Shown here one piece after another: positions 1 to 64,000 of a DNA stretch of 64,000 nucleotides; position 1 is the first letter of the stretch; every line of letters starts with the position of its first letter. Source of the stretch: Sulfuriferula multivorans (GTDB taxonomy: Bacteria > Pseudomonadota > Gammaproteobacteria > Burkholderiales > Sulfuriferulaceae); NCBI RefSeq assembly GCF_003851125.1, contig NZ_BGOW01000001.1:124001-188000 (forward strand). The letters run 5' to 3'. A program made the translations under genes and the position numbers. The notes beneath the pieces are model-generated. The model was not told the DNA's origin, made no database searches, and saw only the letters and a list, made by a program, of their open reading frames with translations.

Positions 1-863
1 CGCATCTGCCAGAGCTTGACGCCTTCGCGGTTGTTGGGGTTGTAGGACGGCAGATTGGCCATTGCCAGTATCTCGCCAGTTTTGGCATCCAGCACCACAA
101 TCGCACCATCCTTGGCTTTGTTGGCGAGCACGGCAGCCTGCAATTCCCGATAGGCCAGATACTGAATCTTCATGTCGATCGACAACGCCAGATCGCGCCC
201 CGGTTTCGGGCTCTGGATACTTTCCAGATCCTCCACGATATTGCCGCGCCTGTCCTTGACGACACGCCGGCTGCCAGGTACCCCGGCAAGCCAGTTCTGA
301 TAGGTCAGTTCCAAACCTTCCTGACCCACGTCATCCACGTTGGTAAAACCCAGCAACTGGGCGGTGACATCGGCAGACGGATAGTAGCGCCGGTATTCGC
401 GCCGCAGATACAACCCCGGTATACCCAGCTGGGTCGCGGCCGCGGCCTGATCCGGCGGCAACTGCCGTTTGATATAAACGAATTCACGGTCCTGTTCATT
501 CAGCCGGGTTTGCAAGTCTTTCACAGGCATTCCCAATAGCTTGGCCAGATGTACGACCTGCCCCTGGGTGGCGCTGACCGAACCCGGGTTGGCCCACAGC
601 GACTCCATCGGCGTACTGATAGCCAGCGGTTCGCCGCGACGGTCGGTAATCATGCCCCGGTGCGCGGGCAACACCAGGATGCGGTTCACCACTGCGTCGC
701 CCTTGCGTTGCAGGAAGTCATGATGCACCCCCTGCAAATACACGGCACGCCCCACCAGCATCAGCAACCACAGTAATAGCAGCCCGGCCACCACGCGGCC
801 ACGCCAGCGCTGCAAGTGCAGTTCCAGCAAATGGCTGGACGGGCGGGCGGCAATTCGACTCAT
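1..863 (-). CDS. ftsI: FtsI / PBP3, septal peptidoglycan transpeptidase (N-terminal part, runs off the left edge)
   Basis: This is the first ~287 codons of the division-specific class B penicillin-binding protein. It starts at 863 with [15 protein letters not shown], followed by a short cytoplasmic segment, one membrane anchor (about residues 20-42, leucine/valine-rich) and the start of the periplasmic non-catalytic domain ([42 protein letters not shown]), all typical of FtsI. The transpeptidase domain with the SxxK serine lies beyond the window. The ATG overlaps the ftsL stop by four bases (ATGA), so translation is probably coupled. It crosslinks septal peptidoglycan with FtsW, FtsL, FtsB and FtsQ. 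Confidence 0.93.
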
Positions 864-1138
864 TGCGCGGCACCGCCCATGTCATTCACCACCTGCACCT
901 TGTCGGCGGATGGCACCTGCATGTGCAGGCGCTCCGTGGCCAGCTTTTCAATACGTCCGTGCATTGCCCAGGTGCTTTGCTCCAGCTGCAATTGCCCCCA
1001 CTCCACATCCAGCTGACGCTGACGTGCCTGGTCCTGCTGCAACTCAACGAACAGCAGGCGCTCGTGATTTTGGCTATTCACCACACCCAGCGCACAGATG
1101 ACGACGAGTGCCAATAGCACCAGGTTGATCCGGCTCAC
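860..1138 (-). CDS. ftsL: FtsL, cell division protein
   Basis: A 92-residue bitopic protein. It has a very short cytoplasmic tail (MSRIN), one membrane helix at about residues 6-22 ([15 protein letters not shown]) and a periplasmic coiled-coil-like segment (residues ~25-75, rich in Gln, Leu and charged residues). Length and topology fit FtsL, which bridges FtsB/FtsQ to FtsW/FtsI at the septum. The sequence itself is weakly conserved in this family; position between rsmH and ftsI is the main support. The start overlaps the rsmH stop by four bases and the stop overlaps the ftsI start. Confidence 0.9.
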
Positions 1139-2073
1139 GCATCACCCCCACATCGTTCGACAATGCGCAGGGTAGCGCTGCGCGCGCGGGGATTTGCGGC
1201 AATTTCGGAAGCTAGCGGACGAATTGCGCGCCCCACCAGACGCATTTTTGGTGCAGGGATATCGGCAGCACGGACCGGCAAGCGGCGCGGTAGCGGGGGC
1301 GGGCTTGACGCTTCACGCATGAAGCGCTTGACGATGCGGTCTTCCAGCGAGTGAAAGCTGATCACTGCCAGGCGCCCGCCGGGAGCGAGCAACTGTTCAG
1401 CCTGGGGCAATGCTAGCGACAACTCCTCAAGCTCCCGATTGATGTAAATCCGTATAGCCTGAAAGGTGCGGGTCGCCGGATTCTGCCCTGGCTCGCGCGT
1501 GGGTACGACTCCCGCCACGAGATCCGCAAGCCTTTTGGTGGTTGTAATCGGCGCGCCCGCTCTCTGCGCAACAATCGCGCCTGCAATCGATTTAGCATAC
1601 CGCTCTTCGCCATAATCCTTGATGACCCCCCTGATCTCCCCTTCATCGGCATCAGCCAGCCAGGCGGCGGCAGACAGCCCGCGCGTGGTGTCCATACGCA
1701 TATCGAGCGGCGCATCGAAACGAAAGCTGAAACCTCGTTCAGCCTCGTCCAGCTGCGGTGAAGACACACCCAAATCCATCAACACACCACTCACCTGAGT
1801 TAAGCCACGCGCGTGCAATGTTTCTGTCATCTGCGCGAAGCTGCTATGAACAATCTCGAAACGAGGATCTTTCCAGCCTTGGCCCACTGCCATGGCTGCC
1901 GGGTCTTTATCGAACGCTATCAACCGCCCGCCCGTTCCCAATCGCGCCAATATGCTGCGACTGTGCCCGCCGCGGCCAAAAGTTGCGTCCACATACACGC
2001 CGTCAGGCTGGATGTTCAGTGCCGCAACCGCCTCCTCAAGTAGAACCGTCTCATGCCGTAAGCCGGAGCTCAC
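1135..2073 (-). CDS. rsmH: RsmH (MraW), 16S rRNA (cytosine-1402-N4)-methyltransferase
   Basis: A 312-residue SAM-dependent methyltransferase of normal length that N4-methylates C1402 of 16S rRNA near the P site. Visible marks are [10 protein letters not shown] at the N terminus, the SAM-binding [16 protein letters not shown] (motif I), [12 protein letters not shown] (catalytic region) and [13 protein letters not shown] near the C terminus. It lies between mraZ and ftsL with four-base overlaps on each side, the standard order. Interestingly RsmI, which adds the 2'-O-methyl group to the same nucleotide, is encoded in this window at 52072-52932. Confidence 0.97.
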
Positions 2074-2516
2074 AGCGAGAATCCCTCCAACTCCGGCGGC
2101 ATGGCTCCATCCTTGAATACCAGCGCCTGCTCCATCTGCGCCTGCCAGCGTTCTTCATTCCATAATTCGAATTTCACGCCCTGCCCCACCAGCACCACGT
2201 TTTTTTCCAGCGCCGCAAACTGGCGCAGCATGGCAGGCAGCAAAACACGCCCGGCACTATCCAGTTCCAGATCGGCGGCATTTCCGACCAGCAATCGCTG
2301 CAAACTGCGGGTCTGGGGATTGAAACTGGATAGACTATTGAGTTTTTTCTCGATGGGTTCCCACTCCGGCAGAGGGAACAAAAGCAGGCACTGACTGGGG
2401 TCGGCGGTTACTACAACGCGGCCGGCACCATGCACCATGAGCGCGTCACGATACCTGGACGGCACAGCCAGCCGACCTTTGCTATCCAGGTTAAGTGTTG
2501 CGACGCCGCGGAACAT
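2070..2516 (-). CDS. mraZ: MraZ, transcriptional regulator of the dcw cluster
   Basis: A 148-residue protein with two AbrB-like (SpoVT/MraZ) half-domains, [20 protein letters not shown] at the start and [19 protein letters not shown] about 80 residues later, each with the DxxGR-(L)xxP signature. MraZ binds spaced TGGGN-type repeats in its own promoter and represses the division cluster. Four such repeats lie directly upstream (2554-2588). First gene of the mraZ-rsmH-ftsL-ftsI operon; the stop overlaps the rsmH start. Confidence 0.97.
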
Positions 2517-2553
2517 GAGACCCCTTTTGATTACTTAGCCCGGAGGAAATTTC

Positions 2554-2588
2554 CCACTTTCCTCCACAATTCACCACTTCGCCCCACT
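2554..2588 (-). promoter_or_regulatory. mraZ: MraZ boxes: four GTGG repeats with exact 10-base spacing
   Basis: On the minus strand GTGG occurs four times with a period of exactly ten bases (plus-strand CCAC at 2554, 2564, 2574 and 2584), followed by G, T, A and G. This matches the known layout of MraZ operators (short G-rich direct repeats, one per helical turn). The most upstream copy overlaps the -10 element, as expected for autorepression. Confidence 0.85.
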
Positions 2589-2614
2589 ATAGATAAAAAG
2601 CAATAGTGGGTCAA
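2586..2614 (-). promoter_or_regulatory. mraZ: sigma-70 promoter of the mraZ operon
   Basis: Minus-strand TTGACC (-35, 2609-2614), a 17-base spacer, then TATAGT (-10, 2586-2591), 69 bases upstream of the mraZ ATG. Both boxes are close to consensus and the spacing is ideal. The 2517-2772 intergenic stretch otherwise holds only a 12-base palindrome CTTGATATCAAG at 2716-2727. Confidence 0.8.
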
Positions 2615-2772
2615 GCAACTAAAAGGGATTTTTTCAAGACGTTACAAACACTTACACAACATTAGTGAATGCTAATTAACAATCAAAAATAAGTACATAG
2701 CCAACTATCTGAAGGCTTGATATCAAGTGTTGCCGGAAAAGAAAGTAAAACAGATGCCCAGCGCGAACCGGG

Positions 2773-3354
2773 TTATTCGTTACCTGCCAAAGCAGGCGGT
2801 ATGGAATCCATTAAATAACGCACTTCCAGCACATCGATTTCGCGCAACCCGGAAGGGCTTTGCAAACGCACGACATCGCCGGCACGCGCCTTGACCAGCG
2901 CACGCGCCAGCGGCGAAACCCAGCTGATGCGACCCGCGGCGGGGTCGGCTTCATCCATGCCAACGATTTGATAGGCATGCTCGCTACCGTCTTCTTCTCC
3001 CACGGTCACTGTAGCGCCGAAAAACACTTGCTCCAGACCCTGCTGGGTAGCAGGATCCACCACGATCGGATCATCCAGGCGCTTGGTGAGATAGCGCAGG
3101 CGCCGGTCGATCTCGCGCAGGCGTTTTTTGCCGTAGATGTAGTCGCCGTTCTCCGAGCGGTCACCGTTCGACGCCGCCCACGACACCGTTTCAACCATCT
3201 GTGGACGCTCCACCTTGAGCAGATGGTCGAATTCGGCCTTGAGCAACGCGTAGCCGCGCGGAGTCATGTAGTTCTTCGCACCCGCGGGTAACTGCGGCTC
3301 GGATAGCGGCTCCTCGTCGTCAGCGTCGGATTCTTTGGTAAATGCTTTACTCAT
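2773..3354 (-). CDS. greB: GreB, transcript cleavage factor
   Basis: A 193-residue GreA/GreB-family protein. The N-terminal coiled coil starts at YMTPRGYALLKAEFDHLL and carries the tip NGDRSENGDYIYGKKRLREI (residues ~64-83) with the acidic DxxE pair that chelates magnesium in the RNA polymerase secondary channel. The C-terminal FKBP-like domain has VSPLARALVKARAGD and the GreB-type ending DVLEVRYL. An extra ~25-residue acidic N-terminal extension precedes the core. It rescues backtracked RNA polymerase by stimulating transcript cleavage. It lies upstream of mraZ on the same strand with its own gap of 256 bases. Confidence 0.94.
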   Translation of the reverse strand: MSKAFTKESDADDEEPLSEPQLPAGAKNYMTPRGYALLKAEFDHLLKVERPQMVETVSWAASNGDRSENGDYIYGKKRLREIDRRLRYLTKRLDDPIVVDPATQQGLEQVFFGATVTVGEEDGSEHAYQIVGMDEADPAAGRISWVSPLARALVKARAGDVVRLQSPSGLREIDVLEVRYLMDSIPPALAGNE

Positions 3355-3606
3355 GGCAAATAGTTTATGCTCAACTTCTGAATACCCAATACGCGCCTGC
3401 AGTGACTGCCCCGGCGAACCCCGTCCTGTGTCCTATACTGAACCCTACCCGGATTTAATATTCTAATTCATTGCAAGTAGGCATTAAGGCGCGTACCCAT
3501 TGCACAGACAAAACTCATCTCCATCCAGAATCGATGGAAAACCTCGCAAGCAATGGAGACCGCCCGATTGGTTCCCCATCAATTTTCATCTATGAAAGGA
3601 AACATC

Positions 3607-4011
3607 ATGAAACTGCAAAAATCCTTCGTAATGGCCGTCGCTTTGGCCCTTGCTTTGCCATTAGCCTATGCGGACGATTCAACGAATTACGTCAACGGCG
3701 GAATTGGTGACGAGGGAATGGCAAGGATGCACAGCATCGCCAATGAATATCCGCTGCACATCATATTTTCTGAAGGCAAGGACGGTGCGTTCCTCGCTGA
3801 CATTCCGGTGACCATTCTGGATAGACATCACAAGGCGGTAGTTGAACTGCCGGATGCCGGGCCCCTATTGTATGTACGCCTTCCCAAGGGCAAATATACT
3901 GTAAACGCAGAACACCATGGCGTGAAGCAATCCCGCAACGTGACGCTGGATGGAAAACACGCCAAGAGCCTGATCATGCATTGGGCTAGCACATCGCAGG
4001 AACAGGAATAA
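3607..4011 (+). CDS. Small secreted protein of unknown function, carboxypeptidase-regulatory-like fold possible
   Basis: A 134-residue protein with a clear Sec signal peptide (MKLQKSFVMAVALALALPLAYA, cut before DDST). The mature part (residues ~45-130) contains IPVTILDRHHKAVVELPDAG followed by LYVRLPKGKYTVNAEHHG, a beta-rich pattern like the transthyretin/CarboxypepD_reg domains that add short sheets to exported proteins. The start at 3607 is chosen over an in-frame ATG at 3553 because it follows an AAGGAA ribosome site by six bases and begins the signal peptide. A lone gene between greB and rnpB; function unknown. Confidence 0.75.
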   Translation: MKLQKSFVMAVALALALPLAYADDSTNYVNGGIGDEGMARMHSIANEYPLHIIFSEGKDGAFLADIPVTILDRHHKAVVELPDAGPLLYVRLPKGKYTVNAEHHGVKQSRNVTLDGKHAKSLIMHWASTSQEQE

Positions 4012-4050
4012 TTGCCTGAAATACCACGTCAATATCCAGCTATGAAAACA

Positions 4051-4345
4051 AGGTGAAGCTGGCCGATAAGCCGGGTTTTGTCGTGGACAGTCATTCCTCT
4101 AGGCCGTCGGTTACCCGACAGCTCAAGCAGCCTACCCGCAGACTCAGCGAGCCGCTTCATCGCCTGCCTATTTGGCCTTGCTCCGGATGGAGGTTACCGC
4201 GTTTCACTCCAGACTTAACCGGCTCGTCTCTGTGGCCCTGTTCCTCGCCTCACGGCGGCCGGCCATTAACCGGCATCCTGCTCTGTGGAGCCCGGACTTT
4301 CCTCCCCCCCGGTTGCCCGGGGCGGCGACTGTCTGGCCAGCTTCC
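4051..4345 (-). ncRNA. rnpB: RNase P RNA (bacterial class A), compact form
   Basis: The minus strand carries the conserved RNase P RNA core: 5' GAAGCTGGCCAGACAGTCGC, GAGGAAAGTCCGGGCTCC, ACAGAGACGAGC, GGAGCAAGGCCAAATAGG, GGGTAGGCTGCTTGAG, and 3' GAATGACTGTCCACGAC plus AACCCGGCTTATCGGCCAG. At about 295 bases it is much shorter than the 377-base E. coli RNA. P3 is a simple stem with a GCAA loop, P12 is very short, and the bases that make P13 and P14 in E. coli seem absent. A TAGAAT -10 box lies just upstream (about 4351-4356, minus). It cleaves tRNA 5' leaders with the RnpA protein. Confidence 0.96.
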
Positions 4346-4380
4346 CCGCTATTCTATCATCATCAACCCAGTCTATATCC

Positions 4381-4430
4381 TTGACATAAATAGATTTATT
4401 GCCTAGAAAAAACATCATGACGGCGCGTCA
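4381..4430 (+). promoter_or_regulatory. sigma-70 promoter with a downstream TGACG inverted repeat
   Basis: TTGACA (4381-4386), a 17-base spacer and TAGAAA (4404-4409) form a strong promoter for the membrane protein gene at 4499. Immediately after it, at 4418-4430, lies the perfect inverted repeat TGACG-GCG-CGTCA, where a start site near 4416 would place an operator. A CCCCGCTACGGGG hairpin follows in the leader. Confidence 0.6.
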
Positions 4431-4498
4431 CCTGCGGCGTCCTCCCACCCCGCTACGGGGCTACTGATGTTCAATTTCTTTCATTCAAGGAGAGTGCG

Positions 4499-5011
4499 AT
4501 GAGACGCAGACTCTATTTCACGGTGCCGGATACTGCCAGCGCCCAGCAGATGGTCAATGATTTATTACTGGCACGAATTGACGAGGGGCATATGCACGTC
4601 CTCGCCCGCGACGGCATCCCGCTCGACGGCTTGCACGAAGCCTCTATCCTGCAAAAAAGCGACCTCATTCACGGCATGGAAAGCGGCCTGGTCATAGGCG
4701 GCATTGCCGGTATTCTGGCCGGCATCGTGGGGATATTATTTCCTCCAGCAGGTGTCGATTTGAGGCTGGTCACCATCCTGGTGACCGCGCTGGCGGGTGC
4801 CGCATTCGGTGCCTGGGTGTCGAGCATGATTGCCAGTTCCGTTCCAAATTCCAGGCTCAAGACTTACGAAAAAGCAATTGAGCAGGGACGCATTTTGATG
4901 ATGGTCGACGTTCCCAGTGGACGTGTAGATGATATTCGCAAGCTCATCGCAAGCCGTCATCCCGAGGCCAGCACCAGCAATATGGAGCCCACCATCCCCG
5001 CTTTTCCCTGA
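4499..5011 (+). CDS. DUF1269-type small membrane protein
   Basis: A 170-residue protein. Residues 1-55 form a soluble alpha/beta start (RRRLYFTVPDTASAQQMVNDLL) like the YflT/DUF1269 stress-protein fold, followed by two glycine/alanine-rich membrane helices (about 62-84 and 90-112) and a C-terminal soluble segment that ends ILMMVDVPSGRVDDIRKLIA. The layout is shared with the protein at 37954-38481. In both loci a YfdX gene is next door. The start follows an AAGGAG site. Function unknown; membrane stress response is an inference. Confidence 0.7.
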   Translation: MRRRLYFTVPDTASAQQMVNDLLLARIDEGHMHVLARDGIPLDGLHEASILQKSDLIHGMESGLVIGGIAGILAGIVGILFPPAGVDLRLVTILVTALAGAAFGAWVSSMIASSVPNSRLKTYEKAIEQGRILMMVDVPSGRVDDIRKLIASRHPEASTSNMEPTIPAFP

Positions 5012-5042
5012 TTCAACCAAGGAAAATCGCATAGTGCTGCGC

Positions 5043-5078
5043 GGGGTTTATGCCCCGCGGGATTGGTGGATATGCCCC
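5043..5078. promoter_or_regulatory. Two GGGG-N6-CCCC activator sites upstream of yfdX1
   Basis: Site 1: GGGG-TTTATG-CCCC at 5043-5056. Site 2: GGTG-GATATG-CCCC at 5065-5078. They are 22 bases apart, two helical turns. Site 2 ends 52 bases before the -24 element at 5131. The same inverted repeat stands before four other sigma-54-type promoters in this window (10794, 29376, and 37050, which serves two). Interpreted as binding sites for a sigma-54 activator. Confidence 0.7.
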
Positions 5079-5130
5079 GCCTTCTTCAATAAAATCCGGG
5101 CTTAATACGCAGTTTCAACAAGTTACACTC

Positions 5131-5145
5131 TGGCACGGCAATTGT
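5131..5145 (+). promoter_or_regulatory. sigma-54 promoter of the yfdX1-kinase-regulator-CLC operon
   Basis: TGGCACG-GCAA-TTGT matches the -24/-12 consensus TGGCACG-N4-TTGC, except for the final base. It lies 40 bases before the chosen ATG at 5186, giving a leader of about 30 bases. Confidence 0.72.
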
Positions 5146-5185
5146 ATGCAAAAGGGCAAGGACGTTGTTTTTGCCGGAGAACATC

Positions 5186-6403
5186 ATGCGCACTTTTTCC
5201 TGTCGCCCGCTTATTATTACCTTGCTGTTGGGTAGTGCATTGACGCGCGCCTGGGGTGCAGAGGCTCCAGTAGTGCAGCAGATATCCGTGGTACCCAGCC
5301 CGGCTTTAAGTATTGAACAGCAACAGCGACTGTCAGATATTGCAGTCAAAGTACTGCATCAGATTGCTGCGGCACGGGAAGACATCGCTCTACGCAATGC
5401 CGCCAGTGCTCACCAGGCCCTGGACAACGCCGGCAACTTGCTCGCCAGCTTGCAAACCCGCCTGCCTGTCACACGCGTCTCCGATCACGTCTGGAATGCG
5501 CAAAAACATCAGGAATACGATAACAGTGCGCGTGTGCTGCCTGATTTGATACCGATTTACGCCAACCTGCATACGTTGCGAGACTTCATTCCGGCACAGC
5601 AGAAGCTTAAACAGCCTGCCGCCGATAAGCTGCGCGTCACGGATGCCACGCTGATTTATGCCGAGGCTGACCTGCCACTGGTGCATACGCTTCGCACCGT
5701 GGATACCGCACGTCATGCGCTGGACCAGCAGAACTGGCAACGTGCCGACCAGGCACTCAAAAATGCCGAAGACGGCGTCGTATTCATGTCGGTGAGCGTA
5801 AACGAGCCTTTCGCCGCAGGCCGCCAATCCTTGCTGCAAACCACCCGCCTGCTAGCAGCGGGTGAAACCGCCAAAGCCCGGCTCGAACTCCAACGCGCGC
5901 GCAGCTACCTGCAACGCGCCGCACAAACAACCGATAGCATTGCCAAGGACGATGCCGACAAACTGCTGCAGGATGCTGACCGGCTCGACGCGCATATCCG
6001 GAACAACGATGCCAATCTGGTCAATGACGCGCAAACCTTGTGGTACAGGACAGCTGCACTGGCTGAACGCTCCAAGGCATATCTGGGCAATGAATGGGCC
6101 AGCGTAATGCACGACCGGCCGATCAAATCCAGACTCATCGAAGCCCGCCTCGCGTTACGCGATGCGGCCATTGATCAATTTACCGCACACCAGCCAGCGG
6201 CCGCCGAGAAAGCGTTGGTGCGCGCGCAAAGCTACCTCGGCCAGGCACTGGAAATCGCACGCACCGATAACCAGCCGCAAATCGAAATACACGGTGTGCA
6301 ACAACATGTCGCCCGGCTCGCAACCGAAACTCCGGCACAACGCAACCCGGACCAGTACAGCCAGCTCGCGGGCGAACTGGGTATCCTGATCAGCCAGAGC
6401 TGA
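5186..6403 (+). CDS. YfdX-family periplasmic protein (yfdX1)
   Basis: A 405-residue protein with a signal peptide (MRTFSCRPLIITLLLGSALT, cleaved near WGA|EAP). The rest is helical and resembles YfdX: residues ~40-220 include ARVLPDLIPIYANLHTLRDF, and the later part (IKSRLIEARLALRDAAIDQF, KALVRAQSYLGQALEIA) looks like a second helical repeat, which may explain why it is about twice as long as E. coli YfdX. The ATG at 5186 is chosen over a TTG at 5165 because it follows GGAG by six bases and starts the signal peptide. YfdX proteins are tied to acid and envelope stress in enterics. It leads an operon with a kinase/regulator pair, so it may be a periplasmic partner of the sensor (inference). Confidence 0.8.
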   Translation: MRTFSCRPLIITLLLGSALTRAWGAEAPVVQQISVVPSPALSIEQQQRLSDIAVKVLHQIAAAREDIALRNAASAHQALDNAGNLLASLQTRLPVTRVSDHVWNAQKHQEYDNSARVLPDLIPIYANLHTLRDFIPAQQKLKQPAADKLRVTDATLIYAEADLPLVHTLRTVDTARHALDQQNWQRADQALKNAEDGVVFMSVSVNEPFAAGRQSLLQTTRLLAAGETAKARLELQRARSYLQRAAQTTDSIAKDDADKLLQDADRLDAHIRNNDANLVNDAQTLWYRTAALAERSKAYLGNEWASVMHDRPIKSRLIEARLALRDAAIDQFTAHQPAAAEKALVRAQSYLGQALEIARTDNQPQIEIHGVQQHVARLATETPAQRNPDQYSQLAGELGILISQS

Positions 6404-6409
6404 CATGAG

Positions 6410-7912
6410 ATGAGGCTTGCCTACCCAACAGAAACCAGTTTGAATAGCGGCCATGAAGATACTGATTCCTATCCCGTGTCGAGTGCGCTGATCCTGCGCT
6501 CATTGCGACTGCCTGCCCTGGTGCTGGGCGGCGTGGTGATCCTGGCTCTGGCACTGATGACGTTGACCGCATGGCGCGCCGAAACCCGCATCGGCACCGT
6601 GCAATTGCACATGCAGAATATTCTCGCACTGCAGACGCTCTCAATGCAGATAGAACACGACTATTTGCGCCTGGTTAATCCGCAGGCGCCGCTCCCTGCG
6701 CACATCCAGCAGGCGCTGGACAAACAACTCGCCGACATCATCGCTGCCGATCACTCGCGCGTGGCCGACACACCCGCGGTATTGAGCCAGCTACGGCAAT
6801 TGCTGGCGCGTCGCAATGCCGGCCACGATACGCTGCTCTCCACGCTGGCGCAGATCCATGACCGCATCACGCGTGAAACCAACGCCCATGCGGTACTGGT
6901 CAGCGATGTGCAACGCACCGCGCGCTTCGAATTCAATCTCGCGCTGACCCTGGTCGTGGTGCTCCCCTTGCTGGCGGTCGCCACCCTCTACCTGCTGCGC
7001 CATCGCGTGCAGTTACCGCTGCGCGACCTGAGCTGGCTGATGCAACGTTTGTCGCAACAGGATTACGCCAGCGCCCCGATTGCCCATGCCGATCCGATGA
7101 TCAAGCCGCTGCTGCTGCGTTACAACCATCTGGTGAGCCGACTGGCCGAGCTCGAAGCCGAACACCAGAACCGCGAGACCCTGCTCGAACAGCAGGTGCG
7201 CGCCGCCAGCACCACCCTGCTCAACCAGCAGCAGCATCTGGCGCAGGCGGAAAAACTGGCCAGCGTCGGCGAAGTCGCTGCCGGCATTGCGCACGAACTG
7301 CGCAACCCGCTGTCCGGCATCCAGATGGCGCTGACCAATCTGCGCCGTGAAACCGAATCGGCCGACCATGCCGAACGGCTGGATATGGTCCTGGATGAAA
7401 TCAACCGCATTACGCGCCTGCTCAATGGCCTGCTGGATCAGGCACGGCACCACCCCGCCCCGCCCAGCGAAGTGAACCTGGCCGAACTGTGCGGCGCCCT
7501 GGCCAGCCTGGTCCATTACCTGTTGCCACCCGCGATCACGCTGGTGACCGACGTCCCCGCGGATTTGAGCTGCGTGATCTCGGCCGATGGCTTGCGCCAG
7601 GCCTTGCTCAACCTGATTCTCAACGCACGCAACGCCATCGGCGAACATGCGGGAAATATCCACCTAACCGCGCAGCCTCGTGAAGACGCTATCGAAATCA
7701 GCGTCACCGACAGCGGTGGCGGCTTTTCCGATACACTGCTCAGCCACGGCCCGCGCCCGTTTATCAGCAGCCACGAGTCAGGCACCGGACTCGGGCTGGC
7801 CATCACGCGCCGTTTCGTAAATGATCTGGGCGGGCGCATTGCGCTGGACAACACGCCTGGCGGTGGCGCACGCGTCACCCTCTACCTGCCTTGTGCCTCC
7901 ACCCATGCCTGA
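6410..7912 (+). CDS. Membrane sensor histidine kinase (NtrB/ZraS-like)
   Basis: A 500-residue kinase. TM1 is at ~36-56 and TM2 at ~176-196, with a helical periplasmic domain of ~120 residues between them. A HAMP-like linker and coiled coil (~197-280) follow, then HisKA with phospho-acceptor His295 in GEVAAGIAHELRNPLSG, then the ATPase domain with N box (ALLNLILNARNAI), G1 (VTDSGGGFSD) and G2 (GTGLGLAITRRF). No PAS domain is visible. It starts six bases after yfdX1 and overlaps the regulator gene by eight bases, so the three are surely co-transcribed. Signal unknown; the neighbouring YfdX and the oxidases of the proposed regulon suggest envelope or redox stress. Confidence 0.93.
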   Translation: MRLAYPTETSLNSGHEDTDSYPVSSALILRSLRLPALVLGGVVILALALMTLTAWRAETRIGTVQLHMQNILALQTLSMQIEHDYLRLVNPQAPLPAHIQQALDKQLADIIAADHSRVADTPAVLSQLRQLLARRNAGHDTLLSTLAQIHDRITRETNAHAVLVSDVQRTARFEFNLALTLVVVLPLLAVATLYLLRHRVQLPLRDLSWLMQRLSQQDYASAPIAHADPMIKPLLLRYNHLVSRLAELEAEHQNRETLLEQQVRAASTTLLNQQQHLAQAEKLASVGEVAAGIAHELRNPLSGIQMALTNLRRETESADHAERLDMVLDEINRITRLLNGLLDQARHHPAPPSEVNLAELCGALASLVHYLLPPAITLVTDVPADLSCVISADGLRQALLNLILNARNAIGEHAGNIHLTAQPREDAIEISVTDSGGGFSDTLLSHGPRPFISSHESGTGLGLAITRRFVNDLGGRIALDNTPGGGARVTLYLPCASTHA

Positions 7913-9314
7913 CAGCCTCCTCATCATTGAAGACGAATCCCTGCTCGGTGCTGAACTACAGCGCCATTTCCGACGTGAAGGCTGGGAGGTCAGCTGGGCC
8001 CGCAGCATCGCCGAAGCCGAATCCCTGCTGTTCGGCGAAACTCTTACACCGCTGATCGTGCTCTCCGACATGAGCCTGCCGGATGGCAATGGCCTGGACT
8101 TGCTCGAATCCGTGCGCCAGAAAAATCTGGGCGGCGAGTGGCTGTTCCTCACCGGCTACGGCACCGTGCCGGATTCAGTGCGCGCGCTGAAACTGGGTGC
8201 ACTGGATTTCCTGAGCAAACCCTGCGATCTGGCGCGCCTCGACCTGATCATCGCCGCCGCCACGCGCAGCGGCCGCGCCCAGCGGCGCATTGCCGAACAC
8301 TCGGCGGCGGCGGCACGGCGCTACAGCGTGGACAGCTTCAGCGGCAACAGCAGCGCCTCGAACGCGGCGCGCCAGATGCTGACGCGGCTGGCCAGCGTAC
8401 CCTATTCCGCACTGCTCATCAGCGGCGAAACCGGTACCGGCAAAGGTCTGGCAGCACGCATCCTGCATCACGGCGGGATGCGCGCCAATGCCCCGCTGGT
8501 GGAGGTCAATTGCGCCGCACTGCCGCATGAACTGATCGAATCCGAGCTGTTCGGCCACGAACCCGGCGCGTTTACCGGCGCCAAAACCCGGCGGCGCGGC
8601 CTGTTCGAGCAGGCCGATGGCGGCACCCTGTTTCTGGATGAGGTCGGTGAGCTGGCACCCGATTTGCAGGCCAAGCTGCTCAAGGCGATCGAGGACAAGG
8701 TCATCCGCCGCGTGGGCGGCGACCGCGAAATCGCACTCGACGTGCAGCTCATCGCGGCCACCAATCAGGATCTGGTTGAAGCTGTCGCCGCCCGGCGTTT
8801 CCGCGAAGACTTCTATCATCGCCTGTCGGTATTCCGCCTGGAATTGCCGCCATTGCGCCAGCGCCGCGAGGACATTCGTGCCCTGGTGCAGCGCTTTGTT
8901 GCTGAATTCAACCTCAAGGCCGGCAAAAAAATACGCCATATCCGCGACAGCTCCTGGCTTCTGCTTGAGCAGCACGACTGGCCGGGCAACGTACGCGAAC
9001 TGCACAATGCCATCGAGCGCGCCGTGCTGCTCACCCCAGGCGATGCCGACACGCTGCAGGAGGAATGGCTGCAACTCACTCCCGGTCGCATCCTGCCCGC
9101 GCCACCGCAAGCCAGCAGTGAAACTTTATTGTGCCTGCCGCTGGACGGCAGCATGGCGCTCGACGACATGGATCGTCACATCATCCAGACCACCCTGGTA
9201 CGCTACGCCTACAATGTCACTGCCGCCGCGCGCGCGCTTGGCACCACACGCGAAACACTGCGTTACCGGGTGGATAAATACGGCCTCAAACCAGAAGCCG
9301 GCAAGGATGGCTGA
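7905..9314 (+). CDS. sigma-54-dependent response regulator (NtrC/ZraR family)
   Basis: A 469-residue activator. The receiver domain (1-115) has Glu9/Asp10, phospho-acceptor Asp55 (LSDMSLPDGNG) and Lys105. The AAA+ domain (~145-375) has Walker A GETGTGKG (174-181), the sigma-54 contact loop GAFTGA (221-226) and Walker B TLFLDEVGEL. The C-terminal Fis-type helix-turn-helix is around NVTAAARALGTTRETLRYRV. The intact GAFTGA loop shows that it activates sigma-54 polymerase. The start at 7905 (MPDSLLIIED) overlaps the kinase stop; an upstream in-frame ATG at 7821 lies inside the kinase and is rejected. It is the best candidate to bind the GGGG-N6-CCCC sites. Confidence 0.95.
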   Translation: MPDSLLIIEDESLLGAELQRHFRREGWEVSWARSIAEAESLLFGETLTPLIVLSDMSLPDGNGLDLLESVRQKNLGGEWLFLTGYGTVPDSVRALKLGALDFLSKPCDLARLDLIIAAATRSGRAQRRIAEHSAAAARRYSVDSFSGNSSASNAARQMLTRLASVPYSALLISGETGTGKGLAARILHHGGMRANAPLVEVNCAALPHELIESELFGHEPGAFTGAKTRRRGLFEQADGGTLFLDEVGELAPDLQAKLLKAIEDKVIRRVGGDREIALDVQLIAATNQDLVEAVAARRFREDFYHRLSVFRLELPPLRQRREDIRALVQRFVAEFNLKAGKKIRHIRDSSWLLLEQHDWPGNVRELHNAIERAVLLTPGDADTLQEEWLQLTPGRILPAPPQASSETLLCLPLDGSMALDDMDRHIIQTTLVRYAYNVTAAARALGTTRETLRYRVDKYGLKPEAGKDG

Positions 9315-9353
9315 AACATCCGGCCTAATGAGACGCCGCCGGGAGAAGGCGCA

Positions 9354-10721
9354 ATGCAAGGTAAATCCATAATCCATGCCATCACCCGGCTCAAGCTCTT
9401 CCTGCGCGGGCACGAGCAGGAAGAAGCACGCCGCATGCTGCTGTGGGCTGGCGTGGTCGGCATACTCGGTGCGCTGGCGACCGTGCTGTTCCGCGAGGGC
9501 ATCCAGCTCGTTCAATTGTTGTTCACGCGCCATTCCGGCAGCCTGGTGCACATCGCCGAAGGGCTGACCTGGTGGCAGCGCCTGCTGATTCCGCTGGCTG
9601 GGGGCTTGCTGGCAGGGGCGATTTTGCAATTCGGCTTGAAATGGGTAGGCAGCGCGCGGACCACCGACTACATGGAAGCCATCGTCGCGGGCGACGGCGT
9701 CATCGGTGTCCGCGCCAGCCTGGTGAAAAGCCTGTCGTCACTGTTCACCGTCGGCTCCGGCGGCTCGATCGGACGCGAGGGTGCGATGGTGCAGCTTGCC
9801 GCCATGGTGGGATCAGCGGCAGGCCATTGGGTGCACCTGCCTCAGCACAAGCAACGCCTGCTGGTGGCGTGCGGAGCCGCGGCAGGTCTGGCTGCGGCTT
9901 ATAACGCACCCATCGCCGGCGCACTGTTCGTGGCTGAAATCGTGATAGGCACCATCGCCATGGACAGCTTTGGCCCGCTCATCGTCGCCTCGGTTGTCTC
10001 CAATACCACCATCCACCATTTCCTCGGTTACGCGCCGGTGTACCAGATCCCGGCGTTTCAGTTTCTATCCAACTGGGAGTTGATTTTTTACGCCGCACTG
10101 GGCTATCTGCTGGGGCATCTCGCGCCCTCTTTCATCACCCTGCTGGATCGCAGCGAAAGCCTGTTCGCGCGCACCAGGCTGCCTCTCACCCTGAAGCTGG
10201 GGCTGGGCGGCCTGATGGTGGGCGCGATTTCCACGTTCTATCCGCAAGTGTGGGGCAACGGTTACAGTGTGGTGAACAGCCTGCTGCATCAGAACATCGC
10301 CTGGCAGCTGCTCGCCCTGGTGCTGATTTTCAAGATCATCGCCACGGCAGCGACGATCGGCTCCGGCGCAGTGGGCGGGGTATTCACCCCCACCCTGTTC
10401 ATTGGCGCGGCATTCGGCTCGCTGTTCGGCACCGCGCTGGGCGCGATTTTTCCCGGTATGATCTCGCCCTCCAGCGCCTACGCCATCGTCGGCATGGGCG
10501 CGTTTCTGGCCGCCGCCACCCATGCGCCGCTGATGGCGATCCTGATGATTTTCGAGATGACCCTGGATTACAAAATTACCCTGCCACTGATGCTGGCGTG
10601 TGTGATCGCCTACACCGTCGCGCGCGACCACCGCGGCAGCGAGTCGATCTACGCCGGCGCACTACGGCGCAAGCGTGGACTCCATGCCGCAGAAATAGCG
10701 CCCGTCAGCAAATCGCCTTGA
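9354..10721 (+). CDS. CLC-family chloride channel/transporter (ClcB-like)
   Basis: A 455-residue membrane protein of CLC type. The core shows GSGGSIGREGAMVQ (external gating Glu in GREG), AGLAAAYNAPIAGALFVAE and GSGAVGGVFTPTLFIG, which are the selectivity-filter loops. There are no CBS domains. Compared with E. coli ClcA, the second Glu of the EE pair in LFIIEEM (the internal proton Glu203) seems to be Ile here (LFVAEIV), which would favour channel-like behaviour over H+/Cl- exchange. It lies 39 bases after the regulator on the same strand, probably the last gene of the yfdX1 operon, and could serve charge balance in acid stress. Confidence 0.9.
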   Translation: MQGKSIIHAITRLKLFLRGHEQEEARRMLLWAGVVGILGALATVLFREGIQLVQLLFTRHSGSLVHIAEGLTWWQRLLIPLAGGLLAGAILQFGLKWVGSARTTDYMEAIVAGDGVIGVRASLVKSLSSLFTVGSGGSIGREGAMVQLAAMVGSAAGHWVHLPQHKQRLLVACGAAAGLAAAYNAPIAGALFVAEIVIGTIAMDSFGPLIVASVVSNTTIHHFLGYAPVYQIPAFQFLSNWELIFYAALGYLLGHLAPSFITLLDRSESLFARTRLPLTLKLGLGGLMVGAISTFYPQVWGNGYSVVNSLLHQNIAWQLLALVLIFKIIATAATIGSGAVGGVFTPTLFIGAAFGSLFGTALGAIFPGMISPSSAYAIVGMGAFLAAATHAPLMAILMIFEMTLDYKITLPLMLACVIAYTVARDHRGSESIYAGALRRKRGLHAAEIAPVSKSP

Positions 10722-10761
10722 TCAGACCGCAACACCTCTTCCCAGCCAGACAACAGGGCTA

Positions 10762-10807
10762 GGGGGATATCAGCCTAATTTCTTTCATGTTCCGGGGGAT
10801 ATCCCCC
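10762..10807. promoter_or_regulatory. GGGG-N6-CCCC activator site (with a half site) upstream of the ccoQ-like gene
   Basis: GGGG-GATATC-CCCC at 10794-10807 is the core of a perfect 18-base palindrome (10792-10809). A half site GGGG-GATATC-AGCC lies at 10762-10775, 32 bases upstream (three helical turns). The full site ends 53 bases before the -24 element. No T-tract follows, so it is not an intrinsic terminator of the CLC gene. Confidence 0.7.
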
Positions 10808-10860
10808 GGCGATCACTTATACATAGCAGACTTATATTTACTTTCATGTGCTTATGGTTT

Positions 10861-10875
10861 TGGCATGGATGCTGC
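10861..10875 (+). promoter_or_regulatory. sigma-54 promoter of the ccoQ-like / Rieske gene group
   Basis: TGGCATG-GATG-CTGC keeps the essential GG and GC with exactly ten bases between them. It is 67 bases before the ATG at 10943, giving a leader of about 55 bases. Longer reading frames that start before this promoter are therefore unlikely. Confidence 0.68.
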
Positions 10876-10942
10876 TGTATTGACACCAGAGACACTCATT
10901 CCAATTCGGATACAGATTTTTCCAGGCGTAAGGAGAGCATCA

Positions 10943-11083
10943 ATGCATGCAAGCGGATATGTAATTTATACCGTGATTCTGTTGCTGGCGTTTGTGAGCA
11001 TAGTGATCTGGGTATTCAGCAAAAAACGCAAGGCGCGCTTCAGCAAGGACGCCGATATCCCCTTTGAGGAAGAGCAGGAATAA
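10943..11083 (+). CDS. CcoQ/FixQ-like small membrane subunit (orphan)
   Basis: A 46-residue peptide: one membrane helix (residues ~6-25) followed by FSKKRKARFSKDADIPFEEE. This basic-then-acidic ending closely resembles CcoQ of cbb3 oxidase, where RRRKxxFxxAAxLPF is typical. No ccoN, ccoO or ccoP is in the window, so it is an orphan copy. ATG at 10943 is preceded by AAGGAG with ideal spacing; the in-frame ATG at 10787 lies before the predicted promoter. It may help assemble or stabilise an oxidase; that role is inferred. Confidence 0.7.
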   Translation: MHASGYVIYTVILLLAFVSIVIWVFSKKRKARFSKDADIPFEEEQE

Positions 11084-11218
11084 TTTCCTGCTCACAGGCG
11101 CCACAACCGTTTGGTCAAAAGGAGTTTCAAGCCCGGCAAAAAAAACAGCAAACCAGGCAAACCATGATCCCGCTTCACCAACCATGTTTTAGATCACTTT
11201 AATCTCAGGAGAATTAGC

Positions 11219-11614
11219 ATGAAATCAAATCTGCTCGCAGCCGTCCTCGCCACCTCGATTATTTCCTTGACCGGCGCCGCCTATGCCGCCCCCGTGGCAG
11301 GTTCTGAAACCGTAGGCATCACCGTCCAGGAGGCAAGCATCGCCGCCGCGGGCTGGAGTGCACAGAAACAAATCCTGCACAAACCGGTCTATAACGATGA
11401 CAAGAAGAAAATCGGCGTCATTGAAGACATCATCGTGTCGCCGGGAAATTCGGTGTCCTACGCAGTTGTCGGCGTTGGCGGCTTCCTCGGCATTGACCGT
11501 CATGATGTGTTGATCCCGTTCAACCATTTCAAGGCCGAAGGACATCGATACTTGCTGCCGGGCGCGAACAAGGCCATGCTCAAGTCCTTGCCTGCATTCA
11601 AATACACAAAATGA
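11219..11614 (+). CDS. Secreted PRC-barrel domain protein
   Basis: A 131-residue protein with a signal peptide (MKSNLLAAVLATSIISLTGA, cut after YAA). A PRC-barrel is at about residues 50-115: KPVYNDDKKKIGVIEDIIVS, YAVVGVGGFLGIDRHDVLIP. PRC barrels bind partner proteins or ligands, and exported forms are common near envelope stress genes. SD AGGAG is five bases before the ATG. It is 135 bases after the ccoQ-like gene and in the same direction; probably in the same unit. Confidence 0.8.
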   Translation: MKSNLLAAVLATSIISLTGAAYAAPVAGSETVGITVQEASIAAAGWSAQKQILHKPVYNDDKKKIGVIEDIIVSPGNSVSYAVVGVGGFLGIDRHDVLIPFNHFKAEGHRYLLPGANKAMLKSLPAFKYTK

Positions 11615-11683
11615 TGCAGGTCATGGCGGGTGGCCTGCGCACCCCTTTTTCTCACACTATTGGTTCAAACCAAGGAGCGTGTC

Positions 11684-12058
11684 ATGAGGCGTCGTATTTT
11701 CCCGCTGCTCGTCGCAACCACCCTGACATTGATGCTGGCGAGTTGTGCCAGTCTGCCGCCGCCCGCGCCGGTCACGGTTGCAGAGGTGGTTCGCCTCAGT
11801 CATGAAGGCGACCCTCCCGATCAAATCATCCAGCGCATGCGTGACGCTGGCACCGTCTATCGCCTCAAGGCCAGTCAGTTCGCGCGCCTGCACCAGCAGG
11901 GCGTATCCGATGAGGTGCTGGATTACATGCAGCATACTTACCTTGAAGCCGTGCGCCGCGATCAGCACATGCAAGACTGGAATAGCTGGTGGCCGGCTCC
12001 GGATGGTTATTTCTACGGCCGTTGTTACTACGGCGCCTGGCCTTACCGCTGCTATTGA
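11684..12058 (+). CDS. Lipoprotein of unknown function
   Basis: A 124-residue protein with a lipoprotein signal (MRRRIFPLLVATTLTLMLAS|CAS, lipobox LAS-C). The mature part holds a short helical domain (VTVAEVVRLSHEGDPPDQII ... LHQQGVSDEVLDYMQ), like the SHOCT-style or DUF-type repeats that sense helix partners, and an aromatic C terminus rich in Trp and Tyr with two Cys (YFYGRCYYGAWPYRCY). The start at 11684 follows AAGGAG; a start at 11630 is rejected. Function unknown. Confidence 0.72.
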   Translation: MRRRIFPLLVATTLTLMLASCASLPPPAPVTVAEVVRLSHEGDPPDQIIQRMRDAGTVYRLKASQFARLHQQGVSDEVLDYMQHTYLEAVRRDQHMQDWNSWWPAPDGYFYGRCYYGAWPYRCY

Positions 12059-12133
12059 TTCCATCCCGAATTCAGCGCATGCAGGCTGGAATGGATTAAA
12101 GGAACACGGGCCGGCAAACGCCCGGACTGTCGC

Positions 12134-12436
12134 ATGAGCCAGTTCAAGAACCTTTCCTCGCATATTTTGCAGGCTTCCGCCTCAATGGTCGGCGTTTGCA
12201 TGATGATTCTCAGCATCGTCAAACTCATCCATATGGGTGGGCCCATGAGCAGACTGGTGGACAAAATACTCGGCTTTGACAATGTAGTGTTTCTGTTTAG
12301 CGCCATCCTGTCCTATGCCTCGATGCGCTACGAGCGGCGGGCTGTGCATCTGGAGAATCTGGCTGACACCATGTTTATCGTCGGACTGATTTGCATGACG
12401 GTAGCCTCCTTTGTACTTTCTTTCGAGATCCTCTAA
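12134..12436 (+). CDS. Small three-helix membrane protein of unknown function
   Basis: A 100-residue hydrophobic protein with three likely membrane helices (about 12-34, 47-64, 78-98) and a basic/acidic loop SMRYERRAVHLENLAD between the second and third. No family recognised. The stop lies two bases before the Rieske gene, so the two are translated together; it may be an accessory membrane anchor for that protein. Confidence 0.62.
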   Translation: MSQFKNLSSHILQASASMVGVCMMILSIVKLIHMGGPMSRLVDKILGFDNVVFLFSAILSYASMRYERRAVHLENLADTMFIVGLICMTVASFVLSFEIL

Positions 12437-12438
12437 AA

Positions 12439-13035
12439 ATGGTCGAGTCGACAGAATTCAACTTTAACCGCAGGCGCTTCCTGATTGCCGCCACCACTGC
12501 GGTGGCGGGCGCAGGGTTCGTGATGACCGCTTATCCGTTCGTGATGAGCATGATGCCGAGCCAGAGAGCGCTGGCCGAAGGCGGTCCGGTCGATGCGGAC
12601 ATCCGCAAGATTGAACCGGGCATGCTGGTAACCTTCACATGGCGCAAACAGCCGGTATGGGTTCTGCATCGCACCCAGCCCATGCTCGACCGGTTGGGCA
12701 AGCATGATCAGTTACTGCTTGATCCGCTGTCACGACAGCCCCAACAACCCGTTTATTGTCAGAACGCAACCCGTTCGATCAAGCCGGAATACTTTGTCGC
12801 AGTCGGTATCTGTACACACCTCGGTTGCGTTCCAACCTACCGCAGGGAAGTGGGAGCACCGGATATAGGAGCGAATTGGCCGGGTGGTTTTCTATGCCCT
12901 TGCCACGGTTCCAAATACGATCTGGCGGGTCGGGTATTCAAGGACGTGCCGGCACCACTCAACCTGGAAATTCCTCAACATACCTACCTGAGCGAGACCC
13001 TGATATTGATCGGTGCAGACAAGAAAACAGGCTAG
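12439..13035 (+). CDS. Rieske 2Fe-2S protein (PetA-like, orphan)
   Basis: A 198-residue Rieske protein. The N terminus has a twin-arginine motif (RRRFLIAATT) and a membrane helix that would remain as an anchor. Box 1 CTHLGC is at 125-130 and box 2 CPCHGS at 153-158: Cys125, His127, Cys153 and His156 are the cluster ligands, and Cys130/Cys155 the disulfide. This is the bc1/b6f type. No cytochrome b or c1 gene follows, which is unusual because petA normally leads petABC. It may be an extra Rieske for a bc1 complex encoded elsewhere, made under the sigma-54 regulon. Confidence 0.9.
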   Translation: MVESTEFNFNRRRFLIAATTAVAGAGFVMTAYPFVMSMMPSQRALAEGGPVDADIRKIEPGMLVTFTWRKQPVWVLHRTQPMLDRLGKHDQLLLDPLSRQPQQPVYCQNATRSIKPEYFVAVGICTHLGCVPTYRREVGAPDIGANWPGGFLCPCHGSKYDLAGRVFKDVPAPLNLEIPQHTYLSETLILIGADKKTG

Positions 13036-13118
13036 ATACCCCACACGAAACCAGCGCGACTATCGTTTATATCCGGATTTGCAGCAGAACGATCAGAACT
13101 TCCACCAGAAAGAACACA

Positions 13119-15482
13119 ATGAAAAATGACACCACGCAACCTTCTGGCACAGCCCCGGCGCCGCAGTGGAGCAACCCTGCCTGGACATCCGCGCGCAAGG
13201 ATATGGTTGGCACCGCACTGGGCGCTTCGCGGCTGTGGTTCAGCGTAGCGCAGGGAATCGTCAGCGAGGTGTATTACCCGCGCCTGGATATCCCCCAGCT
13301 CAAGGATCTCGGCTTGATCGTCGCCGATGACCAGGGCTTCTGGCAGGAGTTGCGCAGGCTGCCCGGTTACACCCTGGAATTCGTTGCCCCCGGCATCCCG
13401 GTACTGACCATCCACCACCGGCATTCGCGCTTCAACCTGCGCATCCGAATCTGCTCCGATCCGCAGCGCGATGTGCTGCTGCTGGATATCGAGCTTGACG
13501 GCGACGCGGCGCTGCGCCCCTATCTGCTTGCCGCGCCGCGTCTGGGTGGAGATAGCCTCAATAACCGCGCCTGGGCGGATTCCTGGCAAGGCAGGCCCTT
13601 GCTGTGGGCGGAACAAGGGCCTTTCGGTCTGGCGTTGATGTGTGCCGACCATGGCGGACTGCCCGGTTTTGGCATGCGATCAGTGGGCAGCGTGGGCGAA
13701 AGCGATTTATGGCAGGATTTCGATCGCCACCGGCGCATGACATGGAGCTATGCCGAAACCGAGCCGGGTGAAGTATCGCTGGCTGGAGAATTGCCGCGTC
13801 GCTGTACTGTAGCGCTGGGTCTGGGCAGCAGCAAGGAAGCCGCAGCCACCCTGGCATGGAGCGCATTGATGCAAGGTTTCGAAGCGGCCTGGCAAGGTCA
13901 ATGCAAGGACTGGGCAGACTGGCAAAAAAACTGGCAGCCGCCGCCAGCGCTCGCCGCCCTGCCGGATGCCTCTCAACAACTGCTGCAACGCTCTGCGAGC
14001 ATACTCAAAATCCACCAGGACCATACTTACCCCGGTGCTGCCGTCGCCAGCCTGTCGGTGCCGTGGGGCGAATCCAGCTCGAGCCAGGGCGGCTACCATC
14101 TGGTGTGGTCACGCGATCTGGTGGAGACTGCCGGCGCACTGCTGGCCATGGATAAACTCGACGATGCGCGGGCCATCCTGTGCTATCTGATCGCCACCCA
14201 GCAGAGCAACGGCCACTGGCTGCAAAATCAGTGGCTGGGCGGCAAACCATTCTGGCAAGGCATCCAGCTGGACGAAACCGCCTTCCCCGTGCTGCTGGCC
14301 GCCGCCCTGCACGCACGTGACGCGCTGGCACAAATTCCGGTGCACGATACAGTGCGTCGCGCGCTCGATTTCATCCTGCGCGAAGGTCCTGCCACCGGCC
14401 AGGACCGCTGGGAGGAGGACGCCGGCATCAATCCTTTTACCCTGGCGGTGGCCATTGCCGCACTGGTGGAGGGCGCTGCATTGCTGCAAGGGCGTGAACG
14501 CGATTGCGCACTGATGCTGGCGGATTACTGGAATGCCCGGCTGGAAGACTGGACCTGGGTAGAAGATACGGCGCTGGCACGCAGCCTCGACGTGCCCGGC
14601 TATTATCTGCGCAGCACCCCCACCGACGAACTCATCCACGACGGCGCCAAACTCGAACACCTGCTGATCAAAAACCGCGCCATTGATCCCGATCTTCCCG
14701 CCGAGGAGCAACTGGCAACCGATTTCCTGCAACTGGTGCGCTATGGTCTGCGCGATGCGCACGACCCGTGCATCGTCGCAAGCGTGACCGCCATCGACAA
14801 GTTGCTCAAGACCGATACGCCCAACGGCCCGGTATGGCATCGCTACAACGGCGACGGCTACGGCGAACATGCAGATGGCAAAGCCTTCGACGGCAGTGGC
14901 AACGGGCGCGGCTGGCCACTGCTTACCGGCGAGCGCGGCCACTATGCATTGATGGCCGGAGCGGACGTGCTGCCCTACATCGAAGCCATCACGGCCATGA
15001 CCGGGGCGGGCGGTCTCATTCCCGAACAGGTATGGGATACCGATCCCATACCTGCGCGCGATCTCTACCCGGGCCAACCCAGCGGGTCTGCCATGCCGCT
15101 GGTGTGGGCGCACGCCGAGTACATCAAGCTGTGCCTGAGCCATGCCCAGGGCTATCCGGTGGATCGCCCGGTGCAGACCTGGCAGCGCTATCACGGCCGG
15201 CGCCCGCAAATTTCATTTTATCTATGGCGCATGAAGCAACGCCCGCGCAATCTGCCTGCCGGCAAGGAACTGCGCCTGTTGCTGCACGCGCCTGCACGCG
15301 TGCATTGGGGACGCAACGGCTGGCAGGAGATCGCAGACGTGGACACGCAGGACTGGGGGCTGGCGCACATCGCCATTTTGCCGACGACGCAATTGAAACC
15401 GGACGACACACTGGAGTTCACGCTGTACTGGCCGGATAGCGGGCAATGGCAGGGTGAGGATTTTCAGATTCGCATCGTTTAA
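13119..15482 (+). CDS. GH15-family glucoamylase / glucodextranase-like glycosidase
   Basis: A 787-residue protein. The N-terminal beta-sandwich (~1-270) has SRLWFSVAQGIVSEVYYPRLD, typical of bacterial GH15. The (alpha/alpha)6 barrel (~290-680) has the general acid in RWEEDAGINPF (Glu432/433) and the base region IPEQVWDTDPIPARD (Glu636). It releases glucose from the non-reducing ends of alpha-glucans. No signal peptide, so it probably works on internal glycogen or similar. The ATG at 13119 (MKNDTTQPSG) is chosen; the open frame back to 12756 overlaps the Rieske gene and is spurious. Followed by a glucose dehydrogenase-like SDR and a GMC oxidoreductase. Confidence 0.9.
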   Translation: MKNDTTQPSGTAPAPQWSNPAWTSARKDMVGTALGASRLWFSVAQGIVSEVYYPRLDIPQLKDLGLIVADDQGFWQELRRLPGYTLEFVAPGIPVLTIHHRHSRFNLRIRICSDPQRDVLLLDIELDGDAALRPYLLAAPRLGGDSLNNRAWADSWQGRPLLWAEQGPFGLALMCADHGGLPGFGMRSVGSVGESDLWQDFDRHRRMTWSYAETEPGEVSLAGELPRRCTVALGLGSSKEAAATLAWSALMQGFEAAWQGQCKDWADWQKNWQPPPALAALPDASQQLLQRSASILKIHQDHTYPGAAVASLSVPWGESSSSQGGYHLVWSRDLVETAGALLAMDKLDDARAILCYLIATQQSNGHWLQNQWLGGKPFWQGIQLDETAFPVLLAAALHARDALAQIPVHDTVRRALDFILREGPATGQDRWEEDAGINPFTLAVAIAALVEGAALLQGRERDCALMLADYWNARLEDWTWVEDTALARSLDVPGYYLRSTPTDELIHDGAKLEHLLIKNRAIDPDLPAEEQLATDFLQLVRYGLRDAHDPCIVASVTAIDKLLKTDTPNGPVWHRYNGDGYGEHADGKAFDGSGNGRGWPLLTGERGHYALMAGADVLPYIEAITAMTGAGGLIPEQVWDTDPIPARDLYPGQPSGSAMPLVWAHAEYIKLCLSHAQGYPVDRPVQTWQRYHGRRPQISFYLWRMKQRPRNLPAGKELRLLLHAPARVHWGRNGWQEIADVDTQDWGLAHIAILPTTQLKPDDTLEFTLYWPDSGQWQGEDFQIRIV

Positions 15483-15495
15483 AACGGCAATTTTA

Positions 15496-15628
15496 GCCAC
15501 GGAGAACACGGAGAAAAACAATGAAGGAGAAAGTCAAAATAAAACCCGGGAAGTGTCTTGAATTTTGCCTTTTGACTTTCCATTTTTGCCTTTTGCCTTG
15601 TTCTTTTTCCTCCGTGCTCTCCGTGGCC
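15496..15628. repeat. Dispersed inverted-arm repeat, copy 1
   Basis: Left arm GCCACGGAGAACACGGAG and right arm CTCCGTGCTCTCCGTGGC are nearly perfect inverted repeats. The centre is unlike the other copies and contains TTTTGCCTTTTG runs. No coding frame. See copies at 18025, 24522, 34085, 52012 and 53368. Confidence 0.75.
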
Positions 15629-15662
15629 AATTGCTTTTTTCCAGAATGACAGGAGACGCATC

Positions 15663-16448
15663 ATGATGACAATTGATTTGAGCGGACGCCGGGCGCTGGT
15701 CACCGGTTCCAGTTCCGGACTGGGCGAAGCCATCGCGATGGCCTTATCCAGCGCAGGCGCCAAGGTGGCGATCAACTATCGAAATGATAAAGTGGTAGCA
15801 GACGCAGTGGTGGCGCGCATCGTCCGGCAAGGCGGTGCGGCGCAGGCATTTCAGGCCGACATTTCGGTTCCGGAACAGGTGACGCGGCTTTTCGCTGAAG
15901 TCGGCGCCGCATTCGGCGGGCTGGATATTCTGGTCAACAATGCCGGCATCGACGGCGGTGCGGCCAATTGTGCCGACAGCGATCCGGACCAGTGGGCGCG
16001 CGTCATCGCGGTGGACCTGCAAGGGTCCTACTACTGCGCGCGTCAGGCACTGCACTGGATGCTGCCGCAGAAACGCGGGGTCATCATCAACATCACCTCA
16101 GTGCATGAATTCATCCCCTGGTCGGGCTACAGCGCCTATACCAGCGCCAAGGCGGGGCTGTCCATGTTCACCAAGACCCTGGCCCAGGAAGTGGCTGCAA
16201 GCGGCGTACGCGTGCTGGCCATCGCCCCCGGCGCGATCAAAACGCCGATCAACGCCAGCGTCTGGGAAGACCCGCAGGGATTGGTCGATCTGGATCAGAA
16301 AATCGCCATGGGGCGCATGGGCGAGCCGGATGAAATCGGCCAGGTTGCGGCTTTCCTGGCCAGCGATCTGGCCAGCTACATTACCGGTACCAGCATCGCG
16401 GTGGACGGCGGCATGCTGATCTACCCGGACTTCCGTCATGGCGGATGA
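15663..16448 (+). CDS. SDR-family oxidoreductase (glucose 1-dehydrogenase-like)
   Basis: A 261-residue classical short-chain dehydrogenase. Cofactor loop GSSSGLG is at ~16-22, NNAG at ~91-94, catalytic Ser in NITSVHE and Tyr/Lys in YSAYTSAK; PG follows as in family. The closest class is the glucose 1-dehydrogenase group (KVAINYRND suggests NADP use). Position after a glucoamylase fits oxidation of released glucose to gluconolactone. SD AGGAG before ATG-ATG at 15663. Overlaps the GMC gene by 11 bases. Confidence 0.88.
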   Translation: MMTIDLSGRRALVTGSSSGLGEAIAMALSSAGAKVAINYRNDKVVADAVVARIVRQGGAAQAFQADISVPEQVTRLFAEVGAAFGGLDILVNNAGIDGGAANCADSDPDQWARVIAVDLQGSYYCARQALHWMLPQKRGVIINITSVHEFIPWSGYSAYTSAKAGLSMFTKTLAQEVAASGVRVLAIAPGAIKTPINASVWEDPQGLVDLDQKIAMGRMGEPDEIGQVAAFLASDLASYITGTSIAVDGGMLIYPDFRHGG

Positions 16449-17985
16449 TCTGGATGCCGACCTGATCATCATCGGCAGCGGTGCCGGAGGCGGCACGCTG
16501 GCGCGTGCGCTGGCGCCCAGCGGCATTTCCATCCTGGTGCTGGAGCGCGGCGATTTTCTGCCCAGGGAAAAAGCCAACTGGCAGGCCGAAGCTGTATTTC
16601 GCGCGCACCGCTACCATACTCAGGATCATTGGCGCGATGGCGCCGGGCGTCTGTTTCAACCCGTCACCGGCTACCACGTGGGGGGCAACACCAAGCTCTA
16701 CGGCGCAGCGGTGCTGCGCCGCCGCGGCGAGGATTTTGTGGCGCGCAAGCATGTCGACGGCAGCACCCCGAACTGGCCGATTGGCTATGCCGATCTGCGC
16801 CCTTACTACGATGAAGCAGAACGCTGGTATTACGCGCACGGCCTGGCCGGTGCCGACCCTACGGAGCCGCCGCGCAACGACTATCCATGGCCGCCGTTCA
16901 CCCATGAGCCTTACATGGCAGAAGTGGCGCGCCAACTGAAAACGCTAGGCTTACACCCCTTTCCGCTGCCGCTGGCGCTGAATCGGGACGAAGATCATCC
17001 GCAACAAAGTGCCTGCATACGCTGTGACAGCTGCGACGGTTTCCCGTGCCTGGTGCACGCCAAGGGCGATGCGGAAACCTGCGGCATCCGCCCCGCATTG
17101 CAATACGCCAATGTTCATATCCTGCCCGGTGTCCGGGTGCAAAAACTCCTCACCAATGGCGCTGGCAGCCGCGTGGAAAGCGTGGAAACGCTGGGCCCGC
17201 AAGGCGCGCGGCGTTTCCGCGCACGTGTGGTTGTCGTCGCTGCCGGCGCCATCAATTCCGCCGCTCTGTTACTGGCTTCAGCCAACGCCCGGCACCCGCG
17301 CGGGTTGGCTAATGGCAGCGACCAGCTTGGCCGCAACTACATGTGCCATCTCAACAGCGCCTGCATTGCCATCGATCCGCGTCGCCGCAACCCGACCGTG
17401 TTTCAGAAAACCATCGCCATCAACGATTTTTACAATAGCTCGGGCGAGGCGGATTTCCCCTACCCGCTCGGCCACATTCAGAATCTCGGCAAGGTTACCC
17501 CGGCCATCCTCAAAGCTCAGCGCCCATACTTCCCCTGGCCACTGGCGCGCTGGGCGGCGCAGCATTCGGTGGACTGGTGGCTGACCACGGAAGACCTGCC
17601 GCGCCCGGACAACCGGGTCAGTCTGGATGCTGACGGCACCATCCGGCTGCACTATCTACCCACCAACGAGGCCGCCCATCAGCGCCTGGTCGGTGGCTGG
17701 AAAAACATCCTGAAACAGCTCGGCTATCCGCTCGTCTTCACCCAGCGCATGGGCATCGAGGCGGTGGCCCACCAGGTAGGCACGGCACGGTTCGGCACCG
17801 ACCCCGGCGCCAGTATGCTCGACCTCCATTGCAAGACGCATGAGCTGGACAACCTGTACGTGGTGGATGCGTCGTTCATGCCCTCCATCGCCGCCGTCAA
17901 TCCGTCGCTGACCATCATGGCCAACGCACTGCGCGTCGGCGCCCACCTGCGCCAGCGTTTCGCCCAGGGCGATTGGCATGGATAG
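16438..17985 (+). CDS. GMC-family FAD-dependent oxidoreductase
   Basis: A 515-residue flavoprotein. FAD-binding Rossmann motif DLIIIGSGAGGGTLA is at ~8-22 and GMC signature region GGNTKLYGAAVLRRR at ~80. The C-terminal GMC_oxred_C domain has VAHQVGTARFGTDPGAS and VDASFMPSIAAVNPSLTIM. A cysteine group CIRCDSCDGFPC around residue 190 is seen in many bacterial members. It oxidises alcohol groups of sugars or sterols; with the SDR and glucoamylase next to it, a sugar substrate is likely. Translation is coupled to the SDR gene by overlap. Confidence 0.9.
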   Translation: MADDLDADLIIIGSGAGGGTLARALAPSGISILVLERGDFLPREKANWQAEAVFRAHRYHTQDHWRDGAGRLFQPVTGYHVGGNTKLYGAAVLRRRGEDFVARKHVDGSTPNWPIGYADLRPYYDEAERWYYAHGLAGADPTEPPRNDYPWPPFTHEPYMAEVARQLKTLGLHPFPLPLALNRDEDHPQQSACIRCDSCDGFPCLVHAKGDAETCGIRPALQYANVHILPGVRVQKLLTNGAGSRVESVETLGPQGARRFRARVVVVAAGAINSAALLLASANARHPRGLANGSDQLGRNYMCHLNSACIAIDPRRRNPTVFQKTIAINDFYNSSGEADFPYPLGHIQNLGKVTPAILKAQRPYFPWPLARWAAQHSVDWWLTTEDLPRPDNRVSLDADGTIRLHYLPTNEAAHQRLVGGWKNILKQLGYPLVFTQRMGIEAVAHQVGTARFGTDPGASMLDLHCKTHELDNLYVVDASFMPSIAAVNPSLTIMANALRVGAHLRQRFAQGDWHG

Positions 17986-18024
17986 GCAACTGGTGTGCCG
18001 AAATGGCGATTGAAAAGCACTTTG

Positions 18025-18055
18025 GCCACAGAGGCCACAGAGAACACGGAGGAAA
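18025..18055. repeat. Dispersed inverted-arm repeat, copy 2 (left arm only)
   Basis: GCCACAGAGGCCACAGAG followed by AACACGGAGG matches the left arm of the family. No right arm within the intergenic space, so this is a remnant. The rest of the 17986-18179 gap shows no clear promoter. Confidence 0.6.
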
Positions 18056-18179
18056 CGCGCTTCCCAGACCTGAGTACCCGGTCGATCAACTCGGAATACG
18101 GCATACCCGCGCCTACTCTGTGGCTGCAATTGCCGTTTCCGGATTCATGACATTGATGACCTAATCAGGAGAATCAGAC

Positions 18180-19319
18180 ATGGCCAAGCTCAGCGCCGTC
18201 GCAGTCTATACAGCAGGTTTCCTGCAAGGCTGCGCGTTTGTCCTGATCCCGGCGCTCGGTACCATTCTGGCCGCACCGCCTTACCACCTGTCCAGCAGCA
18301 CCTATGGCGTGCTGTTTCTGCCGCAGACGCTGGGCGCCATCTTCGGCGCGCTCACTGCCGACACGCTGCACCAGCGCATCGGCAGTCGCGGCCTGTTCCG
18401 TACCGGCGTTGCTGCCAATGTGCTCGCCCTGCTCCTGCTGGCCGGCGCGGCCTATAGCAGTGGCACGCTGGCGCATGCCTTGCTATTGATGGAAACACTG
18501 TTTCTCGGCGTGGGTTTTGGCTTGACGCTGGCTGCCGTCAATCACTATGCCGCGCTGCTGTTCCCCCGCAGCGCCACAATGGCAGTCACCTTGCTCAACG
18601 CCGGCATCGGTGGCGCCACCGCGCTCTCCCCGCTAATCCTGCATGGCATTGCTGCCTGGACCAGCTGGGGCGTATGGCCGCTCATGCTGGCAGCGGGATT
18701 CGGACTGGTGCTCTTTCTGCCGCTCCCGGCCAGCACTGCCAAAACCGGTGAATCACCGCGCTGGCAAGCCGCCATGCTGCTGTTTGCGCTGGCCGCATTT
18801 CTCTATGCCATCGGCGAAGGCATTTTTGGCAGTTGGGCCAATATTTACATCAGCGTGAACAAGGCCCTGCCTGCGCATTACGGAGCGCTGGCGCTCTCCG
18901 CTTTCTGGGGCAGCATGACGCTGTTTCGCATCCTGCTGGCGCTGGTGCCGGAGCGCGTGATCGCGCAGCGCTGGCTTTATCTGGCGGCGCCGCTGGGCAT
19001 GGGCGCCTGCTTCGCTGCGTTGCCGTTTCTGTCCAGCGCCTGGACTTTGATAGGCGCGTTTGCACTGGCCGGCGCAGCATGCAGCGTCTACTTTCCGTTT
19101 TCCATGTCGTACGGGCTGGCCGCTTTTTCCGGGCAGCAGACACGCATGGCCGGTCTGATGGTGGCCGCGCTGATGGCCGGCGAGGGCATCGGCTCGTTTG
19201 CCCTGGGGCCGTTGCAAAGCCTCGTCGCGCTGCCGCGGATTTACCTGTTTTCGGCATTGTTGGCCATACCCTTGTTCGTGTTGGGATGGCGCCTCTCGGC
19301 GCGGGCAAAAACCAGCTAA
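18180..19319 (+). CDS. MFS-family transporter
   Basis: A 379-residue polytopic protein with about 12 hydrophobic helices and the MFS loop signature between helices 2 and 3 (GAIFGALTADTLHQRIGSR). It resembles the FucP/sugar and small-solute group of bacterial MFS proteins, but the substrate cannot be read. SD AGGAG is seven bases before ATG. It follows the glucoamylase-SDR-GMC set in the same direction, so sugar or sugar-acid transport is plausible. Confidence 0.85.
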   Translation: MAKLSAVAVYTAGFLQGCAFVLIPALGTILAAPPYHLSSSTYGVLFLPQTLGAIFGALTADTLHQRIGSRGLFRTGVAANVLALLLLAGAAYSSGTLAHALLLMETLFLGVGFGLTLAAVNHYAALLFPRSATMAVTLLNAGIGGATALSPLILHGIAAWTSWGVWPLMLAAGFGLVLFLPLPASTAKTGESPRWQAAMLLFALAAFLYAIGEGIFGSWANIYISVNKALPAHYGALALSAFWGSMTLFRILLALVPERVIAQRWLYLAAPLGMGACFAALPFLSSAWTLIGAFALAGAACSVYFPFSMSYGLAAFSGQQTRMAGLMVAALMAGEGIGSFALGPLQSLVALPRIYLFSALLAIPLFVLGWRLSARAKTS

Positions 19320-19445
19320 ACTAGTCATCCGCTGGCAAAAACGGGGGCGCTGCCTCCGGCGCAAATCGCCAAAACGCAAAAATTGGCCCGCGAGTGGTGG
19401 TCGGCGCATATCTTTGTTTCAAAATACTGGACTAAGGCTAATCCT

Positions 19446-21824
19446 ATGTTGTCTCCACCCGAAGCTGCCGGTCTGACCCAAACCGAGGTAAACGAACGAC
19501 GGCAACAGGGCCAAGTCAACCTGGTAGAGAAATTCACGACGCGCACTGTCCCGGGCATCTTGCGCAACAACATCGTGACGGTATTCAATGGCATCCTGAC
19601 GGCGTCTGTTGTGGCGCTGCTGGCGGTTGGTGCCAATAGCGATGCAGTGTTCTTGTCCATAGTCACTCTCGCCAACATGCTGGTGGGCGTCATCAGTGAA
19701 TTTCGTGCCAAGTGGGCACTGGACCGGCTCGCGCTGTTACAGCACCATGTTGTCACGGTACGCCGCGATGGCCACGACCAGGAAATTTCCAGCGACGAGG
19801 TCGTCAAGGACGACTTGGTACGCTTGACGCCTGGTGATCAAGTGGTCGCCGATGGCATGCTCGCGCCGTCTGCGCCGGTCGTCATGGACGAATCGTTGCT
19901 GACAGGGGAAGCAACTGCAGTCGAGAAACGTACGGGTGATACCGTGCTTTCCGGCAGCTATTGTGTCAGCGGGGCGGGGTATTATGTGGCGATCCGTGTC
20001 GGCGCAGCTTCCAGCGTCAATACACTGACCGCGCAGGCCAAAACATACAAGATCCAGCTCACACCCACTCAGAAGAGCATCAATACCCTCATTAAGACGC
20101 TGACCGCGATCTTGATATTGTTCGTCGCCTTATTGCTCATGGCGGCTTACATCAAGAGTTTGCCGGTGAAGGAGACCATCCTGTCGCTGGTCACTGTGAT
20201 CAAAGCCCTGGTGCCCGAGGGGCTGGTCCTGATTTCCACGCTGGCGTTCGCGATGGGCGCGTTGCGCGCGGCCAGGCGGCATGTCCTGGTGCAAAAGCTT
20301 GGCGCGGTCGAATCGTTGGGTCACCTGACGGTGCTGTGCCTGGATAAAACGGGTACTCTCGGCACCAATCGTTTGCAATTTGAAGTGTTAGTACCCTTCG
20401 CCTTGAGTCAAGGCGAGTTAGCTCGCTACCTGGGGCTATTCCTCGGCGCGGTGAGCGCGCAAAACCAGACCACCGAAGCGATTGCATCGGCGTTCCCCAG
20501 CCTCGCCAGTACCGTGATCGACGAGTTACCTTTCAGTACCGAGCACAAGACCAGTGCAGTGCGTGTAGGGTTTAATGGCGAGGACGTGTCCTTGTGGCTC
20601 GGTGCTCCCGAGGCGATGGCCGAGGACCGGCTGACGGCCGCCCAGGCTGCGCAGCTGACGGACTTCAGGCAGCGCGGCCTGCGCGTGATGCTGTTTGCGC
20701 GCTCTGCACAAACGCTGTCGCAGCGCGACGACCTGTTGCTGTTGGGCTTCGTGGTACTGCGCGATGAGCTACGCCAGGATGTCGGCAGCGCGATCCGATT
20801 TTACGAAGCGCGCGACGTTACTCTAAAAATACTATCGGGCGACAACCCTGACACCGTCTCGGCGGTGGCCCGGCAAGCGGGCATAACCCTCCACGGATCA
20901 ACCATCAGCGGCCCAGAGTTAGCTGCTTTGGCGCCGGATGCATTCGCGAAAGCGGTTCATGAAGGCCAATTTTTTGGCCGCCTGATACCGCAGCAAAAAC
21001 AACAGATCGTCAAATGTCTGCAGAAGTCAGGCGATTTTGTCGGTATGGTAGGCGATGGTGTCAATGACGTTTTGGCGTTAAAGCAGGCCGACATCGGGGT
21101 CGCAATGAACTCAGGTGCAGCAGCGGCACGCGATGTCTCGGATATTGTGTTGCTGAAAGATTCTTTTGCTCACTTGCCGGCGCTCTCGCAAGAGGGGGAT
21201 CGGATCATCCATAGCATCAAGCGCATCATGCAGTTGTTTCTCACGAAGAACGTCTACAGCCTGTTTTTTGTCGGCTTCGTCGGCTTCGTTGGGCTGAGAT
21301 TTCCGTTGAGCCCGCGCGACATTACGTGGATCGATGTGCTGACCATTGGTATCCCGGCCACAGTGCTGACACTGTTGGCCCCTGCCGTGGGCAAACAATC
21401 GACGGAAAACTTTCTCCGTGAACCGTTAAAGTTCGCGCTGCTGGCAGGGCTGTGCACCGCATTTTTTTCGCTACTCGTTTACGCGAATTTCTTCCTGTTT
21501 CAAGACCGGGCGGAGCAGTACAGTAGAACGGCGGGTGTATCGGTGATCGTGTTGATGGGCTTGTACGTGCTGTTCCGGTTGACCAGCGACGAGCGCGGGC
21601 CAACTGCGTCAGCCGCGCAACGGCTGGCGGTATGGGGATTGCTGATCGGCGCGCCGTTGTTGCATGGTGCTGGGGTTTATTGGCCGCCGCTACGCGACAT
21701 ATTGGGCATGGTGTCGCTGGATGCGGACTCCTGGATCACGATCCTGGCAGCATCCGGATTGGGGATGGTGGCGTTGCATTACTTGCTGCAAGATGCGATT
21801 CGCAAGCGTTTTCTTGGTATGTAG
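19446..21824 (+). CDS. P-type cation ATPase (CtpE/CaxP/Exp7-like)
   Basis: A 792-residue P-type ATPase. The actuator loop is LLTGEATAVEK (TGEA), M4 motif VPEGL, phosphorylation site Asp300 in DKTGTLGTN (the usual last residue Thr is Gly here), and hinge GDGVNDVLALKQADIGVAM. There is no N-terminal metal-binding CxxC domain. PEGL in M4 and the overall layout fit the calcium-type CtpE/CaxP group more than heavy-metal pumps. Start at ATG 19446; an in-frame TTG at 19383 is less likely. A lone gene between the MFS and efflux genes. Confidence 0.88.
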   Translation: MLSPPEAAGLTQTEVNERRQQGQVNLVEKFTTRTVPGILRNNIVTVFNGILTASVVALLAVGANSDAVFLSIVTLANMLVGVISEFRAKWALDRLALLQHHVVTVRRDGHDQEISSDEVVKDDLVRLTPGDQVVADGMLAPSAPVVMDESLLTGEATAVEKRTGDTVLSGSYCVSGAGYYVAIRVGAASSVNTLTAQAKTYKIQLTPTQKSINTLIKTLTAILILFVALLLMAAYIKSLPVKETILSLVTVIKALVPEGLVLISTLAFAMGALRAARRHVLVQKLGAVESLGHLTVLCLDKTGTLGTNRLQFEVLVPFALSQGELARYLGLFLGAVSAQNQTTEAIASAFPSLASTVIDELPFSTEHKTSAVRVGFNGEDVSLWLGAPEAMAEDRLTAAQAAQLTDFRQRGLRVMLFARSAQTLSQRDDLLLLGFVVLRDELRQDVGSAIRFYEARDVTLKILSGDNPDTVSAVARQAGITLHGSTISGPELAALAPDAFAKAVHEGQFFGRLIPQQKQQIVKCLQKSGDFVGMVGDGVNDVLALKQADIGVAMNSGAAAARDVSDIVLLKDSFAHLPALSQEGDRIIHSIKRIMQLFLTKNVYSLFFVGFVGFVGLRFPLSPRDITWIDVLTIGIPATVLTLLAPAVGKQSTENFLREPLKFALLAGLCTAFFSLLVYANFFLFQDRAEQYSRTAGVSVIVLMGLYVLFRLTSDERGPTASAAQRLAVWGLLIGAPLLHGAGVYWPPLRDILGMVSLDADSWITILAASGLGMVALHYLLQDAIRKRFLGM

Positions 21825-21975
21825 CGTTATTACATAGGTGGAAAATTTTTGGTATACACAAGTTAAATGAGCTATCGGCTAACAAAAACAGATAGGGTCG
21901 TTAAGAATAAAGTAAGTTTTCATGGCGTAACATTCAGCCATGGACATCGAAAATATTGCCTTTAGGATGATGCCA

Positions 21976-23418
21976 ATGCCCCGTTACCGCCGCAACGCAC
22001 TCGCTTTATTCCTGCTGGCGGCTGCGCTCGGCGGTTGTGCGAGCTACACGCCGCGACCATTGTCGCCGCAAGCCACTGCCAGCGCCTTTGAAGCGCGCAC
22101 GCTCTCCGACCCCGGCCTGGAAAAGTACCTGGCCGCCCATCTGCCGCGCACCGGGCAGGCGGAGTCATCCCATACCTGGGATTTGGATAAGCTGACACTG
22201 GCTGCGCTGTACTACCATCCCGACCTGAAGGTAGCGCGTGCGCAGCAGAACGTAGCCGAAGCGGGCGTCCAGATATCCCGGCAACGGCCCAATCCGAGCC
22301 TGAATTTAACGCCGGCCTATAACGCCAATGCGATCGCCGGTATGTCGCCCTGGATTCTGGGCTCGATGCTGAATTTCCCGATCGAAACCGCCGGACGACG
22401 CGGTTATCGCGAGGCCCAGGCAAACCATCAATTTGATGATGCGCGTTTTCATGTTGCCGAGGTGGCCTGGCAAGTGCGCAGCCATATGCGTAGCCGCATG
22501 CTGGATTACGATGCCGCGCTGCGCGAAGCCGCCATCCTGAAGCAAACACTGGCTCTGCGCGGGAAGCTGTTGCAGGCCGTGCAGCGCCGCCTCGCGGCCG
22601 GCGAGGCGGGGCAACCCGAGGTGGATACTGAGCAGGCTGCACTGGCCGACGTGCGCCTGCAATTGGACATGGCGCGTGGCCGCGGGGACGCAGCGCGGGT
22701 GGCATTGGCTGCGGCCGTGGGGGTGCCGGTGGCGGCGCTCGACAGCGTCAATCTTTCCTTCACGGCACTCAACCGCCCACTTTCTGCAGCGCAAATCCCA
22801 GCTCCAGCTGTGCGCCGCGCAGCCTTGACCAATCGCGCCGATCTGCTCGCGGCACTTTCCCGGTATGAGGTTAGCCAGTCCGCGTTGCAGCTCGAAATTG
22901 CGCGGCAATATCCGGACCTGCAAATCGGCCCTGGCTACAAGTGGGACCAGGGCGCGAACAAATGGTCGCTGGGAATCAGCCTGACGCTGCCGCTGTTCAA
23001 CCAGAACCAGGGTCAAATCGCGCAGGCCAGGGCACAACGCAAGCTGGCCGCGGCCCGCTTCACCGCCCTGCAAACCCAGGCCATCGCCCAGACCGGGCAA
23101 GCGCTTGCAGACTATCGTGCGGCCCTAACGGCACTGGACTCTGCGCAGTCCCTGGCCGCTACGCAGCAGTTACGCGCGCAATCCGCGCAGCGTCAATTTT
23201 CATCCGGCTACATCGATCACCTCGCGCTGGACCAGGCACACCTGCAAACCCTGGCTGCCGAGAACACCCGCCTGACTGCATCGATACAGACACAACGCGC
23301 ATTGGGTGCGCTCGAAGACGCGGTCCAGCAACCGCTGGACGGCTCAATTCAAATCACCGACCCCACCCTGCCCGACCCCCGGCGCGACGCGCCTGCCCAT
23401 CAAGGATCCCGGCCATGA
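21976..23418 (+). CDS. TolC-like outer membrane efflux lipoprotein
   Basis: About 480 residues with a lipoprotein signal (MPRYRRNALALFLLAAALGG|C). Two TolC-type helical repeats are seen: TLAALYYHPDLKVARAQQNV, and a second copy after LTNRADLLAALSRYEVSQSA ending LTLPLFNQNQGQIAQARAQR. This is the outer membrane duct of a tripartite pump. Several in-frame ATGs exist (21940, 21967, 21970, 21976); 21976 is preferred because AGGA stands eight bases before it. The stop overlaps the adaptor gene start (ATGA at 23415-23418). Confidence 0.88.
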   Translation: MPRYRRNALALFLLAAALGGCASYTPRPLSPQATASAFEARTLSDPGLEKYLAAHLPRTGQAESSHTWDLDKLTLAALYYHPDLKVARAQQNVAEAGVQISRQRPNPSLNLTPAYNANAIAGMSPWILGSMLNFPIETAGRRGYREAQANHQFDDARFHVAEVAWQVRSHMRSRMLDYDAALREAAILKQTLALRGKLLQAVQRRLAAGEAGQPEVDTEQAALADVRLQLDMARGRGDAARVALAAAVGVPVAALDSVNLSFTALNRPLSAAQIPAPAVRRAALTNRADLLAALSRYEVSQSALQLEIARQYPDLQIGPGYKWDQGANKWSLGISLTLPLFNQNQGQIAQARAQRKLAAARFTALQTQAIAQTGQALADYRAALTALDSAQSLAATQQLRAQSAQRQFSSGYIDHLALDQAHLQTLAAENTRLTASIQTQRALGALEDAVQQPLDGSIQITDPTLPDPRRDAPAHQGSRP

Positions 23419-24461
23419 AACACACGCGCTTTATTCTCGCCGGCCTGATCGCGACTGCGATCGTTATCGGCACTGTGATCTGGATACGCAGCACGCCCAG
23501 CCATCCGCCCGCCTCATCGGCTGACTCGCAAGCCGCAACGACCAGCGCCGGTACGGTAGTGATCAGCCCCGCGCAAATGGCGCTGAGCGGCATAGCAGTG
23601 CAAGCGCTGCCCGTCACCCGTTTCCAGCCGCAAACCAGCGCCTACGCCAGCGTACTCGACCCGGGGCCGCTGCTGCAGCTGCGCGGACAACTGCGCTCGG
23701 CACAACTGCAGACCGACGCGGCGCGCGCCCAGGCTGCGGCCTCGGAACGCGAATACCAGCGCCTGACTGTGCTAAATGGCCAGGACCACACCGTGTCGGA
23801 CAAAGTGACCGAAACAGCCCGTGCCACCCGCGATGCAGACCGCGCACATCTGGAAGCGGCACAGGCAAGCTTGCTGGCTGCGCGCGACACGGCGCGCAGC
23901 CGCTGGGGCGACGTGCTGACGGGTTGGGCACTGGCCACGCGCTCGCCGCAACTGGATGCATTGAATTCCGGACAGCAGGCTTTACTGTCGGTCGCATTGC
24001 CGCAGGGCGGGGCGACGGGTTCGCCGCTGCCAACCATCCACATCAGCCTGCCCGGCAGCGTCGGCGAGATCACTGCGCATTTGCTATCGCCTTCGCCGCT
24101 GGCCGACCCGGTCACCCAGAGTCCGACGTATTTTTACCAGGCGCCGCGCGGCGGATTGCGCACCGGCATGCGCCTCGATGCCTTGCTGCCCACCGGTCAA
24201 TCTGTCGACGGGGTTGTGATCCCGAACTCGGCGGTAATCTGGTACGCCAACCGGCCATGGGTCTATGTGCAGTCCACCGATACGCAATTCGTGCGCCGCG
24301 AAATCGCCGTCGACACACCCGCACCCGGCGGCTGGTTTGTTGCGCAGTGGCGCGGTGGCGAACGCGTGGTGGTCAAGGGCGCCGCGCTGCTGTTCTCGCA
24401 GGAATTCCAGCCGAAACCGCAACCGGGCGCCCCGAGCAGCGGCGGCGATGACGATGATTAG
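23415..24461 (+). CDS. RND efflux periplasmic adaptor (HlyD/CusB-like)
   Basis: A 348-residue membrane-fusion protein with an N-terminal membrane anchor (~8-26). The coiled-coil hairpin (~105-165) is RSAQLQTDAARAQAAASERE ... LEAAQASLLAARDTARSRWG, and C-terminal beta domains end with VIPNSAVIWYANRPWVYVQS. The C-terminal tail is acidic (GGDDDD), a possible metal-binding feature. It joins the outer membrane protein upstream (four-base overlap) to the RND pump downstream. Confidence 0.85.
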   Translation: MKHTRFILAGLIATAIVIGTVIWIRSTPSHPPASSADSQAATTSAGTVVISPAQMALSGIAVQALPVTRFQPQTSAYASVLDPGPLLQLRGQLRSAQLQTDAARAQAAASEREYQRLTVLNGQDHTVSDKVTETARATRDADRAHLEAAQASLLAARDTARSRWGDVLTGWALATRSPQLDALNSGQQALLSVALPQGGATGSPLPTIHISLPGSVGEITAHLLSPSPLADPVTQSPTYFYQAPRGGLRTGMRLDALLPTGQSVDGVVIPNSAVIWYANRPWVYVQSTDTQFVRREIAVDTPAPGGWFVAQWRGGERVVVKGAALLFSQEFQPKPQPGAPSSGGDDDD

Positions 24462-24521
24462 CAGGCGAGCGCGCGCACCTTATTTCCAATCCGGTCATTG
24501 AAGCCAAAAACCGCAATGCCA

Positions 24522-24647
24522 GCCACAGAGAGCACAGAGGACACAGAGATGAAGCAGGTTCCAGCTATTGTTCCAGTTCACCGGATGAAAGCACAAATTT
24601 ACGTCAATCCATCGTTTTTTCTCTGTGAACTCTGTGTTCTCTGTGGC
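24522..24647. repeat. Dispersed inverted-arm repeat, copy 3 (inverted orientation)
   Basis: Arms GCCACAGAGAGCACAGAG and CTCTGTGTTCTCTGTGGC flank a 90-base centre. Read on the minus strand, the centre contains CATCCGGTGAACTGG and GCTTCATCTC, matching the corresponding part of the copies at 34085 and 53368. So this is the same element in the opposite direction with an internal deletion. It separates the adaptor gene from the pump gene. Confidence 0.78.
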
Positions 24648-24685
24648 TAACCGATTTTTTCAGGTTTAACAGGACTTCATCGCCC

Positions 24686-27600
24686 ATGCTGACTCCCATC
24701 GTTGACTTTGCCATCCGCTTTCGCGGCGTTGTCATCGCCCTGGCAATGCTGCTGGCGGGGTACGGCCTGTTCGCCCTCAGCCATGCGCGGCTGGATGTAT
24801 TCCCGGAATTCGCGCCGCCCCAGGTGCAGGTGCAGACCGAAGCGCCGGGCTTGTCGTCCGAGCAGGTGGAAGTGCTGGTCACCCAGCCGCTGGAGAACCG
24901 CCTGGCCGGCCTGACCGGGATCAAGACCATGCGCTCCAAGTCGTTTCAGGGGCTGTCCATGATCACCCTGACTTTCGTATCGGGTACCGACATCTATCGG
25001 GCCCGGCAGGTCGTGGCAGAACAAATGGGCGGGGCTGCCGCTACCCTTCCGCAAGGCGTCAAAACACCGGCTTTGCTGCCGCTGGCTTCATCCACCAGCG
25101 TGGTGCTGAGCCTCGGTCTGACCTCGAAGTCGCGCTCGCTGATGGAACTGCGCACCCTTGCCGACTGGAGCGTTAAACCGCAGCTGCTTTCCGTGCACGG
25201 GGTGGCGGGCATTTCCGTATTTGGCGGCGAGGTGAAGCAGTTGCAGATCCAGATCGCCCCCGAAAAGCTGGTGCGCTACGGCCTGTCTTTCCAGGACGTG
25301 GTCAATGCGGCAAAACGGGCAACCGCAGTGCGCGGCGCCGGCATCATCGAAAACAACAACCAGCGCATCACGCTGGAAACCACCGGGCAGCCCATCTCCG
25401 CCGCAGCGTTGGGAGCGGTGGTGCTGCGCAATCAGGGCGGCGCCACCCTGCACCTGGCAGATGTCGCGAATGTGACGGTGGCGCCCGCCCCCGCAGTCGG
25501 TGCGGCTTCGATCGAGGGGCAGCCGGGCGTGATGCTGGTGGTCGAGGAACAGTACGGCGCGAATACCCTGGCCGTGACCCGCGCCCTGGAACAGCGCCTC
25601 GCGCAGCTCAAACCCGCCCTCACTGCCGAAGGCGTGACGCTGAATCCCGACCTGTTCCGTCCGGCCAACTTCATTGAAACCGCGATCAGCCACCTGCGCA
25701 CCGCGCTGCTGATCGGCGCTGCGCTGGTGCTGATCGTGCTGTTCCTGTTCCTGTTCAACGCGCGCGCCGCGGTCATTTCTGCCACCGCGATTCCGCTTTC
25801 CCTGCTGACTGCGGTGATCGTGCTGAATCACTTCGGCATCGGCCTCAATACCATGACGCTGGGCGGACTCGCCATCGCCATCGGCGAGGTGGTGGACGAC
25901 GCCATTGTCGATGTGGAAAACATTTTCCGACGCCTGCGCGAAAATCGCCTGCTGGCTGCACCGCTGAATGCGGCGCAAGTGGTATTGAACGCATCGCTCG
26001 AAGTACGCGGCGCAGTGATCTACGCCACCTTCATCGTGGCGCTGGTGTTCGTGCCGGTGCTGACACTGTCCGGCGTCGCCGGCAGCCTGTTCGGCCCGCT
26101 GGCAATCGCCTATATTGCGGCCATCATGGCTTCGCTGGTGGTGGCGCTGACGCTTACCCCGGCGCTGGCCTATGCGTTGCTGGCAAGCCGTGCCGCTGAA
26201 GCAAAAGAGCCGCCGCTGGGTAAATGGCTCAAGGTGCGCTACACCCGTCTGCTCGCCGGCATCGATCAGCGCGCGGGCGCGGTGATTCTGGTCGTGGTGT
26301 TGCTGTGCGGCGCGGCATTTGCGGTGCTGCCGTTCCTGCAGGGCAGCTTCCTGCCCACGCTGCGCGAGGGACATTTCATCGTCCACATGAAAATGGCACC
26401 GGGCACGTCGCTGGCCCAGTCGCTTGCGCTGGGGCAGCGTGTGAGTACGACGCTTAGCCGGATTCCGGGAATACGTTCGGTGGCCCAGCGCGCGGGACGG
26501 GCCACCCAGGTGTCGGATCCGGCAGGCGCATTTTCGAGCGAGTTCGAGGTGGACCTGACGCCGCTCTCCGGCCCCGGACAACAGCGCGTATTGAATGCCA
26601 TCCGCAGCACCGTTGCGCCGTTCGTGGGAGCGAGTTTCTCGGTCAACACCTTCCTGACCGAGCGCATCCACGAAACGATTTCAGGCTATACCGCGCCGCT
26701 GGTCGTGGATATCTACGGCAACGACCTCGACGTGCTCGACCGCAAGGCCGAACAAGTCGCCGCCGCGATCCGCAGCGTGCCGGGCGCCGGCGCGGTGCAG
26801 GTACAGGCGCCCACCGGCAGTCCGCAACTGGTCATCCAGCTGCGCGACAGCGCCCTGTCGCGGCTCGGCATCGCCCCGGTCGACGCGCTGAGTGCGATTC
26901 AAACCGCCTACGCCGGTACCCAAGTCGGCGAGGTGTACGAAGGGAGTCGCGTATTCGACGTGACGGTGGTGCTGGCGCCACCGCTGCGCCAAAGCCCGGC
27001 GCAAGTGGGCGAACTGCCGTTGAAGACCCCGGACGGCCGCATGGTGCTGCTCAAGGACATTGCCGATATTCACCAGACCGATGGGCGTTATCTGATCCTA
27101 CACGACGACGCGCAACGCCTGCAGGTAGTGACCGCAGACGTCAAGGGACGTGCGCTGTCGAGTTTTGTCACGGCGGTAAAAAAACAGATCGCGGCCCAGG
27201 TCACGCTGCCGCGCGGCACTTACCTGGTCTACGCCGGCGATGCGCCGGAGCAGGCGCGCGCGCAACAGGATCTGCTGTTGCATTCGGCACTGGCTGCGGC
27301 GGGCGTAGCGCTGCTGCTGTATATGGCGCTGGGCGGCGTGCGGTCGACCATTCTGGTGTTCGCCAACCTGCCGTTCGCGCTGGCCGGCGGCGTGGTGATG
27401 GTGCTCGTCACCGGCGGGGTATTGTCGATCGGCTCGCTGGTGGGTTTCGTCACGCTGTTCGGCATTACCCTGCGCAACGCCATCATGCTGATCTCGCACT
27501 ATCGCCATCTGGTCGAGGTGGAAGGCGTGGCATGGGGCAAGGATGCAGCGATACGCGGCGCAGCAGAACGCCTGTCGCCTATCCTGATGACGGCGCTGGT

Positions 27601-27787
27601 CACCGCGCTGGGGCTGCTGCCGCTGGCTCTGACCAGCGGTGCGCCCGGCAACGAGATCGAAGGCCCGATGGCGGCCGTCATCCTGGGCGGGCTGATCACT
27701 TCCACGCTGCTCAACCTGCTGATATTGCCGACGCTCGCGCTGCGCTATGGGCGGTTTGAGCGGCGCAACCCGGACAGCACCGCATGA
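24686..27787 (+). CDS. RND efflux pump, heavy-metal efflux (CusA/CzcA) type
   Basis: A 1033-residue inner membrane pump with 12 helices and two large periplasmic loops. The TM4 segment GLAIAIGEVVDDAIVDVENI carries the paired Asp of the HME class; FPEFAPPQVQVQTEAPGLS and SSEQVEVLVTQPLENRLAGL are typical of CusA/CzcA N termini. It exports metal ions or other cations by proton antiport with the two genes upstream; the exact substrate cannot be assigned. A dispersed repeat splits it from the adaptor gene, so expression may be partly separate. Confidence 0.9.
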   Translation: MLTPIVDFAIRFRGVVIALAMLLAGYGLFALSHARLDVFPEFAPPQVQVQTEAPGLSSEQVEVLVTQPLENRLAGLTGIKTMRSKSFQGLSMITLTFVSGTDIYRARQVVAEQMGGAAATLPQGVKTPALLPLASSTSVVLSLGLTSKSRSLMELRTLADWSVKPQLLSVHGVAGISVFGGEVKQLQIQIAPEKLVRYGLSFQDVVNAAKRATAVRGAGIIENNNQRITLETTGQPISAAALGAVVLRNQGGATLHLADVANVTVAPAPAVGAASIEGQPGVMLVVEEQYGANTLAVTRALEQRLAQLKPALTAEGVTLNPDLFRPANFIETAISHLRTALLIGAALVLIVLFLFLFNARAAVISATAIPLSLLTAVIVLNHFGIGLNTMTLGGLAIAIGEVVDDAIVDVENIFRRLRENRLLAAPLNAAQVVLNASLEVRGAVIYATFIVALVFVPVLTLSGVAGSLFGPLAIAYIAAIMASLVVALTLTPALAYALLASRAAEAKEPPLGKWLKVRYTRLLAGIDQRAGAVILVVVLLCGAAFAVLPFLQGSFLPTLREGHFIVHMKMAPGTSLAQSLALGQRVSTTLSRIPGIRSVAQRAGRATQVSDPAGAFSSEFEVDLTPLSGPGQQRVLNAIRSTVAPFVGASFSVNTFLTERIHETISGYTAPLVVDIYGNDLDVLDRKAEQVAAAIRSVPGAGAVQVQAPTGSPQLVIQLRDSALSRLGIAPVDALSAIQTAYAGTQVGEVYEGSRVFDVTVVLAPPLRQSPAQVGELPLKTPDGRMVLLKDIADIHQTDGRYLILHDDAQRLQVVTADVKGRALSSFVTAVKKQIAAQVTLPRGTYLVYAGDAPEQARAQQDLLLHSALAAAGVALLLYMALGGVRSTILVFANLPFALAGGVVMVLVTGGVLSIGSLVGFVTLFGITLRNAIMLISHYRHLVEVEGVAWGKDAAIRGAAERLSPILMTALVTALGLLPLALTSGAPGNEIEGPMAAVILGGLITSTLLNLLILPTLALRYGRFERRNPDSTA

Positions 27788-27812
27788 AACCCGACGGTGA
27801 CCGAAGACAGCC

Positions 27813-29129
27813 ATGACACGGCATAAGCCAGCGCACGACATTGTGATTGTGGGCGGTGGCGCGGGCGGGCTGGAGCTCGCCACGCGCCTGGGCAACACAC
27901 TGGGACGCGGCACCCGCGCCAAGGTCACCCTGATCGACGCTTCGGCTTCGCACGTATGGAAGCCGCTGTTGCACGAAGTGGCCGCAGGCAGTCTGGATTC
28001 CTATGCGGAACGGCTGGAGTATCTGGCACAGGCGCACTGGCATCATTTCCGCTTTTGTTTCGGACGCATGGACGGCCTGGATCGCGCCCGGCAACGCGTA
28101 TGGATTGCACCCGCCACGGATCAGAACGGACACGAAATCATGCCGCGCCGCAGCCTTCATTACGACACGCTGGTGATTGCGGTGGGTTCGATCGGTAATG
28201 ATTTTGGCATACCCGGCGTGGCCGAACATTGCATCATGCTCGACACCCCGGAACAGGCGCGTCAATTCCATCGCCGCCATATCGACGCCTGTCTGCGCGC
28301 GCAAACCCAGACCGGGCCGGTCGCACCCGGGCAGATCACGGTCGGCATCGTCGGCACCGGTGCCACCGGGGTGGAACTGGCCGCCGAACTGCACGACACG
28401 ACGCGCGAACTGTCGTCCTACGGGCTCGAACATATCGACCCCGACAAAAGCTTGCGGCTGGTGCTGGTGGGGGCGGCCGAGCGAGTGCTGCCCGGATTGC
28501 CGGTGCGCCTGTCCGATGCGGTCGCCGCTCAATTGCACAGCATGGGTATCGAGATGCATAACGGCGAACACGTGGTGGAAGTGCGCCCGGACGGCATGCT
28601 CACGCATACCGGTAAATTCATCCACGCCAGCATGATGGTGTGGGCGGCAGGCATCAAGGCGCCGGATGTTCTGACCACACTGGGCTTGCCCACCAATCAC
28701 GCGCAGCAATTGATCGTGCGCCCGACCTTGCAGACCGCGGATGACGCGATTTTTGCTTTTGGCGATTGCGCCGCGTGTCCGCTGCCCGGCGGCAAGGGCA
28801 TCGTCCCTGCACGCGCGCAGGCCGCGCATCAGCAGGCCAGCCTGCTGGTGAAATCGATACGCTGCCGACTCAACCACAAACCGTTGCCGCAGTATGTGTA
28901 TCGCGATTACGGCTCGCTGGTTGCGCTCGGACAACACAGCACGGTAGGCAATCTGATGGACAGGTGGTCCGGCAATGGCCTGCGGGTAGAAGGGCTGTGG
29001 GCGCGGCTGATGTACAGGTCGCTGCATACCCTGCACCTGCTTGCGCTGAACGGCTACGTCAGGACCGCGCTGTTGCTTCTCGCCAATCTCATCAATACGC
29101 CCAACAAGCCCACCATCAAGCTGCACTGA
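27813..29129 (+). CDS. ndh: Type II NADH:quinone oxidoreductase (NDH-2)
   Basis: A 438-residue FAD protein with two Rossmann motifs: IVIVGGGAGGLELATRLG (FAD, ~10-27) and VGIVGTGATGVELAAELHD (NAD, ~180-198). FAFGDCAACP marks the second FAD contact, and the C terminus is amphipathic for peripheral membrane binding (YRSLHTLHLLALNGYVRTAL). It feeds electrons from NADH to quinone without proton pumping. It begins 25 bases after the RND pump and lies upstream of the bo3 oxidase genes, its likely electron sink. Confidence 0.9.
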   Translation: MTRHKPAHDIVIVGGGAGGLELATRLGNTLGRGTRAKVTLIDASASHVWKPLLHEVAAGSLDSYAERLEYLAQAHWHHFRFCFGRMDGLDRARQRVWIAPATDQNGHEIMPRRSLHYDTLVIAVGSIGNDFGIPGVAEHCIMLDTPEQARQFHRRHIDACLRAQTQTGPVAPGQITVGIVGTGATGVELAAELHDTTRELSSYGLEHIDPDKSLRLVLVGAAERVLPGLPVRLSDAVAAQLHSMGIEMHNGEHVVEVRPDGMLTHTGKFIHASMMVWAAGIKAPDVLTTLGLPTNHAQQLIVRPTLQTADDAIFAFGDCAACPLPGGKGIVPARAQAAHQQASLLVKSIRCRLNHKPLPQYVYRDYGSLVALGQHSTVGNLMDRWSGNGLRVEGLWARLMYRSLHTLHLLALNGYVRTALLLLANLINTPNKPTIKLH

Positions 29130-29147
29130 TCAAAAAACGGCGATTTA

Positions 29148-29274
29148 TCCACGAAATACACGAAAATCACGAAATATCCGAATCAATAACAAGTGCAGAT
29201 CATCACCCAAAGGGTGAATGACTTACTCAATGTCATGCATTGATTTGTTTCGTGTCTTTCGTGTCTTTCGTGGA
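29148..29274. repeat. ACGAAA-type inverted-arm repeat, copy 1
   Basis: Left arm TCCACGAAATACACGAAAA and right arm TTTCGTGTCTTTCGTGGA are inverted repeats. The centre has the hairpin TCACCC-AAA-GGGTGA. The right half (ATCATCACC ... GTGAATGAC ... TCAATG ... GCATTG) matches the element at 35338-35507. No coding frame. Confidence 0.75.
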
Positions 29275-29344
29275 CCAACTGCTTTTTCCAGGTTGAACGT
29301 CTCGTCATCCCGCGTGGGCGTGTCGCGCCTGCCTCTGCGACACT

Positions 29345-29389
29345 GGTTGAGATGCCCCAATGACCCTTCTGGTCCGGGGCTTATACCCC
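29345..29389. promoter_or_regulatory. GGGG-N6-CCCC activator site (with a half site) upstream of cyoABCD
   Basis: Full site GGGG-CTTATA-CCCC at 29376-29389, and a half site GGTT-GAGATG-CCCC at 29345-29358, 31 bases upstream (three turns). The full site ends 54 bases before the -24 element at 29444. Together with copy 1 of the ACGAAA repeat this explains most of the 434-base gap 29130-29563. Confidence 0.7.
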
Positions 29390-29443
29390 GAAGTTTCCCG
29401 CACCAACAAAACCGATCACAAAAAATTCAAGGCCTTATTGGGC

Positions 29444-29458
29444 TGGCACAGTCGATGC
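29444..29458 (+). promoter_or_regulatory. sigma-54 promoter of cyoABCD
   Basis: TGGCACA-GTCG-ATGC, with GG and GC exactly ten bases apart. It gives a leader of about 95 bases before the cyoA ATG at 29564. Confidence 0.7.
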
Positions 29459-29563
29459 ATAGGGAAAATCGGAGAGGTGTTGTCCGCAGCCATCAAGCCT
29501 GACCGGATAAACCTGAATCTGCCGCGCCGTGTTCAAGCCGGCAGTTCCCATTCAAATGCGGAT

Positions 29564-30481
29564 ATGAGGTATTTTGTGCCAGGAAAAAAGCACCTCAGGC
29601 TACTCGGTTACTGCTCGCTCATCCCATTGCTGTTTCTGGGCGGTTGTAGCGTATCCGGTTTCCCGCTGCTCGACCCGCAGGGGCCGATCGGTCACAGCGA
29701 ACTCAATCTGATCGTAACCGCCTTTCTCATCATGCTGATCCCGGTGCTGCCGGTGATAGGCATGACCTTCTGGTTTGCCTGGCGTTATCGCGCCTCGCGC
29801 CGGGAAACTGCGCCCCAGCCCGGTTGGTCCGAACATACAATCGAGCTGGTGGTATGGACGGTGCCGACCATCATCGTGATTGCGCTGGGCGTGCTGACCT
29901 GGGTCACCACGCACCGGCTCGACCCCTACAAATCCATCGCTTCATCCGCAAAACCGATCCAGATCGAGGCGATTGCGTTGAACTGGAAATGGCTGTTCAT
30001 TTACCCGGACGAGCATATCGCAACGGTCAACCAGCTGGTCATTCCCGTCAACGCACCGGTGAGTTTCCGGCTCACCTCCGATACAGTGATGGCCTCGCTG
30101 TTCATCCCGCGTCTGGGCAGTCAGGTCTACGCGATGGCGGGCATGCAAACCCGTCTGCATCTGCTGGCAAGCCAGCCGGGCAACTACCGCGGCATGAACT
30201 CGCAATTCAGCGGTGCCGGTTTTCCGGGCATGCACTTCAGGGTCATTGCAACTTCACAGGGCGATTACCAGGCCTGGCTCAAACAGGTCAGGCAAACCGG
30301 TAGCGCACTGAACCTGGCACGCTTCAAGCAATTGGCGCAACCCAGCGCCCATTCGCCGGTGAGTTATTTCGCATCGGTCCAGCCCCCTGATCTGTTCGAC
30401 CAGGTTATGCGCACATTCAAGCCGATGCAGCCAGGCGCGATGGCGCCCATGCAGCCGGCGTCAAGCCATCAGGAGACATAA
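29564..30481 (+). CDS. cyoA: CyoA, cytochrome bo3 ubiquinol oxidase subunit II
   Basis: A 305-residue subunit with a lipoprotein signal (LIPLLFLGG|CSVSGFPLLDPQG), two membrane helices (~45-67, ~88-110) and a periplasmic cupredoxin domain without CuA ligands (IEAIALNWKWLFIYPDEHIA), which marks a quinol rather than cytochrome c oxidase. The start at 29564 is chosen because it lies downstream of the predicted promoter and gives a proper lipoprotein signal; the open frame reaches back to 29360. First gene of cyoABCD; cyoB follows after three bases. Confidence 0.93.
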   Translation: MRYFVPGKKHLRLLGYCSLIPLLFLGGCSVSGFPLLDPQGPIGHSELNLIVTAFLIMLIPVLPVIGMTFWFAWRYRASRRETAPQPGWSEHTIELVVWTVPTIIVIALGVLTWVTTHRLDPYKSIASSAKPIQIEAIALNWKWLFIYPDEHIATVNQLVIPVNAPVSFRLTSDTVMASLFIPRLGSQVYAMAGMQTRLHLLASQPGNYRGMNSQFSGAGFPGMHFRVIATSQGDYQAWLKQVRQTGSALNLARFKQLAQPSAHSPVSYFASVQPPDLFDQVMRTFKPMQPGAMAPMQPASSHQET

Positions 30482-30484
30482 GGC

Positions 30485-32485
30485 ATGTTCGGAAAACTGT
30501 CACTGTCAGCGATCCCCTTTCATGTACCCATCATCATGGGATCGGTCAGCGTGGTATTGCTGGGCGCGGCGCTGATCCTGGCGCTCATCACCTATTACCG
30601 CAAGTGGGGCTACTTGTGGCATGAATGGCTGACCAGCGTCGATCATAAAAGAATCGGCGTCATGTACATCATTCTGGCGCTCGTCATGCTGCTGCGCGGC
30701 TTCTCTGACGCCATCCTGATGCGCTCGCAGCAGGCCGTCGCACTGGGCTCCGATCACGGCTTCCTGCCGCCCGGCCACTACGACCAGATTTTCAGCGCGC
30801 ACGGCACCATCATGATTTTTTTCATGGCCATGCCGTTCCTGGTCGGCCTGATGAATGTGGTCGTGCCGTTGCAGATCGGCGCGCGCGACGTCGCCTTCCC
30901 GTTCATGAATGCAGTCAGCCTGTGGCTCACGGTATTCAGCGCCGGGCTGGTCATGCTCTCGCTCGGCGTGGGCAATTTCTCCCACGCCGGATGGACCGGC
31001 TACCCGCCCCTCAGCGGCCTGCATTACAGTCCGGGCACCGGTGTCGATTACTGGATCTGGAGCATCCAGTTGAGCGGGCTGGGGTCGCTGATGACAGGCA
31101 TCAATTTCCTGGTGACCATACTCAAAATGCGCGCTCCCGGCATGACGCTGATGCGCATGCCGATCTTCACCTGGACCGCATTGTGCACCAACGTGCTGAT
31201 GATTCTCGCCTTCCCGGTATTGACCGTGACGCTGGCGTTGCTGGCGCTGGATCGTTACCTGGGCATGCATTTTTTTACCAACGCTCTCGGCGGCAACATG
31301 ATGATGTACCTCAATCTGTTCTGGATCTGGGGGCATCCGGAAGTCTACATCCTGGTGCTGCCCGCGTTCGGCGTGTTTTCCGAAGTGGTGGCCACACTGT
31401 GCGGCAAGCGGCTATTCGGCTACACCTCGATGATCTGGGCGACCATCGCCATCACCGTGCTGTCCTTCACGGTGTGGCTGCACCATTTTTTCACCATGGG
31501 ATCGAGCGCAGACGTGAATGCCTTCTTCGGCATCATGACCATGATTATCGCGGTACCTACCGGGGTCAAGGTGTTCAACTGGCTGTTCACCATGTATCAG
31601 GGGCGGGTGCGTTTCGACACGCCGATGCTGTGGACGCTGGCCTTCATGGTGACGTTCGTGCTGGGCGGCATGACCGGCGTGATGCTGGCGATTCCGGGTG
31701 CCGATTACGTGCTGCATAACACCGAGTTCCTGGTCGCCCACTTTCACAACATGCTGATTCCCGGTGCTCTGTTCGGCTACTTTGCCGGCTATGCCTTCTG
31801 GTTTCCCAAGGTGTTCGGTTTTGCGCTGAACGAGAAATGGGGCAAGCGTGCATTCTGGATGTGGGCGAGCGGCTTTTACCTCGCCTTCATGCCGCTCTAC
31901 GTGCTCGGTTTTCTGGGCATGCCGCGTCGTCTGGAGTACTACACCAACCCTGCCTGGCATCCCTGGCTGGAAATTGCCGCCGTGGGTGCTGCCTTCATCC
32001 TGATCGGCATCGTGTTTCAGGTCATCCAGCTGGTGGTGAGCATCCGGGCGCGCGAAACAACCCGCGACCTGAGCGGCGATTACTGGCGCGACGGTCGCAC
32101 CCTGGAATGGTCAACTGCCTCGCCGCCGCCGCTCTACAATTTCGCGCAACACCCTGTTGTGCAGTCGCGCGATGCATTCATGGCGATGAAGCAAGCCGGC
32201 AGCACCGATCAACGCCCGGACACGTATCACGCCATTCTGATGCCGAAGAACACGCCTGCCGGTTTCATTGTCGGCGTGCTGGCGTTCTTTACCGGCTTTG
32301 GCTTGATATGGCATATCTGGTGGCTGGCCGCAGGCGCGGCGCTGGGCATCCTCGCCACACTCATTTTCCGGATGATGCAGGACGAGGTGGAGTATTTGAT
32401 TCCCGCAGAGGAAGTGCAGCGGATTGAAGCCGCGCGCATATTCCGGCATGCAGACGCCGATTCGTATCAGCAGGTGCCAGCATGA
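30485..32485 (+). CDS. cyoB: CyoB, cytochrome bo3 ubiquinol oxidase subunit I
   Basis: A 666-residue haem-copper oxidase, full length. Quinone-site residues are in [14 protein letters not shown] (Arg and Asp as in E. coli Arg71/Asp75). The D-channel Asp is in [11 protein letters not shown]. CuB ligand and cross-linked Tyr are in [13 protein letters not shown], the two further CuB His in LHHFF, and haem His in [13 protein letters not shown]. It reduces oxygen to water and pumps protons. Overlaps cyoC by four bases. Confidence 0.97.
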
Positions 32486-33093
32486 TGTCCGCCGCATTAA
32501 CCCGCGACACCGACCAGACTGCGGCGCACCATGCCCAGGCCGTGAGTAACAGCGTTTTCGGATTCTGGGTGTATGTGATGAGCGACGCCATCCTGTTTGC
32601 CATACTGTTCGCCACCTTTGCCGTGTTGCGCCACAACTACGCGGGCGGCCCCACCGGCGCGACCTTGTTCGACCTGCCCAAGGTGTTCGGCGAAACCCTG
32701 CTCCTGCTTACCAGCAGCGTGACCTATGGCCTGGCGGTGCTGGCGATGAACAGGAAAAACAGAATCCAGGTGCTGGGCTGGCTGTTGATCACCTTCCTGC
32801 TTGGGCTGGGTTTCATCGGCATGGAAGTCAGCGAGTTCCAGCGCATGATCCTGACGGGTGCCGGACCCGATCGAAGCGGTTTTCTGTCCGCATTTTTTAC
32901 CCTGGTCGGCACTCACGGCCTGCACGTCAGCTTCGGCCTGATCGGCATGCTGGTGATGATGGTTCAGGTCATGCACAAGGGATTAACCGTCCCGGTTCAG
33001 TCCAGGCTGATCCGCCTGAGCATGTTCTGGCACTTCCTGGACATCGTGTGGATCGGCGTCTTCAGCGTGGTCTACTTGATGGGAGTGATGTAA
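32482..33093 (+). CDS. cyoC: CyoC, cytochrome bo3 ubiquinol oxidase subunit III
   Basis: A 203-residue subunit with five predicted helices, including [19 protein letters not shown] and [15 protein letters not shown], the conserved pieces of subunit III. Translation is coupled by overlap to cyoB, and cyoD begins directly after the stop. It stabilises subunit I. Confidence 0.95.
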
Positions 33094-33426
33094 ATGGCAC
33101 ATGAGTCGATTGATCTGCCCGGTGTCAGCCATGCCCGCTTGCGCACCTATGTCGTGGGTTTTGCGCTGTCCATCGTGCTCACTATCATCCCGTTCGGCTT
33201 GGTCGTATTCGGTCTCGACCGCTTTCCCCACACCGCCATACTGACTGTCATCGCACTCGCAGCCATCGTCCAGATTGTGGTGCAACTCCACTACTTCCTG
33301 CACCTGGATCGCACCTCGGACCAGAGCTGGAACCTGCTCGCCATTGTGTTCACCGTACTCATCATCGCCATCATGCTGCTTGGCACGCTGTGGATCATGT
33401 TCGATCTCCATGCACGCATGATGTAA
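33094..33426 (+). CDS. cyoD: CyoD, cytochrome bo3 ubiquinol oxidase subunit IV
   Basis: A 110-residue protein with three helices; LRTYVVGFALSIVLTIIPFG and VVQLHYFLHLDR are typical of CyoD. It completes the oxidase. cyoE (haem O synthase), often next in the operon, is not present here and must be elsewhere. Confidence 0.93.
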   Translation: MAHESIDLPGVSHARLRTYVVGFALSIVLTIIPFGLVVFGLDRFPHTAILTVIALAAIVQIVVQLHYFLHLDRTSDQSWNLLAIVFTVLIIAIMLLGTLWIMFDLHARMM

Positions 33427-33452
33427 AAGCCGATCGCCCTGAGAGCGTAGTC

Positions 33453-34067
33453 TCAGCGCCGGCTGCGCGACCGTTTCGACATGGCCCAGTAAACGACGGC
33501 AACCAGCAGAACCAGCGCCAACGCGCCCGCCAGCCACAACTCTGCCGTATGAACCCGCAGCAGCCATGCTTCGATCTGCTTGCCGAAATAGTAGACGCCC
33601 GCACTCCATGCGCCGACCCACAGCAGCGCGCCCAGCGCGTTGTAGACTGCGAAGCGTTTCCAGCCCATTCCAACACTGCCCGCAGTGAGGCCGTTGAGTT
33701 GCCGCAGCACCGGGAAGAAACGCGCGACGATGACGACTTCCGGGCCGTAATGCGCGAAGAAGCGCTCCGTCTTGTCCAGCCGCGCGACGCTGATGCCCAC
33801 GCGCGCGCCATGGCGAACCAGCAGCTTGCGACCACCGAAGCGGCCAATGGCATAGCCGGCGTTGTCGCCAAGCGTCGCCGCTGCCCATGCCGTCACAACC
33901 ACGAGCCAGATGTTGAGCTGGCCCTGCACGGCGAGGAAGGACGCGGCGACCAGGAAGGTCTCGCCCGGCAGCGGTAATCCCAACGACTCGGCGAACAGCA
34001 CGCCGAACAGCGCGCCGTAACCGTACTGGATAATATAGGGATGCGCCGTGGCAAGCAGGCTGTTCAT
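33453..34067 (-). CDS. DedA-family membrane protein
   Basis: A 204-residue protein with four to five helices and the DedA core: FGVLFAESLGLPLPGETFLV (re-entrant loop with ExxxxxPxPGE), GDNAGYAIGRFGGRKLLVR and ARFFPVLRQLNGLTAGSVGM. DedA proteins help recycle undecaprenyl phosphate and other lipids and maintain proton-motive-force-linked envelope homeostasis. Convergent with cyoD (26 bases apart). Confidence 0.9.
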   Translation of the reverse strand: MNSLLATAHPYIIQYGYGALFGVLFAESLGLPLPGETFLVAASFLAVQGQLNIWLVVVTAWAAATLGDNAGYAIGRFGGRKLLVRHGARVGISVARLDKTERFFAHYGPEVVIVARFFPVLRQLNGLTAGSVGMGWKRFAVYNALGALLWVGAWSAGVYYFGKQIEAWLLRVHTAELWLAGALALVLLVAVVYWAMSKRSRSRR

Positions 34068-34084
34068 ATTGAGAAAATCAGTCA

Positions 34085-34273
34085 GCCACAGAGAACACAG
34101 AGTTCACTGAGGCAGCGGGGCTCGCCGGGATGGGCGATTCGTCGCCCAACTCGCAAAAATCCCTGGTTGCCGTAAATATTGACTTCCCCCATCAGGTGAC
34201 CCGGAAAAACAGGTGGGAAACGCTTCATCTCTGTGTTCTCCGTGATCTCTGTGGCTTGAATCGCGGGTTTTGT
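34085..34273. repeat. Dispersed inverted-arm repeat, copy 4 (full length)
   Basis: Arms GCCACAGAGAACACAGAG (34085) and a right arm ending CTCTGTGGC (34255). The centre has GGGCGA-TTCG-TCGCCC (34132-34147), a perfect six-pair hairpin with a TTCG loop, then CTCGCAAAA, then a CATCAGGTGA segment and CTTCATCTC. It is nearly identical across its whole length, and for ~16 bases beyond (TTGAATCGCGGGTTTT), to the copy at 53368-53553. Sits between dedA and the first cydB. Confidence 0.85.
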
Positions 34274-34280
34274 TTTAGGT

Positions 34281-35300
34281 TCATTCTTCGCCTTCATCGT
34301 CGCCGTAAGCCGTCCCATCCACCTTACCGCTAAACACCAGATACTGATAGCCGTTGTAGAACAGCATGATCGGTATCAGCGGCAGGATGCCGACCAGCAT
34401 GAACAACTGCGTACCGGAGGAAGCGGCGGCAGCGTTCCAGGTCAACGTGGGAGTGAGGGCGTAGGGATACAGGCTCGCGACCAAGCCGACAAACGACGCC
34501 ACAAACAGCAGCAGCGTGCCCAGGAATGGCCAGTACTCATGCCGTTTGAGATAGGCCCATAGCGTCAGCAGCGCGGCAAATATGGCTACCCCGCCTGCCA
34601 GCGCATAAGGCAGCGCCGAGCTGCCGGACCAGCGGCTGGCAATATGGGGGTTGTGCAACGGCGTCAACGCCAGCACCAGCGCACCCGTCGCCAAGGTACC
34701 CAGCAACAGCCAGAAGCCACGTCGATAGGCGCGATCCTGCATCTCGCCGGTGGATTTGAGTATCAGCCAGCCCGCCCCCATCAGCGCATAACCCAGCACC
34801 ACGCCCAATGCGGTCAGCAACGTGAAGGGTGTCATCCAGTGCCAGCCGCTGCCCACATAGTTACCCGCCAGGGTCGGCCAGCCCTGAATCAGCGCGCCCA
34901 GTATCATTCCCTGGCTGATGGCTGCACCCAGGCTGCCTACGCCAAAGGTCACGTTCCACAGCCACTTGCGCCTGCTGGCATGGCGGAATTCGAACGCCAC
35001 CCCGCGCATGATCAGCGCGAACAGCATCACCGTGACCGGGATATACAAGCCCTGCAACAAGGCGGCGTAGACCGGCGGAAATGCGCCGAACAGCACGCCG
35101 CCCAACAGCACCAGCCAGGTTTCGTTGGCGTCCCACACGCTGGACAGGCTCGCCATCATCAAGCCGCGGCGGTCTTCATCGCAGGCCGCCAGCGACAGGA
35201 TGCCCACGCCCAGATCAAAGCCGTCCAGCACCACATACAGCAACAGCGACAGCCCGGCTACGCCGATCCAGAATGCCACCAGGAAACTTTGCATGTCCAT
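34281..35300 (-). CDS. cydB: Cytochrome bd-type quinol oxidase subunit II (CydB/CioB), first copy
   Basis: A 339-residue CydB: GLSLLLYVVLDGFDLGVGIL at the start, SVWDANETWLVLLGGVLFGAFP (N-terminal half signature) and MRGVAFEFRHASRRKWLWN. Eight to nine helices. It pairs with CydA to form a non-pumping, high-affinity oxidase. The ATG at 35300 has AAGGA upstream; the frame back to 35381 runs through a repeat and is rejected. Separated from cydA by the 233-base gap that holds an ACGAAA repeat, unusual for this pair. Confidence 0.93.
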   Translation of the reverse strand: MDMQSFLVAFWIGVAGLSLLLYVVLDGFDLGVGILSLAACDEDRRGLMMASLSSVWDANETWLVLLGGVLFGAFPPVYAALLQGLYIPVTVMLFALIMRGVAFEFRHASRRKWLWNVTFGVGSLGAAISQGMILGALIQGWPTLAGNYVGSGWHWMTPFTLLTALGVVLGYALMGAGWLILKSTGEMQDRAYRRGFWLLLGTLATGALVLALTPLHNPHIASRWSGSSALPYALAGGVAIFAALLTLWAYLKRHEYWPFLGTLLLFVASFVGLVASLYPYALTPTLTWNAAAASSGTQLFMLVGILPLIPIMLFYNGYQYLVFSGKVDGTAYGDDEGEE

Positions 35301-35337
35301 ACAGCGTTTGTCCTTGAATGATCCAAAAAAAGCGGTG

Positions 35338-35507
35338 GTCCACGAAACACACGAAAAGCACGAAATGGGGTATGCAGGCATTTCGCCGTAAGGCGAAAGC
35401 TCGCAAAATATTCAACGAAATAAAAAGTAGTAAATCATCACCAGAGAGTGAACGACCTAATCAATGCCGCATTGTTTTATTTCGTGTCTTTTGTGTCTTT
35501 CGTGGAT
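35338..35507. repeat. ACGAAA-type inverted-arm repeat, copy 2
   Basis: Arms GTCCACGAAACACACGAAAA and a right arm ending TTTCGTGGAT. Inside is TTTCGCC-GTAA-GGCGAAA (35381-35398), a seven-pair hairpin with a GNRA-type loop, followed by GCTCGCAAAA, then ATCATCACC ... GTGAACGACC. The order hairpin, CTCGCAAAA, CATCACC/GTGA is the same as in the ACAGAGA-type copies, so the two families are probably related. It interrupts cydA-cydB. Confidence 0.75.
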
Positions 35508-35533
35508 AAATCGCCGTTTTCAGGATGGTTTGA

Positions 35534-36925
35534 TCAGATGCGCCGATCTTGCCAGCCGTGCTGGGGAACTGCTGGCGGCTCCAGCGTCAGGTCCGGACCT
35601 TTGCGCAGCCAGCGTCGCGCAAAAATAAAAAACGCTATCGCCAGCACGATGTAGAGCACGGTGTATCCGGCCATGCTGAACATGACGCTGGACGCGGGGA
35701 GTGGCGACGCCCCCTCGCTGGTGCGCAGCAAACCATAGACCAGCCACGGCTGACGTCCGACCTCGCGCACGGTCCAGCCCAGTTCCACCGCGACATAGCC
35801 CAGCGGCACCGCCCACAGCCAGCCTTTGAGCAGCCACGGGCGTGACTGCCAGGCCGCATCCTGCCAGCCGTGGCGCCATGCGTGCCACAGACTCAGCAGC
35901 ATCAATGCGAAGAAATACAAGCCGATCACCACCATCAAGCGGAAGCTGTAAAACAACAGCGGCAATGCGGGCGGGCGATCCTGCGGCGCAATATCGAGCA
36001 GACCTTTCACCTGGCCGTCCCAGGTGCTGGTTGCCAGCAGGCTCAACGCATTGGGAATCTTGATCTCCCAGTCATTGGCGCCTTTTTTTGCGTCAGGCCA
36101 GGCGGCAACCGCCCACGCCGCACCCTGTCCAACCGGATTGGTGTGCCAATGGCCTTCGATCGCCGCGCCCTTGGCTGGCTGGTAAACAAATACGGATTTA
36201 CCCGAACCGTCGCCCAGGTAAATTTGCAAAGGGGTAATCAGCACCGCCGCCAGCACCGCCATCTTGAAGCTCTTCATGAAAAACGCCGGATTGCGGTTTT
36301 TCAGAACATACCAGGCCGACACACCGCCCACCACGAAGCAGCCGGTTTCCAGCGCGGCCACCCACATGTGGCTCACCCCCCACACCATATCCGGGTTGAA
36401 CATGGCAGCCCAGAAATCGGTGACTACAAAGCGTCCGTTCACCACCGATCCGCCCGCCGGGGTCTGCATCCAGGAATTCGCCATGACGATCCACAATGCC
36501 GACAGGCTGGCCCCGACAGCCACCATCAGCGTGGCAAAGAAATGCACCGCGCGCGGCACGCGCTGCCAGCCCAGCAGCATGATGCTGAGGAAGCCCGCCT
36601 CCAGCATGAATGCCATGGCGCCTTCAAAACCCAGCGCTGCGCCGAAAAAATCCCCGGCGAAGCGTGAAAACTCCGCCCAGTTGGTGCCGAATTCAAATTC
36701 CAGCGGCAGGCCGGTGACGACCCCCACGCTGAAATTGAGCACAAACAACTTTGCCCAGAAACGCGCATGGCGATAGTAGTCAACATCGCCGGTCTTGAGC
36801 CACAGTGCTTCGATCACCACCAGAAAAAACGACAGCCCGATGGTGAGCACCGGCCACACAATATGAAATAGCGCAGTCAAGGCAAACTGGGCACGGGATA
36901 AATCGGTAACGAGCATGGTTGCCAT
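35534..36925 (-). CDS. cydA: Cytochrome bd-type quinol oxidase subunit I (CydA/CioA), first copy
   Basis: A 463-residue CydA. It has SRAQFALTALFHIVWP (haem b595 His region), GFEGAMAFMLEAGFLSIML, ANSWMQTPAGG, FYSFRLMVVIG (haem b558 Met) and GRQPWLVYG. It is shorter than E. coli CydA (522) because the Q loop is short, which marks the cyanide-insensitive CioA type. The ATG at 36925 is preferred to a TTG at 36943. A sigma-54 type promoter (36993-37007) and a shared GGGG-N6-CCCC site (37050) lie upstream. Confidence 0.93.
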   Translation of the reverse strand: MATMLVTDLSRAQFALTALFHIVWPVLTIGLSFFLVVIEALWLKTGDVDYYRHARFWAKLFVLNFSVGVVTGLPLEFEFGTNWAEFSRFAGDFFGAALGFEGAMAFMLEAGFLSIMLLGWQRVPRAVHFFATLMVAVGASLSALWIVMANSWMQTPAGGSVVNGRFVVTDFWAAMFNPDMVWGVSHMWVAALETGCFVVGGVSAWYVLKNRNPAFFMKSFKMAVLAAVLITPLQIYLGDGSGKSVFVYQPAKGAAIEGHWHTNPVGQGAAWAVAAWPDAKKGANDWEIKIPNALSLLATSTWDGQVKGLLDIAPQDRPPALPLLFYSFRLMVVIGLYFFALMLLSLWHAWRHGWQDAAWQSRPWLLKGWLWAVPLGYVAVELGWTVREVGRQPWLVYGLLRTSEGASPLPASSVMFSMAGYTVLYIVLAIAFFIFARRWLRKGPDLTLEPPAVPQHGWQDRRI

Positions 36926-36992
36926 GAAGGAGTCGAGTAGCAATCAGAAGGTGCTTTATAGTAATTCATCGACGGAATAGCAAACCCTAAGT

Positions 36993-37007
36993 TCAATTGA
37001 CGTGCCA
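36993..37007 (-). promoter_or_regulatory. sigma-54 promoter of the first cydAB pair
   Basis: Minus-strand TGGCACG-TCAA-TTGA. The -24 part is a full match and the -12 is TTGA instead of TTGC. It lies 67 bases before the cydA ATG. The shared activator site begins 42 bases upstream of -24, one helical turn closer than at the other promoters. Confidence 0.6.
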
Positions 37008-37049
37008 ACTGCTCTTGGGTCACAACCCCCATGGCTCTGACCTTGCAAT

Positions 37050-37063
37050 GGGGCATATCCCCC
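37050..37063. promoter_or_regulatory. GGGG-N6-CCCC activator site shared by divergent cydA and yfdX2
   Basis: GGGG-CATATC-CCCC. It stands between two sigma-54-like promoters that point away from each other: cydAB on the minus strand (42-base gap) and yfdX2 on the plus strand (54-base gap). Confidence 0.7.
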
Positions 37064-37117
37064 GCCAGACCCTCTGCGCTCCTGTGGCTTTTTCAAAAAA
37101 TCAATTACTTATGTTTC

Positions 37118-37132
37118 TGGCATGAGGTATGC
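37118..37132 (+). promoter_or_regulatory. sigma-54 promoter of yfdX2-yflT
   Basis: TGGCATG-AGGT-ATGC with GG and GC ten bases apart, 57 bases before the yfdX2 ATG at 37190. Confidence 0.68.
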
Positions 37133-37189
37133 ATCGCATTGGCTGGGCAAGGTGCCCAAACAAGACCATCGCAACAGGAGGTAGATATC

Positions 37190-37909
37190 ATGAACAAACG
37201 AAGCGCGGCAGGTGTCAAATTTGCACTGCCCATCGTGTTAACCATGTCGCTCATTTCCGGTACCAGCTACGCGGCCGTATCCGGAACGCAGCCGAGTCTG
37301 CGGATCAAAAACGAGACCTACACTGAAAACAGCGGCTGGGCCAATCCCGAGCTGGCGCACGCTGCTGCAGAATCCGGACGCGTGCTGATTGGTCATCTGC
37401 GCGCTGCGCGGGCATTTCTGGCCGACGGCTCCGCTGCGGGTGCGCGTAACGAACTGATCGTTGCGCAAGACTTCAGTGCGGCGCTGAAACACGACATGCC
37501 TTTTCTGGAAGTATCCAAATCGATACGCAACGCGCAGCAAAAGCTGATCTCCGGAAATACCAAAATTGCTTACGATGACTTGCTGCCGATCTATGCCAGC
37601 TTGGACGATATGCAAGTCTATGCACCTGAACTGGCACGACAGGAACGCCACAAAATCAAACACGCTGAAACCCAGGCGCGCAGCGGAAAGACCCGTGCAG
37701 CCGCACAAGCATTGACCGATGCGGCGAACGAACTGGAAACCACCACGGTTTATCTTCCCCTGGACCACATCAGCAAAGAGATCCGGCTCGCGCAAACGGC
37801 ATTGCATGGCAGCCATCCCGATTTGAAATCGGCGCAACGCTCTGTCAACAAGGCACTGGATAGCCTGGTCGCCGAGAAAGTCCGCGTACTGGCTTTCCCC
37901 AACAGCTAA
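37190..37909 (+). CDS. YfdX-family periplasmic protein (yfdX2)
   Basis: A 239-residue protein with a signal peptide (KFALPIVLTMSLISGTSYA|AVS). One YfdX helical unit: RVLIGHLRAARAFLADGSAA, KIAYDDLLPIYASLDDMQVY (compare VLPDLIPIYANLHTLRDF in yfdX1) and ATTVYLPLDHISKE-like ending (ETTTVYLPLDHISKEIRLAQ). This is the usual YfdX length. Perfect AGGAGGT ribosome site seven bases before ATG; the upstream frame to 37031 runs through the promoter and is rejected. Likely stress-induced with the downstream yflT-like gene. Confidence 0.85.
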   Translation: MNKRSAAGVKFALPIVLTMSLISGTSYAAVSGTQPSLRIKNETYTENSGWANPELAHAAAESGRVLIGHLRAARAFLADGSAAGARNELIVAQDFSAALKHDMPFLEVSKSIRNAQQKLISGNTKIAYDDLLPIYASLDDMQVYAPELARQERHKIKHAETQARSGKTRAAAQALTDAANELETTTVYLPLDHISKEIRLAQTALHGSHPDLKSAQRSVNKALDSLVAEKVRVLAFPNS

Positions 37910-37953
37910 ACCCGCACAATGTTTTTAATCACCACACCGAAAGGAATGCAATC

Positions 37954-38481
37954 ATGGAAACTCTACAACCCAACCAAAGCGCCGTCGTTGCCACGTTCGA
38001 CACCCATCCGCAGGCAGAACAAGGAGTGAAGGAACTGCAGAAATCCGGCTTCGATATGAAGAAGCTGTCCATCATCGGACGCGGCTATCACAGTGAAGAA
38101 CATCCGCTTGGCTTTTACACCAGCGGCGATCGCATCAAGACCTGGGGCGGCATCGGTGCCTTCTGGGGCGGCCTGTGGGGGATATTATTAGGCGCCGCCT
38201 TCTTCTGGGTACCGGGCTTTGGCGCGCTGGCAGTAGCAGGCCCCATAGTCGGCATGCTGGCCGGCGGCCTGGAAGGCGCCGCAGTGGTAGGCGGGATCAG
38301 CGCGCTGGTCGCGGCACTGATGAGCCTGGGCCTGCCCAAACACAGCGCAATCAAATACGAAACCCTGCTCAAGGCCAACAAGTACTTGGTCATTGCGCAT
38401 GGCAATGCCGAGGAAGTGGAAAACGCCCGGGAGATCCTGCAGCGTGCGCATGCACTGGAGACCGAACGACTGGCTGCCTGA
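37954..38481 (+). CDS. YflT/GSP17M-type stress protein with membrane segments
   Basis: A 175-residue protein. The N-terminal domain (~8-55: SAVVATFDTHPQAEQGVKEL ... KKLSIIGRGYH) fits the heat-induced general stress protein 17M domain. Then come two glycine-rich hydrophobic helices (~68-92, ~95-125) and a C-terminal half with ANKYLVIAHGNAEEVENARE. It is 44 bases after yfdX2 and surely in the same unit. Layout resembles the 4499 protein, which lies beside yfdX1. Confidence 0.75.
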   Translation: METLQPNQSAVVATFDTHPQAEQGVKELQKSGFDMKKLSIIGRGYHSEEHPLGFYTSGDRIKTWGGIGAFWGGLWGILLGAAFFWVPGFGALAVAGPIVGMLAGGLEGAAVVGGISALVAALMSLGLPKHSAIKYETLLKANKYLVIAHGNAEEVENAREILQRAHALETERLAA

Positions 38482-38739
38482 TTTGCACTCGCACTGGCCT
38501 TTGCGATATTTTGAGAGGTGTTGATTTGGCATGAACATCGCAAGGGCGGATAAGTTTCAGACATTCAAGGGTGAAACCGGGAATGACCGCTTCAGTGCGG
38601 ACGATGGTAGTTAATCGAGGAATTCCATTTCTTAGCGTCTGCTCTCTTGGCAATTCACCTCTACTGAATTGGACTTGAGGCATTTACCATGCCAACATGA
38701 GAAAATACGGGTCGACCAGACCATGCGCGTCACACACTC

Positions 38740-39387
38740 ATGAAATCAAAACCTTTCGATAGAAGTGAACACGTTTATAAGAACGACGCTTTTGCCGAAC
38801 TCGTCAAAGATGCCATCCGGTTTTTCAATGGCACGCCCGTACATACGCTACCCCCTCCAGAGTCTTTCCTCGGCACCGGGGTTTACGCTATCTATTACAC
38901 AGGCAAAAACACAATATACAAAAAATATGCCGAGTTGAATCGCCTGTCTTACAGTTACCCAATATATGTTGGCAAGGCGGTGCCAAAGGGCTGGCGCCAA
39001 GCGAGGGTTTCCGACAATCAGCTCGAACAATCCAAAGAACTAATTGGCCGACTTCGGGAGCACAGTCGTAGCATCAATATTGCTCAAGGATTGGAACTGA
39101 AAGACTTCATGTGCCGTTTCGTTATTTTTGAAGATGCTAGCTCAGACATGATCAGCACCATCGAAGCTGCGCTAATCAAATTGAACATGCCTCTATGGAA
39201 CACTGCCGTGGATGGCTTCGGTAATCACGATCCAGGTAGTGGGCGATATGAGCAGGCGAAATCCGAATGGGATGTGATTCATCCGGGACGGGCTTGGGCA
39301 AAAAAATGCAACGGCGCACATGCCGAAGAAAGCACCATCCTTTCCAGAATCAAAAGCCACTTCAAAAATATCGAGCGCAAGCCATGA
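38740..39387 (+). CDS. Eco29kI-family type II restriction endonuclease (GIY-YIG)
   Basis: A 215-residue GIY-YIG nuclease, almost the same length as R.Eco29kI (214). The catalytic residues I recall for R.Eco29kI all occur here at the same numbers: Tyr49 (GVYAIYY), Tyr76 (YPIYVGKA), Arg104 and His108 (GRLREH), Glu142 (IEAAL) and Asn154 (PLWN). R.Eco29kI cuts CCGCGG, so the same target is likely. Its stop overlaps the methyltransferase start (ATGA). The 258 bases before it (38482-38739) hold no gene. Confidence 0.9.
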   Translation: MKSKPFDRSEHVYKNDAFAELVKDAIRFFNGTPVHTLPPPESFLGTGVYAIYYTGKNTIYKKYAELNRLSYSYPIYVGKAVPKGWRQARVSDNQLEQSKELIGRLREHSRSINIAQGLELKDFMCRFVIFEDASSDMISTIEAALIKLNMPLWNTAVDGFGNHDPGSGRYEQAKSEWDVIHPGRAWAKKCNGAHAEESTILSRIKSHFKNIERKP

Positions 39388-40565
39388 AGTCATTAGAAAT
39401 ATTTTCAGGGGCTGGAGGATTGGCGAAAGGGCTGGAGCTTGCGGGCTTCCAGCATTCCGCGTTCGTGGAATTTAACAAACACGCCTGCGCATCGCTCTGC
39501 GAAAATTTTGATGCGAAAAAAGTTTACTTTGGCGACATCAAAGATTTTGACCTTAGCGCTCTGGCCGATGTCGATATCGTGGCGGGTGGCCCGCCTTGCC
39601 AACCATTTTCATTGGGCGGCAAACATAAAGCGGATCAAGATAACCGCGACATGTTCCCATATGCGATCCGGGCAATCGAACAACTCATCCCAAAAGCTTT
39701 TGTATTTGAGAACGTTAAGGGCTTGCTCAGAGAATCATTTGCGGATTATTTCGAATACATAATCCTGCGACTTACCTACCCCGGATTTGCTGCCAAGCCC
39801 AACGCGGATTGGAAAGAACATTTGTCCGACCTGCGCAGCATCAGCCAGCTTGCTTATGCCGGAACAAAATACGATGTCTCGTTCAATCTAATCAATGCGG
39901 CAAATTACGGCGTCCCGCAAACGCGGGAGCGGGTTGTTATCGTCGGTATCAGAGCTGATCTGGGCGTGCCTTGGTCGTTCCCCGCCGAGACACATTCCGA
40001 AGACAGGTTGCTTTGGGAGATGTACGTTTCGGGCGAATACTGGAAACGCCACCGCGTGCCGAAATCGGAACGCTTACCGATAACCGAGCTTCTGCAAGAG
40101 AAGGTGGCTCGCTTGAAGGACAAGTACGGCATGTTCGAGCCGGAGCAACAGCCTTGGCGCACGGTCAGAGATGCGCTGCACGGCATCCCCGAGCCAACCA
40201 CACAACACGGCATCGCCGATCACATCTATCACGACGGTGCGCGCACCTATCCCGGCCACACCGGCAGCGACATAGACTGGCCCGCAAAAACCATCAAGGC
40301 CGGAGGCCACGGCGTACCCGGCGGAGAAAACATGATCCGCTACCCGGATGGCAGCGTCCGCTACTTCACGGTGTGCGAAGCCAAACGAATCCAGACCTTC
40401 CCGGATAACTTCGTCATCAAAGGCGCCTGGGGCGAAGCGATGCGCCAGATAGGGAACGCGGTTCCTGTATTGCTGGGCGAAACGATAGGGCGTGAACTGG
40501 CGGGCAGGTTGAGAGTGCGGGGCGACTCGGTTGATGCAAGACTGTCGCACCGGGCAAGAATCTAA
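39384..40565 (+). CDS. DNA (cytosine-5)-methyltransferase of the Eco29kI-like system
   Basis: A 393-residue C5 methyltransferase: motif I EIFSGAGGLAKGLELAGF, catalytic PCQ in GGPPCQPFS (motif IV), ENVKGLL (VI), QTRERVVIVG (VIII) and RQIGNAVP (X). The target domain lies around residues 210-320. It protects host DNA at the site cut by the neighbouring nuclease (CCGCGG if the Eco29kI match holds). ATG at 39384 overlaps the nuclease stop; the longer frame from 39267 overlaps the nuclease gene. The C-terminal ~20 residues extend past the usual end. Confidence 0.93.
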   Translation: MKSLEIFSGAGGLAKGLELAGFQHSAFVEFNKHACASLCENFDAKKVYFGDIKDFDLSALADVDIVAGGPPCQPFSLGGKHKADQDNRDMFPYAIRAIEQLIPKAFVFENVKGLLRESFADYFEYIILRLTYPGFAAKPNADWKEHLSDLRSISQLAYAGTKYDVSFNLINAANYGVPQTRERVVIVGIRADLGVPWSFPAETHSEDRLLWEMYVSGEYWKRHRVPKSERLPITELLQEKVARLKDKYGMFEPEQQPWRTVRDALHGIPEPTTQHGIADHIYHDGARTYPGHTGSDIDWPAKTIKAGGHGVPGGENMIRYPDGSVRYFTVCEAKRIQTFPDNFVIKGAWGEAMRQIGNAVPVLLGETIGRELAGRLRVRGDSVDARLSHRARI

Positions 40566-40685
40566 TATCCAGCATGACAACCCGATAGCGTGGTTGACTG
40601 TTAATGTGGGACAAGTTGAGCGGCTTCTGAACTGGCTCAAAATATCGGCCTGCTGGGGTTTACTGCATCTGTATAATTTGTGACT

Positions 40686-41843
40686 ATGGAAAACATCCGA
40701 CGACAACTTGACGCCCAGCCCAAAGTAATAGATTTATATGCGGGAGCTGGCGGGCTAAGTCTAGGTGCAACGCGCGCCGGATTTACCGTCTCCGCTGCTG
40801 TAGAGCTGGATAAGTTCGCGATAGAAAGCCACACCCAAAACTTCCCCTATGTGACCCATTTGGATAACGACATTGCCAAGCTAAGCGGCAGTGAGCTGTT
40901 AATGCGCGCCGGTTTGAAAAAAGGCGAGCTGGACGGGTTGATCGGCGGGCCTCCGTGCCAAGGGTTCAGCACGATGGGGAAGCGTCAACTGGACGACTCC
41001 AGAAACGATTTGTTCGGACACTTCATGCGCTTGGTTGACGAAACGCGCCCCGCATTTTTTCTTGCTGAAAACGTACCCGGAATACTAAACGAGAAATACG
41101 ATGACATCAGAAAGGCCGCCTTTGAACGGCTTCCAAAACGGTACGTTACGCTCGATCCGATAACGGTTAAAGCAAATCATTACGGTGCGCCCACCACACG
41201 TACACGTATTTTTTTCTTCGGCTACGATCCATCAAAAATGGCGGCCATGACCGTGTCCGATTTCGAGCATGGCAGCGATGTCGAGTTAACGAAGGTAAGG
41301 GAAGCATTGCACGGCCTTCCGAAAGATATACTCCCGAATTGGAAAGCAGACACAGATAAAGGCTGGAGCCGCACCCATATCGAAAATGAAAGCGCTTTTC
41401 TGAATAAAGTTACGAATGCTGTTCCACTCGGTGTCGGAAACAATTCTGCGCTTGAAATTTATATGGAGAAAAGAATTGTCTCCGGCTGCATCGGAACGAT
41501 ACATTCGCCGGAAGTCGAAAAACGTTACAGCGATTTAGGCTACGGGGAACAGGATGCAATATCGAAATCCATCAAGCTGAACCCGAACGGATTCTGTCCG
41601 ACGTTGCGGGCCGGAACCGGAAGCGATAAAGGAAGCTTTCAAGCGGTGCGCCCCATCCACTATTTGCGGCCTAGAGTTATTACTCCGCGCGAAGCTGCAA
41701 GGCTCCAGGGGTTTCCAGACTGGTTTTTGTTGCATAGCACCAAGTGGCATAGCTTCAGGCAGATTGGGAATAGCGTTAGCCCGATAGTTTCAGAATATTT
41801 ATTGTCAGTGATATTCGGCAAGTTGATAAAGGGTCTGGTCTGA
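40686..41843 (+). CDS. Second DNA (cytosine-5)-methyltransferase
   Basis: A 385-residue enzyme: motif I DLYAGAGGLSLGATRAGF, catalytic Cys in GGPPCQGFS, AENVPGIL (VI), TRTRIFFFGYD (VIII), TPREAARLQGFPD (IX) and RQIGNSVSP (X). Not a close copy of the first one. It is followed at once by a MORC-like ATPase and an unknown protein, so it probably belongs to that module rather than to the Eco29kI pair. The ATG at 40686 is chosen; a GTG two codons upstream is possible. Base composition starts to become more AT-rich here. Confidence 0.92.
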   Translation: MENIRRQLDAQPKVIDLYAGAGGLSLGATRAGFTVSAAVELDKFAIESHTQNFPYVTHLDNDIAKLSGSELLMRAGLKKGELDGLIGGPPCQGFSTMGKRQLDDSRNDLFGHFMRLVDETRPAFFLAENVPGILNEKYDDIRKAAFERLPKRYVTLDPITVKANHYGAPTTRTRIFFFGYDPSKMAAMTVSDFEHGSDVELTKVREALHGLPKDILPNWKADTDKGWSRTHIENESAFLNKVTNAVPLGVGNNSALEIYMEKRIVSGCIGTIHSPEVEKRYSDLGYGEQDAISKSIKLNPNGFCPTLRAGTGSDKGSFQAVRPIHYLRPRVITPREAARLQGFPDWFLLHSTKWHSFRQIGNSVSPIVSEYLLSVIFGKLIKGLV

Positions 41844-41882
41844 CATTACTAGCAAGTTTAACCAAGGGTTGAGGGGAAGTTT

Positions 41883-43229
41883 ATGACAGATGTAAATCAG
41901 AGAATTGACGCATCTCCAACAAAAGATTTTTTCATCTCGATTCTGGTAAGGGACATAAAACTTGTCGATGCGATATCTGATTTAGTTGATAACTGTGTTG
42001 ACGGCGCAAGAAGATTGCGCCCAGATAACAACTATGATGGCTTGCATCTCACGCTAGAGGCGAAACCTGATTTCTTTATTATTGCTGATAACTGCGGCGG
42101 CATTAGCGCAAAGATTGCTCGTGAATATGCTTTTCGTTTTGGTCGCCCAGTCAATATAGAAAATACCCCACATTCAATTGGCCAGTTTGGCGTTGGCATG
42201 AAGAGAGCGCTTTTTAAAATGGGGTCAAATATTAAAATTGAGTCAACAGCCGCTGATTCAAAATTTACTATCAACATTGATGTTGATGCATGGAAAAATC
42301 CGGGATATGTTGACGAGCATGGCAAGGAAAGATGGGATTTTGAATTTGAAACGCTAGAGGAAAACTTGAACAATCCTGCCGAGAAATGTTCGACTGTAAT
42401 AACGGTAACAAAATTGCATGAAGGAATTGCAAATGAATTTAAATTGGAAAATTTTGTTACTCGCCTAATTTCAAACATTGAGGCTGCTCATCAAAGCGCC
42501 ATCGGGAATAACTTAAAGATTGCAGTCAATGATATTGATCTCGAATATCGTCAATCCGCGCTTCTCAGCTCAAAAAAGCTACAGCCCCTATACAAAAGCG
42601 TCGGAATTCCAATCAAGGGAAAGGCTGTCACAGTTAGAATTTACGTTGGCATATCGGAAGCAAAGCTAATCGATGCAGGGTGGTATGTTTTTTGTAATGA
42701 ACGTTTGGTGCTTCGCGCTGATAAAAGCCAGGTAACCGGCTGGGATCAGGAAATTAATGGGGTTCACATGCCAAAACCGCATTACCAGTTTGCGCGTTTT
42801 CGAGGGTATGTGTTCTTCGACTCAGATAGCGCCGACGTGCTGCCTTGGAACACCACAAAAAATGGAGTTGATGTCGAATCTAGCTTGTATCAGTCGGCCA
42901 AGTTGGAAATGGTAAATGCAATGCGACCGGTAATCGATTTTTTGAATGCTCTAGATAACGAAATGGATACAGAGAGTACGGCGCTGCAATCAAAGGTCAA
43001 CGAGGCCAAGCCTGCGCTACTTCGCAACATTGCCGAATCCGCTGTATTTGTTTATCCGAAAGCCACCGATACAGATATGAAAAATGAAGAGCCCAAAGAA
43101 GGCAGAATTTCTTATCTTGCATCTTATGAAAAAATTAACCGAATAAAGGAATTGACGGGATGCAAATCTAATCCGGCAGTTGGCTTGCACACTTTTAATT
43201 ATTTTCTCAAATCAATGGGAGAAGAATAA
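41883..43229 (+). CDS. GHKL ATPase of the MORC/MutL-like type found with restriction-modification genes
   Basis: A 448-residue protein. The GHKL ATP site is complete in layout: N box VDAISDLVDNCVDGA (29-43), G1 DNCGGI (69-74) and G2 GQFGVGMKRAL (100-110). The usual catalytic Glu of the N box (xAxxELIDN) is Asp here. A second domain with GWYVFCNERLVLRADKSQ (~270-288) resembles the S5-fold domain of MutL/Hsp90/MORC. Bacterial relatives are known next to cytosine methyltransferases and are thought to be ATP-driven restriction effectors. Strikingly AT-rich, unlike the flanking chromosome. The stop is directly followed by the next gene. Confidence 0.82.
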   Translation: MTDVNQRIDASPTKDFFISILVRDIKLVDAISDLVDNCVDGARRLRPDNNYDGLHLTLEAKPDFFIIADNCGGISAKIAREYAFRFGRPVNIENTPHSIGQFGVGMKRALFKMGSNIKIESTAADSKFTINIDVDAWKNPGYVDEHGKERWDFEFETLEENLNNPAEKCSTVITVTKLHEGIANEFKLENFVTRLISNIEAAHQSAIGNNLKIAVNDIDLEYRQSALLSSKKLQPLYKSVGIPIKGKAVTVRIYVGISEAKLIDAGWYVFCNERLVLRADKSQVTGWDQEINGVHMPKPHYQFARFRGYVFFDSDSADVLPWNTTKNGVDVESSLYQSAKLEMVNAMRPVIDFLNALDNEMDTESTALQSKVNEAKPALLRNIAESAVFVYPKATDTDMKNEEPKEGRISYLASYEKINRIKELTGCKSNPAVGLHTFNYFLKSMGEE

Positions 43230-44183
43230 ATGGCTGGCAGCTATCGCAAAATAAACTACACCATTCGACCAGCGAAGTCCGTCGAAAGAAAGATGCTGTG
43301 CGACATCTTTAGAAAGCTGAATGATTTTTATACGATCGATAGTTATCGGTATATTGGTTTTGGTGCGGTGTACTTTTCGGACTTTGTTCTTTTTCATCGC
43401 ATGTTGGGGATCCGCAACATGGTCAGCATTGAAAGCACGCTTTCGGAAAGTGTTAAGCGCAGATTTGAATTTAATGCCCCCTATAAATACATAGAACTAA
43501 AGTTTGGAAAATCTTGGGAGGTGTTACCGACCCTTGAATGGAAGGATATTCCAACAATACTCTGGCTTGATTATGATGGTTTGCTCGAATCTAATTGTTT
43601 GAGAGACATCGAAACATTCTTCTCGTCGGCGACATCCGGTAGCGTTTGCCTTGCATCATTTAATATTCAAGACGACCCCGATTCTGGGGCGGGGACTCCT
43701 TTAGACCGCCTAAAGACCCAAATAGGCGAGGAAAATGTTCCGAGGGATGTAGGTGCTAATTCGCTCAGCGGATGGGATCGTGCGGATATTTTTAGACGAA
43801 TTATTACCAATAAAATAGAAGAAATTCTTTCGCAAAGAAATGGTTCTATGCCAGATAGCGCAAAGCTTTGCTATCGCCAGTTATTTAATTTTCACTATTC
43901 AGATGGCGCGTTAATGCTCACTGTTGGAGGAATAATATACGGCTCTGGTCAAAAACATTTGCTCGACAAATGCGCATTTACGAACTTGCGATTTTGCAAA
44001 GACGGAAGTGAGCCTTATAAAATTAACATTCCCAAGTTAACTTTTAAGGAAATTAGGCATCTTGAATCTCTAATGCCTATCAGCGAAGAAAGTTATAAGA
44101 CAATTAACATCCCGCAGTCCGAAATTATTCAATATTGTGAAGTGTATCGCTACTTTCCAATTTTCGCCGAATCTGAAGTTTGA
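43230..44183 (+). CDS. Unknown partner of the MORC-like ATPase, Rossmann methyltransferase-like
   Basis: A 317-residue protein that begins right after the ATPase stop. RYIGFGAVYFSDFVLFHR (~46-63) could be a SAM-type glycine loop, MVSIEST (~70-76) an acidic end of strand 2, and TILWLDYDGLL (~116-126) a motif IV-like strand, so a class I methyltransferase-like fold is possible. No nuclease motif (PD-ExK, HNH, Vsr) is evident. AT-rich like its neighbour. I do not recognise the family with confidence; in context it is the unknown third part of the defence module. Confidence 0.7.
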   Translation: MAGSYRKINYTIRPAKSVERKMLCDIFRKLNDFYTIDSYRYIGFGAVYFSDFVLFHRMLGIRNMVSIESTLSESVKRRFEFNAPYKYIELKFGKSWEVLPTLEWKDIPTILWLDYDGLLESNCLRDIETFFSSATSGSVCLASFNIQDDPDSGAGTPLDRLKTQIGEENVPRDVGANSLSGWDRADIFRRIITNKIEEILSQRNGSMPDSAKLCYRQLFNFHYSDGALMLTVGGIIYGSGQKHLLDKCAFTNLRFCKDGSEPYKINIPKLTFKEIRHLESLMPISEESYKTINIPQSEIIQYCEVYRYFPIFAESEV

Positions 44184-44288
44184 GAAAAATAAAGATATTA
44201 GCTTCGCGTATCTTCAGGGTTGATCAGCACAAGGCTGGCTACTGCATTTGCAGCGCCAAACTCATCCGTGAACTTCGCAATTGCTAAC

Positions 44289-44993
44289 ATGCCATTTCCT
44301 AAATATCCCTCTTCTATTTTTGACGTTGCCGCAGCGCTGAAAAAACGCTACCGTGACTTCAACCACTACAACCTCAAAGACCCGCTGGACGAATTGCTGT
44401 TCATCATTTGCAGCACCAAGACTGGCGAGGCGAGCTACCGCAGCACCTTCCGCTCGCTGAAAGAAACCTTCCCTACACATCTGCACATCGCCGAAGCGCC
44501 CGCCGAATATATCGCGCGGCCTATCGTCAGCGGCGGGTTGTCAAACCAGAAAGCAAAGGCGATCCGCGAACTGCTCGATGTGATCGTGGAAAAGTTCGGT
44601 GAGCCGACGCTGAAGCCGTTGCGCAAGATGAGCGACACGGAGGCCGAGGCTTTTTTGTTGGCGCTGCCGGGAGTCGGGAAGAAAGTGGCGCGCTGCGTTC
44701 TGATGTACTCGCTGGGCAGGCAGGTTTTCCCAGTGGACACGCATTGCTGGCGTATCGCCCGCCGCCTCGGCTGGGTCAGGCCTACGCAAAAAGACAAACA
44801 CTGCGCGCCGCGCGACATGGATCGCCTGCAATCCAAAATCCCGCCCGAGCTTCGCTACTCGCTGCACGTAAACATGATTTCACTCGGGCGCGAGATTTGC
44901 ACTCCATCTGTACCCCATTGCGATGAATGTCCCATATCAGCTTTGTGCCCCAAGACTGGTGTGGATCGAATGAAGAAAAAAATTAAAGTCTAG
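44289..44993 (+). CDS. Endonuclease III-like DNA glycosylase (HhH-GPD with 4Fe-4S cluster)
   Basis: A 234-residue HhH-GPD protein. The hairpin LPGVGKKVA (126-134) keeps the catalytic Lys132, VDTHCWR carries Asp150, and the cluster loop is C-x6-C-x2-C-x5-C (Cys204, 211, 214, 220). So both lyase and glycosylase residues are present. It follows two 5-methylcytosine methyltransferases. Mig.MthI, an EndoIII relative, repairs G-T mismatches from deaminated 5mC next to a methyltransferase, so a similar role is possible. GC content is back to normal, so it may instead be a resident nth-like gene. Start at ATG 44289; the frame begins with TTG at 44220. Confidence 0.85.
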   Translation: MPFPKYPSSIFDVAAALKKRYRDFNHYNLKDPLDELLFIICSTKTGEASYRSTFRSLKETFPTHLHIAEAPAEYIARPIVSGGLSNQKAKAIRELLDVIVEKFGEPTLKPLRKMSDTEAEAFLLALPGVGKKVARCVLMYSLGRQVFPVDTHCWRIARRLGWVRPTQKDKHCAPRDMDRLQSKIPPELRYSLHVNMISLGREICTPSVPHCDECPISALCPKTGVDRMKKKIKV

Positions 44994-45220
44994 AAATGGC
45001 GCTTTAGAAATCAAATGAGCGGACGTTCAAAAATCACATTCCTATACAAGTAACTACAAGCGGCCCTTTCATTGCAAGCATCATGACGGGCGGGTATGTG
45101 TCGTATTCTGCCGTTTATTAATATCGATTTCTGGCCTTGATCAGTCTTATAAGGCATAGGTATTACAAGCCATCCTGTCAGCAAGATGGGCGCTACCTTA
45201 TGCACGGGGTATCACCCGTT

Positions 45221-45274
45221 TCATTGCACATCAATCAATGACGATGGCATGATGCGCGTCAGTACCATTACAAA
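45221..45274 (+). promoter_or_regulatory. Conserved upstream module, copy A (before the sulfotransferase gene)
   Basis: A 54-base segment very similar to 47535-47588: shared TCATTGC-n-CATCAATC-n-AT, then ACGATGGCATGATG-n-GCG and CATTA. It ends 61 bases before the ATG at 45336; copy B ends 51 bases before its ATG. Conserved TNACGA and TANCAT boxes with 17 bases between could be a shared sigma-70 promoter, with the upstream part a regulator site. The rest of the 342-base gap 44994-45335 shows only an ACGGG-GTATCA-CCCGT inverted repeat (45204-45219). Confidence 0.55.
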
Positions 45275-45335
45275 GAGTACTGGCAGGTGTCGGGTTGATA
45301 ACTGGCAAAATGTCGGTTGGTTATAAAAAGGGGAT

Positions 45336-46082
45336 ATGACCATGGCTCTTGAAATAATCGGCGCAGGGTTTGGGCGCACCGGCACATTGTCTGTTTATAC
45401 CGCACTTCAGCAGTTGGGTTTTCCGTGCTATCACATGTTCGAAGTACTGGAAAACAAGGAAAACAAATCGCACCTGGATTTTTGGCGCAAAGTCGCTAAT
45501 TCCGCGCCGGGCGCTCAGCACGACTGGACACAGGTATTTTCAAAATATACCGCCGCGGTGGACAACCCGGCGTGCTGTGTATGGCGTGAACTGCTGGCTG
45601 CCTATCCCGACGCCAGGGTGGTGCTGACCGTTCACCCTCGCGGTGCCGAAGCCTGGTATGAAAGCACGATGGACACCATCTATTTCACGGAAAAAATGTG
45701 GCAGTTCAAGGTATTGGAATTTGCTACGCCGTTCGGGCGAAAGTTTGGCGACATGTCCCGCAAGCTGATCTGGCAGCGCTCGCACAAGGGCACCATGGAT
45801 GATCGTGACCAAGCCATCGCTCACTATCATCAGCACATCGCGGATGTAAAAGCCGCTGTTCCGGCCGATCGGCTGCTGGTGTTTTCCGCAGACCAGGGCT
45901 GGAAGCCACTTTGCGAGTTTCTGGATGTGCCAGCGCCCGAATCGGAGTTTCCCAATGTCAATGATCGCGCAGCCATTAAAAAGACCGTGCGCGATCTTAC
46001 CAAAGGCGCCTATGTCATTCTTGGTGCGGGTTCGGTTGCATTGGCCGGTTTGATTTATGGGGCCGTCCATTTCTTTTCCTGA
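45336..46082 (+). CDS. Sulfotransferase-family protein with C-terminal membrane helix
   Basis: A 248-residue P-loop protein. The 5'-PSB loop GAGFGRTGTLSVYTAL (~9-24) binds the PAPS 5' phosphosulfate, and the partner region is VVLTVHPRGAEAWYES. It matches the Sulfotransfer_4-type family common in bacteria. The C terminus (~222-244) is one hydrophobic helix, so it is membrane-tethered. SD GGGGA lies before ATG 45336. Substrate unknown. Confidence 0.82.
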   Translation: MTMALEIIGAGFGRTGTLSVYTALQQLGFPCYHMFEVLENKENKSHLDFWRKVANSAPGAQHDWTQVFSKYTAAVDNPACCVWRELLAAYPDARVVLTVHPRGAEAWYESTMDTIYFTEKMWQFKVLEFATPFGRKFGDMSRKLIWQRSHKGTMDDRDQAIAHYHQHIADVKAAVPADRLLVFSADQGWKPLCEFLDVPAPESEFPNVNDRAAIKKTVRDLTKGAYVILGAGSVALAGLIYGAVHFFS

Positions 46083-46187
46083 AAATCAAAGCATAGTGAG
46101 CCGTTCGGTTGTTCGCTCTACTCACTGAGACTGACCGCCTGCGGCGTCCAGTCCACCAACTCAAACGCGATATCTTTTCGGGGAAAC

Positions 46188-46643
46188 ATGGGTTCCATTA
46201 CCGTTCGCCAAGCCATCTTGTCTGATCTTGAAGCGCTTGTGCCGCTTTTTGATGCTTATCGCCAATTCTACGGTCGCGCCAGCGATGTTCGCGCTGCGAG
46301 AGCGTTTTTATTGGCCCGCTTCGATCATGGCGAGTCCATTCTGTTCATCGCATTTGAAGACGGCATGCCTGTTGGTTTTACCCAGCTTTATCCCGGCTTC
46401 TCATCCATATCTCTCGCCCGAACATTCATACTCAATGATCTCTATGTTGATGAGCATGCACGCAGAAAAGGCGTGGCTGCAAAACTGATGTCCGCCGCCG
46501 TCGATTTCGCCCGCGCACTGGGCGCTGTGCGCGTCTCGCTGTCAACCGCCACAACCAATGAAACTGCACAGACCCTTTATCAATCTGCAGGCTGGAAACG
46601 AGATGAACAGTTTCTGGTCTATCACATCAAGCTTTCAACCTGA
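46188..46643 (+). CDS. GNAT-family N-acetyltransferase
   Basis: A 151-residue GNAT: SITVRQAILSDLEALVPLFD start, strand FIAFEDGMPVGFTQLYP, and acetyl-CoA loop LNDLYVDEHARRKGVAAKLM (RRKGVA is the Q/RxxGxG/A motif). C-terminal LSTATTNETAQTLYQSAGWK is the usual end. Substrate not predictable. Confidence 0.9.
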   Translation: MGSITVRQAILSDLEALVPLFDAYRQFYGRASDVRAARAFLLARFDHGESILFIAFEDGMPVGFTQLYPGFSSISLARTFILNDLYVDEHARRKGVAAKLMSAAVDFARALGAVRVSLSTATTNETAQTLYQSAGWKRDEQFLVYHIKLST

Positions 46644-46685
46644 GTTGGCAGCCGAGCAGGCTGCCTCGCGTTAAGGGAGACACAT

Positions 46686-47456
46686 ATGCCAGGCGAACTG
46701 AACAAAAAGGTTTTTGTTGCCGGTGCAGGAGGCGTTATCGGTCGCAGGCTTTGTCCGTTGCTGGTCCGCGACGGCTGGTCGGTGACCGGTACAACACGCT
46801 CGGCAGAGAAAGCATCGGCCCTGCGCGCCATGGGTGTAACGCCGGTGATTGTGGACGTGTTCGACGAGAAAGCATTGCTCGACATTGTCTGCGCAGCGCA
46901 GCCGGATGTTGTGGTGCATCAACTGACCGACCTGCCTCCCGCACTCGACCCCACGAAGATGGCTGATGCGCTAATCCGCAACGCCCGTCTCCGTGAAGTC
47001 GGCACGCGCAATCTGGTCGCCGCGGCGGTGGCTGCGGGAGCAAGGCGGATGGTCGCCCAAAGCCTTGCTTTTGTTTATGCGCCCGGCCCGACGCCCTACC
47101 GTGAAGATGCGCCGCTGAATCTGGATGACCCTGATTTCGGATTATCGGCTCGGGCCGTTGCCAGCCTCGAACAGCAGGTGCTCAGCGCTCCGTTCGAGGC
47201 CATTGTTCTCCGCTACGGGAAACTTTATGGGCCGGGGACTGGTTTCGACAAACCATCTAGTGGCGGGCCGTTGCATGTCGACGCCGCGGCTGACGCAGCA
47301 CGGCGGGCGGTCATGAGCGGTGAGGCTGGTATCTACAATATTGCAGAGGATGACGGTACCGTTACCATCGATAAAGCGCGAGCAGCCCTAGGCTGGAACG
47401 CCGACTTCCGTATCGGCGAATACAATCGCCAGGCAGACACTTCACCTGATCCATAA
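46686..47456 (+). CDS. NAD(P)-dependent epimerase/dehydratase-family protein
   Basis: A 256-residue extended SDR-like protein. Rossmann loop VFVAGAGGVIGRRLCPLL (~7-24) and a second strand VTGTTRSAEKASALRAMGVT are clear. The catalytic Tyr/Lys is not evident (AQSLAFVYAPGP occupies the site), as in atypical NmrA-like members. About 50-60 residues shorter than full epimerases. SD AGGGAGA precedes the ATG. Function unknown. Confidence 0.82.
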   Translation: MPGELNKKVFVAGAGGVIGRRLCPLLVRDGWSVTGTTRSAEKASALRAMGVTPVIVDVFDEKALLDIVCAAQPDVVVHQLTDLPPALDPTKMADALIRNARLREVGTRNLVAAAVAAGARRMVAQSLAFVYAPGPTPYREDAPLNLDDPDFGLSARAVASLEQQVLSAPFEAIVLRYGKLYGPGTGFDKPSSGGPLHVDAAADAARRAVMSGEAGIYNIAEDDGTVTIDKARAALGWNADFRIGEYNRQADTSPDP

Positions 47457-47534
47457 TGCCTGTGGCAGGTCTGAATGTTGAATGCCCGATTCCCGAAAGC
47501 ACGTCTGTCAACGACGGGCAGCGGGTGATTAATT

Positions 47535-47588
47535 TCATTGCGCATCAATCGATTACGATGGCATGATGAGCGCCGTATCATTATAAAA
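47535..47588 (+). promoter_or_regulatory. Conserved upstream module, copy B (before the GGDEF gene)
   Basis: The second copy of the 54-base segment described at 45221. TTACGA (47553-47558), 17 bases, TATCAT (47576-47581) fit a sigma-70 promoter. Confidence 0.55.
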
Positions 47589-47639
47589 ATCCGGACGCAG
47601 GCATCCGGCAATCAACCGTTTTGCATTAACGGAGCACCA

Positions 47640-48269
47640 ATGACGACAGAACAGGATACTTGCCCCAATTGCGCCTCCCTGCGCCAGCAACTGTCTGAAA
47701 AAGACCAGGCGATCCAGGCTTTACGCAACCAGATCGAAGAACTGTCCCGGCATGATCCACTGACCGGCGTGCTCAACCGGCGCAGCCTGACCGAGATGCT
47801 GGATGCGGAATTGCAGCGCTCGCTTCGAACCGGACATCCATTCAGTTTCGCAATCATCGATCTGGACCATTTCGGCGCAGCGAACGATCAATACGGTCAC
47901 CTTGTTGGAGACACCATATTGAAAACAGTGGCCGATACAGCGATCAAGCTGCTGCGGACGGTAGACCGGTTTGGCCGTCTCGACAGTGATCAGTTCGGCA
48001 TCGTGTTACCGGCCACCTGGCTGGATCAGGGCCTGATTGCCATGGGTCGGCTGAGCAACGCTGTGGCTGGGTGCGACTGGGCCGGCATCGCCCCGGGTCG
48101 GGCGGTGACATTTTCCGCCGGGATTACCACCAATGCGCCCAAGGACACTTCCGAGCTGATCGTCAGGCGTGCCGAAAAGGCGCTCGCCCAGGCAAAACAG
48201 GAAGGCAGAAACCGCACCGTGCAGATCGAGGAAGCGCTGCCGGATTTTCCGCCGATGGATTTGGCGTAG
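47640..48269 (+). CDS. GGDEF-domain protein with a degenerate active site
   Basis: A 209-residue protein. A short coiled coil with a CPNC motif (~8-40) is followed by a GGDEF domain (~42-195): HDPLTGVLNRRSLTEMLDAE and FAIIDLDHFGAANDQYGHLV are well conserved. The signature loop reads RLDSDQFGIVL instead of RxGGDEFxxLL, so it is probably not an active diguanylate cyclase and may bind GTP or c-di-GMP as a regulator. The ATG at 47640 follows GGAG by five bases; the frame back to 47538 runs through the upstream module and is rejected. Confidence 0.85.
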   Translation: MTTEQDTCPNCASLRQQLSEKDQAIQALRNQIEELSRHDPLTGVLNRRSLTEMLDAELQRSLRTGHPFSFAIIDLDHFGAANDQYGHLVGDTILKTVADTAIKLLRTVDRFGRLDSDQFGIVLPATWLDQGLIAMGRLSNAVAGCDWAGIAPGRAVTFSAGITTNAPKDTSELIVRRAEKALAQAKQEGRNRTVQIEEALPDFPPMDLA

Positions 48270-48327
48270 CGCACAGCACGACTGTGCCAGCCAGCGCAGA
48301 CCCGGCGCCTCTCCCAGAACGAGGCAC

Positions 48328-49359
48328 TTAGTACGTATGCGCGTGGTCCGGGTCAACCTTGCCGCGAAACACCACATACTGGTAGATGTTGTAGGTCATC
48401 ATCACCGGGATCAGCATGCCGATGCCGACCAGCATGAACACCAGCGTATTGTTCGGGGCAGCGGCCTCATCGATGGTGACGTAGCCGGGAATGATGTAGG
48501 GGAACCAGGTCGCCGCCAGGCCGATAAACGAGAACAGGAAGATCAGCGTGGTCCATACGAAGGGCGCAACTTCGTAACGCTTTTTCAACGCGCGCAGCAG
48601 CATGATGAAGCTGGAAAACGCGGCCAGCGGCAACAGCGCGAAGTAATACACGTTGGGCACGCTGAACCAGCGCGTGTAAATCTGCGGATACTGCATCGGC
48701 GTCCACACTGTCACCACGGCTGCCGTCACGATCATTGCGAGCGCCAGCAGGTGGCCGCGCTCGAAGCACGCGTCCTGCATCATGCCGCGCGATTTCATGA
48801 TGATGTAGGTGGAGCCGAGCATGGCGTATCCGGCCACCACGCCGATGGCGACAAACACGCTGAACGGCGACAGCCAGTCCATCGCGCCGCCGACGAAATG
48901 ACCATTCACCACCGCCACGCCATTGAGCAGCCCGCCCAGCGCGAAGCCTTGCGCCACAGCGGCGACCAGACTGCCGAGCCCGAACGTGAAACTCCAGAGC
49001 GGCTTGTTGGTCGACAGTTCGTGGAATTCGAACGACACACCGCGCAGCATGAAGCCCAGCAGCATGACGATGACCGGGATGTACAGCCCGTGCAATACCG
49101 TGCCATATACCAGCGGAAACGCGCCGAACAGCGTGCCGCCGATCACCACCAGCCAAGTTTCGTTGGCGTCCCAGATGCTGCCCAGGCTGGACATCATGGC
49201 CGCGCGGCGCGGCTCGTCGCCGACGAACAGCGAAAGCACGCCGACGCCGAGGTCGAAGCCGTCGAGCACCACGTAAATCACCATGAACAGGCCGATGATG
49301 AGAAACCAGATGGTCGCCAGCAGGTGGTGGGTAGAATCGAGTGCGGCAGCTTCCATCAA
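48328..49359 (-). CDS. cydB: Cytochrome bd-type quinol oxidase subunit II (CydB/CioB), second copy
   Basis: A 343-residue CydB with FLIIGLFMVIYVVLDGFDLG, SIWDANETWLVVIGGTLFGAFP and LRGVSFEFHELSTNKPLWSF. Full length. The start overlaps the cydA stop by four bases, the normal tight arrangement, unlike the first pair, which is split by a repeat. Confidence 0.94.
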   Translation of the reverse strand: MMEAAALDSTHHLLATIWFLIIGLFMVIYVVLDGFDLGVGVLSLFVGDEPRRAAMMSSLGSIWDANETWLVVIGGTLFGAFPLVYGTVLHGLYIPVIVMLLGFMLRGVSFEFHELSTNKPLWSFTFGLGSLVAAVAQGFALGGLLNGVAVVNGHFVGGAMDWLSPFSVFVAIGVVAGYAMLGSTYIIMKSRGMMQDACFERGHLLALAMIVTAAVVTVWTPMQYPQIYTRWFSVPNVYYFALLPLAAFSSFIMLLRALKKRYEVAPFVWTTLIFLFSFIGLAATWFPYIIPGYVTIDEAAAPNNTLVFMLVGIGMLIPVMMTYNIYQYVVFRGKVDPDHAHTY

Positions 49360-50774
49360 TGGCTTCCTTGTGCAACGGCAGGCTGAAAGTGAATACCGGT
49401 GTGACGCGCCGGCGGATGGGGCGGGTCTTCAAACACCGGCCCTTTGCGCAGCACGCCGCGCATGAACACCAGTGCCGCAACGCCGATCACGCTGTAAAAC
49501 ACGACGTACGACAGCAGCGACCACTGCAGCACCGCGACCGGCACGTTACCCACGCCGTGCGAAGTGCGCATCATGCCGTACACAATCCACGGTTGCCGCC
49601 CCACTTCACGCACCAGCCAGCCCGCCTCGATGGCGATGTACGCCGCCGGTATGGTCAGCAGCCAGCCGCGCAGCAGCCACTTGTTCCTGCTCACGCTGGC
49701 AGCCAGCATCTGCGCCTTGCGCCGCCACAGCATCCACAGCGTCACCACGGCCATGAAGGCAATGAACACGCCGGTCACCAGCATCACGCGGAAACTGTAA
49801 AACGGGATCAGCACCGGTGGCTGGTCAGCCGGTTTGAAATCGCTTAATCCCTGCACCTGGCCGGTGAGCGAGTGCGTGACAATCAGGCTGGTCACGTCCG
49901 GCACGGTGATCTCCCAATCGTTTTTCTGCGCCGCCTGATTGGGTAGCGCAGCAATCGCCCAGGATGCGCCCTCGCCCGGTTTGTTGGTATGCCACAGCGC
50001 TTCGATGGCCGCCAGTTTGGCCGGTTGCGTCTGCGCCAGCGCGCCGCCGGCCGAATCGCCAATCAAGATTTGCAGCGGCGCCACTGCCGCCAGGGCAATC
50101 ACCGCCCATTTGAACGACGGCAGGAAGAACTCGCGGTGGCGCTGCTTCAATAGATAATAAGCACTCACGCCCGCGATCACCACCAGCGAAATCTCGATGC
50201 ACGCCATGAACATGTGACTAAAGCCGTGCGCCAGATCGGGATTGAAAACCGCGTCGAAGTAACTGGTAATGGCGAACTTGCCATGCTGCATCGTTACCCC
50301 GGCGGGGGTCTGCATCCACGAATTGGCGACCATGATCCAGAATGCCGACAGCGTGCTGCCGAATGCCACCATGCCGGTGGCAAACAGATGCATGCCCGGG
50401 CTGACGCGCTTCCAGCCGAACAGCATGATGCCGAGGAAACCCGCCTCGAGCATGAACGCCATGGCGGTTTCAAAGCCCAGAATATTGCCGAAAAAGTCGC
50501 CGCTGGCGATGGAGAACGGTCCCCAGTTGGTGCCGAAGGAAAACTCCATCGGCAGGCCGCTGATCACGCCGACGCCGAAGTTGATCAGGAAGATTTTGGT
50601 CCAGAACCGCGCCTGCTGGTAATAGAATCCCTTGCGCGTCTTGACCCAGGCGGCTTCCAGCGCGAACAGGATCAGCGCCAGACCGATGGTCAGCGGCGGC
50701 CATAGAATATGGAACAAGGCGATGAAGCCGAATTGCGCGCGCGAGAGAAACTCGGGGTTGTGTAACAGATCCAT
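49356..50774 (-). CDS. cydA: Cytochrome bd-type quinol oxidase subunit I (CydA/CioA), second copy
   Basis: A 472-residue CydA: SRAQFGFIALFHILWPPLTI, GFETAMAFMLEAGFLGIMLF, ANSWMQTPAGV, FYSFRVMLVTG and EVGRQPWIVYGMMRTSHG. The Q loop is short, so it too is of the cyanide-insensitive type. ATG at 50774 follows GAGGA; the open frame reaches 50816. No -24/-12 promoter or GGGG-N6-CCCC site is seen upstream (50775-50939), so this pair appears to be regulated differently from the first. Confidence 0.94.
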   Translation of the reverse strand: MDLLHNPEFLSRAQFGFIALFHILWPPLTIGLALILFALEAAWVKTRKGFYYQQARFWTKIFLINFGVGVISGLPMEFSFGTNWGPFSIASGDFFGNILGFETAMAFMLEAGFLGIMLFGWKRVSPGMHLFATGMVAFGSTLSAFWIMVANSWMQTPAGVTMQHGKFAITSYFDAVFNPDLAHGFSHMFMACIEISLVVIAGVSAYYLLKQRHREFFLPSFKWAVIALAAVAPLQILIGDSAGGALAQTQPAKLAAIEALWHTNKPGEGASWAIAALPNQAAQKNDWEITVPDVTSLIVTHSLTGQVQGLSDFKPADQPPVLIPFYSFRVMLVTGVFIAFMAVVTLWMLWRRKAQMLAASVSRNKWLLRGWLLTIPAAYIAIEAGWLVREVGRQPWIVYGMMRTSHGVGNVPVAVLQWSLLSYVVFYSVIGVAALVFMRGVLRKGPVFEDPPHPPARHTGIHFQPAVAQGSH

Positions 50775-50939
50775 GGGGAAATCCTCAACCAGCAATAGCA
50801 GTGTCGTAAAACCCAAAATATCAGTTTATAAGCAATTACTGATTTATTAGGCTGCTGGTAAGGCATATCTGCTGCTGATTTGTTCCCGGTGCGCGGGATT
50901 TATTAAACCGATATTTCTATTTCATGCCCTGTGCGGCTT

Positions 50940-51989
50940 TTAATCCACACTGCCTGCGAACGTCCACCGCACATTTTCTCCCGCCCGCAACGGCACCAGG
51001 CTGTATTCGCCCAACCCCTGCATGGCTGGCACCGCCCAGGTTTCACGCTTTAGCGTAACGCGTGAACTATTGCGCGGCAGGCCGTAGAAATCCGCGCCGA
51101 ACTGGCTGGCGAAGCCTTCGAGTCTGTCCAGCTTGCCCACCGCATCGAAAGCTTCGGCATACAGTTCCAGCGCGGCATGCGCCGTATAGATACCTGCGCA
51201 ACCGCAGGCGGATTCCTTAACGCCCACCGGGTGCGGGGCGCTATCGGTGCCGAGAAAAAATTTCGGGCTGCCACTGGTGGCGGCGGCGATCAAGGCCTGG
51301 CGATGCTGTTCGCGCTTCAATATGGGCAGGCAGAAGTAATGCGGCCGGATGCCGCCCTGGAACATGGCGTTACGGTTGTACAGCAGGTGGTGCGCAGTGA
51401 TTGTGGCGGCCACGTTGGCGGGTGCGGCGTTTACAAACTCGACGCCTTGTTGTGTGGTGAGATGCTCCAGCACGATGCGCAGGGCGGGGAATTTTCGCGT
51501 CAGCGGGATCAGATGGCGTTCGATGAATACCGCCTCGCGGTCGAACACGTCGACGCAGGCATCGGTGACTTCACCGTGCAGCAGCAGCGGTACACCGAGG
51601 CGTTCCATCTCGGCAAACACTGCATCGCAGCGGGACAGATCGGTCACGCCCATGTCTGAATTGGTGGTGGCACCCGCCGGGTAATATTTCACGGCGTGGA
51701 CGAAGCCGCTGGCCTGGGCGCGGGCAATCTCGCCGGGATCAGTGTTGTCGGTGAGATAGAGCGTCATCAGCGGCTGGAAATCCGACCCGGCAGGCAGGGC
51801 CGCCAGGATGCGCTTGCGGTAGGCGCGCGCCTCTTCCACGCTGCGCACCGGCGGCTTGAGATTGGGCATGACGATGGCTCGGGCAAAGCGCTTTGCGGTG
51901 TCGGGCAATACCGATTGCATGGCGGCACCGTCGCGCAGATGCAGGTGCCAGTCGTCGGGGCGGGTGAGGATAAGTGTGTCCATGTGCAT
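50940..51989 (-). CDS. pyrC: PyrC, dihydroorotase (class II)
   Basis: A 349-residue dihydroorotase. Metal ligands are in [12 protein letters not shown] (HxH), the carboxylated Lys is in [15 protein letters not shown], and other His are in LLLHGEVTD and EHLTTQQ; the catalytic Asp is in [10 protein letters not shown]. It closes carbamoyl-aspartate to dihydroorotate in pyrimidine synthesis. Two ATGs six bases apart (51989 and 51983) are both possible. Confidence 0.96.
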
Positions 51990-52011
51990 TCATTCCTGTG
52001 AAAACATATTA

Positions 52012-52055
52012 GCCACAGAGGGCACAGAGAAAAATCGCTCCGCGGTCTCTGTGGC
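52012..52055. repeat. Dispersed inverted-arm repeat, copy 5 (minimal hairpin)
   Basis: GCCACAGAGGGCACAGAGA and TCTCTGTGGC with only 15 bases between: just the arms of the family. It lies upstream of pyrC and downstream of rsmI and might act as a weak terminator, but no T-tract follows. Confidence 0.65.
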
Positions 52056-52071
52056 CAGGGTTATGGATTTT

Positions 52072-52932
52072 TCATTCGTGGCCTGCCGAGGCATCGCGCA
52101 TTTGCAAAGCCAGCTCGTAGGCGGCATTTTTCTTCTGGCCGGTGAGTCTGGCAGCCAGTTGCGCCGCCTGTTTCACCGGCAGTTCTTCCAGCAGCACGGC
52201 CAGCGTGTCGTGCAGGTGCAGTGCGTCTTCATCCGCATCGGCCACGGGTGCGCCTTCCACGATCAGCACGAATTCGCCTTTTTGGCGGTTGGGGTCGGCT
52301 GCCAGCCAGTCCTGCGCCTCACCCAGCGGCAAGCTGTGAATGGATTCGAACAGCTTGGTCAGCTCGCGCGCCAGAGTCACGCGCCGCGTGCCGCCCAGAG
52401 TTTCTGCCAGATCCACCACGCAGTCGAGAATGCGATGCGGGGCTTCGTAGAACACCAGCACATACGGCAGGCGGGCAAGGGCAGCCAAGGCATTGCGTCG
52501 TGCCGAGGATTTGGCCGGCAGAAATCCGTAAAACAGCCAGTGCGGCGCAACCACCCCGGCTGCCGATAGCGCACAGATCACCGCACTCGCGCCCGGCACC
52601 GGCACTACCGTAATTCCCGCCGCGTGCGCCGCCGCCACCAGCAATGTACCGGGATCGCTGATCGCCGGGGTGCCTGCATCCGTCACCAACGCCACGTTCT
52701 TGCCGGTCTGCATGTCCGTTACCAGACGCGCGCTGATCTGCTGCTCATTGTGTTCATGCAGCGCGACAAAACGCGCCTGAATACCCAGCCGGGTAAGCAA
52801 CTGGCCGCTGTGGCGGGTATCTTCTGCCGCGACCAGGTCAACCGACCGCAACACCTCCAGCGCACGCTGGGTAATGTCACCCAGATTACCGATGGGGGTT
52901 GCCACCACATATAATGTCCCGCATGTATGCAT
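52072..52932 (-). CDS. rsmI: RsmI, 16S rRNA (cytidine-1402-2'-O)-methyltransferase
   Basis: A 286-residue tetrapyrrole-methylase-fold enzyme: [47 protein letters not shown] and [17 protein letters not shown]. It methylates the ribose of C1402. Divergent from yraN as in E. coli; lpoA, which lies between the two in enterics, is absent here. Confidence 0.96.
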
Positions 52933-52993
52933 GTTTACCGCCGCTGACCAATCCCGCTATTGTCGCCGCCACAGCCTGCCGGAGCAAATCCTG

Positions 52994-53329
52994 ATGCCGG
53001 CCAGCGGGCTGCAGGCCGAACAGGCGGCGGCTGCGTATCTGATCCGGCACGGGCTGGTGCTGGTGGAAAAAAACTATCGCTGCCGCTTTGGTGAAATCGA
53101 TCTGATCATGCGCGCCGGTGCCACACTGGTCTTCGTGGAAGTACGCAGCCGCCGCTCGCGCGCTTTCGGTGGCGCGGGCGCCAGTATCGATGCGACCAAG
53201 CAGCGCAAACTCATCGCCGCCGCGCAACACTATCTGGGCCAACTCGGAAAACCCCCGCCATGCCGGTTTGACGCGCTGCTGTTTGAAGGCGAAGAGATCG
53301 AATGGATACCCGACGCCTTCGGTGCATAG
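52994..53329 (+). CDS. yraN: YraN, UPF0102 putative endonuclease-like protein
   Basis: A 111-residue UPF0102 protein: AEQAAAAYLIRHGLVLVEKN, CRFGEIDLIMR (E-x-D), FVEVRSRRSRAFG (E-x-R/K) and C-terminal RFDALLFEGEEIEWIPDAF. The E-x-D/V-E-V pattern is PD-(D/E)xK nuclease-like, but function is not established. ATG 52994 follows GGAG; a start at 52931 would overlap the rsmI start region. Confidence 0.9.
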   Translation: MPASGLQAEQAAAAYLIRHGLVLVEKNYRCRFGEIDLIMRAGATLVFVEVRSRRSRAFGGAGASIDATKQRKLIAAAQHYLGQLGKPPPCRFDALLFEGEEIEWIPDAFGA

Positions 53330-53367
53330 TGCATGGCGTGTGTCATAATCCTGAAAAACATCAGTTC

Positions 53368-53553
53368 GCCACAGAGAACACAGAGTTCACAGAGGCAACG
53401 CGATTCGCAGGGATGGGCGATTCGCCGCCCAACTCGCAAAACAATTGGTTGCCGTGAATATTGGCTTCACCCATCAGGTGAACCGGAAAAATAGGTGGAA
53501 TCCGCTTCATCTCCGTGTTCTCTGTGTTCTCTGTGGCTTGAATCGCGGGTTTT
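53368..53553. repeat. Dispersed inverted-arm repeat, copy 6 (full length)
   Basis: Arms GCCACAGAGAACACAGAG and CTCTGTGTTCTCTGTGGC (ending at 53537). The centre matches copy 34085-34273 in nearly every block: GGGATGGGCGATTCG, CGCCCAACTCGCAAAA, GGTTGCCGT, AATATTG, then TTCACC-CATCA-GGTGAA (a six-pair hairpin), then CGCTTCATCTC. Similarity continues through TTGAATCGCGGGTTTT. This fills most of the 239 bases between yraN and diaA. Confidence 0.85.
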
Positions 53554-53565
53554 AGGATAATTTAG

Positions 53566-54158
<593 letters not shown>

Positions 54159-54159
<1 letters not shown>

Positions 54160-54728
54160 TGCGTACTACATTGATTGTTGCCGCACTGGGTTTGGCACTA
54201 TTGCAATTGCAGGGTTGCGTGCCGCTGGTCGCAACCGGCGTCGGCGCCGGCGCGTTGATGGCGGCAGACCGCCGCAGCTCCGCCGCCTACATCGAAGACC
54301 AGGAAATCGAATTGCGTGCCGGCAGCCGCATCGGCGAGGCCTATCCAAAAGACACACATGTCAATGTCACCAGCTTTAACCACGACGTGCTGCTTACCGG
54401 CGAAGTGCCGACTGCCGAAGCTCAGCAAAAAATCACCGACATCGCTCAGGGCGTGGGTAATGTACGCAAGGTATACAACCAGACCGTGGTGGGCCCGGTG
54501 TCGCTGTTCTCCTCGCGCAGCAACGACGCCTACATCACTACCAAGGTCAAAGCGCGCTTTCTCGACGCCAAACGTTTCCAGGTCAACTACGTCAAAGTGG
54601 TCACTGAAGACGGCGTGGTGTATCTGATGGGCCTGGTCACTCAACAAGAAGCGGATGACGCCGCGCAACTCGCCAGCACCACCAGCGGGGTGAAGAAAGT
54701 GGTCAAAATGTTCCAGATCGTTCAGTAA
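54159..54728 (+). CDS. dolP: DolP (YraP)-like BON-domain lipoprotein
   Basis: A 189-residue lipoprotein (signal ALGLALLQLQG|C). It has two BON domains: VNVTSFNHDVLLTGEVPTAE ... VRKVYNQTVV (~70-115) and ITTKVKARFLDAKRFQVNYV ... GVVYLMGLVTQQEADDAAQL (~125-185). DolP supports outer membrane integrity at the division site by binding anionic lipids. The start overlaps the diaA stop by one base. Confidence 0.92.
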
Positions 54729-54733
54729 TCGCG

Positions 54734-55231
54734 TTGAAATCCGCCTACCCGTTACCTGATTTCGAGGCCAGCATTGCCACGCTGCACACGCTGCCCGACC
54801 TGCTGGCTCGCCTGCCGCGCCCGCTGGTGTTCACCAACGGCTGCTTCGATATCCTGCACCGCGGACACGTCACCTATCTGGCGCAAGCGCGTGCGCTGGG
54901 TGCGGCGCTGATTGTCGGGGTCAATTCGGATGACTCGGTACGACGCCAGAACAAGGGTGCGGATCGCCCCATCAATTGTCTGGAGGACCGCATGGCGGTA
55001 CTGGCCGCACTCGGCTCGGTCGACGGCGTGATCGGCTTCGACGACGATACCCCGCTGGCGCTCATCCAGTTGATTCATCCCGACGTGCTGGTCAAAGGCG
55101 GCGACTGGCCGGTGGAGGCCATGGTCGGTGGCCGCGAAGTGCTCGGCTGGGGCGGGCAGGTACATTCCATTCCATTCCTGCACACTACATCCACGACCGC
55201 GACTTTGACACGCATCCGGGGGCTTGCTTGA
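54734..55231 (+). CDS. rfaE2: RfaE2/HldE C-terminal type heptose-1-phosphate adenylyltransferase
   Basis: A 165-residue nucleotidyltransferase: [20 protein letters not shown] (HxGH), [28 protein letters not shown] and [14 protein letters not shown]. It makes ADP-heptose from heptose 1-phosphate for LPS core. The only plausible start is TTG at 54734, five bases after dolP, with no clear ribosome site, so translation may be coupled. The kinase half is a separate protein elsewhere, the usual split form in betaproteobacteria. Confidence 0.9.
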
Positions 55232-56691
55232 AATACAAAGACCTGCGCGATTTCATTGCGCAACTGGAAAAAATCGGCGAGTTGAAGCGCATCGGCACGC
55301 CAGTGAATCCACGCCTGGAAATGACGGAAATATGCGACCGTGTGCTGAAAGCCGCAGGGCCGGCCATCCTGTTCGAGCATCCCACTGGTCATACCATGCC
55401 GGTGCTCGGCAACCTGTTCGGCACGCCGCGCCGGGTGGCGCTGGGCATGGGCGAGGACTCGGTCGAAGCGCTGCGCGAAGTGGGCAAGCTGCTGGCTTTC
55501 CTGAAAGAACCGGAACCCCCCAAAGGCCTGAAAGACGCCTGGGACAAGCTGCCGGTATTCAAGCAGGTGCTGAACATGGCGCCCAAAGAAGTGAGCAGCG
55601 CCCCATGTCAGGACATCGTCTGGGAGGGTGCCGATGTGGATCTGTCCAAGCTGCCCATCCAGACCTGCTGGCCGGGCGACGCCGGGCCGCTCATCACCTG
55701 GGGACTCACCGTCACCCGCGGGCCGCACAAAAAACGCCAGAATCTGGGCATCTACCGCCAGCAGGTCATCGCGCCCAACAAGGTCATCATGCGCTGGCTC
55801 GCGCATCGCGGCGGCGCGCTGGATTTCCGCGAGTTCCAGCTGGCACATCCGGGTAAACCGTTTCCTGTCGCCGTCGCGCTGGGCGCCGACCCGGCCACCA
55901 TTCTCGGCGCGGTGACGCCGGTGCCGGATTCGCTGTCCGAGTACCAGTTCGCCGGGCTGCTGCGTGGCGCAAAAACCGAAGTGGTGAAATGTCTCGGCAG
56001 CGATTTGCAGGTGCCCGCCAGCGCCGAGATCGTGCTGGAAGGCGTCATCCATCCCGGCGAAATGGCGCAGGAAGGCCCGTTCGGCGACCACACCGGTTAC
56101 TACAACGAGGTGGACAGCTTCCCTGTGTTCACCATCGAGCGCATCACCATGCGCCGCGACCCGATCTACCACAGCACTTACACCGGCAAACCGCCCGACG
56201 AACCCGCGGTACTGGGCGTGGCGCTCAACGAAGTATTCGTGCCGCTGCTGCAAAAACAGTTCAGCGAGATCGCCGATTTCTACCTGCCGCCGGAAGGCTG
56301 CTCGTACCGGCTGGCGGTGGTCAGCATCAGGAAAAGCTACCCCGGCCACGCCAAGCGCGTGATGTTCGGCGTATGGAGCTTCCTGCGCCAGTTCATGTAC
56401 ACCAAGTTCATCGTGGTGGTGGACGACGACATCAACATCCGCGACTGGAAGGAAGTGATCTGGGCGATCACCACGCGCATGGATCCGGTACGAGATACGC
56501 TGCTGGTGGAAAACACCCCGATTGATTACCTCGATTTCGCCAGTCCTGTGTCCGGCCTGGGCGGCAAGATGGGCATGGACGCTACCAACAAGTGGCCGGG
56601 AGAAACCGCACGCGAATGGGGCACACCGATTGTCATGGACGCCGACGTGAAACAGCGCGTGGATGCGATGTGGCAGGATTTGGGACTGTGA
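55228..56691 (+). CDS. ubiD: UbiD, 4-hydroxy-3-polyprenylbenzoate decarboxylase
   Basis: A 487-residue UbiD nearly collinear with the E. coli enzyme: [96 protein letters not shown] and [21 protein letters not shown] prenylated-FMN enzyme of ubiquinone synthesis, which supplies the quinone used by the oxidases in this window. Start is TTG at 55228, overlapping the rfaE2 stop (TTGA); the frame runs further upstream but inside rfaE2. Confidence 0.96.
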
Positions 56692-57260
56692 TGGAAAAAT
56701 CCGCGGGCCGGCGCACCTGTCTTTACTCCACCCAACAGCTCGACGCCATCATCGGCGACATGGCACGCCAGGCGGCAGGGTTGCTGACCGGGCGCACCCG
56801 CGTCGCGCTGGTCGGCATTCTGCGCCGCGGTGCGCCCCTGGCGGACATGCTGCACGCGCGGCTGGTATCCGACTACCACGTCACCGGCATCACCCGGCTG
56901 GACTTGCGCATCAAGCGCTACGCCGACGACCTCACCCTGCTCTACCCGGAAACCCGCCTCACGGAAAACCCCGAACACGCCGCGCTTGATCTCTCCGGCC
57001 ATACCGTGCTGGTGGTGGATGACGTGATGTATCGCGGTCATTCCATGCTGCGCGCGGTGGAATACCTGGCCGGCAAGCAGCCTGCGGAAATCCGTACCGT
57101 GGTGCTGGTGGATCGCGGCGCAGCCAAACTGCCGGTGCGCACCGACATCGTCGGCATGCGCCTGGATGTGTCGCCTTCCGACATCATCGAATGCAACGTG
57201 CCGCCCTACGAGGAACATTTCCGCATCGACCTGATGCAACCGCAAACGCCCGCCGATTAA
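56691..57260 (+). CDS. PyrR-like phosphoribosyltransferase
   Basis: A 189-residue type I phosphoribosyltransferase with the PRPP loop VLVVDDVMYRGHSMLRA (~103-119), a first loop VGILRRGAPLADML, and RGAAKLPVRTDIVGM near the end, as in PyrR (uracil phosphoribosyltransferase / pyr regulator). In Gram-negative bacteria such copies usually act as an enzyme rather than an RNA-binding attenuator. Start ATG 56691 shares one base with the ubiD stop. Confidence 0.88.
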   Translation: MEKSAGRRTCLYSTQQLDAIIGDMARQAAGLLTGRTRVALVGILRRGAPLADMLHARLVSDYHVTGITRLDLRIKRYADDLTLLYPETRLTENPEHAALDLSGHTVLVVDDVMYRGHSMLRAVEYLAGKQPAEIRTVVLVDRGAAKLPVRTDIVGMRLDVSPSDIIECNVPPYEEHFRIDLMQPQTPAD

Positions 57261-57408
57261 AGCAGGGTGGGAGCAATGCTCTTCGCTTCGGCGATTGCAC
57301 CTGACATAACACCTATATACGCAACAATCCCACTATACTTATCATGTCCTGTCGGTAAGTCGACAAGCTCCAGCACCGCATAACAATCACTCAAGAAGGA
57401 GTCCACGC

Positions 57409-57909
57409 ATGAAACGCTTCCTGCTAACAACGCTAATAGCCATCGCCGCCAGCCCGGCGCTCGCTGCCGATGTCGGCGTCTCGGTCAGTATCGGCCAGCC
57501 CGGTTTTTATGGGCAGATCAACATTGGCAACACCTATCCTCGACCTTTGCTAATCTACCCTGAACCCATCGTGATTGAGCGCCATCGGTCGTCGCTGCAA
57601 CCGATTTATCTGCGCGTGCCGCCCGGCCACGCCAAACACTGGCGCAAACACTGCCACGAATACAATGCCTGTGGCCGGCCGGTCTATTTCGTCCGCGATA
57701 GCTGGTACAACGACGTGTATGCGCCGCGTTACCGCGAGGAGCATGGTGACCGGGGCAGGGAACACGGTTATGAAAACCGTGGCAATCACGGCTATGACAA
57801 CGAACGGGATCACGGCCGCGGACACGGGGAAGATCACGGCGACAAGGGGCGCGATCATGGCGACCGCGGTAACGGGCATGGCAACGGCCACGGCAACCGG
57901 GGCGACTGA
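57409..57909 (+). CDS. Secreted protein with a His/Gly/Asp-rich repetitive tail
   Basis: A 166-residue protein with a signal peptide (MKRFLLTTLIAIAASPALA|AD). The middle part (~25-105) is unremarkable with two Cys (HCHEYNACGRPVYF). From ~108 the tail is composed of repeats built on H-G-D/E/N-(R/K)-G, for example EHGDRGREHGYENRGNHG and DKGRDHGDRGNGHGNGHG. It could bind metals such as Ni, Zn or Cu, or be disordered; function unknown. AAGGAG stands before the ATG. A terminator follows. Confidence 0.72.
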   Translation: MKRFLLTTLIAIAASPALAADVGVSVSIGQPGFYGQINIGNTYPRPLLIYPEPIVIERHRSSLQPIYLRVPPGHAKHWRKHCHEYNACGRPVYFVRDSWYNDVYAPRYREEHGDRGREHGYENRGNHGYDNERDHGRGHGEDHGDKGRDHGDRGNGHGNGHGNRGD

Positions 57910-57932
57910 ACCCAGTTTCAAGTCCGCCACAA

Positions 57933-57968
57933 AACCGCCGTTAATACAGTATTAGCGGCGGTTTTTTT
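57933..57968 (+). terminator. Intrinsic terminator after the His/Gly-rich protein
   Basis: AACCGCCG-T-TAATAC pairs with GTATTAGCGGCGGTT, followed by a run of seven T (57962-57968). It ends 17 bases before the next gene. Confidence 0.85.
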
Positions 57969-57985
57969 ATTCGGATTCACACCTT

Positions 57986-59821
57986 TTGGCTACCCTCATT
58001 CCCACTTTATCAACTTGCCTGCGACGCATAACCGGTGGCGAAAAACGCGTTACCAACCGCCTTGAGCAAAAGCTCGAAGACGATTATCTGCTATGGTATG
58101 ACGTGGCCGTCGGCCCGAAGCAGCTACATCCGGACTTCATCATCCTGCACCCCTTGCGTGGCCTGCTGATACTCGAAGTCAAAGACTGGACACTTGATAC
58201 GCTGCACGACATAGACCGCCTGCAGGCTTCACTGATTACCCCCAACGGCATCAAGCGCGTCAGCAATCCGCTGGAACAGGCGCGTCAATACTTGCACAGT
58301 GTGACGGCGCAACTCGAACGCGACCCATTATTAGTTGCACCGCCTGGATCAGCACAGCATGGTCGCTTGCTGATACCGCATAGTTACGGCGTAGTGCTCA
58401 CGCGTATTACCCGCAAAGGGTTTGACGACACTGATCTGGGCGAAGTAATTGATCCTCAGCGTGTCATTTGCATGGATGAGATGACCGAGGCGGTCGACGC
58501 TGAAGCGTTCCAGCAGCGCCTGTGGGCAATGCTGCCCTACCGCTTCGGCAAGCCCCTGTCATTGCCGCAACTGGATCGGGTGCGCTGGCACCCGTTTCCT
58601 GAAATTCGTATCGGTACCCAACTCGATCTTGCCACCTCTGACACCGCCGATTTCACCCTGCCGGATTTATTGCGCGTGATGGATTTGCAGCAGGAACAGC
58701 TGGCACGCAGCCTGGGCGAAGGTCATCGCATCATTCACGGCGTCGCCGGCTCGGGCAAAACTCTGATCCTCGGCTATCGTTGCCTGCATCTGGCCAAGCA
58801 ACTTAGCCAGCCGATACTGGTGCTGTGTTACAACGTCACCCTCGCAACGAGGCTGGCTCATCTGCTGCACGAACAGGGTTTGGGCGAACAGGTCAAAGTG
58901 TACAATTTTCACGCCTGGTGCAGCGAACAACTGCGCACCTACCAAGTGGCTTGCCCGCCGGTAGACGGCGTCGCTCACCACGAGACGCAAGTGCAACGCG
59001 TGATTGACGGTGTGCAGTCCGGCCAGATTCCAGCCGGGCAATACGGTGCCGTGATGATCGACGAAGGCCATGATTTCCAACCAGCATGGCTGAAGCTCGT
59101 CAGCCAGATGGTTAATCCGGAAACGAATGCCCTATTGGTGCTATACGACGATGCGCAGTCGATTTACGAGCGTTCTCACAGTCGGCGTTTCAGCTTCTCT
59201 TCGGTCGGCATCAAGGCACAGGGGCGCACCACCATCCTGCGTATCAACTACCGTAACACCGACGAGATCCTGCAACTGGCATCGCGCTTTGCCCACGAAC
59301 TGCTGCGCGCGGAAGACGCCGAAGAAGATGGCATTCCGCTGGTACAACCGACCGGCGCCGGACGTCATGGCAAGCTGCCCGAAGTCATCAGGTTGCCCAG
59401 CCTGCAGCACGAACTCGATGTCATCGTCTGCCGACTGCAACAAGCGCACGATAATGGCCTCGCCTGGGGCGACATGGCGGTGCTATATCCGAGCCATTTT
59501 GTCGGTGAAAAAACGCAGGCAGCGCTGACGCGGGCGCAGATACCGGTTGACTGGCTCACCCAAAACCGCACTAGCCGCCAATTCAAAAACATGCACGATA
59601 GCGTCAAGGTCATCACCCTGCACAGCAGCAAGGGATTGGAATTCCCCCTGGTTGCCATCCCCAGCGCAGGCTATCCGCTGAAAGACCTTGTCGCACGCGA
59701 CCAGGCTCGCCTGCTTTACGTCGGCATGACGCGCGCGACCGACGCGCTGTTATTGACCTATAGCCACGTCAGCCCGCTCACCGAGCAACTCGAAACGGCC
59801 TGCCAGCAGCTTGCTGCTTAA
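57986..59821 (+). CDS. NERD-domain UvrD/Rep-like helicase
   Basis: A 611-residue fusion. An N-terminal NERD nuclease-like domain (~15-130) has Asp50 and Glu64-Val-Lys66 (HPDFIILHPLRGLLILEVK, PD-(D/E)xK pattern). An SF1 helicase follows: Walker A GVAGSGKTLIL (~250), MIDEGHDF (Walker B), INYRNTDEI (motif IV-like), VITLHSSKGLEFPLV (motif V) and LLYVGMTRATDAL (motif VI). Probably DNA repair or RNA processing. The only plausible start is TTG at 57986. Relatives are found in genome-defence settings, but here it stands alone. Confidence 0.9.
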   Translation: MATLIPTLSTCLRRITGGEKRVTNRLEQKLEDDYLLWYDVAVGPKQLHPDFIILHPLRGLLILEVKDWTLDTLHDIDRLQASLITPNGIKRVSNPLEQARQYLHSVTAQLERDPLLVAPPGSAQHGRLLIPHSYGVVLTRITRKGFDDTDLGEVIDPQRVICMDEMTEAVDAEAFQQRLWAMLPYRFGKPLSLPQLDRVRWHPFPEIRIGTQLDLATSDTADFTLPDLLRVMDLQQEQLARSLGEGHRIIHGVAGSGKTLILGYRCLHLAKQLSQPILVLCYNVTLATRLAHLLHEQGLGEQVKVYNFHAWCSEQLRTYQVACPPVDGVAHHETQVQRVIDGVQSGQIPAGQYGAVMIDEGHDFQPAWLKLVSQMVNPETNALLVLYDDAQSIYERSHSRRFSFSSVGIKAQGRTTILRINYRNTDEILQLASRFAHELLRAEDAEEDGIPLVQPTGAGRHGKLPEVIRLPSLQHELDVIVCRLQQAHDNGLAWGDMAVLYPSHFVGEKTQAALTRAQIPVDWLTQNRTSRQFKNMHDSVKVITLHSSKGLEFPLVAIPSAGYPLKDLVARDQARLLYVGMTRATDALLLTYSHVSPLTEQLETACQQLAA

Positions 59822-61243
59822 CTATCGCCCACCATAAACCCATTCCAGCAACGCATCCTGCGCCGCACCGCCTGCCGCCGCATTCGTATCGTTAATATCA
59901 AACACCACCACAAAACGCCTGCCGGTCTGGTCGAACACATAACCGGCGATGGTTTTGACGCCTTCCAGCGTGCCGGTCTTGATGTGCGCATGGCCTGCCA
60001 GCGGGGTGTCCTTGCCGCGCGACTTCATGGTGCCGTCGACAGCGGCGATAGGCAGCGCGGATTCAAGCTCGGCAAACACCGGGCTGTTGTGGGCGGCCAG
60101 TAATAATTGCGCCATGCTGCGCGGACTGATGCGCTCGATGCGCGACAGGCCGGAGCCGTTTTCCAGCACCAGTTCGGGAAAATGCAAGCCTTTGCGGGCC
60201 AGCCAGTCGCGCACCACGTCAGCCGATTTTTGTGTGTTTCCGGGTGCACCATTCTTCACTGCGCCCAGGCTCAGAAACAGGCTGCGCGCCATGACGTTAT
60301 TGCTGAATTTGTTGAGGCTGCGCACCACCTCGGCCAGCGGCGGCGACTCGAATACGACCAGACGTTGCGCGCTGGCAGGCACTTCGCCTGTACGCCAGTT
60401 ACCGGTGAAACGTCCCCCGGATTCCTGCCACAGCATGCGGAATGCATCCGCCACCGATACGCTGGCGTCACCCAGATTGAACGCGGTGCTTTTCTCCCCG
60501 CAAGCCGCAGCGTAATTGCCATTCAGCACCAGACGGCTATTGCCGTTGCCGGGCAGCCATTGGAAATCGATACGGTCGCGCCATTCGCCGCATGGTGCAT
60601 TGTCGAGTTGCAGTTTGTTGACCAGACGCATGCCCGGCGGCAACGGGTCGGCGTAAACAGCCACGCCGCCGGATACGGGCGTGAGGCGCAGTGCCGTGCT
60701 GTTGAAATTGACCATCAGCGCGGCTGGAACCGCGTTGTAGGCACGCCCCGGTTCGCCGTCGAAACTTGCCGGGTCGGCGGCGGGCAAGCTGAAATAACTT
60801 TGGTCCAGCACCAGATCGCCGCGAATCTCGCGCACGCCACGGCTACGCAACTCGCGCAGCAGCAGCCAGAAACGCTCCAGGGTCAGTTGCGGGTCGCCAT
60901 AGCCCTTGATGTAGAGGTTGCCGGTGAGCACACCATCGACCAGACTGCCGTCGGTATAGACCTCGGTTTTCCAGGTATAGGCGGGACCCAGCAGTTCCAG
61001 CGCGGCATAGCTGGTCACCAGTTTCATGGTCGAGGCGGGGTTAAAGGACAGCCTGTCATCATGGCTCAGCAACGGTGCAGGCTTGCCTACTTCCCATACC
61101 ACCACACCGACATGGCTGGCCGGAATATTGGCCTGGCGCAGTGCAGCCTGCACCGATGCCGGCAAGGCGCCATTGCCCGCCCATGCAGTGCTCCATACCA
61201 GCAATAAAACCAGCCACTGAACACGCAAAATCATCGTACGCAT
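59822..61243 (-). CDS. dacB: DacB / PBP4-type D-alanyl-D-alanine carboxypeptidase-endopeptidase
   Basis: A 473-residue S13-family enzyme with signal peptide (ILRVQWLVLLLVWSTAWA|GN). Active-site motifs: SxxK in NPASTMKLVTSYAALELLG, SxN in KFSNNVMAR and KTG in HAHIKTGTLEGVKTIAGYVF. It trims peptidoglycan crosslinks. ATG at 61243 begins the signal peptide; a further upstream frame overlaps the neighbour. Convergent with the helicase gene, stop to stop. Confidence 0.94.
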   Translation of the reverse strand: MRTMILRVQWLVLLLVWSTAWAGNGALPASVQAALRQANIPASHVGVVVWEVGKPAPLLSHDDRLSFNPASTMKLVTSYAALELLGPAYTWKTEVYTDGSLVDGVLTGNLYIKGYGDPQLTLERFWLLLRELRSRGVREIRGDLVLDQSYFSLPAADPASFDGEPGRAYNAVPAALMVNFNSTALRLTPVSGGVAVYADPLPPGMRLVNKLQLDNAPCGEWRDRIDFQWLPGNGNSRLVLNGNYAAACGEKSTAFNLGDASVSVADAFRMLWQESGGRFTGNWRTGEVPASAQRLVVFESPPLAEVVRSLNKFSNNVMARSLFLSLGAVKNGAPGNTQKSADVVRDWLARKGLHFPELVLENGSGLSRIERISPRSMAQLLLAAHNSPVFAELESALPIAAVDGTMKSRGKDTPLAGHAHIKTGTLEGVKTIAGYVFDQTGRRFVVVFDINDTNAAAGGAAQDALLEWVYGGR

Positions 61244-61295
61244 GGGCAGACAGCTTACGGCTGATCGCAGCCTGTGCAAGGATGAAAAGGCGCGC

Positions 61296-62252
61296 TTACT
61301 CTCCTGCATCGCAACGGCACAGAGTAGATTGTGGTGCACGCGCCGCAGGACGCCGGCCGAGATTGCCCAGCACCAGCGCACCCATGACGATCAACGCGCC
61401 GGTCAGTTCTGCGGCGCTCAGGCGATGGCCCTGCAACCAGCCGATGATCAGAGCGGTGACCGGCACAAAATTGATAAACAGCACGCCGCCCGCGCCGAGT
61501 GTCTTGATGCCCATGTTCCACGCCAGCACCGCGACCACGCCGGCAAACAGGATCATATAAATCAATTCGCCGGAGAGTCCGGCCAGCGTAGCCGCCGAAG
61601 GTACATGCGCGATGCCCGCCAGCGTAGCCAGCAAGGTAATCCCCGCGATGCTAGGCACGGCCATCAGGCAGCTCAGCGAGGTGTAACGCAGCGGCGACCA
61701 GCCGGGGAAATCCTGCGCGCCCAGCGTGTAGATCACCCAGCACAGCGCACCGGCCAGAATCAGCAAATCCGCCCCCACCTCACCGCCGTGCAGCAGCGCG
61801 CTCAGATGCCCTTTGGTAATGACCAGCGCAACACCACCCAGAGCCAGTACGATCGCAACCATATTCAATGGTGTGGGGCGTACCCCGCGCCACAGCGCAT
61901 TCACCAGTACACCCAATAGCGGCATCAGCGCCATGATGATGGCGCCATGCTCCGGCTGCGAGCGCGACAAACCCAAAAACGCCAGGATGCTGAACCCGGC
62001 AAAACCTGCCGTGCCATAAGCCCATAGCGATAGAACGCGTGACTCTAAACGCAGCATGCCGCGCCCCTCGATTGCAGCCAGCAAGGCCACAAACAACAGC
62101 GCGCCGCTGCCATAGCGAATCAGCGTGAGCCAGAATGCATCCAGCGTCGCCAGTGCCGATTTGGCCACCGGGAACATGCCGCCCCACAACACTGCGGCCA
62201 GCAACAAGGCCAGCATGCCTGTGAAAAGCCCGGGGTTGCGCTGTTGAGTCAT
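61296..62252 (-). CDS. EamA/DMT-family transporter
   Basis: A 318-residue protein with ten helices in two EamA halves: LAAVLWGGMFPVAKSALATL (first repeat) and AGALCWVIYTLGAQDFPG (second repeat). Members export amino acids, nucleotides or metabolites; the substrate is unclear. 52 bases before dacB in the same direction. Confidence 0.88.
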   Translation of the reverse strand: MTQQRNPGLFTGMLALLLAAVLWGGMFPVAKSALATLDAFWLTLIRYGSGALLFVALLAAIEGRGMLRLESRVLSLWAYGTAGFAGFSILAFLGLSRSQPEHGAIIMALMPLLGVLVNALWRGVRPTPLNMVAIVLALGGVALVITKGHLSALLHGGEVGADLLILAGALCWVIYTLGAQDFPGWSPLRYTSLSCLMAVPSIAGITLLATLAGIAHVPSAATLAGLSGELIYMILFAGVVAVLAWNMGIKTLGAGGVLFINFVPVTALIIGWLQGHRLSAAELTGALIVMGALVLGNLGRRPAARAPQSTLCRCDAGE

Positions 62253-62303
62253 GGCCTTAGCTTATTTGATCTGAATTGATCGCAGACAAATTGATGAACG
62301 CGA

Positions 62304-62603
62304 TTATTGATTCCACATCACGTCGGATTTCGTCGCCACTGCCGCCTCCAGCAACTTGATCAGCGGCAAAGCGCGGTGCGACAGACTCACCGAGGGTTCG
62401 TCGGCATTGTCATCGGCTGCTGCGCCGGATTGCGGCGCCGCTGTCACGCCCGCCTGCAGACGCTGTAGCGCGTCAGGCACATCGGCGGCCAGAATCGCCC
62501 CCGGCACCGTGGCGCTGTGCCCCATCAGTTTGAGCAGGCCAAGCGCCACATCACCGAACATGGTGATATCCGCATACGCGTCGGTACGAAAGGTGATGAG
62601 CAT
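62304..62603 (-). CDS. DUF1840-family protein
   Basis: A 99-residue protein: MLITFRTDAYADITMFGDVA and LLKLMGHSATVPGAILAADV at the start, then a low-complexity Ala/Asp linker (AAPQSGAAADDNADEP), and SHRALPLIKLLEAAVATKSD. This is the DUF1840 pattern, found mostly in betaproteobacteria. Function unknown. Confidence 0.85.
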   Translation of the reverse strand: MLITFRTDAYADITMFGDVALGLLKLMGHSATVPGAILAADVPDALQRLQAGVTAAPQSGAAADDNADEPSVSLSHRALPLIKLLEAAVATKSDVMWNQ

Positions 62604-62673
62604 GATGATGTCCTTGAAGTTGGATTGGCCGGAATTAGACCCATTATATCCTTGGGCCCACCGGTAAACGGAA

Positions 62674-63189
62674 TCACAAAACCAGCGCCTTCAGCTTGAC
62701 GACTTCCCATGCCTTGAGCTTCTGCGCGCGCGTCAACGAAGCATGCGCCGGGCTGGTAGAGGGCAGGCGTTGATAGTGCAGCTGAGCTGCCATGCTGAGG
62801 CTTGGCAATACATGTTTGCGATAACAGGCTTCCGCCTTGGCGCCATTGAAAAAAACATGGGCGATATCCGGATGCGCCCGATGAAACGATGCGAAATCAT
62901 TGGCAATGATGGATGCATCGTCAATATCGGAATCCAAGCTGCCCTCGCGCGTGCAGGACTTCAGCACGTCCCATAGCGCGATGCCATTGGCCTTCAGCAC
63001 CTGCATTCTGGCCTGGTATGGCAGCTCTGCATGGGCGCCCACCAATTCACCCAATATCGGCCAGAACGCGTTGCGCGGATGGGCATAATATTGCTGCGCC
63101 TGCAGTGAAAGCTTGCCGGGCATGCTACCCAGAATCAGCACGCGCGCCTGCGCATCGGCAATTGGGGAAAAACTATGGACTTGGGACAT
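62674..63189 (-). CDS. DNA-deoxyinosine (hypoxanthine) glycosylase, UDG family 6
   Basis: A 171-residue UDG-fold enzyme: VLILGSMPGKLSLQAQQYYA (motif 1, with GSMPG and the Tyr and Asn that follow: HPRNAFWPIL) and LPSTSPAHA (motif 2). Family 6 removes hypoxanthine from deaminated adenine. Likely transcribed with DUF1840. Confidence 0.88.
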   Translation of the reverse strand: MSQVHSFSPIADAQARVLILGSMPGKLSLQAQQYYAHPRNAFWPILGELVGAHAELPYQARMQVLKANGIALWDVLKSCTREGSLDSDIDDASIIANDFASFHRAHPDIAHVFFNGAKAEACYRKHVLPSLSMAAQLHYQRLPSTSPAHASLTRAQKLKAWEVVKLKALVL

Positions 63190-63480
63190 GGCAACACGGA
63201 TGGGACAATTCCCCTATAGAGTGCATCGTTCGCAATGCGTTCGCGGATTTTTCAACCTGGGGCGGTTTTTGGTGTGCAAAGATTGCTTTAGCAGGTTGCC
63301 ACGTTACCCATTTTGCCTCATGCCTATCTATTTCGTCCGGCGCCAGTGTGGGCGCAAGGCGCCAGAATCATCCGTTATCCCGATTCAAAATCCGTTTACC
63401 ACAACTTTTAGCCACGGACGTTACCGCTTGATCTGCAATGACTCGAACCAGCGCTTGTCGTCGGCAAAGTGATGATCAGG
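63190..63480. other. Intergenic stretch, no gene recognised
   Basis: 291 bases without a supported gene. It holds a GGCGCCAGTGTGGGCGCAAGGCGCC hairpin-like stretch split as GGCGCC (63340) and GGCGCC (63359). On the minus strand at about 63421-63480 one short open stretch reads HHFADDKRWFESLQIKR before a stop, which looks protein-like but has no start and may be a gene remnant. Confidence 0.4.
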
Positions 63481-63708
63481 CTATTTACTCTTCGTCCTTT
63501 TCGCTATTTCAGCCATCCTCTCGCGCCATTCATTGAGTTCCTTGTCCTCTATCTCAAGCTGAATCGCCACAACTTCCAGGGCGCTCAGTTTTTTATCTTC
63601 GAGTCTGCGCATTAACTTTGTACGCATTCTCGACAACAGGCGCTCCGTTTCTTCCTCAGTCAAAAGCTTGGCTTTTTCGAGGTACTCCTCATCAGGCGTT
63701 TTTCTCAT
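63481..63708 (-). CDS. Small helical protein of unknown function
   Basis: A 75-residue highly charged protein, predicted almost all helical: EEYLEKAKLLTEEETERLLS, RRLEDKKLSALEVVAIQLEI and ELNEWRERMAEIA. Heptad-like spacing of Leu suggests a coiled coil. Size resembles antitoxins or small regulators, but no toxin gene is seen. Confidence is moderate because composition is regular and there is no clear ribosome site. Confidence 0.55.
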   Translation of the reverse strand: MRKTPDEEYLEKAKLLTEEETERLLSRMRTKLMRRLEDKKLSALEVVAIQLEIEDKELNEWRERMAEIAKRTKSK

Positions 63709-63812
63709 CGCAATTCATCCTAGAATTAATGGAAAAAGACATTTTAATGCTACAACATTACCTGATTGTCTCGCTACCTCGGCCGGAGCCACGCTTCTGG
63801 AGGGCTTTCAAT

Positions 63813-64000
63813 TCACGCGGGGATACCGGTGGCCAGATGCAAACATCTTTCGACCTCCGCCGCGACCAATTGATGGGCCAACGCATTCGGATGCTTGCGA
63901 TCTGCGCTCCATATCCGCGGGTCATGAGTGCTCGCCAGATGCCAGCAATCCACACAGATGCACTGGTACCGCCCGCTTAAATCCCGAATAATGGCGTGTG
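63813..64000 (-). CDS. C-terminal end of an SGNH/GDSL-type hydrolase (partial, runs off the right edge)
   Basis: An open minus-strand frame enters from the right edge and stops at TGA (63813-63815), giving 61 residues. It reads DLSGRYQCICVDCWHLASTH, then IWSADRKHPNALAHQLVAAE. D-x-x-H-P-N-x-x-x-H is the catalytic Asp-His block V of SGNH hydrolases. Most of the gene is outside the window. Confidence 0.6.
   Translation of the reverse strand, partial: HAIIRDLSGRYQCICVDCWHLASTHDPRIWSADRKHPNALAHQLVAAEVERCLHLATGIPA

Follow-up and report, generated by a model that had tools for sequence, protein, structure and literature searches.

A predicted sigma-54 regulon with shared tandem operators around a two-component activator in Sulfuriferula multivorans

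A 64,000-nucleotide stretch of the Sulfuriferula multivorans genome (the window; contig NZ_BGOW01000001.1, positions 124,001 to 188,000) quite probably carries the local regulon of an EbpA-like two-component sigma-54 activator, whose tandem, helically phased operators would respond to acid or to a proton/envelope stress. For two units, YfdX1-HK-EBP-CLC and CcoQ-PRC, comparison of four genomes lends good support to a predicted sigma-54 regulon under a common operator; the cyo and YfdX2-YflT units are supported as candidate members from the S. multivorans genome alone. EBP denotes the NtrC-type response regulator and sigma-54 activator gene at 7905..9314, and HK the kinase gene at 6410..7912.

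Operators, promoters and genes in the window

The features are listed below, with distances in bases from the -24 box, and with counterparts in three congeners (G002, G005 and G014) from a set of 18 genomes, the own genome and 17 others. The Pfam scan took in 28 window ORFs.

5043..5056, +: distal operator copy GGGGTTTATGCCCC, at 74; at the same place (74) in G002, diverged in G014 and G005 (75)
5065..5078, +: proximal operator copy GGTGGATATGCCCC, at 52; at 52 in G002, weak in G014 and G005 (53, scores 8 and 9 of 12)
5131..5145, +: -24/-12 element TGGCACGGCAATTGT of the YfdX1-HK-EBP-CLC unit; identical in G002, TGGCATGGTATGTGT in G014 and G005
5186..6403, +: YfdX1 (PF10938, E 2.9e-12), signal-like sequence at ATG 5186
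6410..7912, +: membrane sensor histidine kinase (PF00512/PF02518), two hydrophobic segments by hydropathy
7905..9314, +: NtrC-type response regulator/sigma-54 activator, REC-AAA+-Fis HTH with GAFTGA (PF00072, PF00158, PF02954; alignment)
9354..10721, +: CLC family chloride channel/antiporter (PF00654, E 9.6e-95); ortholog in G014 and G005
10762..10775, +: distal operator copy GGGGGATATCAGCC, imperfect, at 85; identical in G002 at 85
10794..10807, +: proximal operator copy GGGGGATATCCCCC, at 53
10861..10875, +: -24/-12 element TGGCATGGATGCTGC of the CcoQ-PRC unit; counterparts in G002, G005 and G014
10943..11083, +: CcoQ/FixQ-like membrane protein of 46 aa (PF05545, 35.4 bits, cut-off 29); orthologs in G005 and G014, truncated in G002
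11219..11614, +: PRC-barrel protein, signal-like start (PF05239); orthologs in G002 (89%), G005 (72%) and G014 (68%)
11630..12058, +: small lipoprotein-like ORF, start uncertain, no Pfam match; orthologs in G002, G005 and G014
12134..12436, +: membrane protein of 100 aa; orthologs in G002, G005 and G014
12391..13035, +: Rieske iron-sulfur protein, start uncertain (TIGR01416, 209 bits, cut-off 97.4); present in G002
12756..15482, +: GH15/glucodextranase-like protein, start uncertain (PF09137, PF00723)
29345..29358, +: distal operator copy GGTTGAGATGCCCC, weak, at 85
29376..29389, +: proximal operator copy GGGGCTTATACCCC, at 54
29444..29458, +: -24/-12 element TGGCACAGTCGATGC before cyo
29564..33426, +: cyoABCD, bo3-type quinol oxidase; CyoB above the NCBIfam cut-off, CyoA start at the internal ATG behind the promoter
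34281..36943, -: cydB and cydA for a bd-type quinol oxidase, regulon membership doubtful
36993..37007, -: possible weak -24/-12 element TGGCACGTCAATTGA of cydAB, 42 from the palindrome common with YfdX2
37017..37030, +: distal operator copy GGGTCACAACCCCC, imperfect, at 87
37050..37063, +: proximal operator copy GGGGCATATCCCCC, at 54; also faces cydA
37118..37132, +: -24/-12 element TGGCATGAGGTATGC of the YfdX2-YflT unit
37190..37909, +: YfdX2 (PF10938, E 2.2e-15), signal-like sequence at ATG 37190; ortholog (47%) in G005
37954..38481, +: YflT/general-stress-like protein (PF11181, 24 bits, below the cut-off of 26.2)

A preliminary description of the window had proposed five -24/-12 elements, each with an upstream GGGG-N6-CCCC palindrome. 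All of these sites are present where it placed them, and the gaps of 52, 53, 54, 54 and 42 bases to the -24 box were reproduced. Three elements (10861, 29444 and 37118) are complete, with GG and GC ten bases apart, but the -12 part reads GT at 5131 and GA at minus 37007 (TTGA instead of TTGC, before cyd). Strings resembling -24/-12 elements are by themselves in no clear excess (134 versus 119, with 134 reached in 13 of 100 shuffles). The palindromes do precede the promoters, although the copy at 52 before 5131 is imperfect and the exact one lies at 74, so that this promoter has a tandem pair. Two operator copies are found at each of the four forward promoters, at 52–54 and 74–87; the weaker second copies at 85, 85 and 87, before the promoters other than 5131, had been overlooked. 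Taken individually these second copies are weak, their scores being reached by 2.05% (CcoQ), 2.8% (Cyo) and 0.5% (YfdX2) of 2000 shuffles. Operator-to-promoter distances differ by steps of about one helical turn, and the seven primary distances—where the 42 and one of the 54s belong to a single palindrome measured from either side—give R(10.5)=0.92 (simulated p=0.0015).

The exact palindrome occurs at five places in the window (5043, 10377, 10794, 29376 and 37050) versus 1.48 expected, a count reached in 1 of 100 shuffles; that at 10377 falls within the CLC gene, with a weak -24/-12-like string 105 bases further on and nothing better. By eye the operator consensus is TGGKGNATATNCMCCA, and its form in the own genome GGGGNATATNCCCC, both partly fitted on these same sites. 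The pattern GGGGNWTATNCCCC, fitted to the window sites, has four exact places in the 3.62 Mb genome scanned, all within the window and each upstream of a -24/-12 element. Allowing one mismatch gives 28 rows, 10 in the window and 18 outside (15 places); because the reversed control gives 14, the outside sites are at background, and none of the 15 outside places has a -24/-12 score of at least 8 within 20–119 bases. A composite modelled on the earlier pattern (GGGGN6CCCC-N35-65-TGGCAN7TGC) has three places genome-wide, all in the window, and its reversed control none. For exact and one-mismatch patterns, this covers part of the genome-wide test set out in the preliminary description (composites inside genes or before unrelated genes), and the idea of a regulon survived it. 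Among the 18 congeners, own genome included, the first composite has four matches (three own, one in G005) and the reversed control three (G004, G008 and G017), so the G005 match counts only through its position before the CcoQ-PRC orthologs. In a wider set of 369 genomes from the class, the own one among them, the palindrome composite matches four times in the own genome, once elsewhere and once in the control.

Conservation among congeners

Among the matches listed, EBP orthologs are found in 4 of the 18 congeners (own, G002 at 92%, G014 and G005 at 78% each), and the best non-ortholog match is 49% identical over part of the protein. Matches to the YfdX family occur in the same four genomes and no others, and the PRC ortholog in the same four of eight genomes tested, a co-occurrence that upholds the nearby EBP as the candidate activator. 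The YfdX-family matches of G014 and G005 lie on other contigs than HK-EBP, and that of G014 is barely above the cut-off; this distant G014 gene has a score-9 operator match at 84 before a string seemingly inside the gene. At the YfdX1 place itself, G014 and G005 have a gene alignable over the C-terminal half only (43–50%). No CLC ortholog was found at the G002 locus, and there is no room for the Rieske gene at that of G014; GH15 also follows the CcoQ-PRC unit in G002 and G014, while the G005 contig stops before it.

The preliminary description had suggested comparing relatives for conservation of the sites, and the outcome differs by unit. The HK-EBP promoter has two sites in all four genomes, at 74–75 and 52–53, with diverged letters. 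Before CcoQ the sites stand at 85 and 53–54 in the own genome and G002 and at 64 in G005 and G014, the latter with a further half-site at 86 (score 8). As sites and -24/-12 elements are retained in three congeners, YfdX1-HK-EBP-CLC together with CcoQ-PRC and its followers would form the core regulon. The cyo and YfdX2 sites are confirmed in the own genome alone; both gene sets are missing from the G002 locus, and the G005 contig ends inside YfdX2. The bd oxidase, counted as a member earlier, is not supported as a firm one, because its -24/-12 element is imperfect, its promoter is not kept before cydA in G002 or G005, both of which retain cydA, and no operator match accompanies the second cydA of the window.

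The activator and its homologs

The genome has one match to RpoN (TIGR02395, 477.7 bits, above cut-off). The activator predicted at 7905..9314 was confirmed in its AAA+ domain (PF00158) and its loop, GAFTGA in the own genome and G002 and GAFTSA in G014 and G005. Against NCBIfam equivalogs (NtrC, AtoC, ZraR, PrsR, NorR, PspF and others) EBP falls below the cut-off in each of the best 25 of 72 families, the best being AtoC (352 versus 714), with PrsR at 314 versus 503.

In the best 80 of 195 matches, EBP homologs of 57–63% identity, mostly from methanotrophs, are nearer than the EBP of the Sinorhizobium medicae pSymA locus, and have nearly the same recognition helix as the own EBP. A scan of 13 homolog genomes (13 of the 80 loci) for the GGGG rather than the TGGT form of the composite found it in none of them. 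Relatives (45–47%) of the 100 aa membrane protein lie near HK-EBP in 5 of the 80 loci. Over these loci and the S. medicae locus, operator-like sites before sigma-54-like strings are mildly enriched (13 versus 5.6 at score 11), with the S. medicae sites part of both matrix and count.

The S. medicae EBP is 56% identical over 462 aa, shares the HTH segment TRETLRYR, and adjoins the acid genes lpiA-fsrR-tcrA-tcsA; it is probably the activator named EbpA. When this locus is scanned with a matrix derived solely from sites of the genus, the top four places are 9423, which lies after the EBP gene and 52 before a -24/-12 element; 7901, which is 100 before the EBP start and has no -24/-12 element found there; 10411, 64 before the -24/-12 element of a DUF1003 gene; and 3194, 52 before that of lpiA, which has a second, weaker copy at 74. 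The letters of these sites (TGGTTGATATCCACT, TGGTGGATATCCACC) are related and the positions 52/74 and 52 agree, but the matrix scores are not above random controls: the top score (16.5) stays under the highest of 40 controls (17.8), and the next three (9.7–10.5) under the mean control maximum (11.0). The own HK matches TcsA at 27% over 246 aa only.

Proposed circuit, alternatives and known systems

In the circuit we propose, the membrane kinase (6410–7912) would sense an envelope signal and phosphorylate the response regulator (7905–9314), two dimers of which would occupy the two tandem operator copies on one face of the DNA (centres about 59–61 and 81–94 upstream of the -24 box), and the AAA+ GAFTGA module would remodel RpoN-RNA polymerase at the -24/-12 element. 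The first target would be the operon that encodes kinase and activator, YfdX1-HK-EBP-CLC, and the circuit would therefore be autoregulated; the second core target would be CcoQ-PRC-lipoprotein-membrane protein-(Rieske)-GH15, with cyo and YfdX2-YflT as candidate extra targets in this species. Homology points to acid, or a related proton/envelope stress, as the most likely signal.

The same regulon could instead answer a respiratory signal, such as the redox state, a shortage of oxygen or a loss of proton motive force, in the manner of the Psp response. Two quinol oxidases, a CcoQ-like protein and a Rieske protein lie under or near the sites, yet conservation is lowest for the oxidases (the G002 locus has no cyo, and cyd is without the promoter in G002 and G005); CLC, PRC and GH15, among the most conserved, do not belong to the respiratory enzymes, while CcoQ is likewise conserved; and the S. 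medicae site precedes a gene described as acid-induced. We regard this signal as unlikely. Less likely still is that another regulator, a repressor or a different EBP, binds the palindrome while the neighbouring EBP acts elsewhere. Against it stand the joint occurrence of EBP and YfdX-family matches, confined to one set of 4 among 18 genomes, the site that in each of the four precedes the operon encoding the EBP, and the apparently related sites around a 56% homolog in an alphaproteobacterium; a repressor, moreover, would not need helical phasing at 42–87 bases. It gains from the 34 matches to the EBP query in the genome, many of them other EBPs, from ownership of the operator being deduced from linkage, and from the lack of the GGGG composite in all 13 near-homolog genomes scanned.

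That the likeness stems from chance, or from a promoter cassette copied recently, and has no regulatory meaning is highly improbable. The spacers between site and -24 box have no evident similarity by eye, yet site and distance are retained; the 3.6 Mb hold no more copies of the composite; and the G014 and G005 sites stand at the same places with different letters. Even granting that the consensus was recognised post hoc and that one-mismatch palindromes outside the window occur about as often as the reversed control (18 versus 14 rows), the genome, class-wide and relatives' comparisons already disfavour it.

An acid- or envelope-stress circuit of this kind would provide an uncharacterised sigma-54 regulon with a defined operator, a regulator and a list of targets, and would bring CLC and YfdX, which in Klebsiella is a periplasmic acid-stress chaperone, under sigma-54 control. 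In classical enhancers of NtrC-type activators (glnA, psp), tandem dimer sites likewise share a face of the helix upstream of the -24/-12 element; their operator letters are different, and the sites here are rather close to the promoter. Klebsiella YfdX is described as promoting survival at pH 2.5 and as having chaperone activity (PMC6394985). The YfdX proteins of Enterobacteriaceae controlled by EvgA/RcsB are alike in family and in their link to acid stress (PMC6394985, PMC6339873), but their control is not described as sigma-54 dependent in the passages concerned, in contrast to the sigma-54 and NtrC-type activator predicted here. The tLST/LHR stress island (yfdX1, yfdX2, hdeD, clpK and others) is reported to have two yfdX genes in a single stress locus as well (PMC8290217); its genes clpK, small heat shock proteins, kefB and trx did not turn up among the 28 window ORFs covered by the Pfam scan.

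The preliminary description knew of no regulon joining YfdX, bo3 and bd oxidases, Rieske and CLC, and the literature searched holds no account of this gene set, but the related lpiA system seems to have been described. Tian et al. 2017, as cited in PMC9048898, is credited with acid activation through RpoN and a 'novel enhancer binding protein' in Ensifer/Sinorhizobium medicae, and the S. medicae EBP/lpiA locus is probably this system. lpiA is described as strongly acid-activated and as raising survival in lethal acid, and fsrR, tcrA and tcsA as implicated in its acid induction. The two systems are alike in an EBP 56% identical with the same recognition segment, and, apparently, in a related operator pair at 52/74 before the lpiA -24/-12 element. 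They would differ in input, reported there as fsrR, tcrA and tcsA, whereas a different kinase is co-encoded in Sulfuriferula, and in targets: the S. medicae target makes and handles lysyl-phosphatidylglycerol, and those here are YfdX, CLC, CcoQ-PRC, GH15 and cyo. We suggest, tentatively, that EbpA-like activators might form a widespread, unrecognised acid/envelope-stress branch of sigma-54 control, with one ancestral, tandem and helically phased operator (TGGKGNATATNCMCCA) and lineage-specific effectors, which would be lysyl-phosphatidylglycerol genes in rhizobia and YfdX, CLC and respiratory genes here. Operator letters and distances would tie the present gene set to the way a legume symbiont responds to acid, and so make the family operator directly testable.

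Promoters, operators and the genes behind them

The preliminary description placed four palindromes of the form GGGG-N6-CCCC (operators) and five -24/-12 strings in the window, with 52, 53, 54, 54 and 42 bases from operator to -24 box, and all of this is confirmed. The promoters and the genes that follow them are:

5131, forward: YfdX1 promoter; YfdX1, membrane histidine kinase (HK, 6410-7912), NtrC-type response regulator, the sigma-54 activator (EBP, 7905-9314), and CLC protein
10861, forward: CcoQ-PRC promoter; 46 aa CcoQ-like protein, PRC-barrel protein, lipoprotein-like ORF, 100 aa membrane protein (12134-12436), Rieske protein and GH15 glucodextranase-like protein
29444, forward: cyo promoter; cyoABCD
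37118, forward: YfdX2-YflT promoter; YfdX2 and YflT
37007, minus: doubtful cyd promoter

We infer that each gene set forms a single transcript. The longest reading frames of CyoA and YfdX2 would extend across their promoters, and signal-like sequences start at internal ATGs downstream of these (29564 and 37190). The genome holds one copy of rpoN. An Eco29kI-family restriction endonuclease gene (38740-39387) lies directly 3' of YfdX2-YflT.

Operators show a moderate excess in the window (5 observed, 1.48 expected) and -24/-12 strings alone no clear excess there; it is the combination that matters, not either part. A composite built on the proposed pattern (GGGG-N6-CCCC, N35-65, TGGCAN7TGC) occurs three times in the genome (3,619,383 bases, 87 contigs), always inside the window, and never in the reversed control. 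Across 18 congeners the same composite gave four matches (three in this genome, one in G005) against three in the reversed control, so the gene context has to decide whether a lone match elsewhere carries any weight. A stricter form of the palindrome, GGGGNWTATNCCCC, which was fitted to the window sites, is found exactly at four places in the genome, all within the window; with one mismatch it gives 18 rows at 15 places outside the window, near the 14 rows of the reversed control; a -24/-12 score of at least 8 within 20-119 bases was found at none of these places. Among 369 genomes of the class, this one included, two carry the palindrome composite, this genome four times and G197 once, with one match in the reversed control. 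In G197 the -24 string falls within the first part of an ORF for a small secreted protein, and this match was taken as chance.

A second, more distal operator copy is present at all four forward promoters, at 74 (exact), 85, 85 and 87 bases (imperfect), with scores reached by 0, 2.05, 2.8 and 0.5%, respectively, of 2000 shuffled versions of that upstream stretch. Genus-wide, distances to the -24 box group at 42, 52-54, 64, 74-75 and 85-87. In a phase test, seven primary distances, a small, hand-listed set picked by score and not by phase, in which 42 is the YfdX2 palindrome measured toward the doubtful cyd promoter, gave R(10.5)=0.92 (simulated p=0.0015; best period 10.7).

Orthologs and site conservation in the genus

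Within the family, represented by 18 genomes of one genus, four carry an EBP ortholog: this genome, G002 (92%), G014 (78%) and G005 (78%); the remaining matches listed reach no more than 49%, on partial alignments. Exactly the same four have YfdX-family matches, a split of 1 in 3060 on the assumption, which does not hold, of independent genomes. The PRC ortholog was found in four of eight genomes searched, again the same four, and two more weak matches (30-31%) are other proteins. An order-wide EBP search (E 1e-120; 80 genomes, three of this genus; at most 20 candidates scored per genome) found none beyond this genome. In G014 and G005 the gene in the position of YfdX1 can be aligned in its C-terminal half only (43-50%), and the YfdX match sits on a different contig. 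That of G005 is a YfdX2 at 47% with a YflT fragment after it; that of G014 is a relative at 28%, barely above the cut-off.

Conservation in relatives, proposed earlier as a check on the regulon, holds in all four genomes for the HK-EBP and CcoQ promoters and fails for the cyd promoter in G002 and G005. The HK-EBP promoter has sites at 74-75 and 52-53 throughout, although those at 75 in G014 and G005 read GGTTGATATCCCCC and GGTTCATATCCACC, quite different in their letters, and those at 53 are weaker. At the CcoQ promoter, this genome and G002 have a site at 53-54 and a second at 85; G005 and G014 have one at 64, with a half-site (score 8) at 86 in G014 only. G002 has a CcoQ gene truncated at its start (L062:14292-14425) but keeps its promoter with both operators and the PRC gene after it; at this locus it lacks CLC, cyo and YfdX2. 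The sigma-54 contact loop reads GAFTSA in the EBPs of G014 and G005 (loci L065 and L066) and GAFTGA in the other two, although promoter sites are kept.

G002 keeps cydAB and the palindrome without the -24/-12, and before cydA of G005 (96%) there is no operator; the one -24/-12-like string there, TGGCATGGGCGATGA, is imperfect and some 225 bases away. Because TTTGCW-N18-TATAAA, read by eye, is kept before cydA in this genome and G002, cyd may have an ordinary promoter. A second cydA (49356-50816, minus; 54% to the first) has neither an operator nor a good -24/-12 match in the fetched locus. In G005 (L158, G005:C134) CydA is 96% identical to that of the window and the EBP 78%, a hint that parts of this region may have been transferred patchily.

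Homologous activators outside the genus

The nearest EBPs in named genomes (57-63%; best 80 of 195, a listing that may omit records near this genome) are mostly from methanotrophs, and the HTH is similar in 17 aligned homologs. In 80 homologous loci, the operator before strict sigma-54 strings was not above control. Operator-like 14-mers anywhere in these loci (L067-L146), counted with palindromes on both strands, numbered 106 against 59 reversed at a score of at least 10 and 6 against 1 at 11 or more, with no consistent gene context recognised. The GGGG-form composite was absent from all 13 scanned whole genomes with near EBP homologs, and a relaxed matrix gave only mild enrichment on the homologous loci. 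Because of these null or mild results we do not claim the operator for these mainly methanotroph loci. In a single case, L067 (63% EBP), GGTGGTGCATTACCACC lies about 65 bases before TGGCTCGCCAATTGC (7980-8090); a small ORF that begins with a signal-like sequence and then the HK-EBP pair follow.

Five of the 80 loci (L105, L115, L123, L131 and L139) carry, upstream of their HK-EBP pair, a homolog (45-47%) of the 100 aa membrane protein. PRC homologs occur on Burkholderiales plasmids: the genes listed for one neighbourhood include neither an EBP nor YfdX (the gene tables are incomplete), and the record of a second plasmid carries no annotation. Separately, S. fredii has a match in a record without annotation.

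The only close plasmid EBP (56%, 13 records; the next about 40%) is that of Sinorhizobium medicae pSymA, where it adjoins lpiA, fsrR, tcrA and tcsA, whose annotations call them acid-inducible or acid-responsive. Upstream of lpiA is the -24/-12 string TGGCACACTGTGTGC, with TGGTTGATATCCACT at 52 and TGGTGGATTAGCCCT at 74, distances equal to those at YfdX1. With a matrix built from genus sites only, the four top-scoring sites of the 17.4 kb locus (L169) are one directly downstream of the EBP gene (TGGTGGATATCCACC, 52 from a -24/-12), one 100 bases upstream of the EBP start, with no -24/-12 found nearby, one at 64 ahead of a DUF1003 gene and one at 52 ahead of lpiA. The scores are not above random: the best is 16.5, and the maxima of 40 controls reach 17.8 with a mean of 11.0. 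In S. medicae it is the positions that count. In L169:9423-10546, operator-like sites with -24/-12 strings precede a membrane protein ORF and the DUF1003 gene, possible further targets of this EBP.

Circuit, signal and relation to known regulons

The circuit is most likely an autoregulated two-component sigma-54 system. The kinase would act on the EBP, two dimers of which would bind the phased tandem operators and activate RpoN polymerase.

Less certain than the circuit is the signal. Acid or proton/envelope stress is the likeliest one and fits YfdX, CLC and the lpiA relative; Klebsiella YfdX is described as a chaperone needed for survival at pH 2.5 (PMC6394985). The oxidases would suit a respiratory stress, which we consider less likely; they are the poorly conserved members. 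For the S. medicae activator, the name EbpA reportedly goes back to Tian et al., who are also reported to have mapped an RpoN start for lpiA.

The preliminary description knew of no regulon joining these genes, and none is described in the open-licence titles and abstract openings listed on YfdX with sigma-54, RpoN or PRC-barrel proteins and on sigma-54 enhancer binding with quinol oxidases. A link of this regulon to one studied acid-response activator (Tian et al., cited in PMC9048898) is probable. The regulon is new but of a known kind, and we know of no description of its operator.
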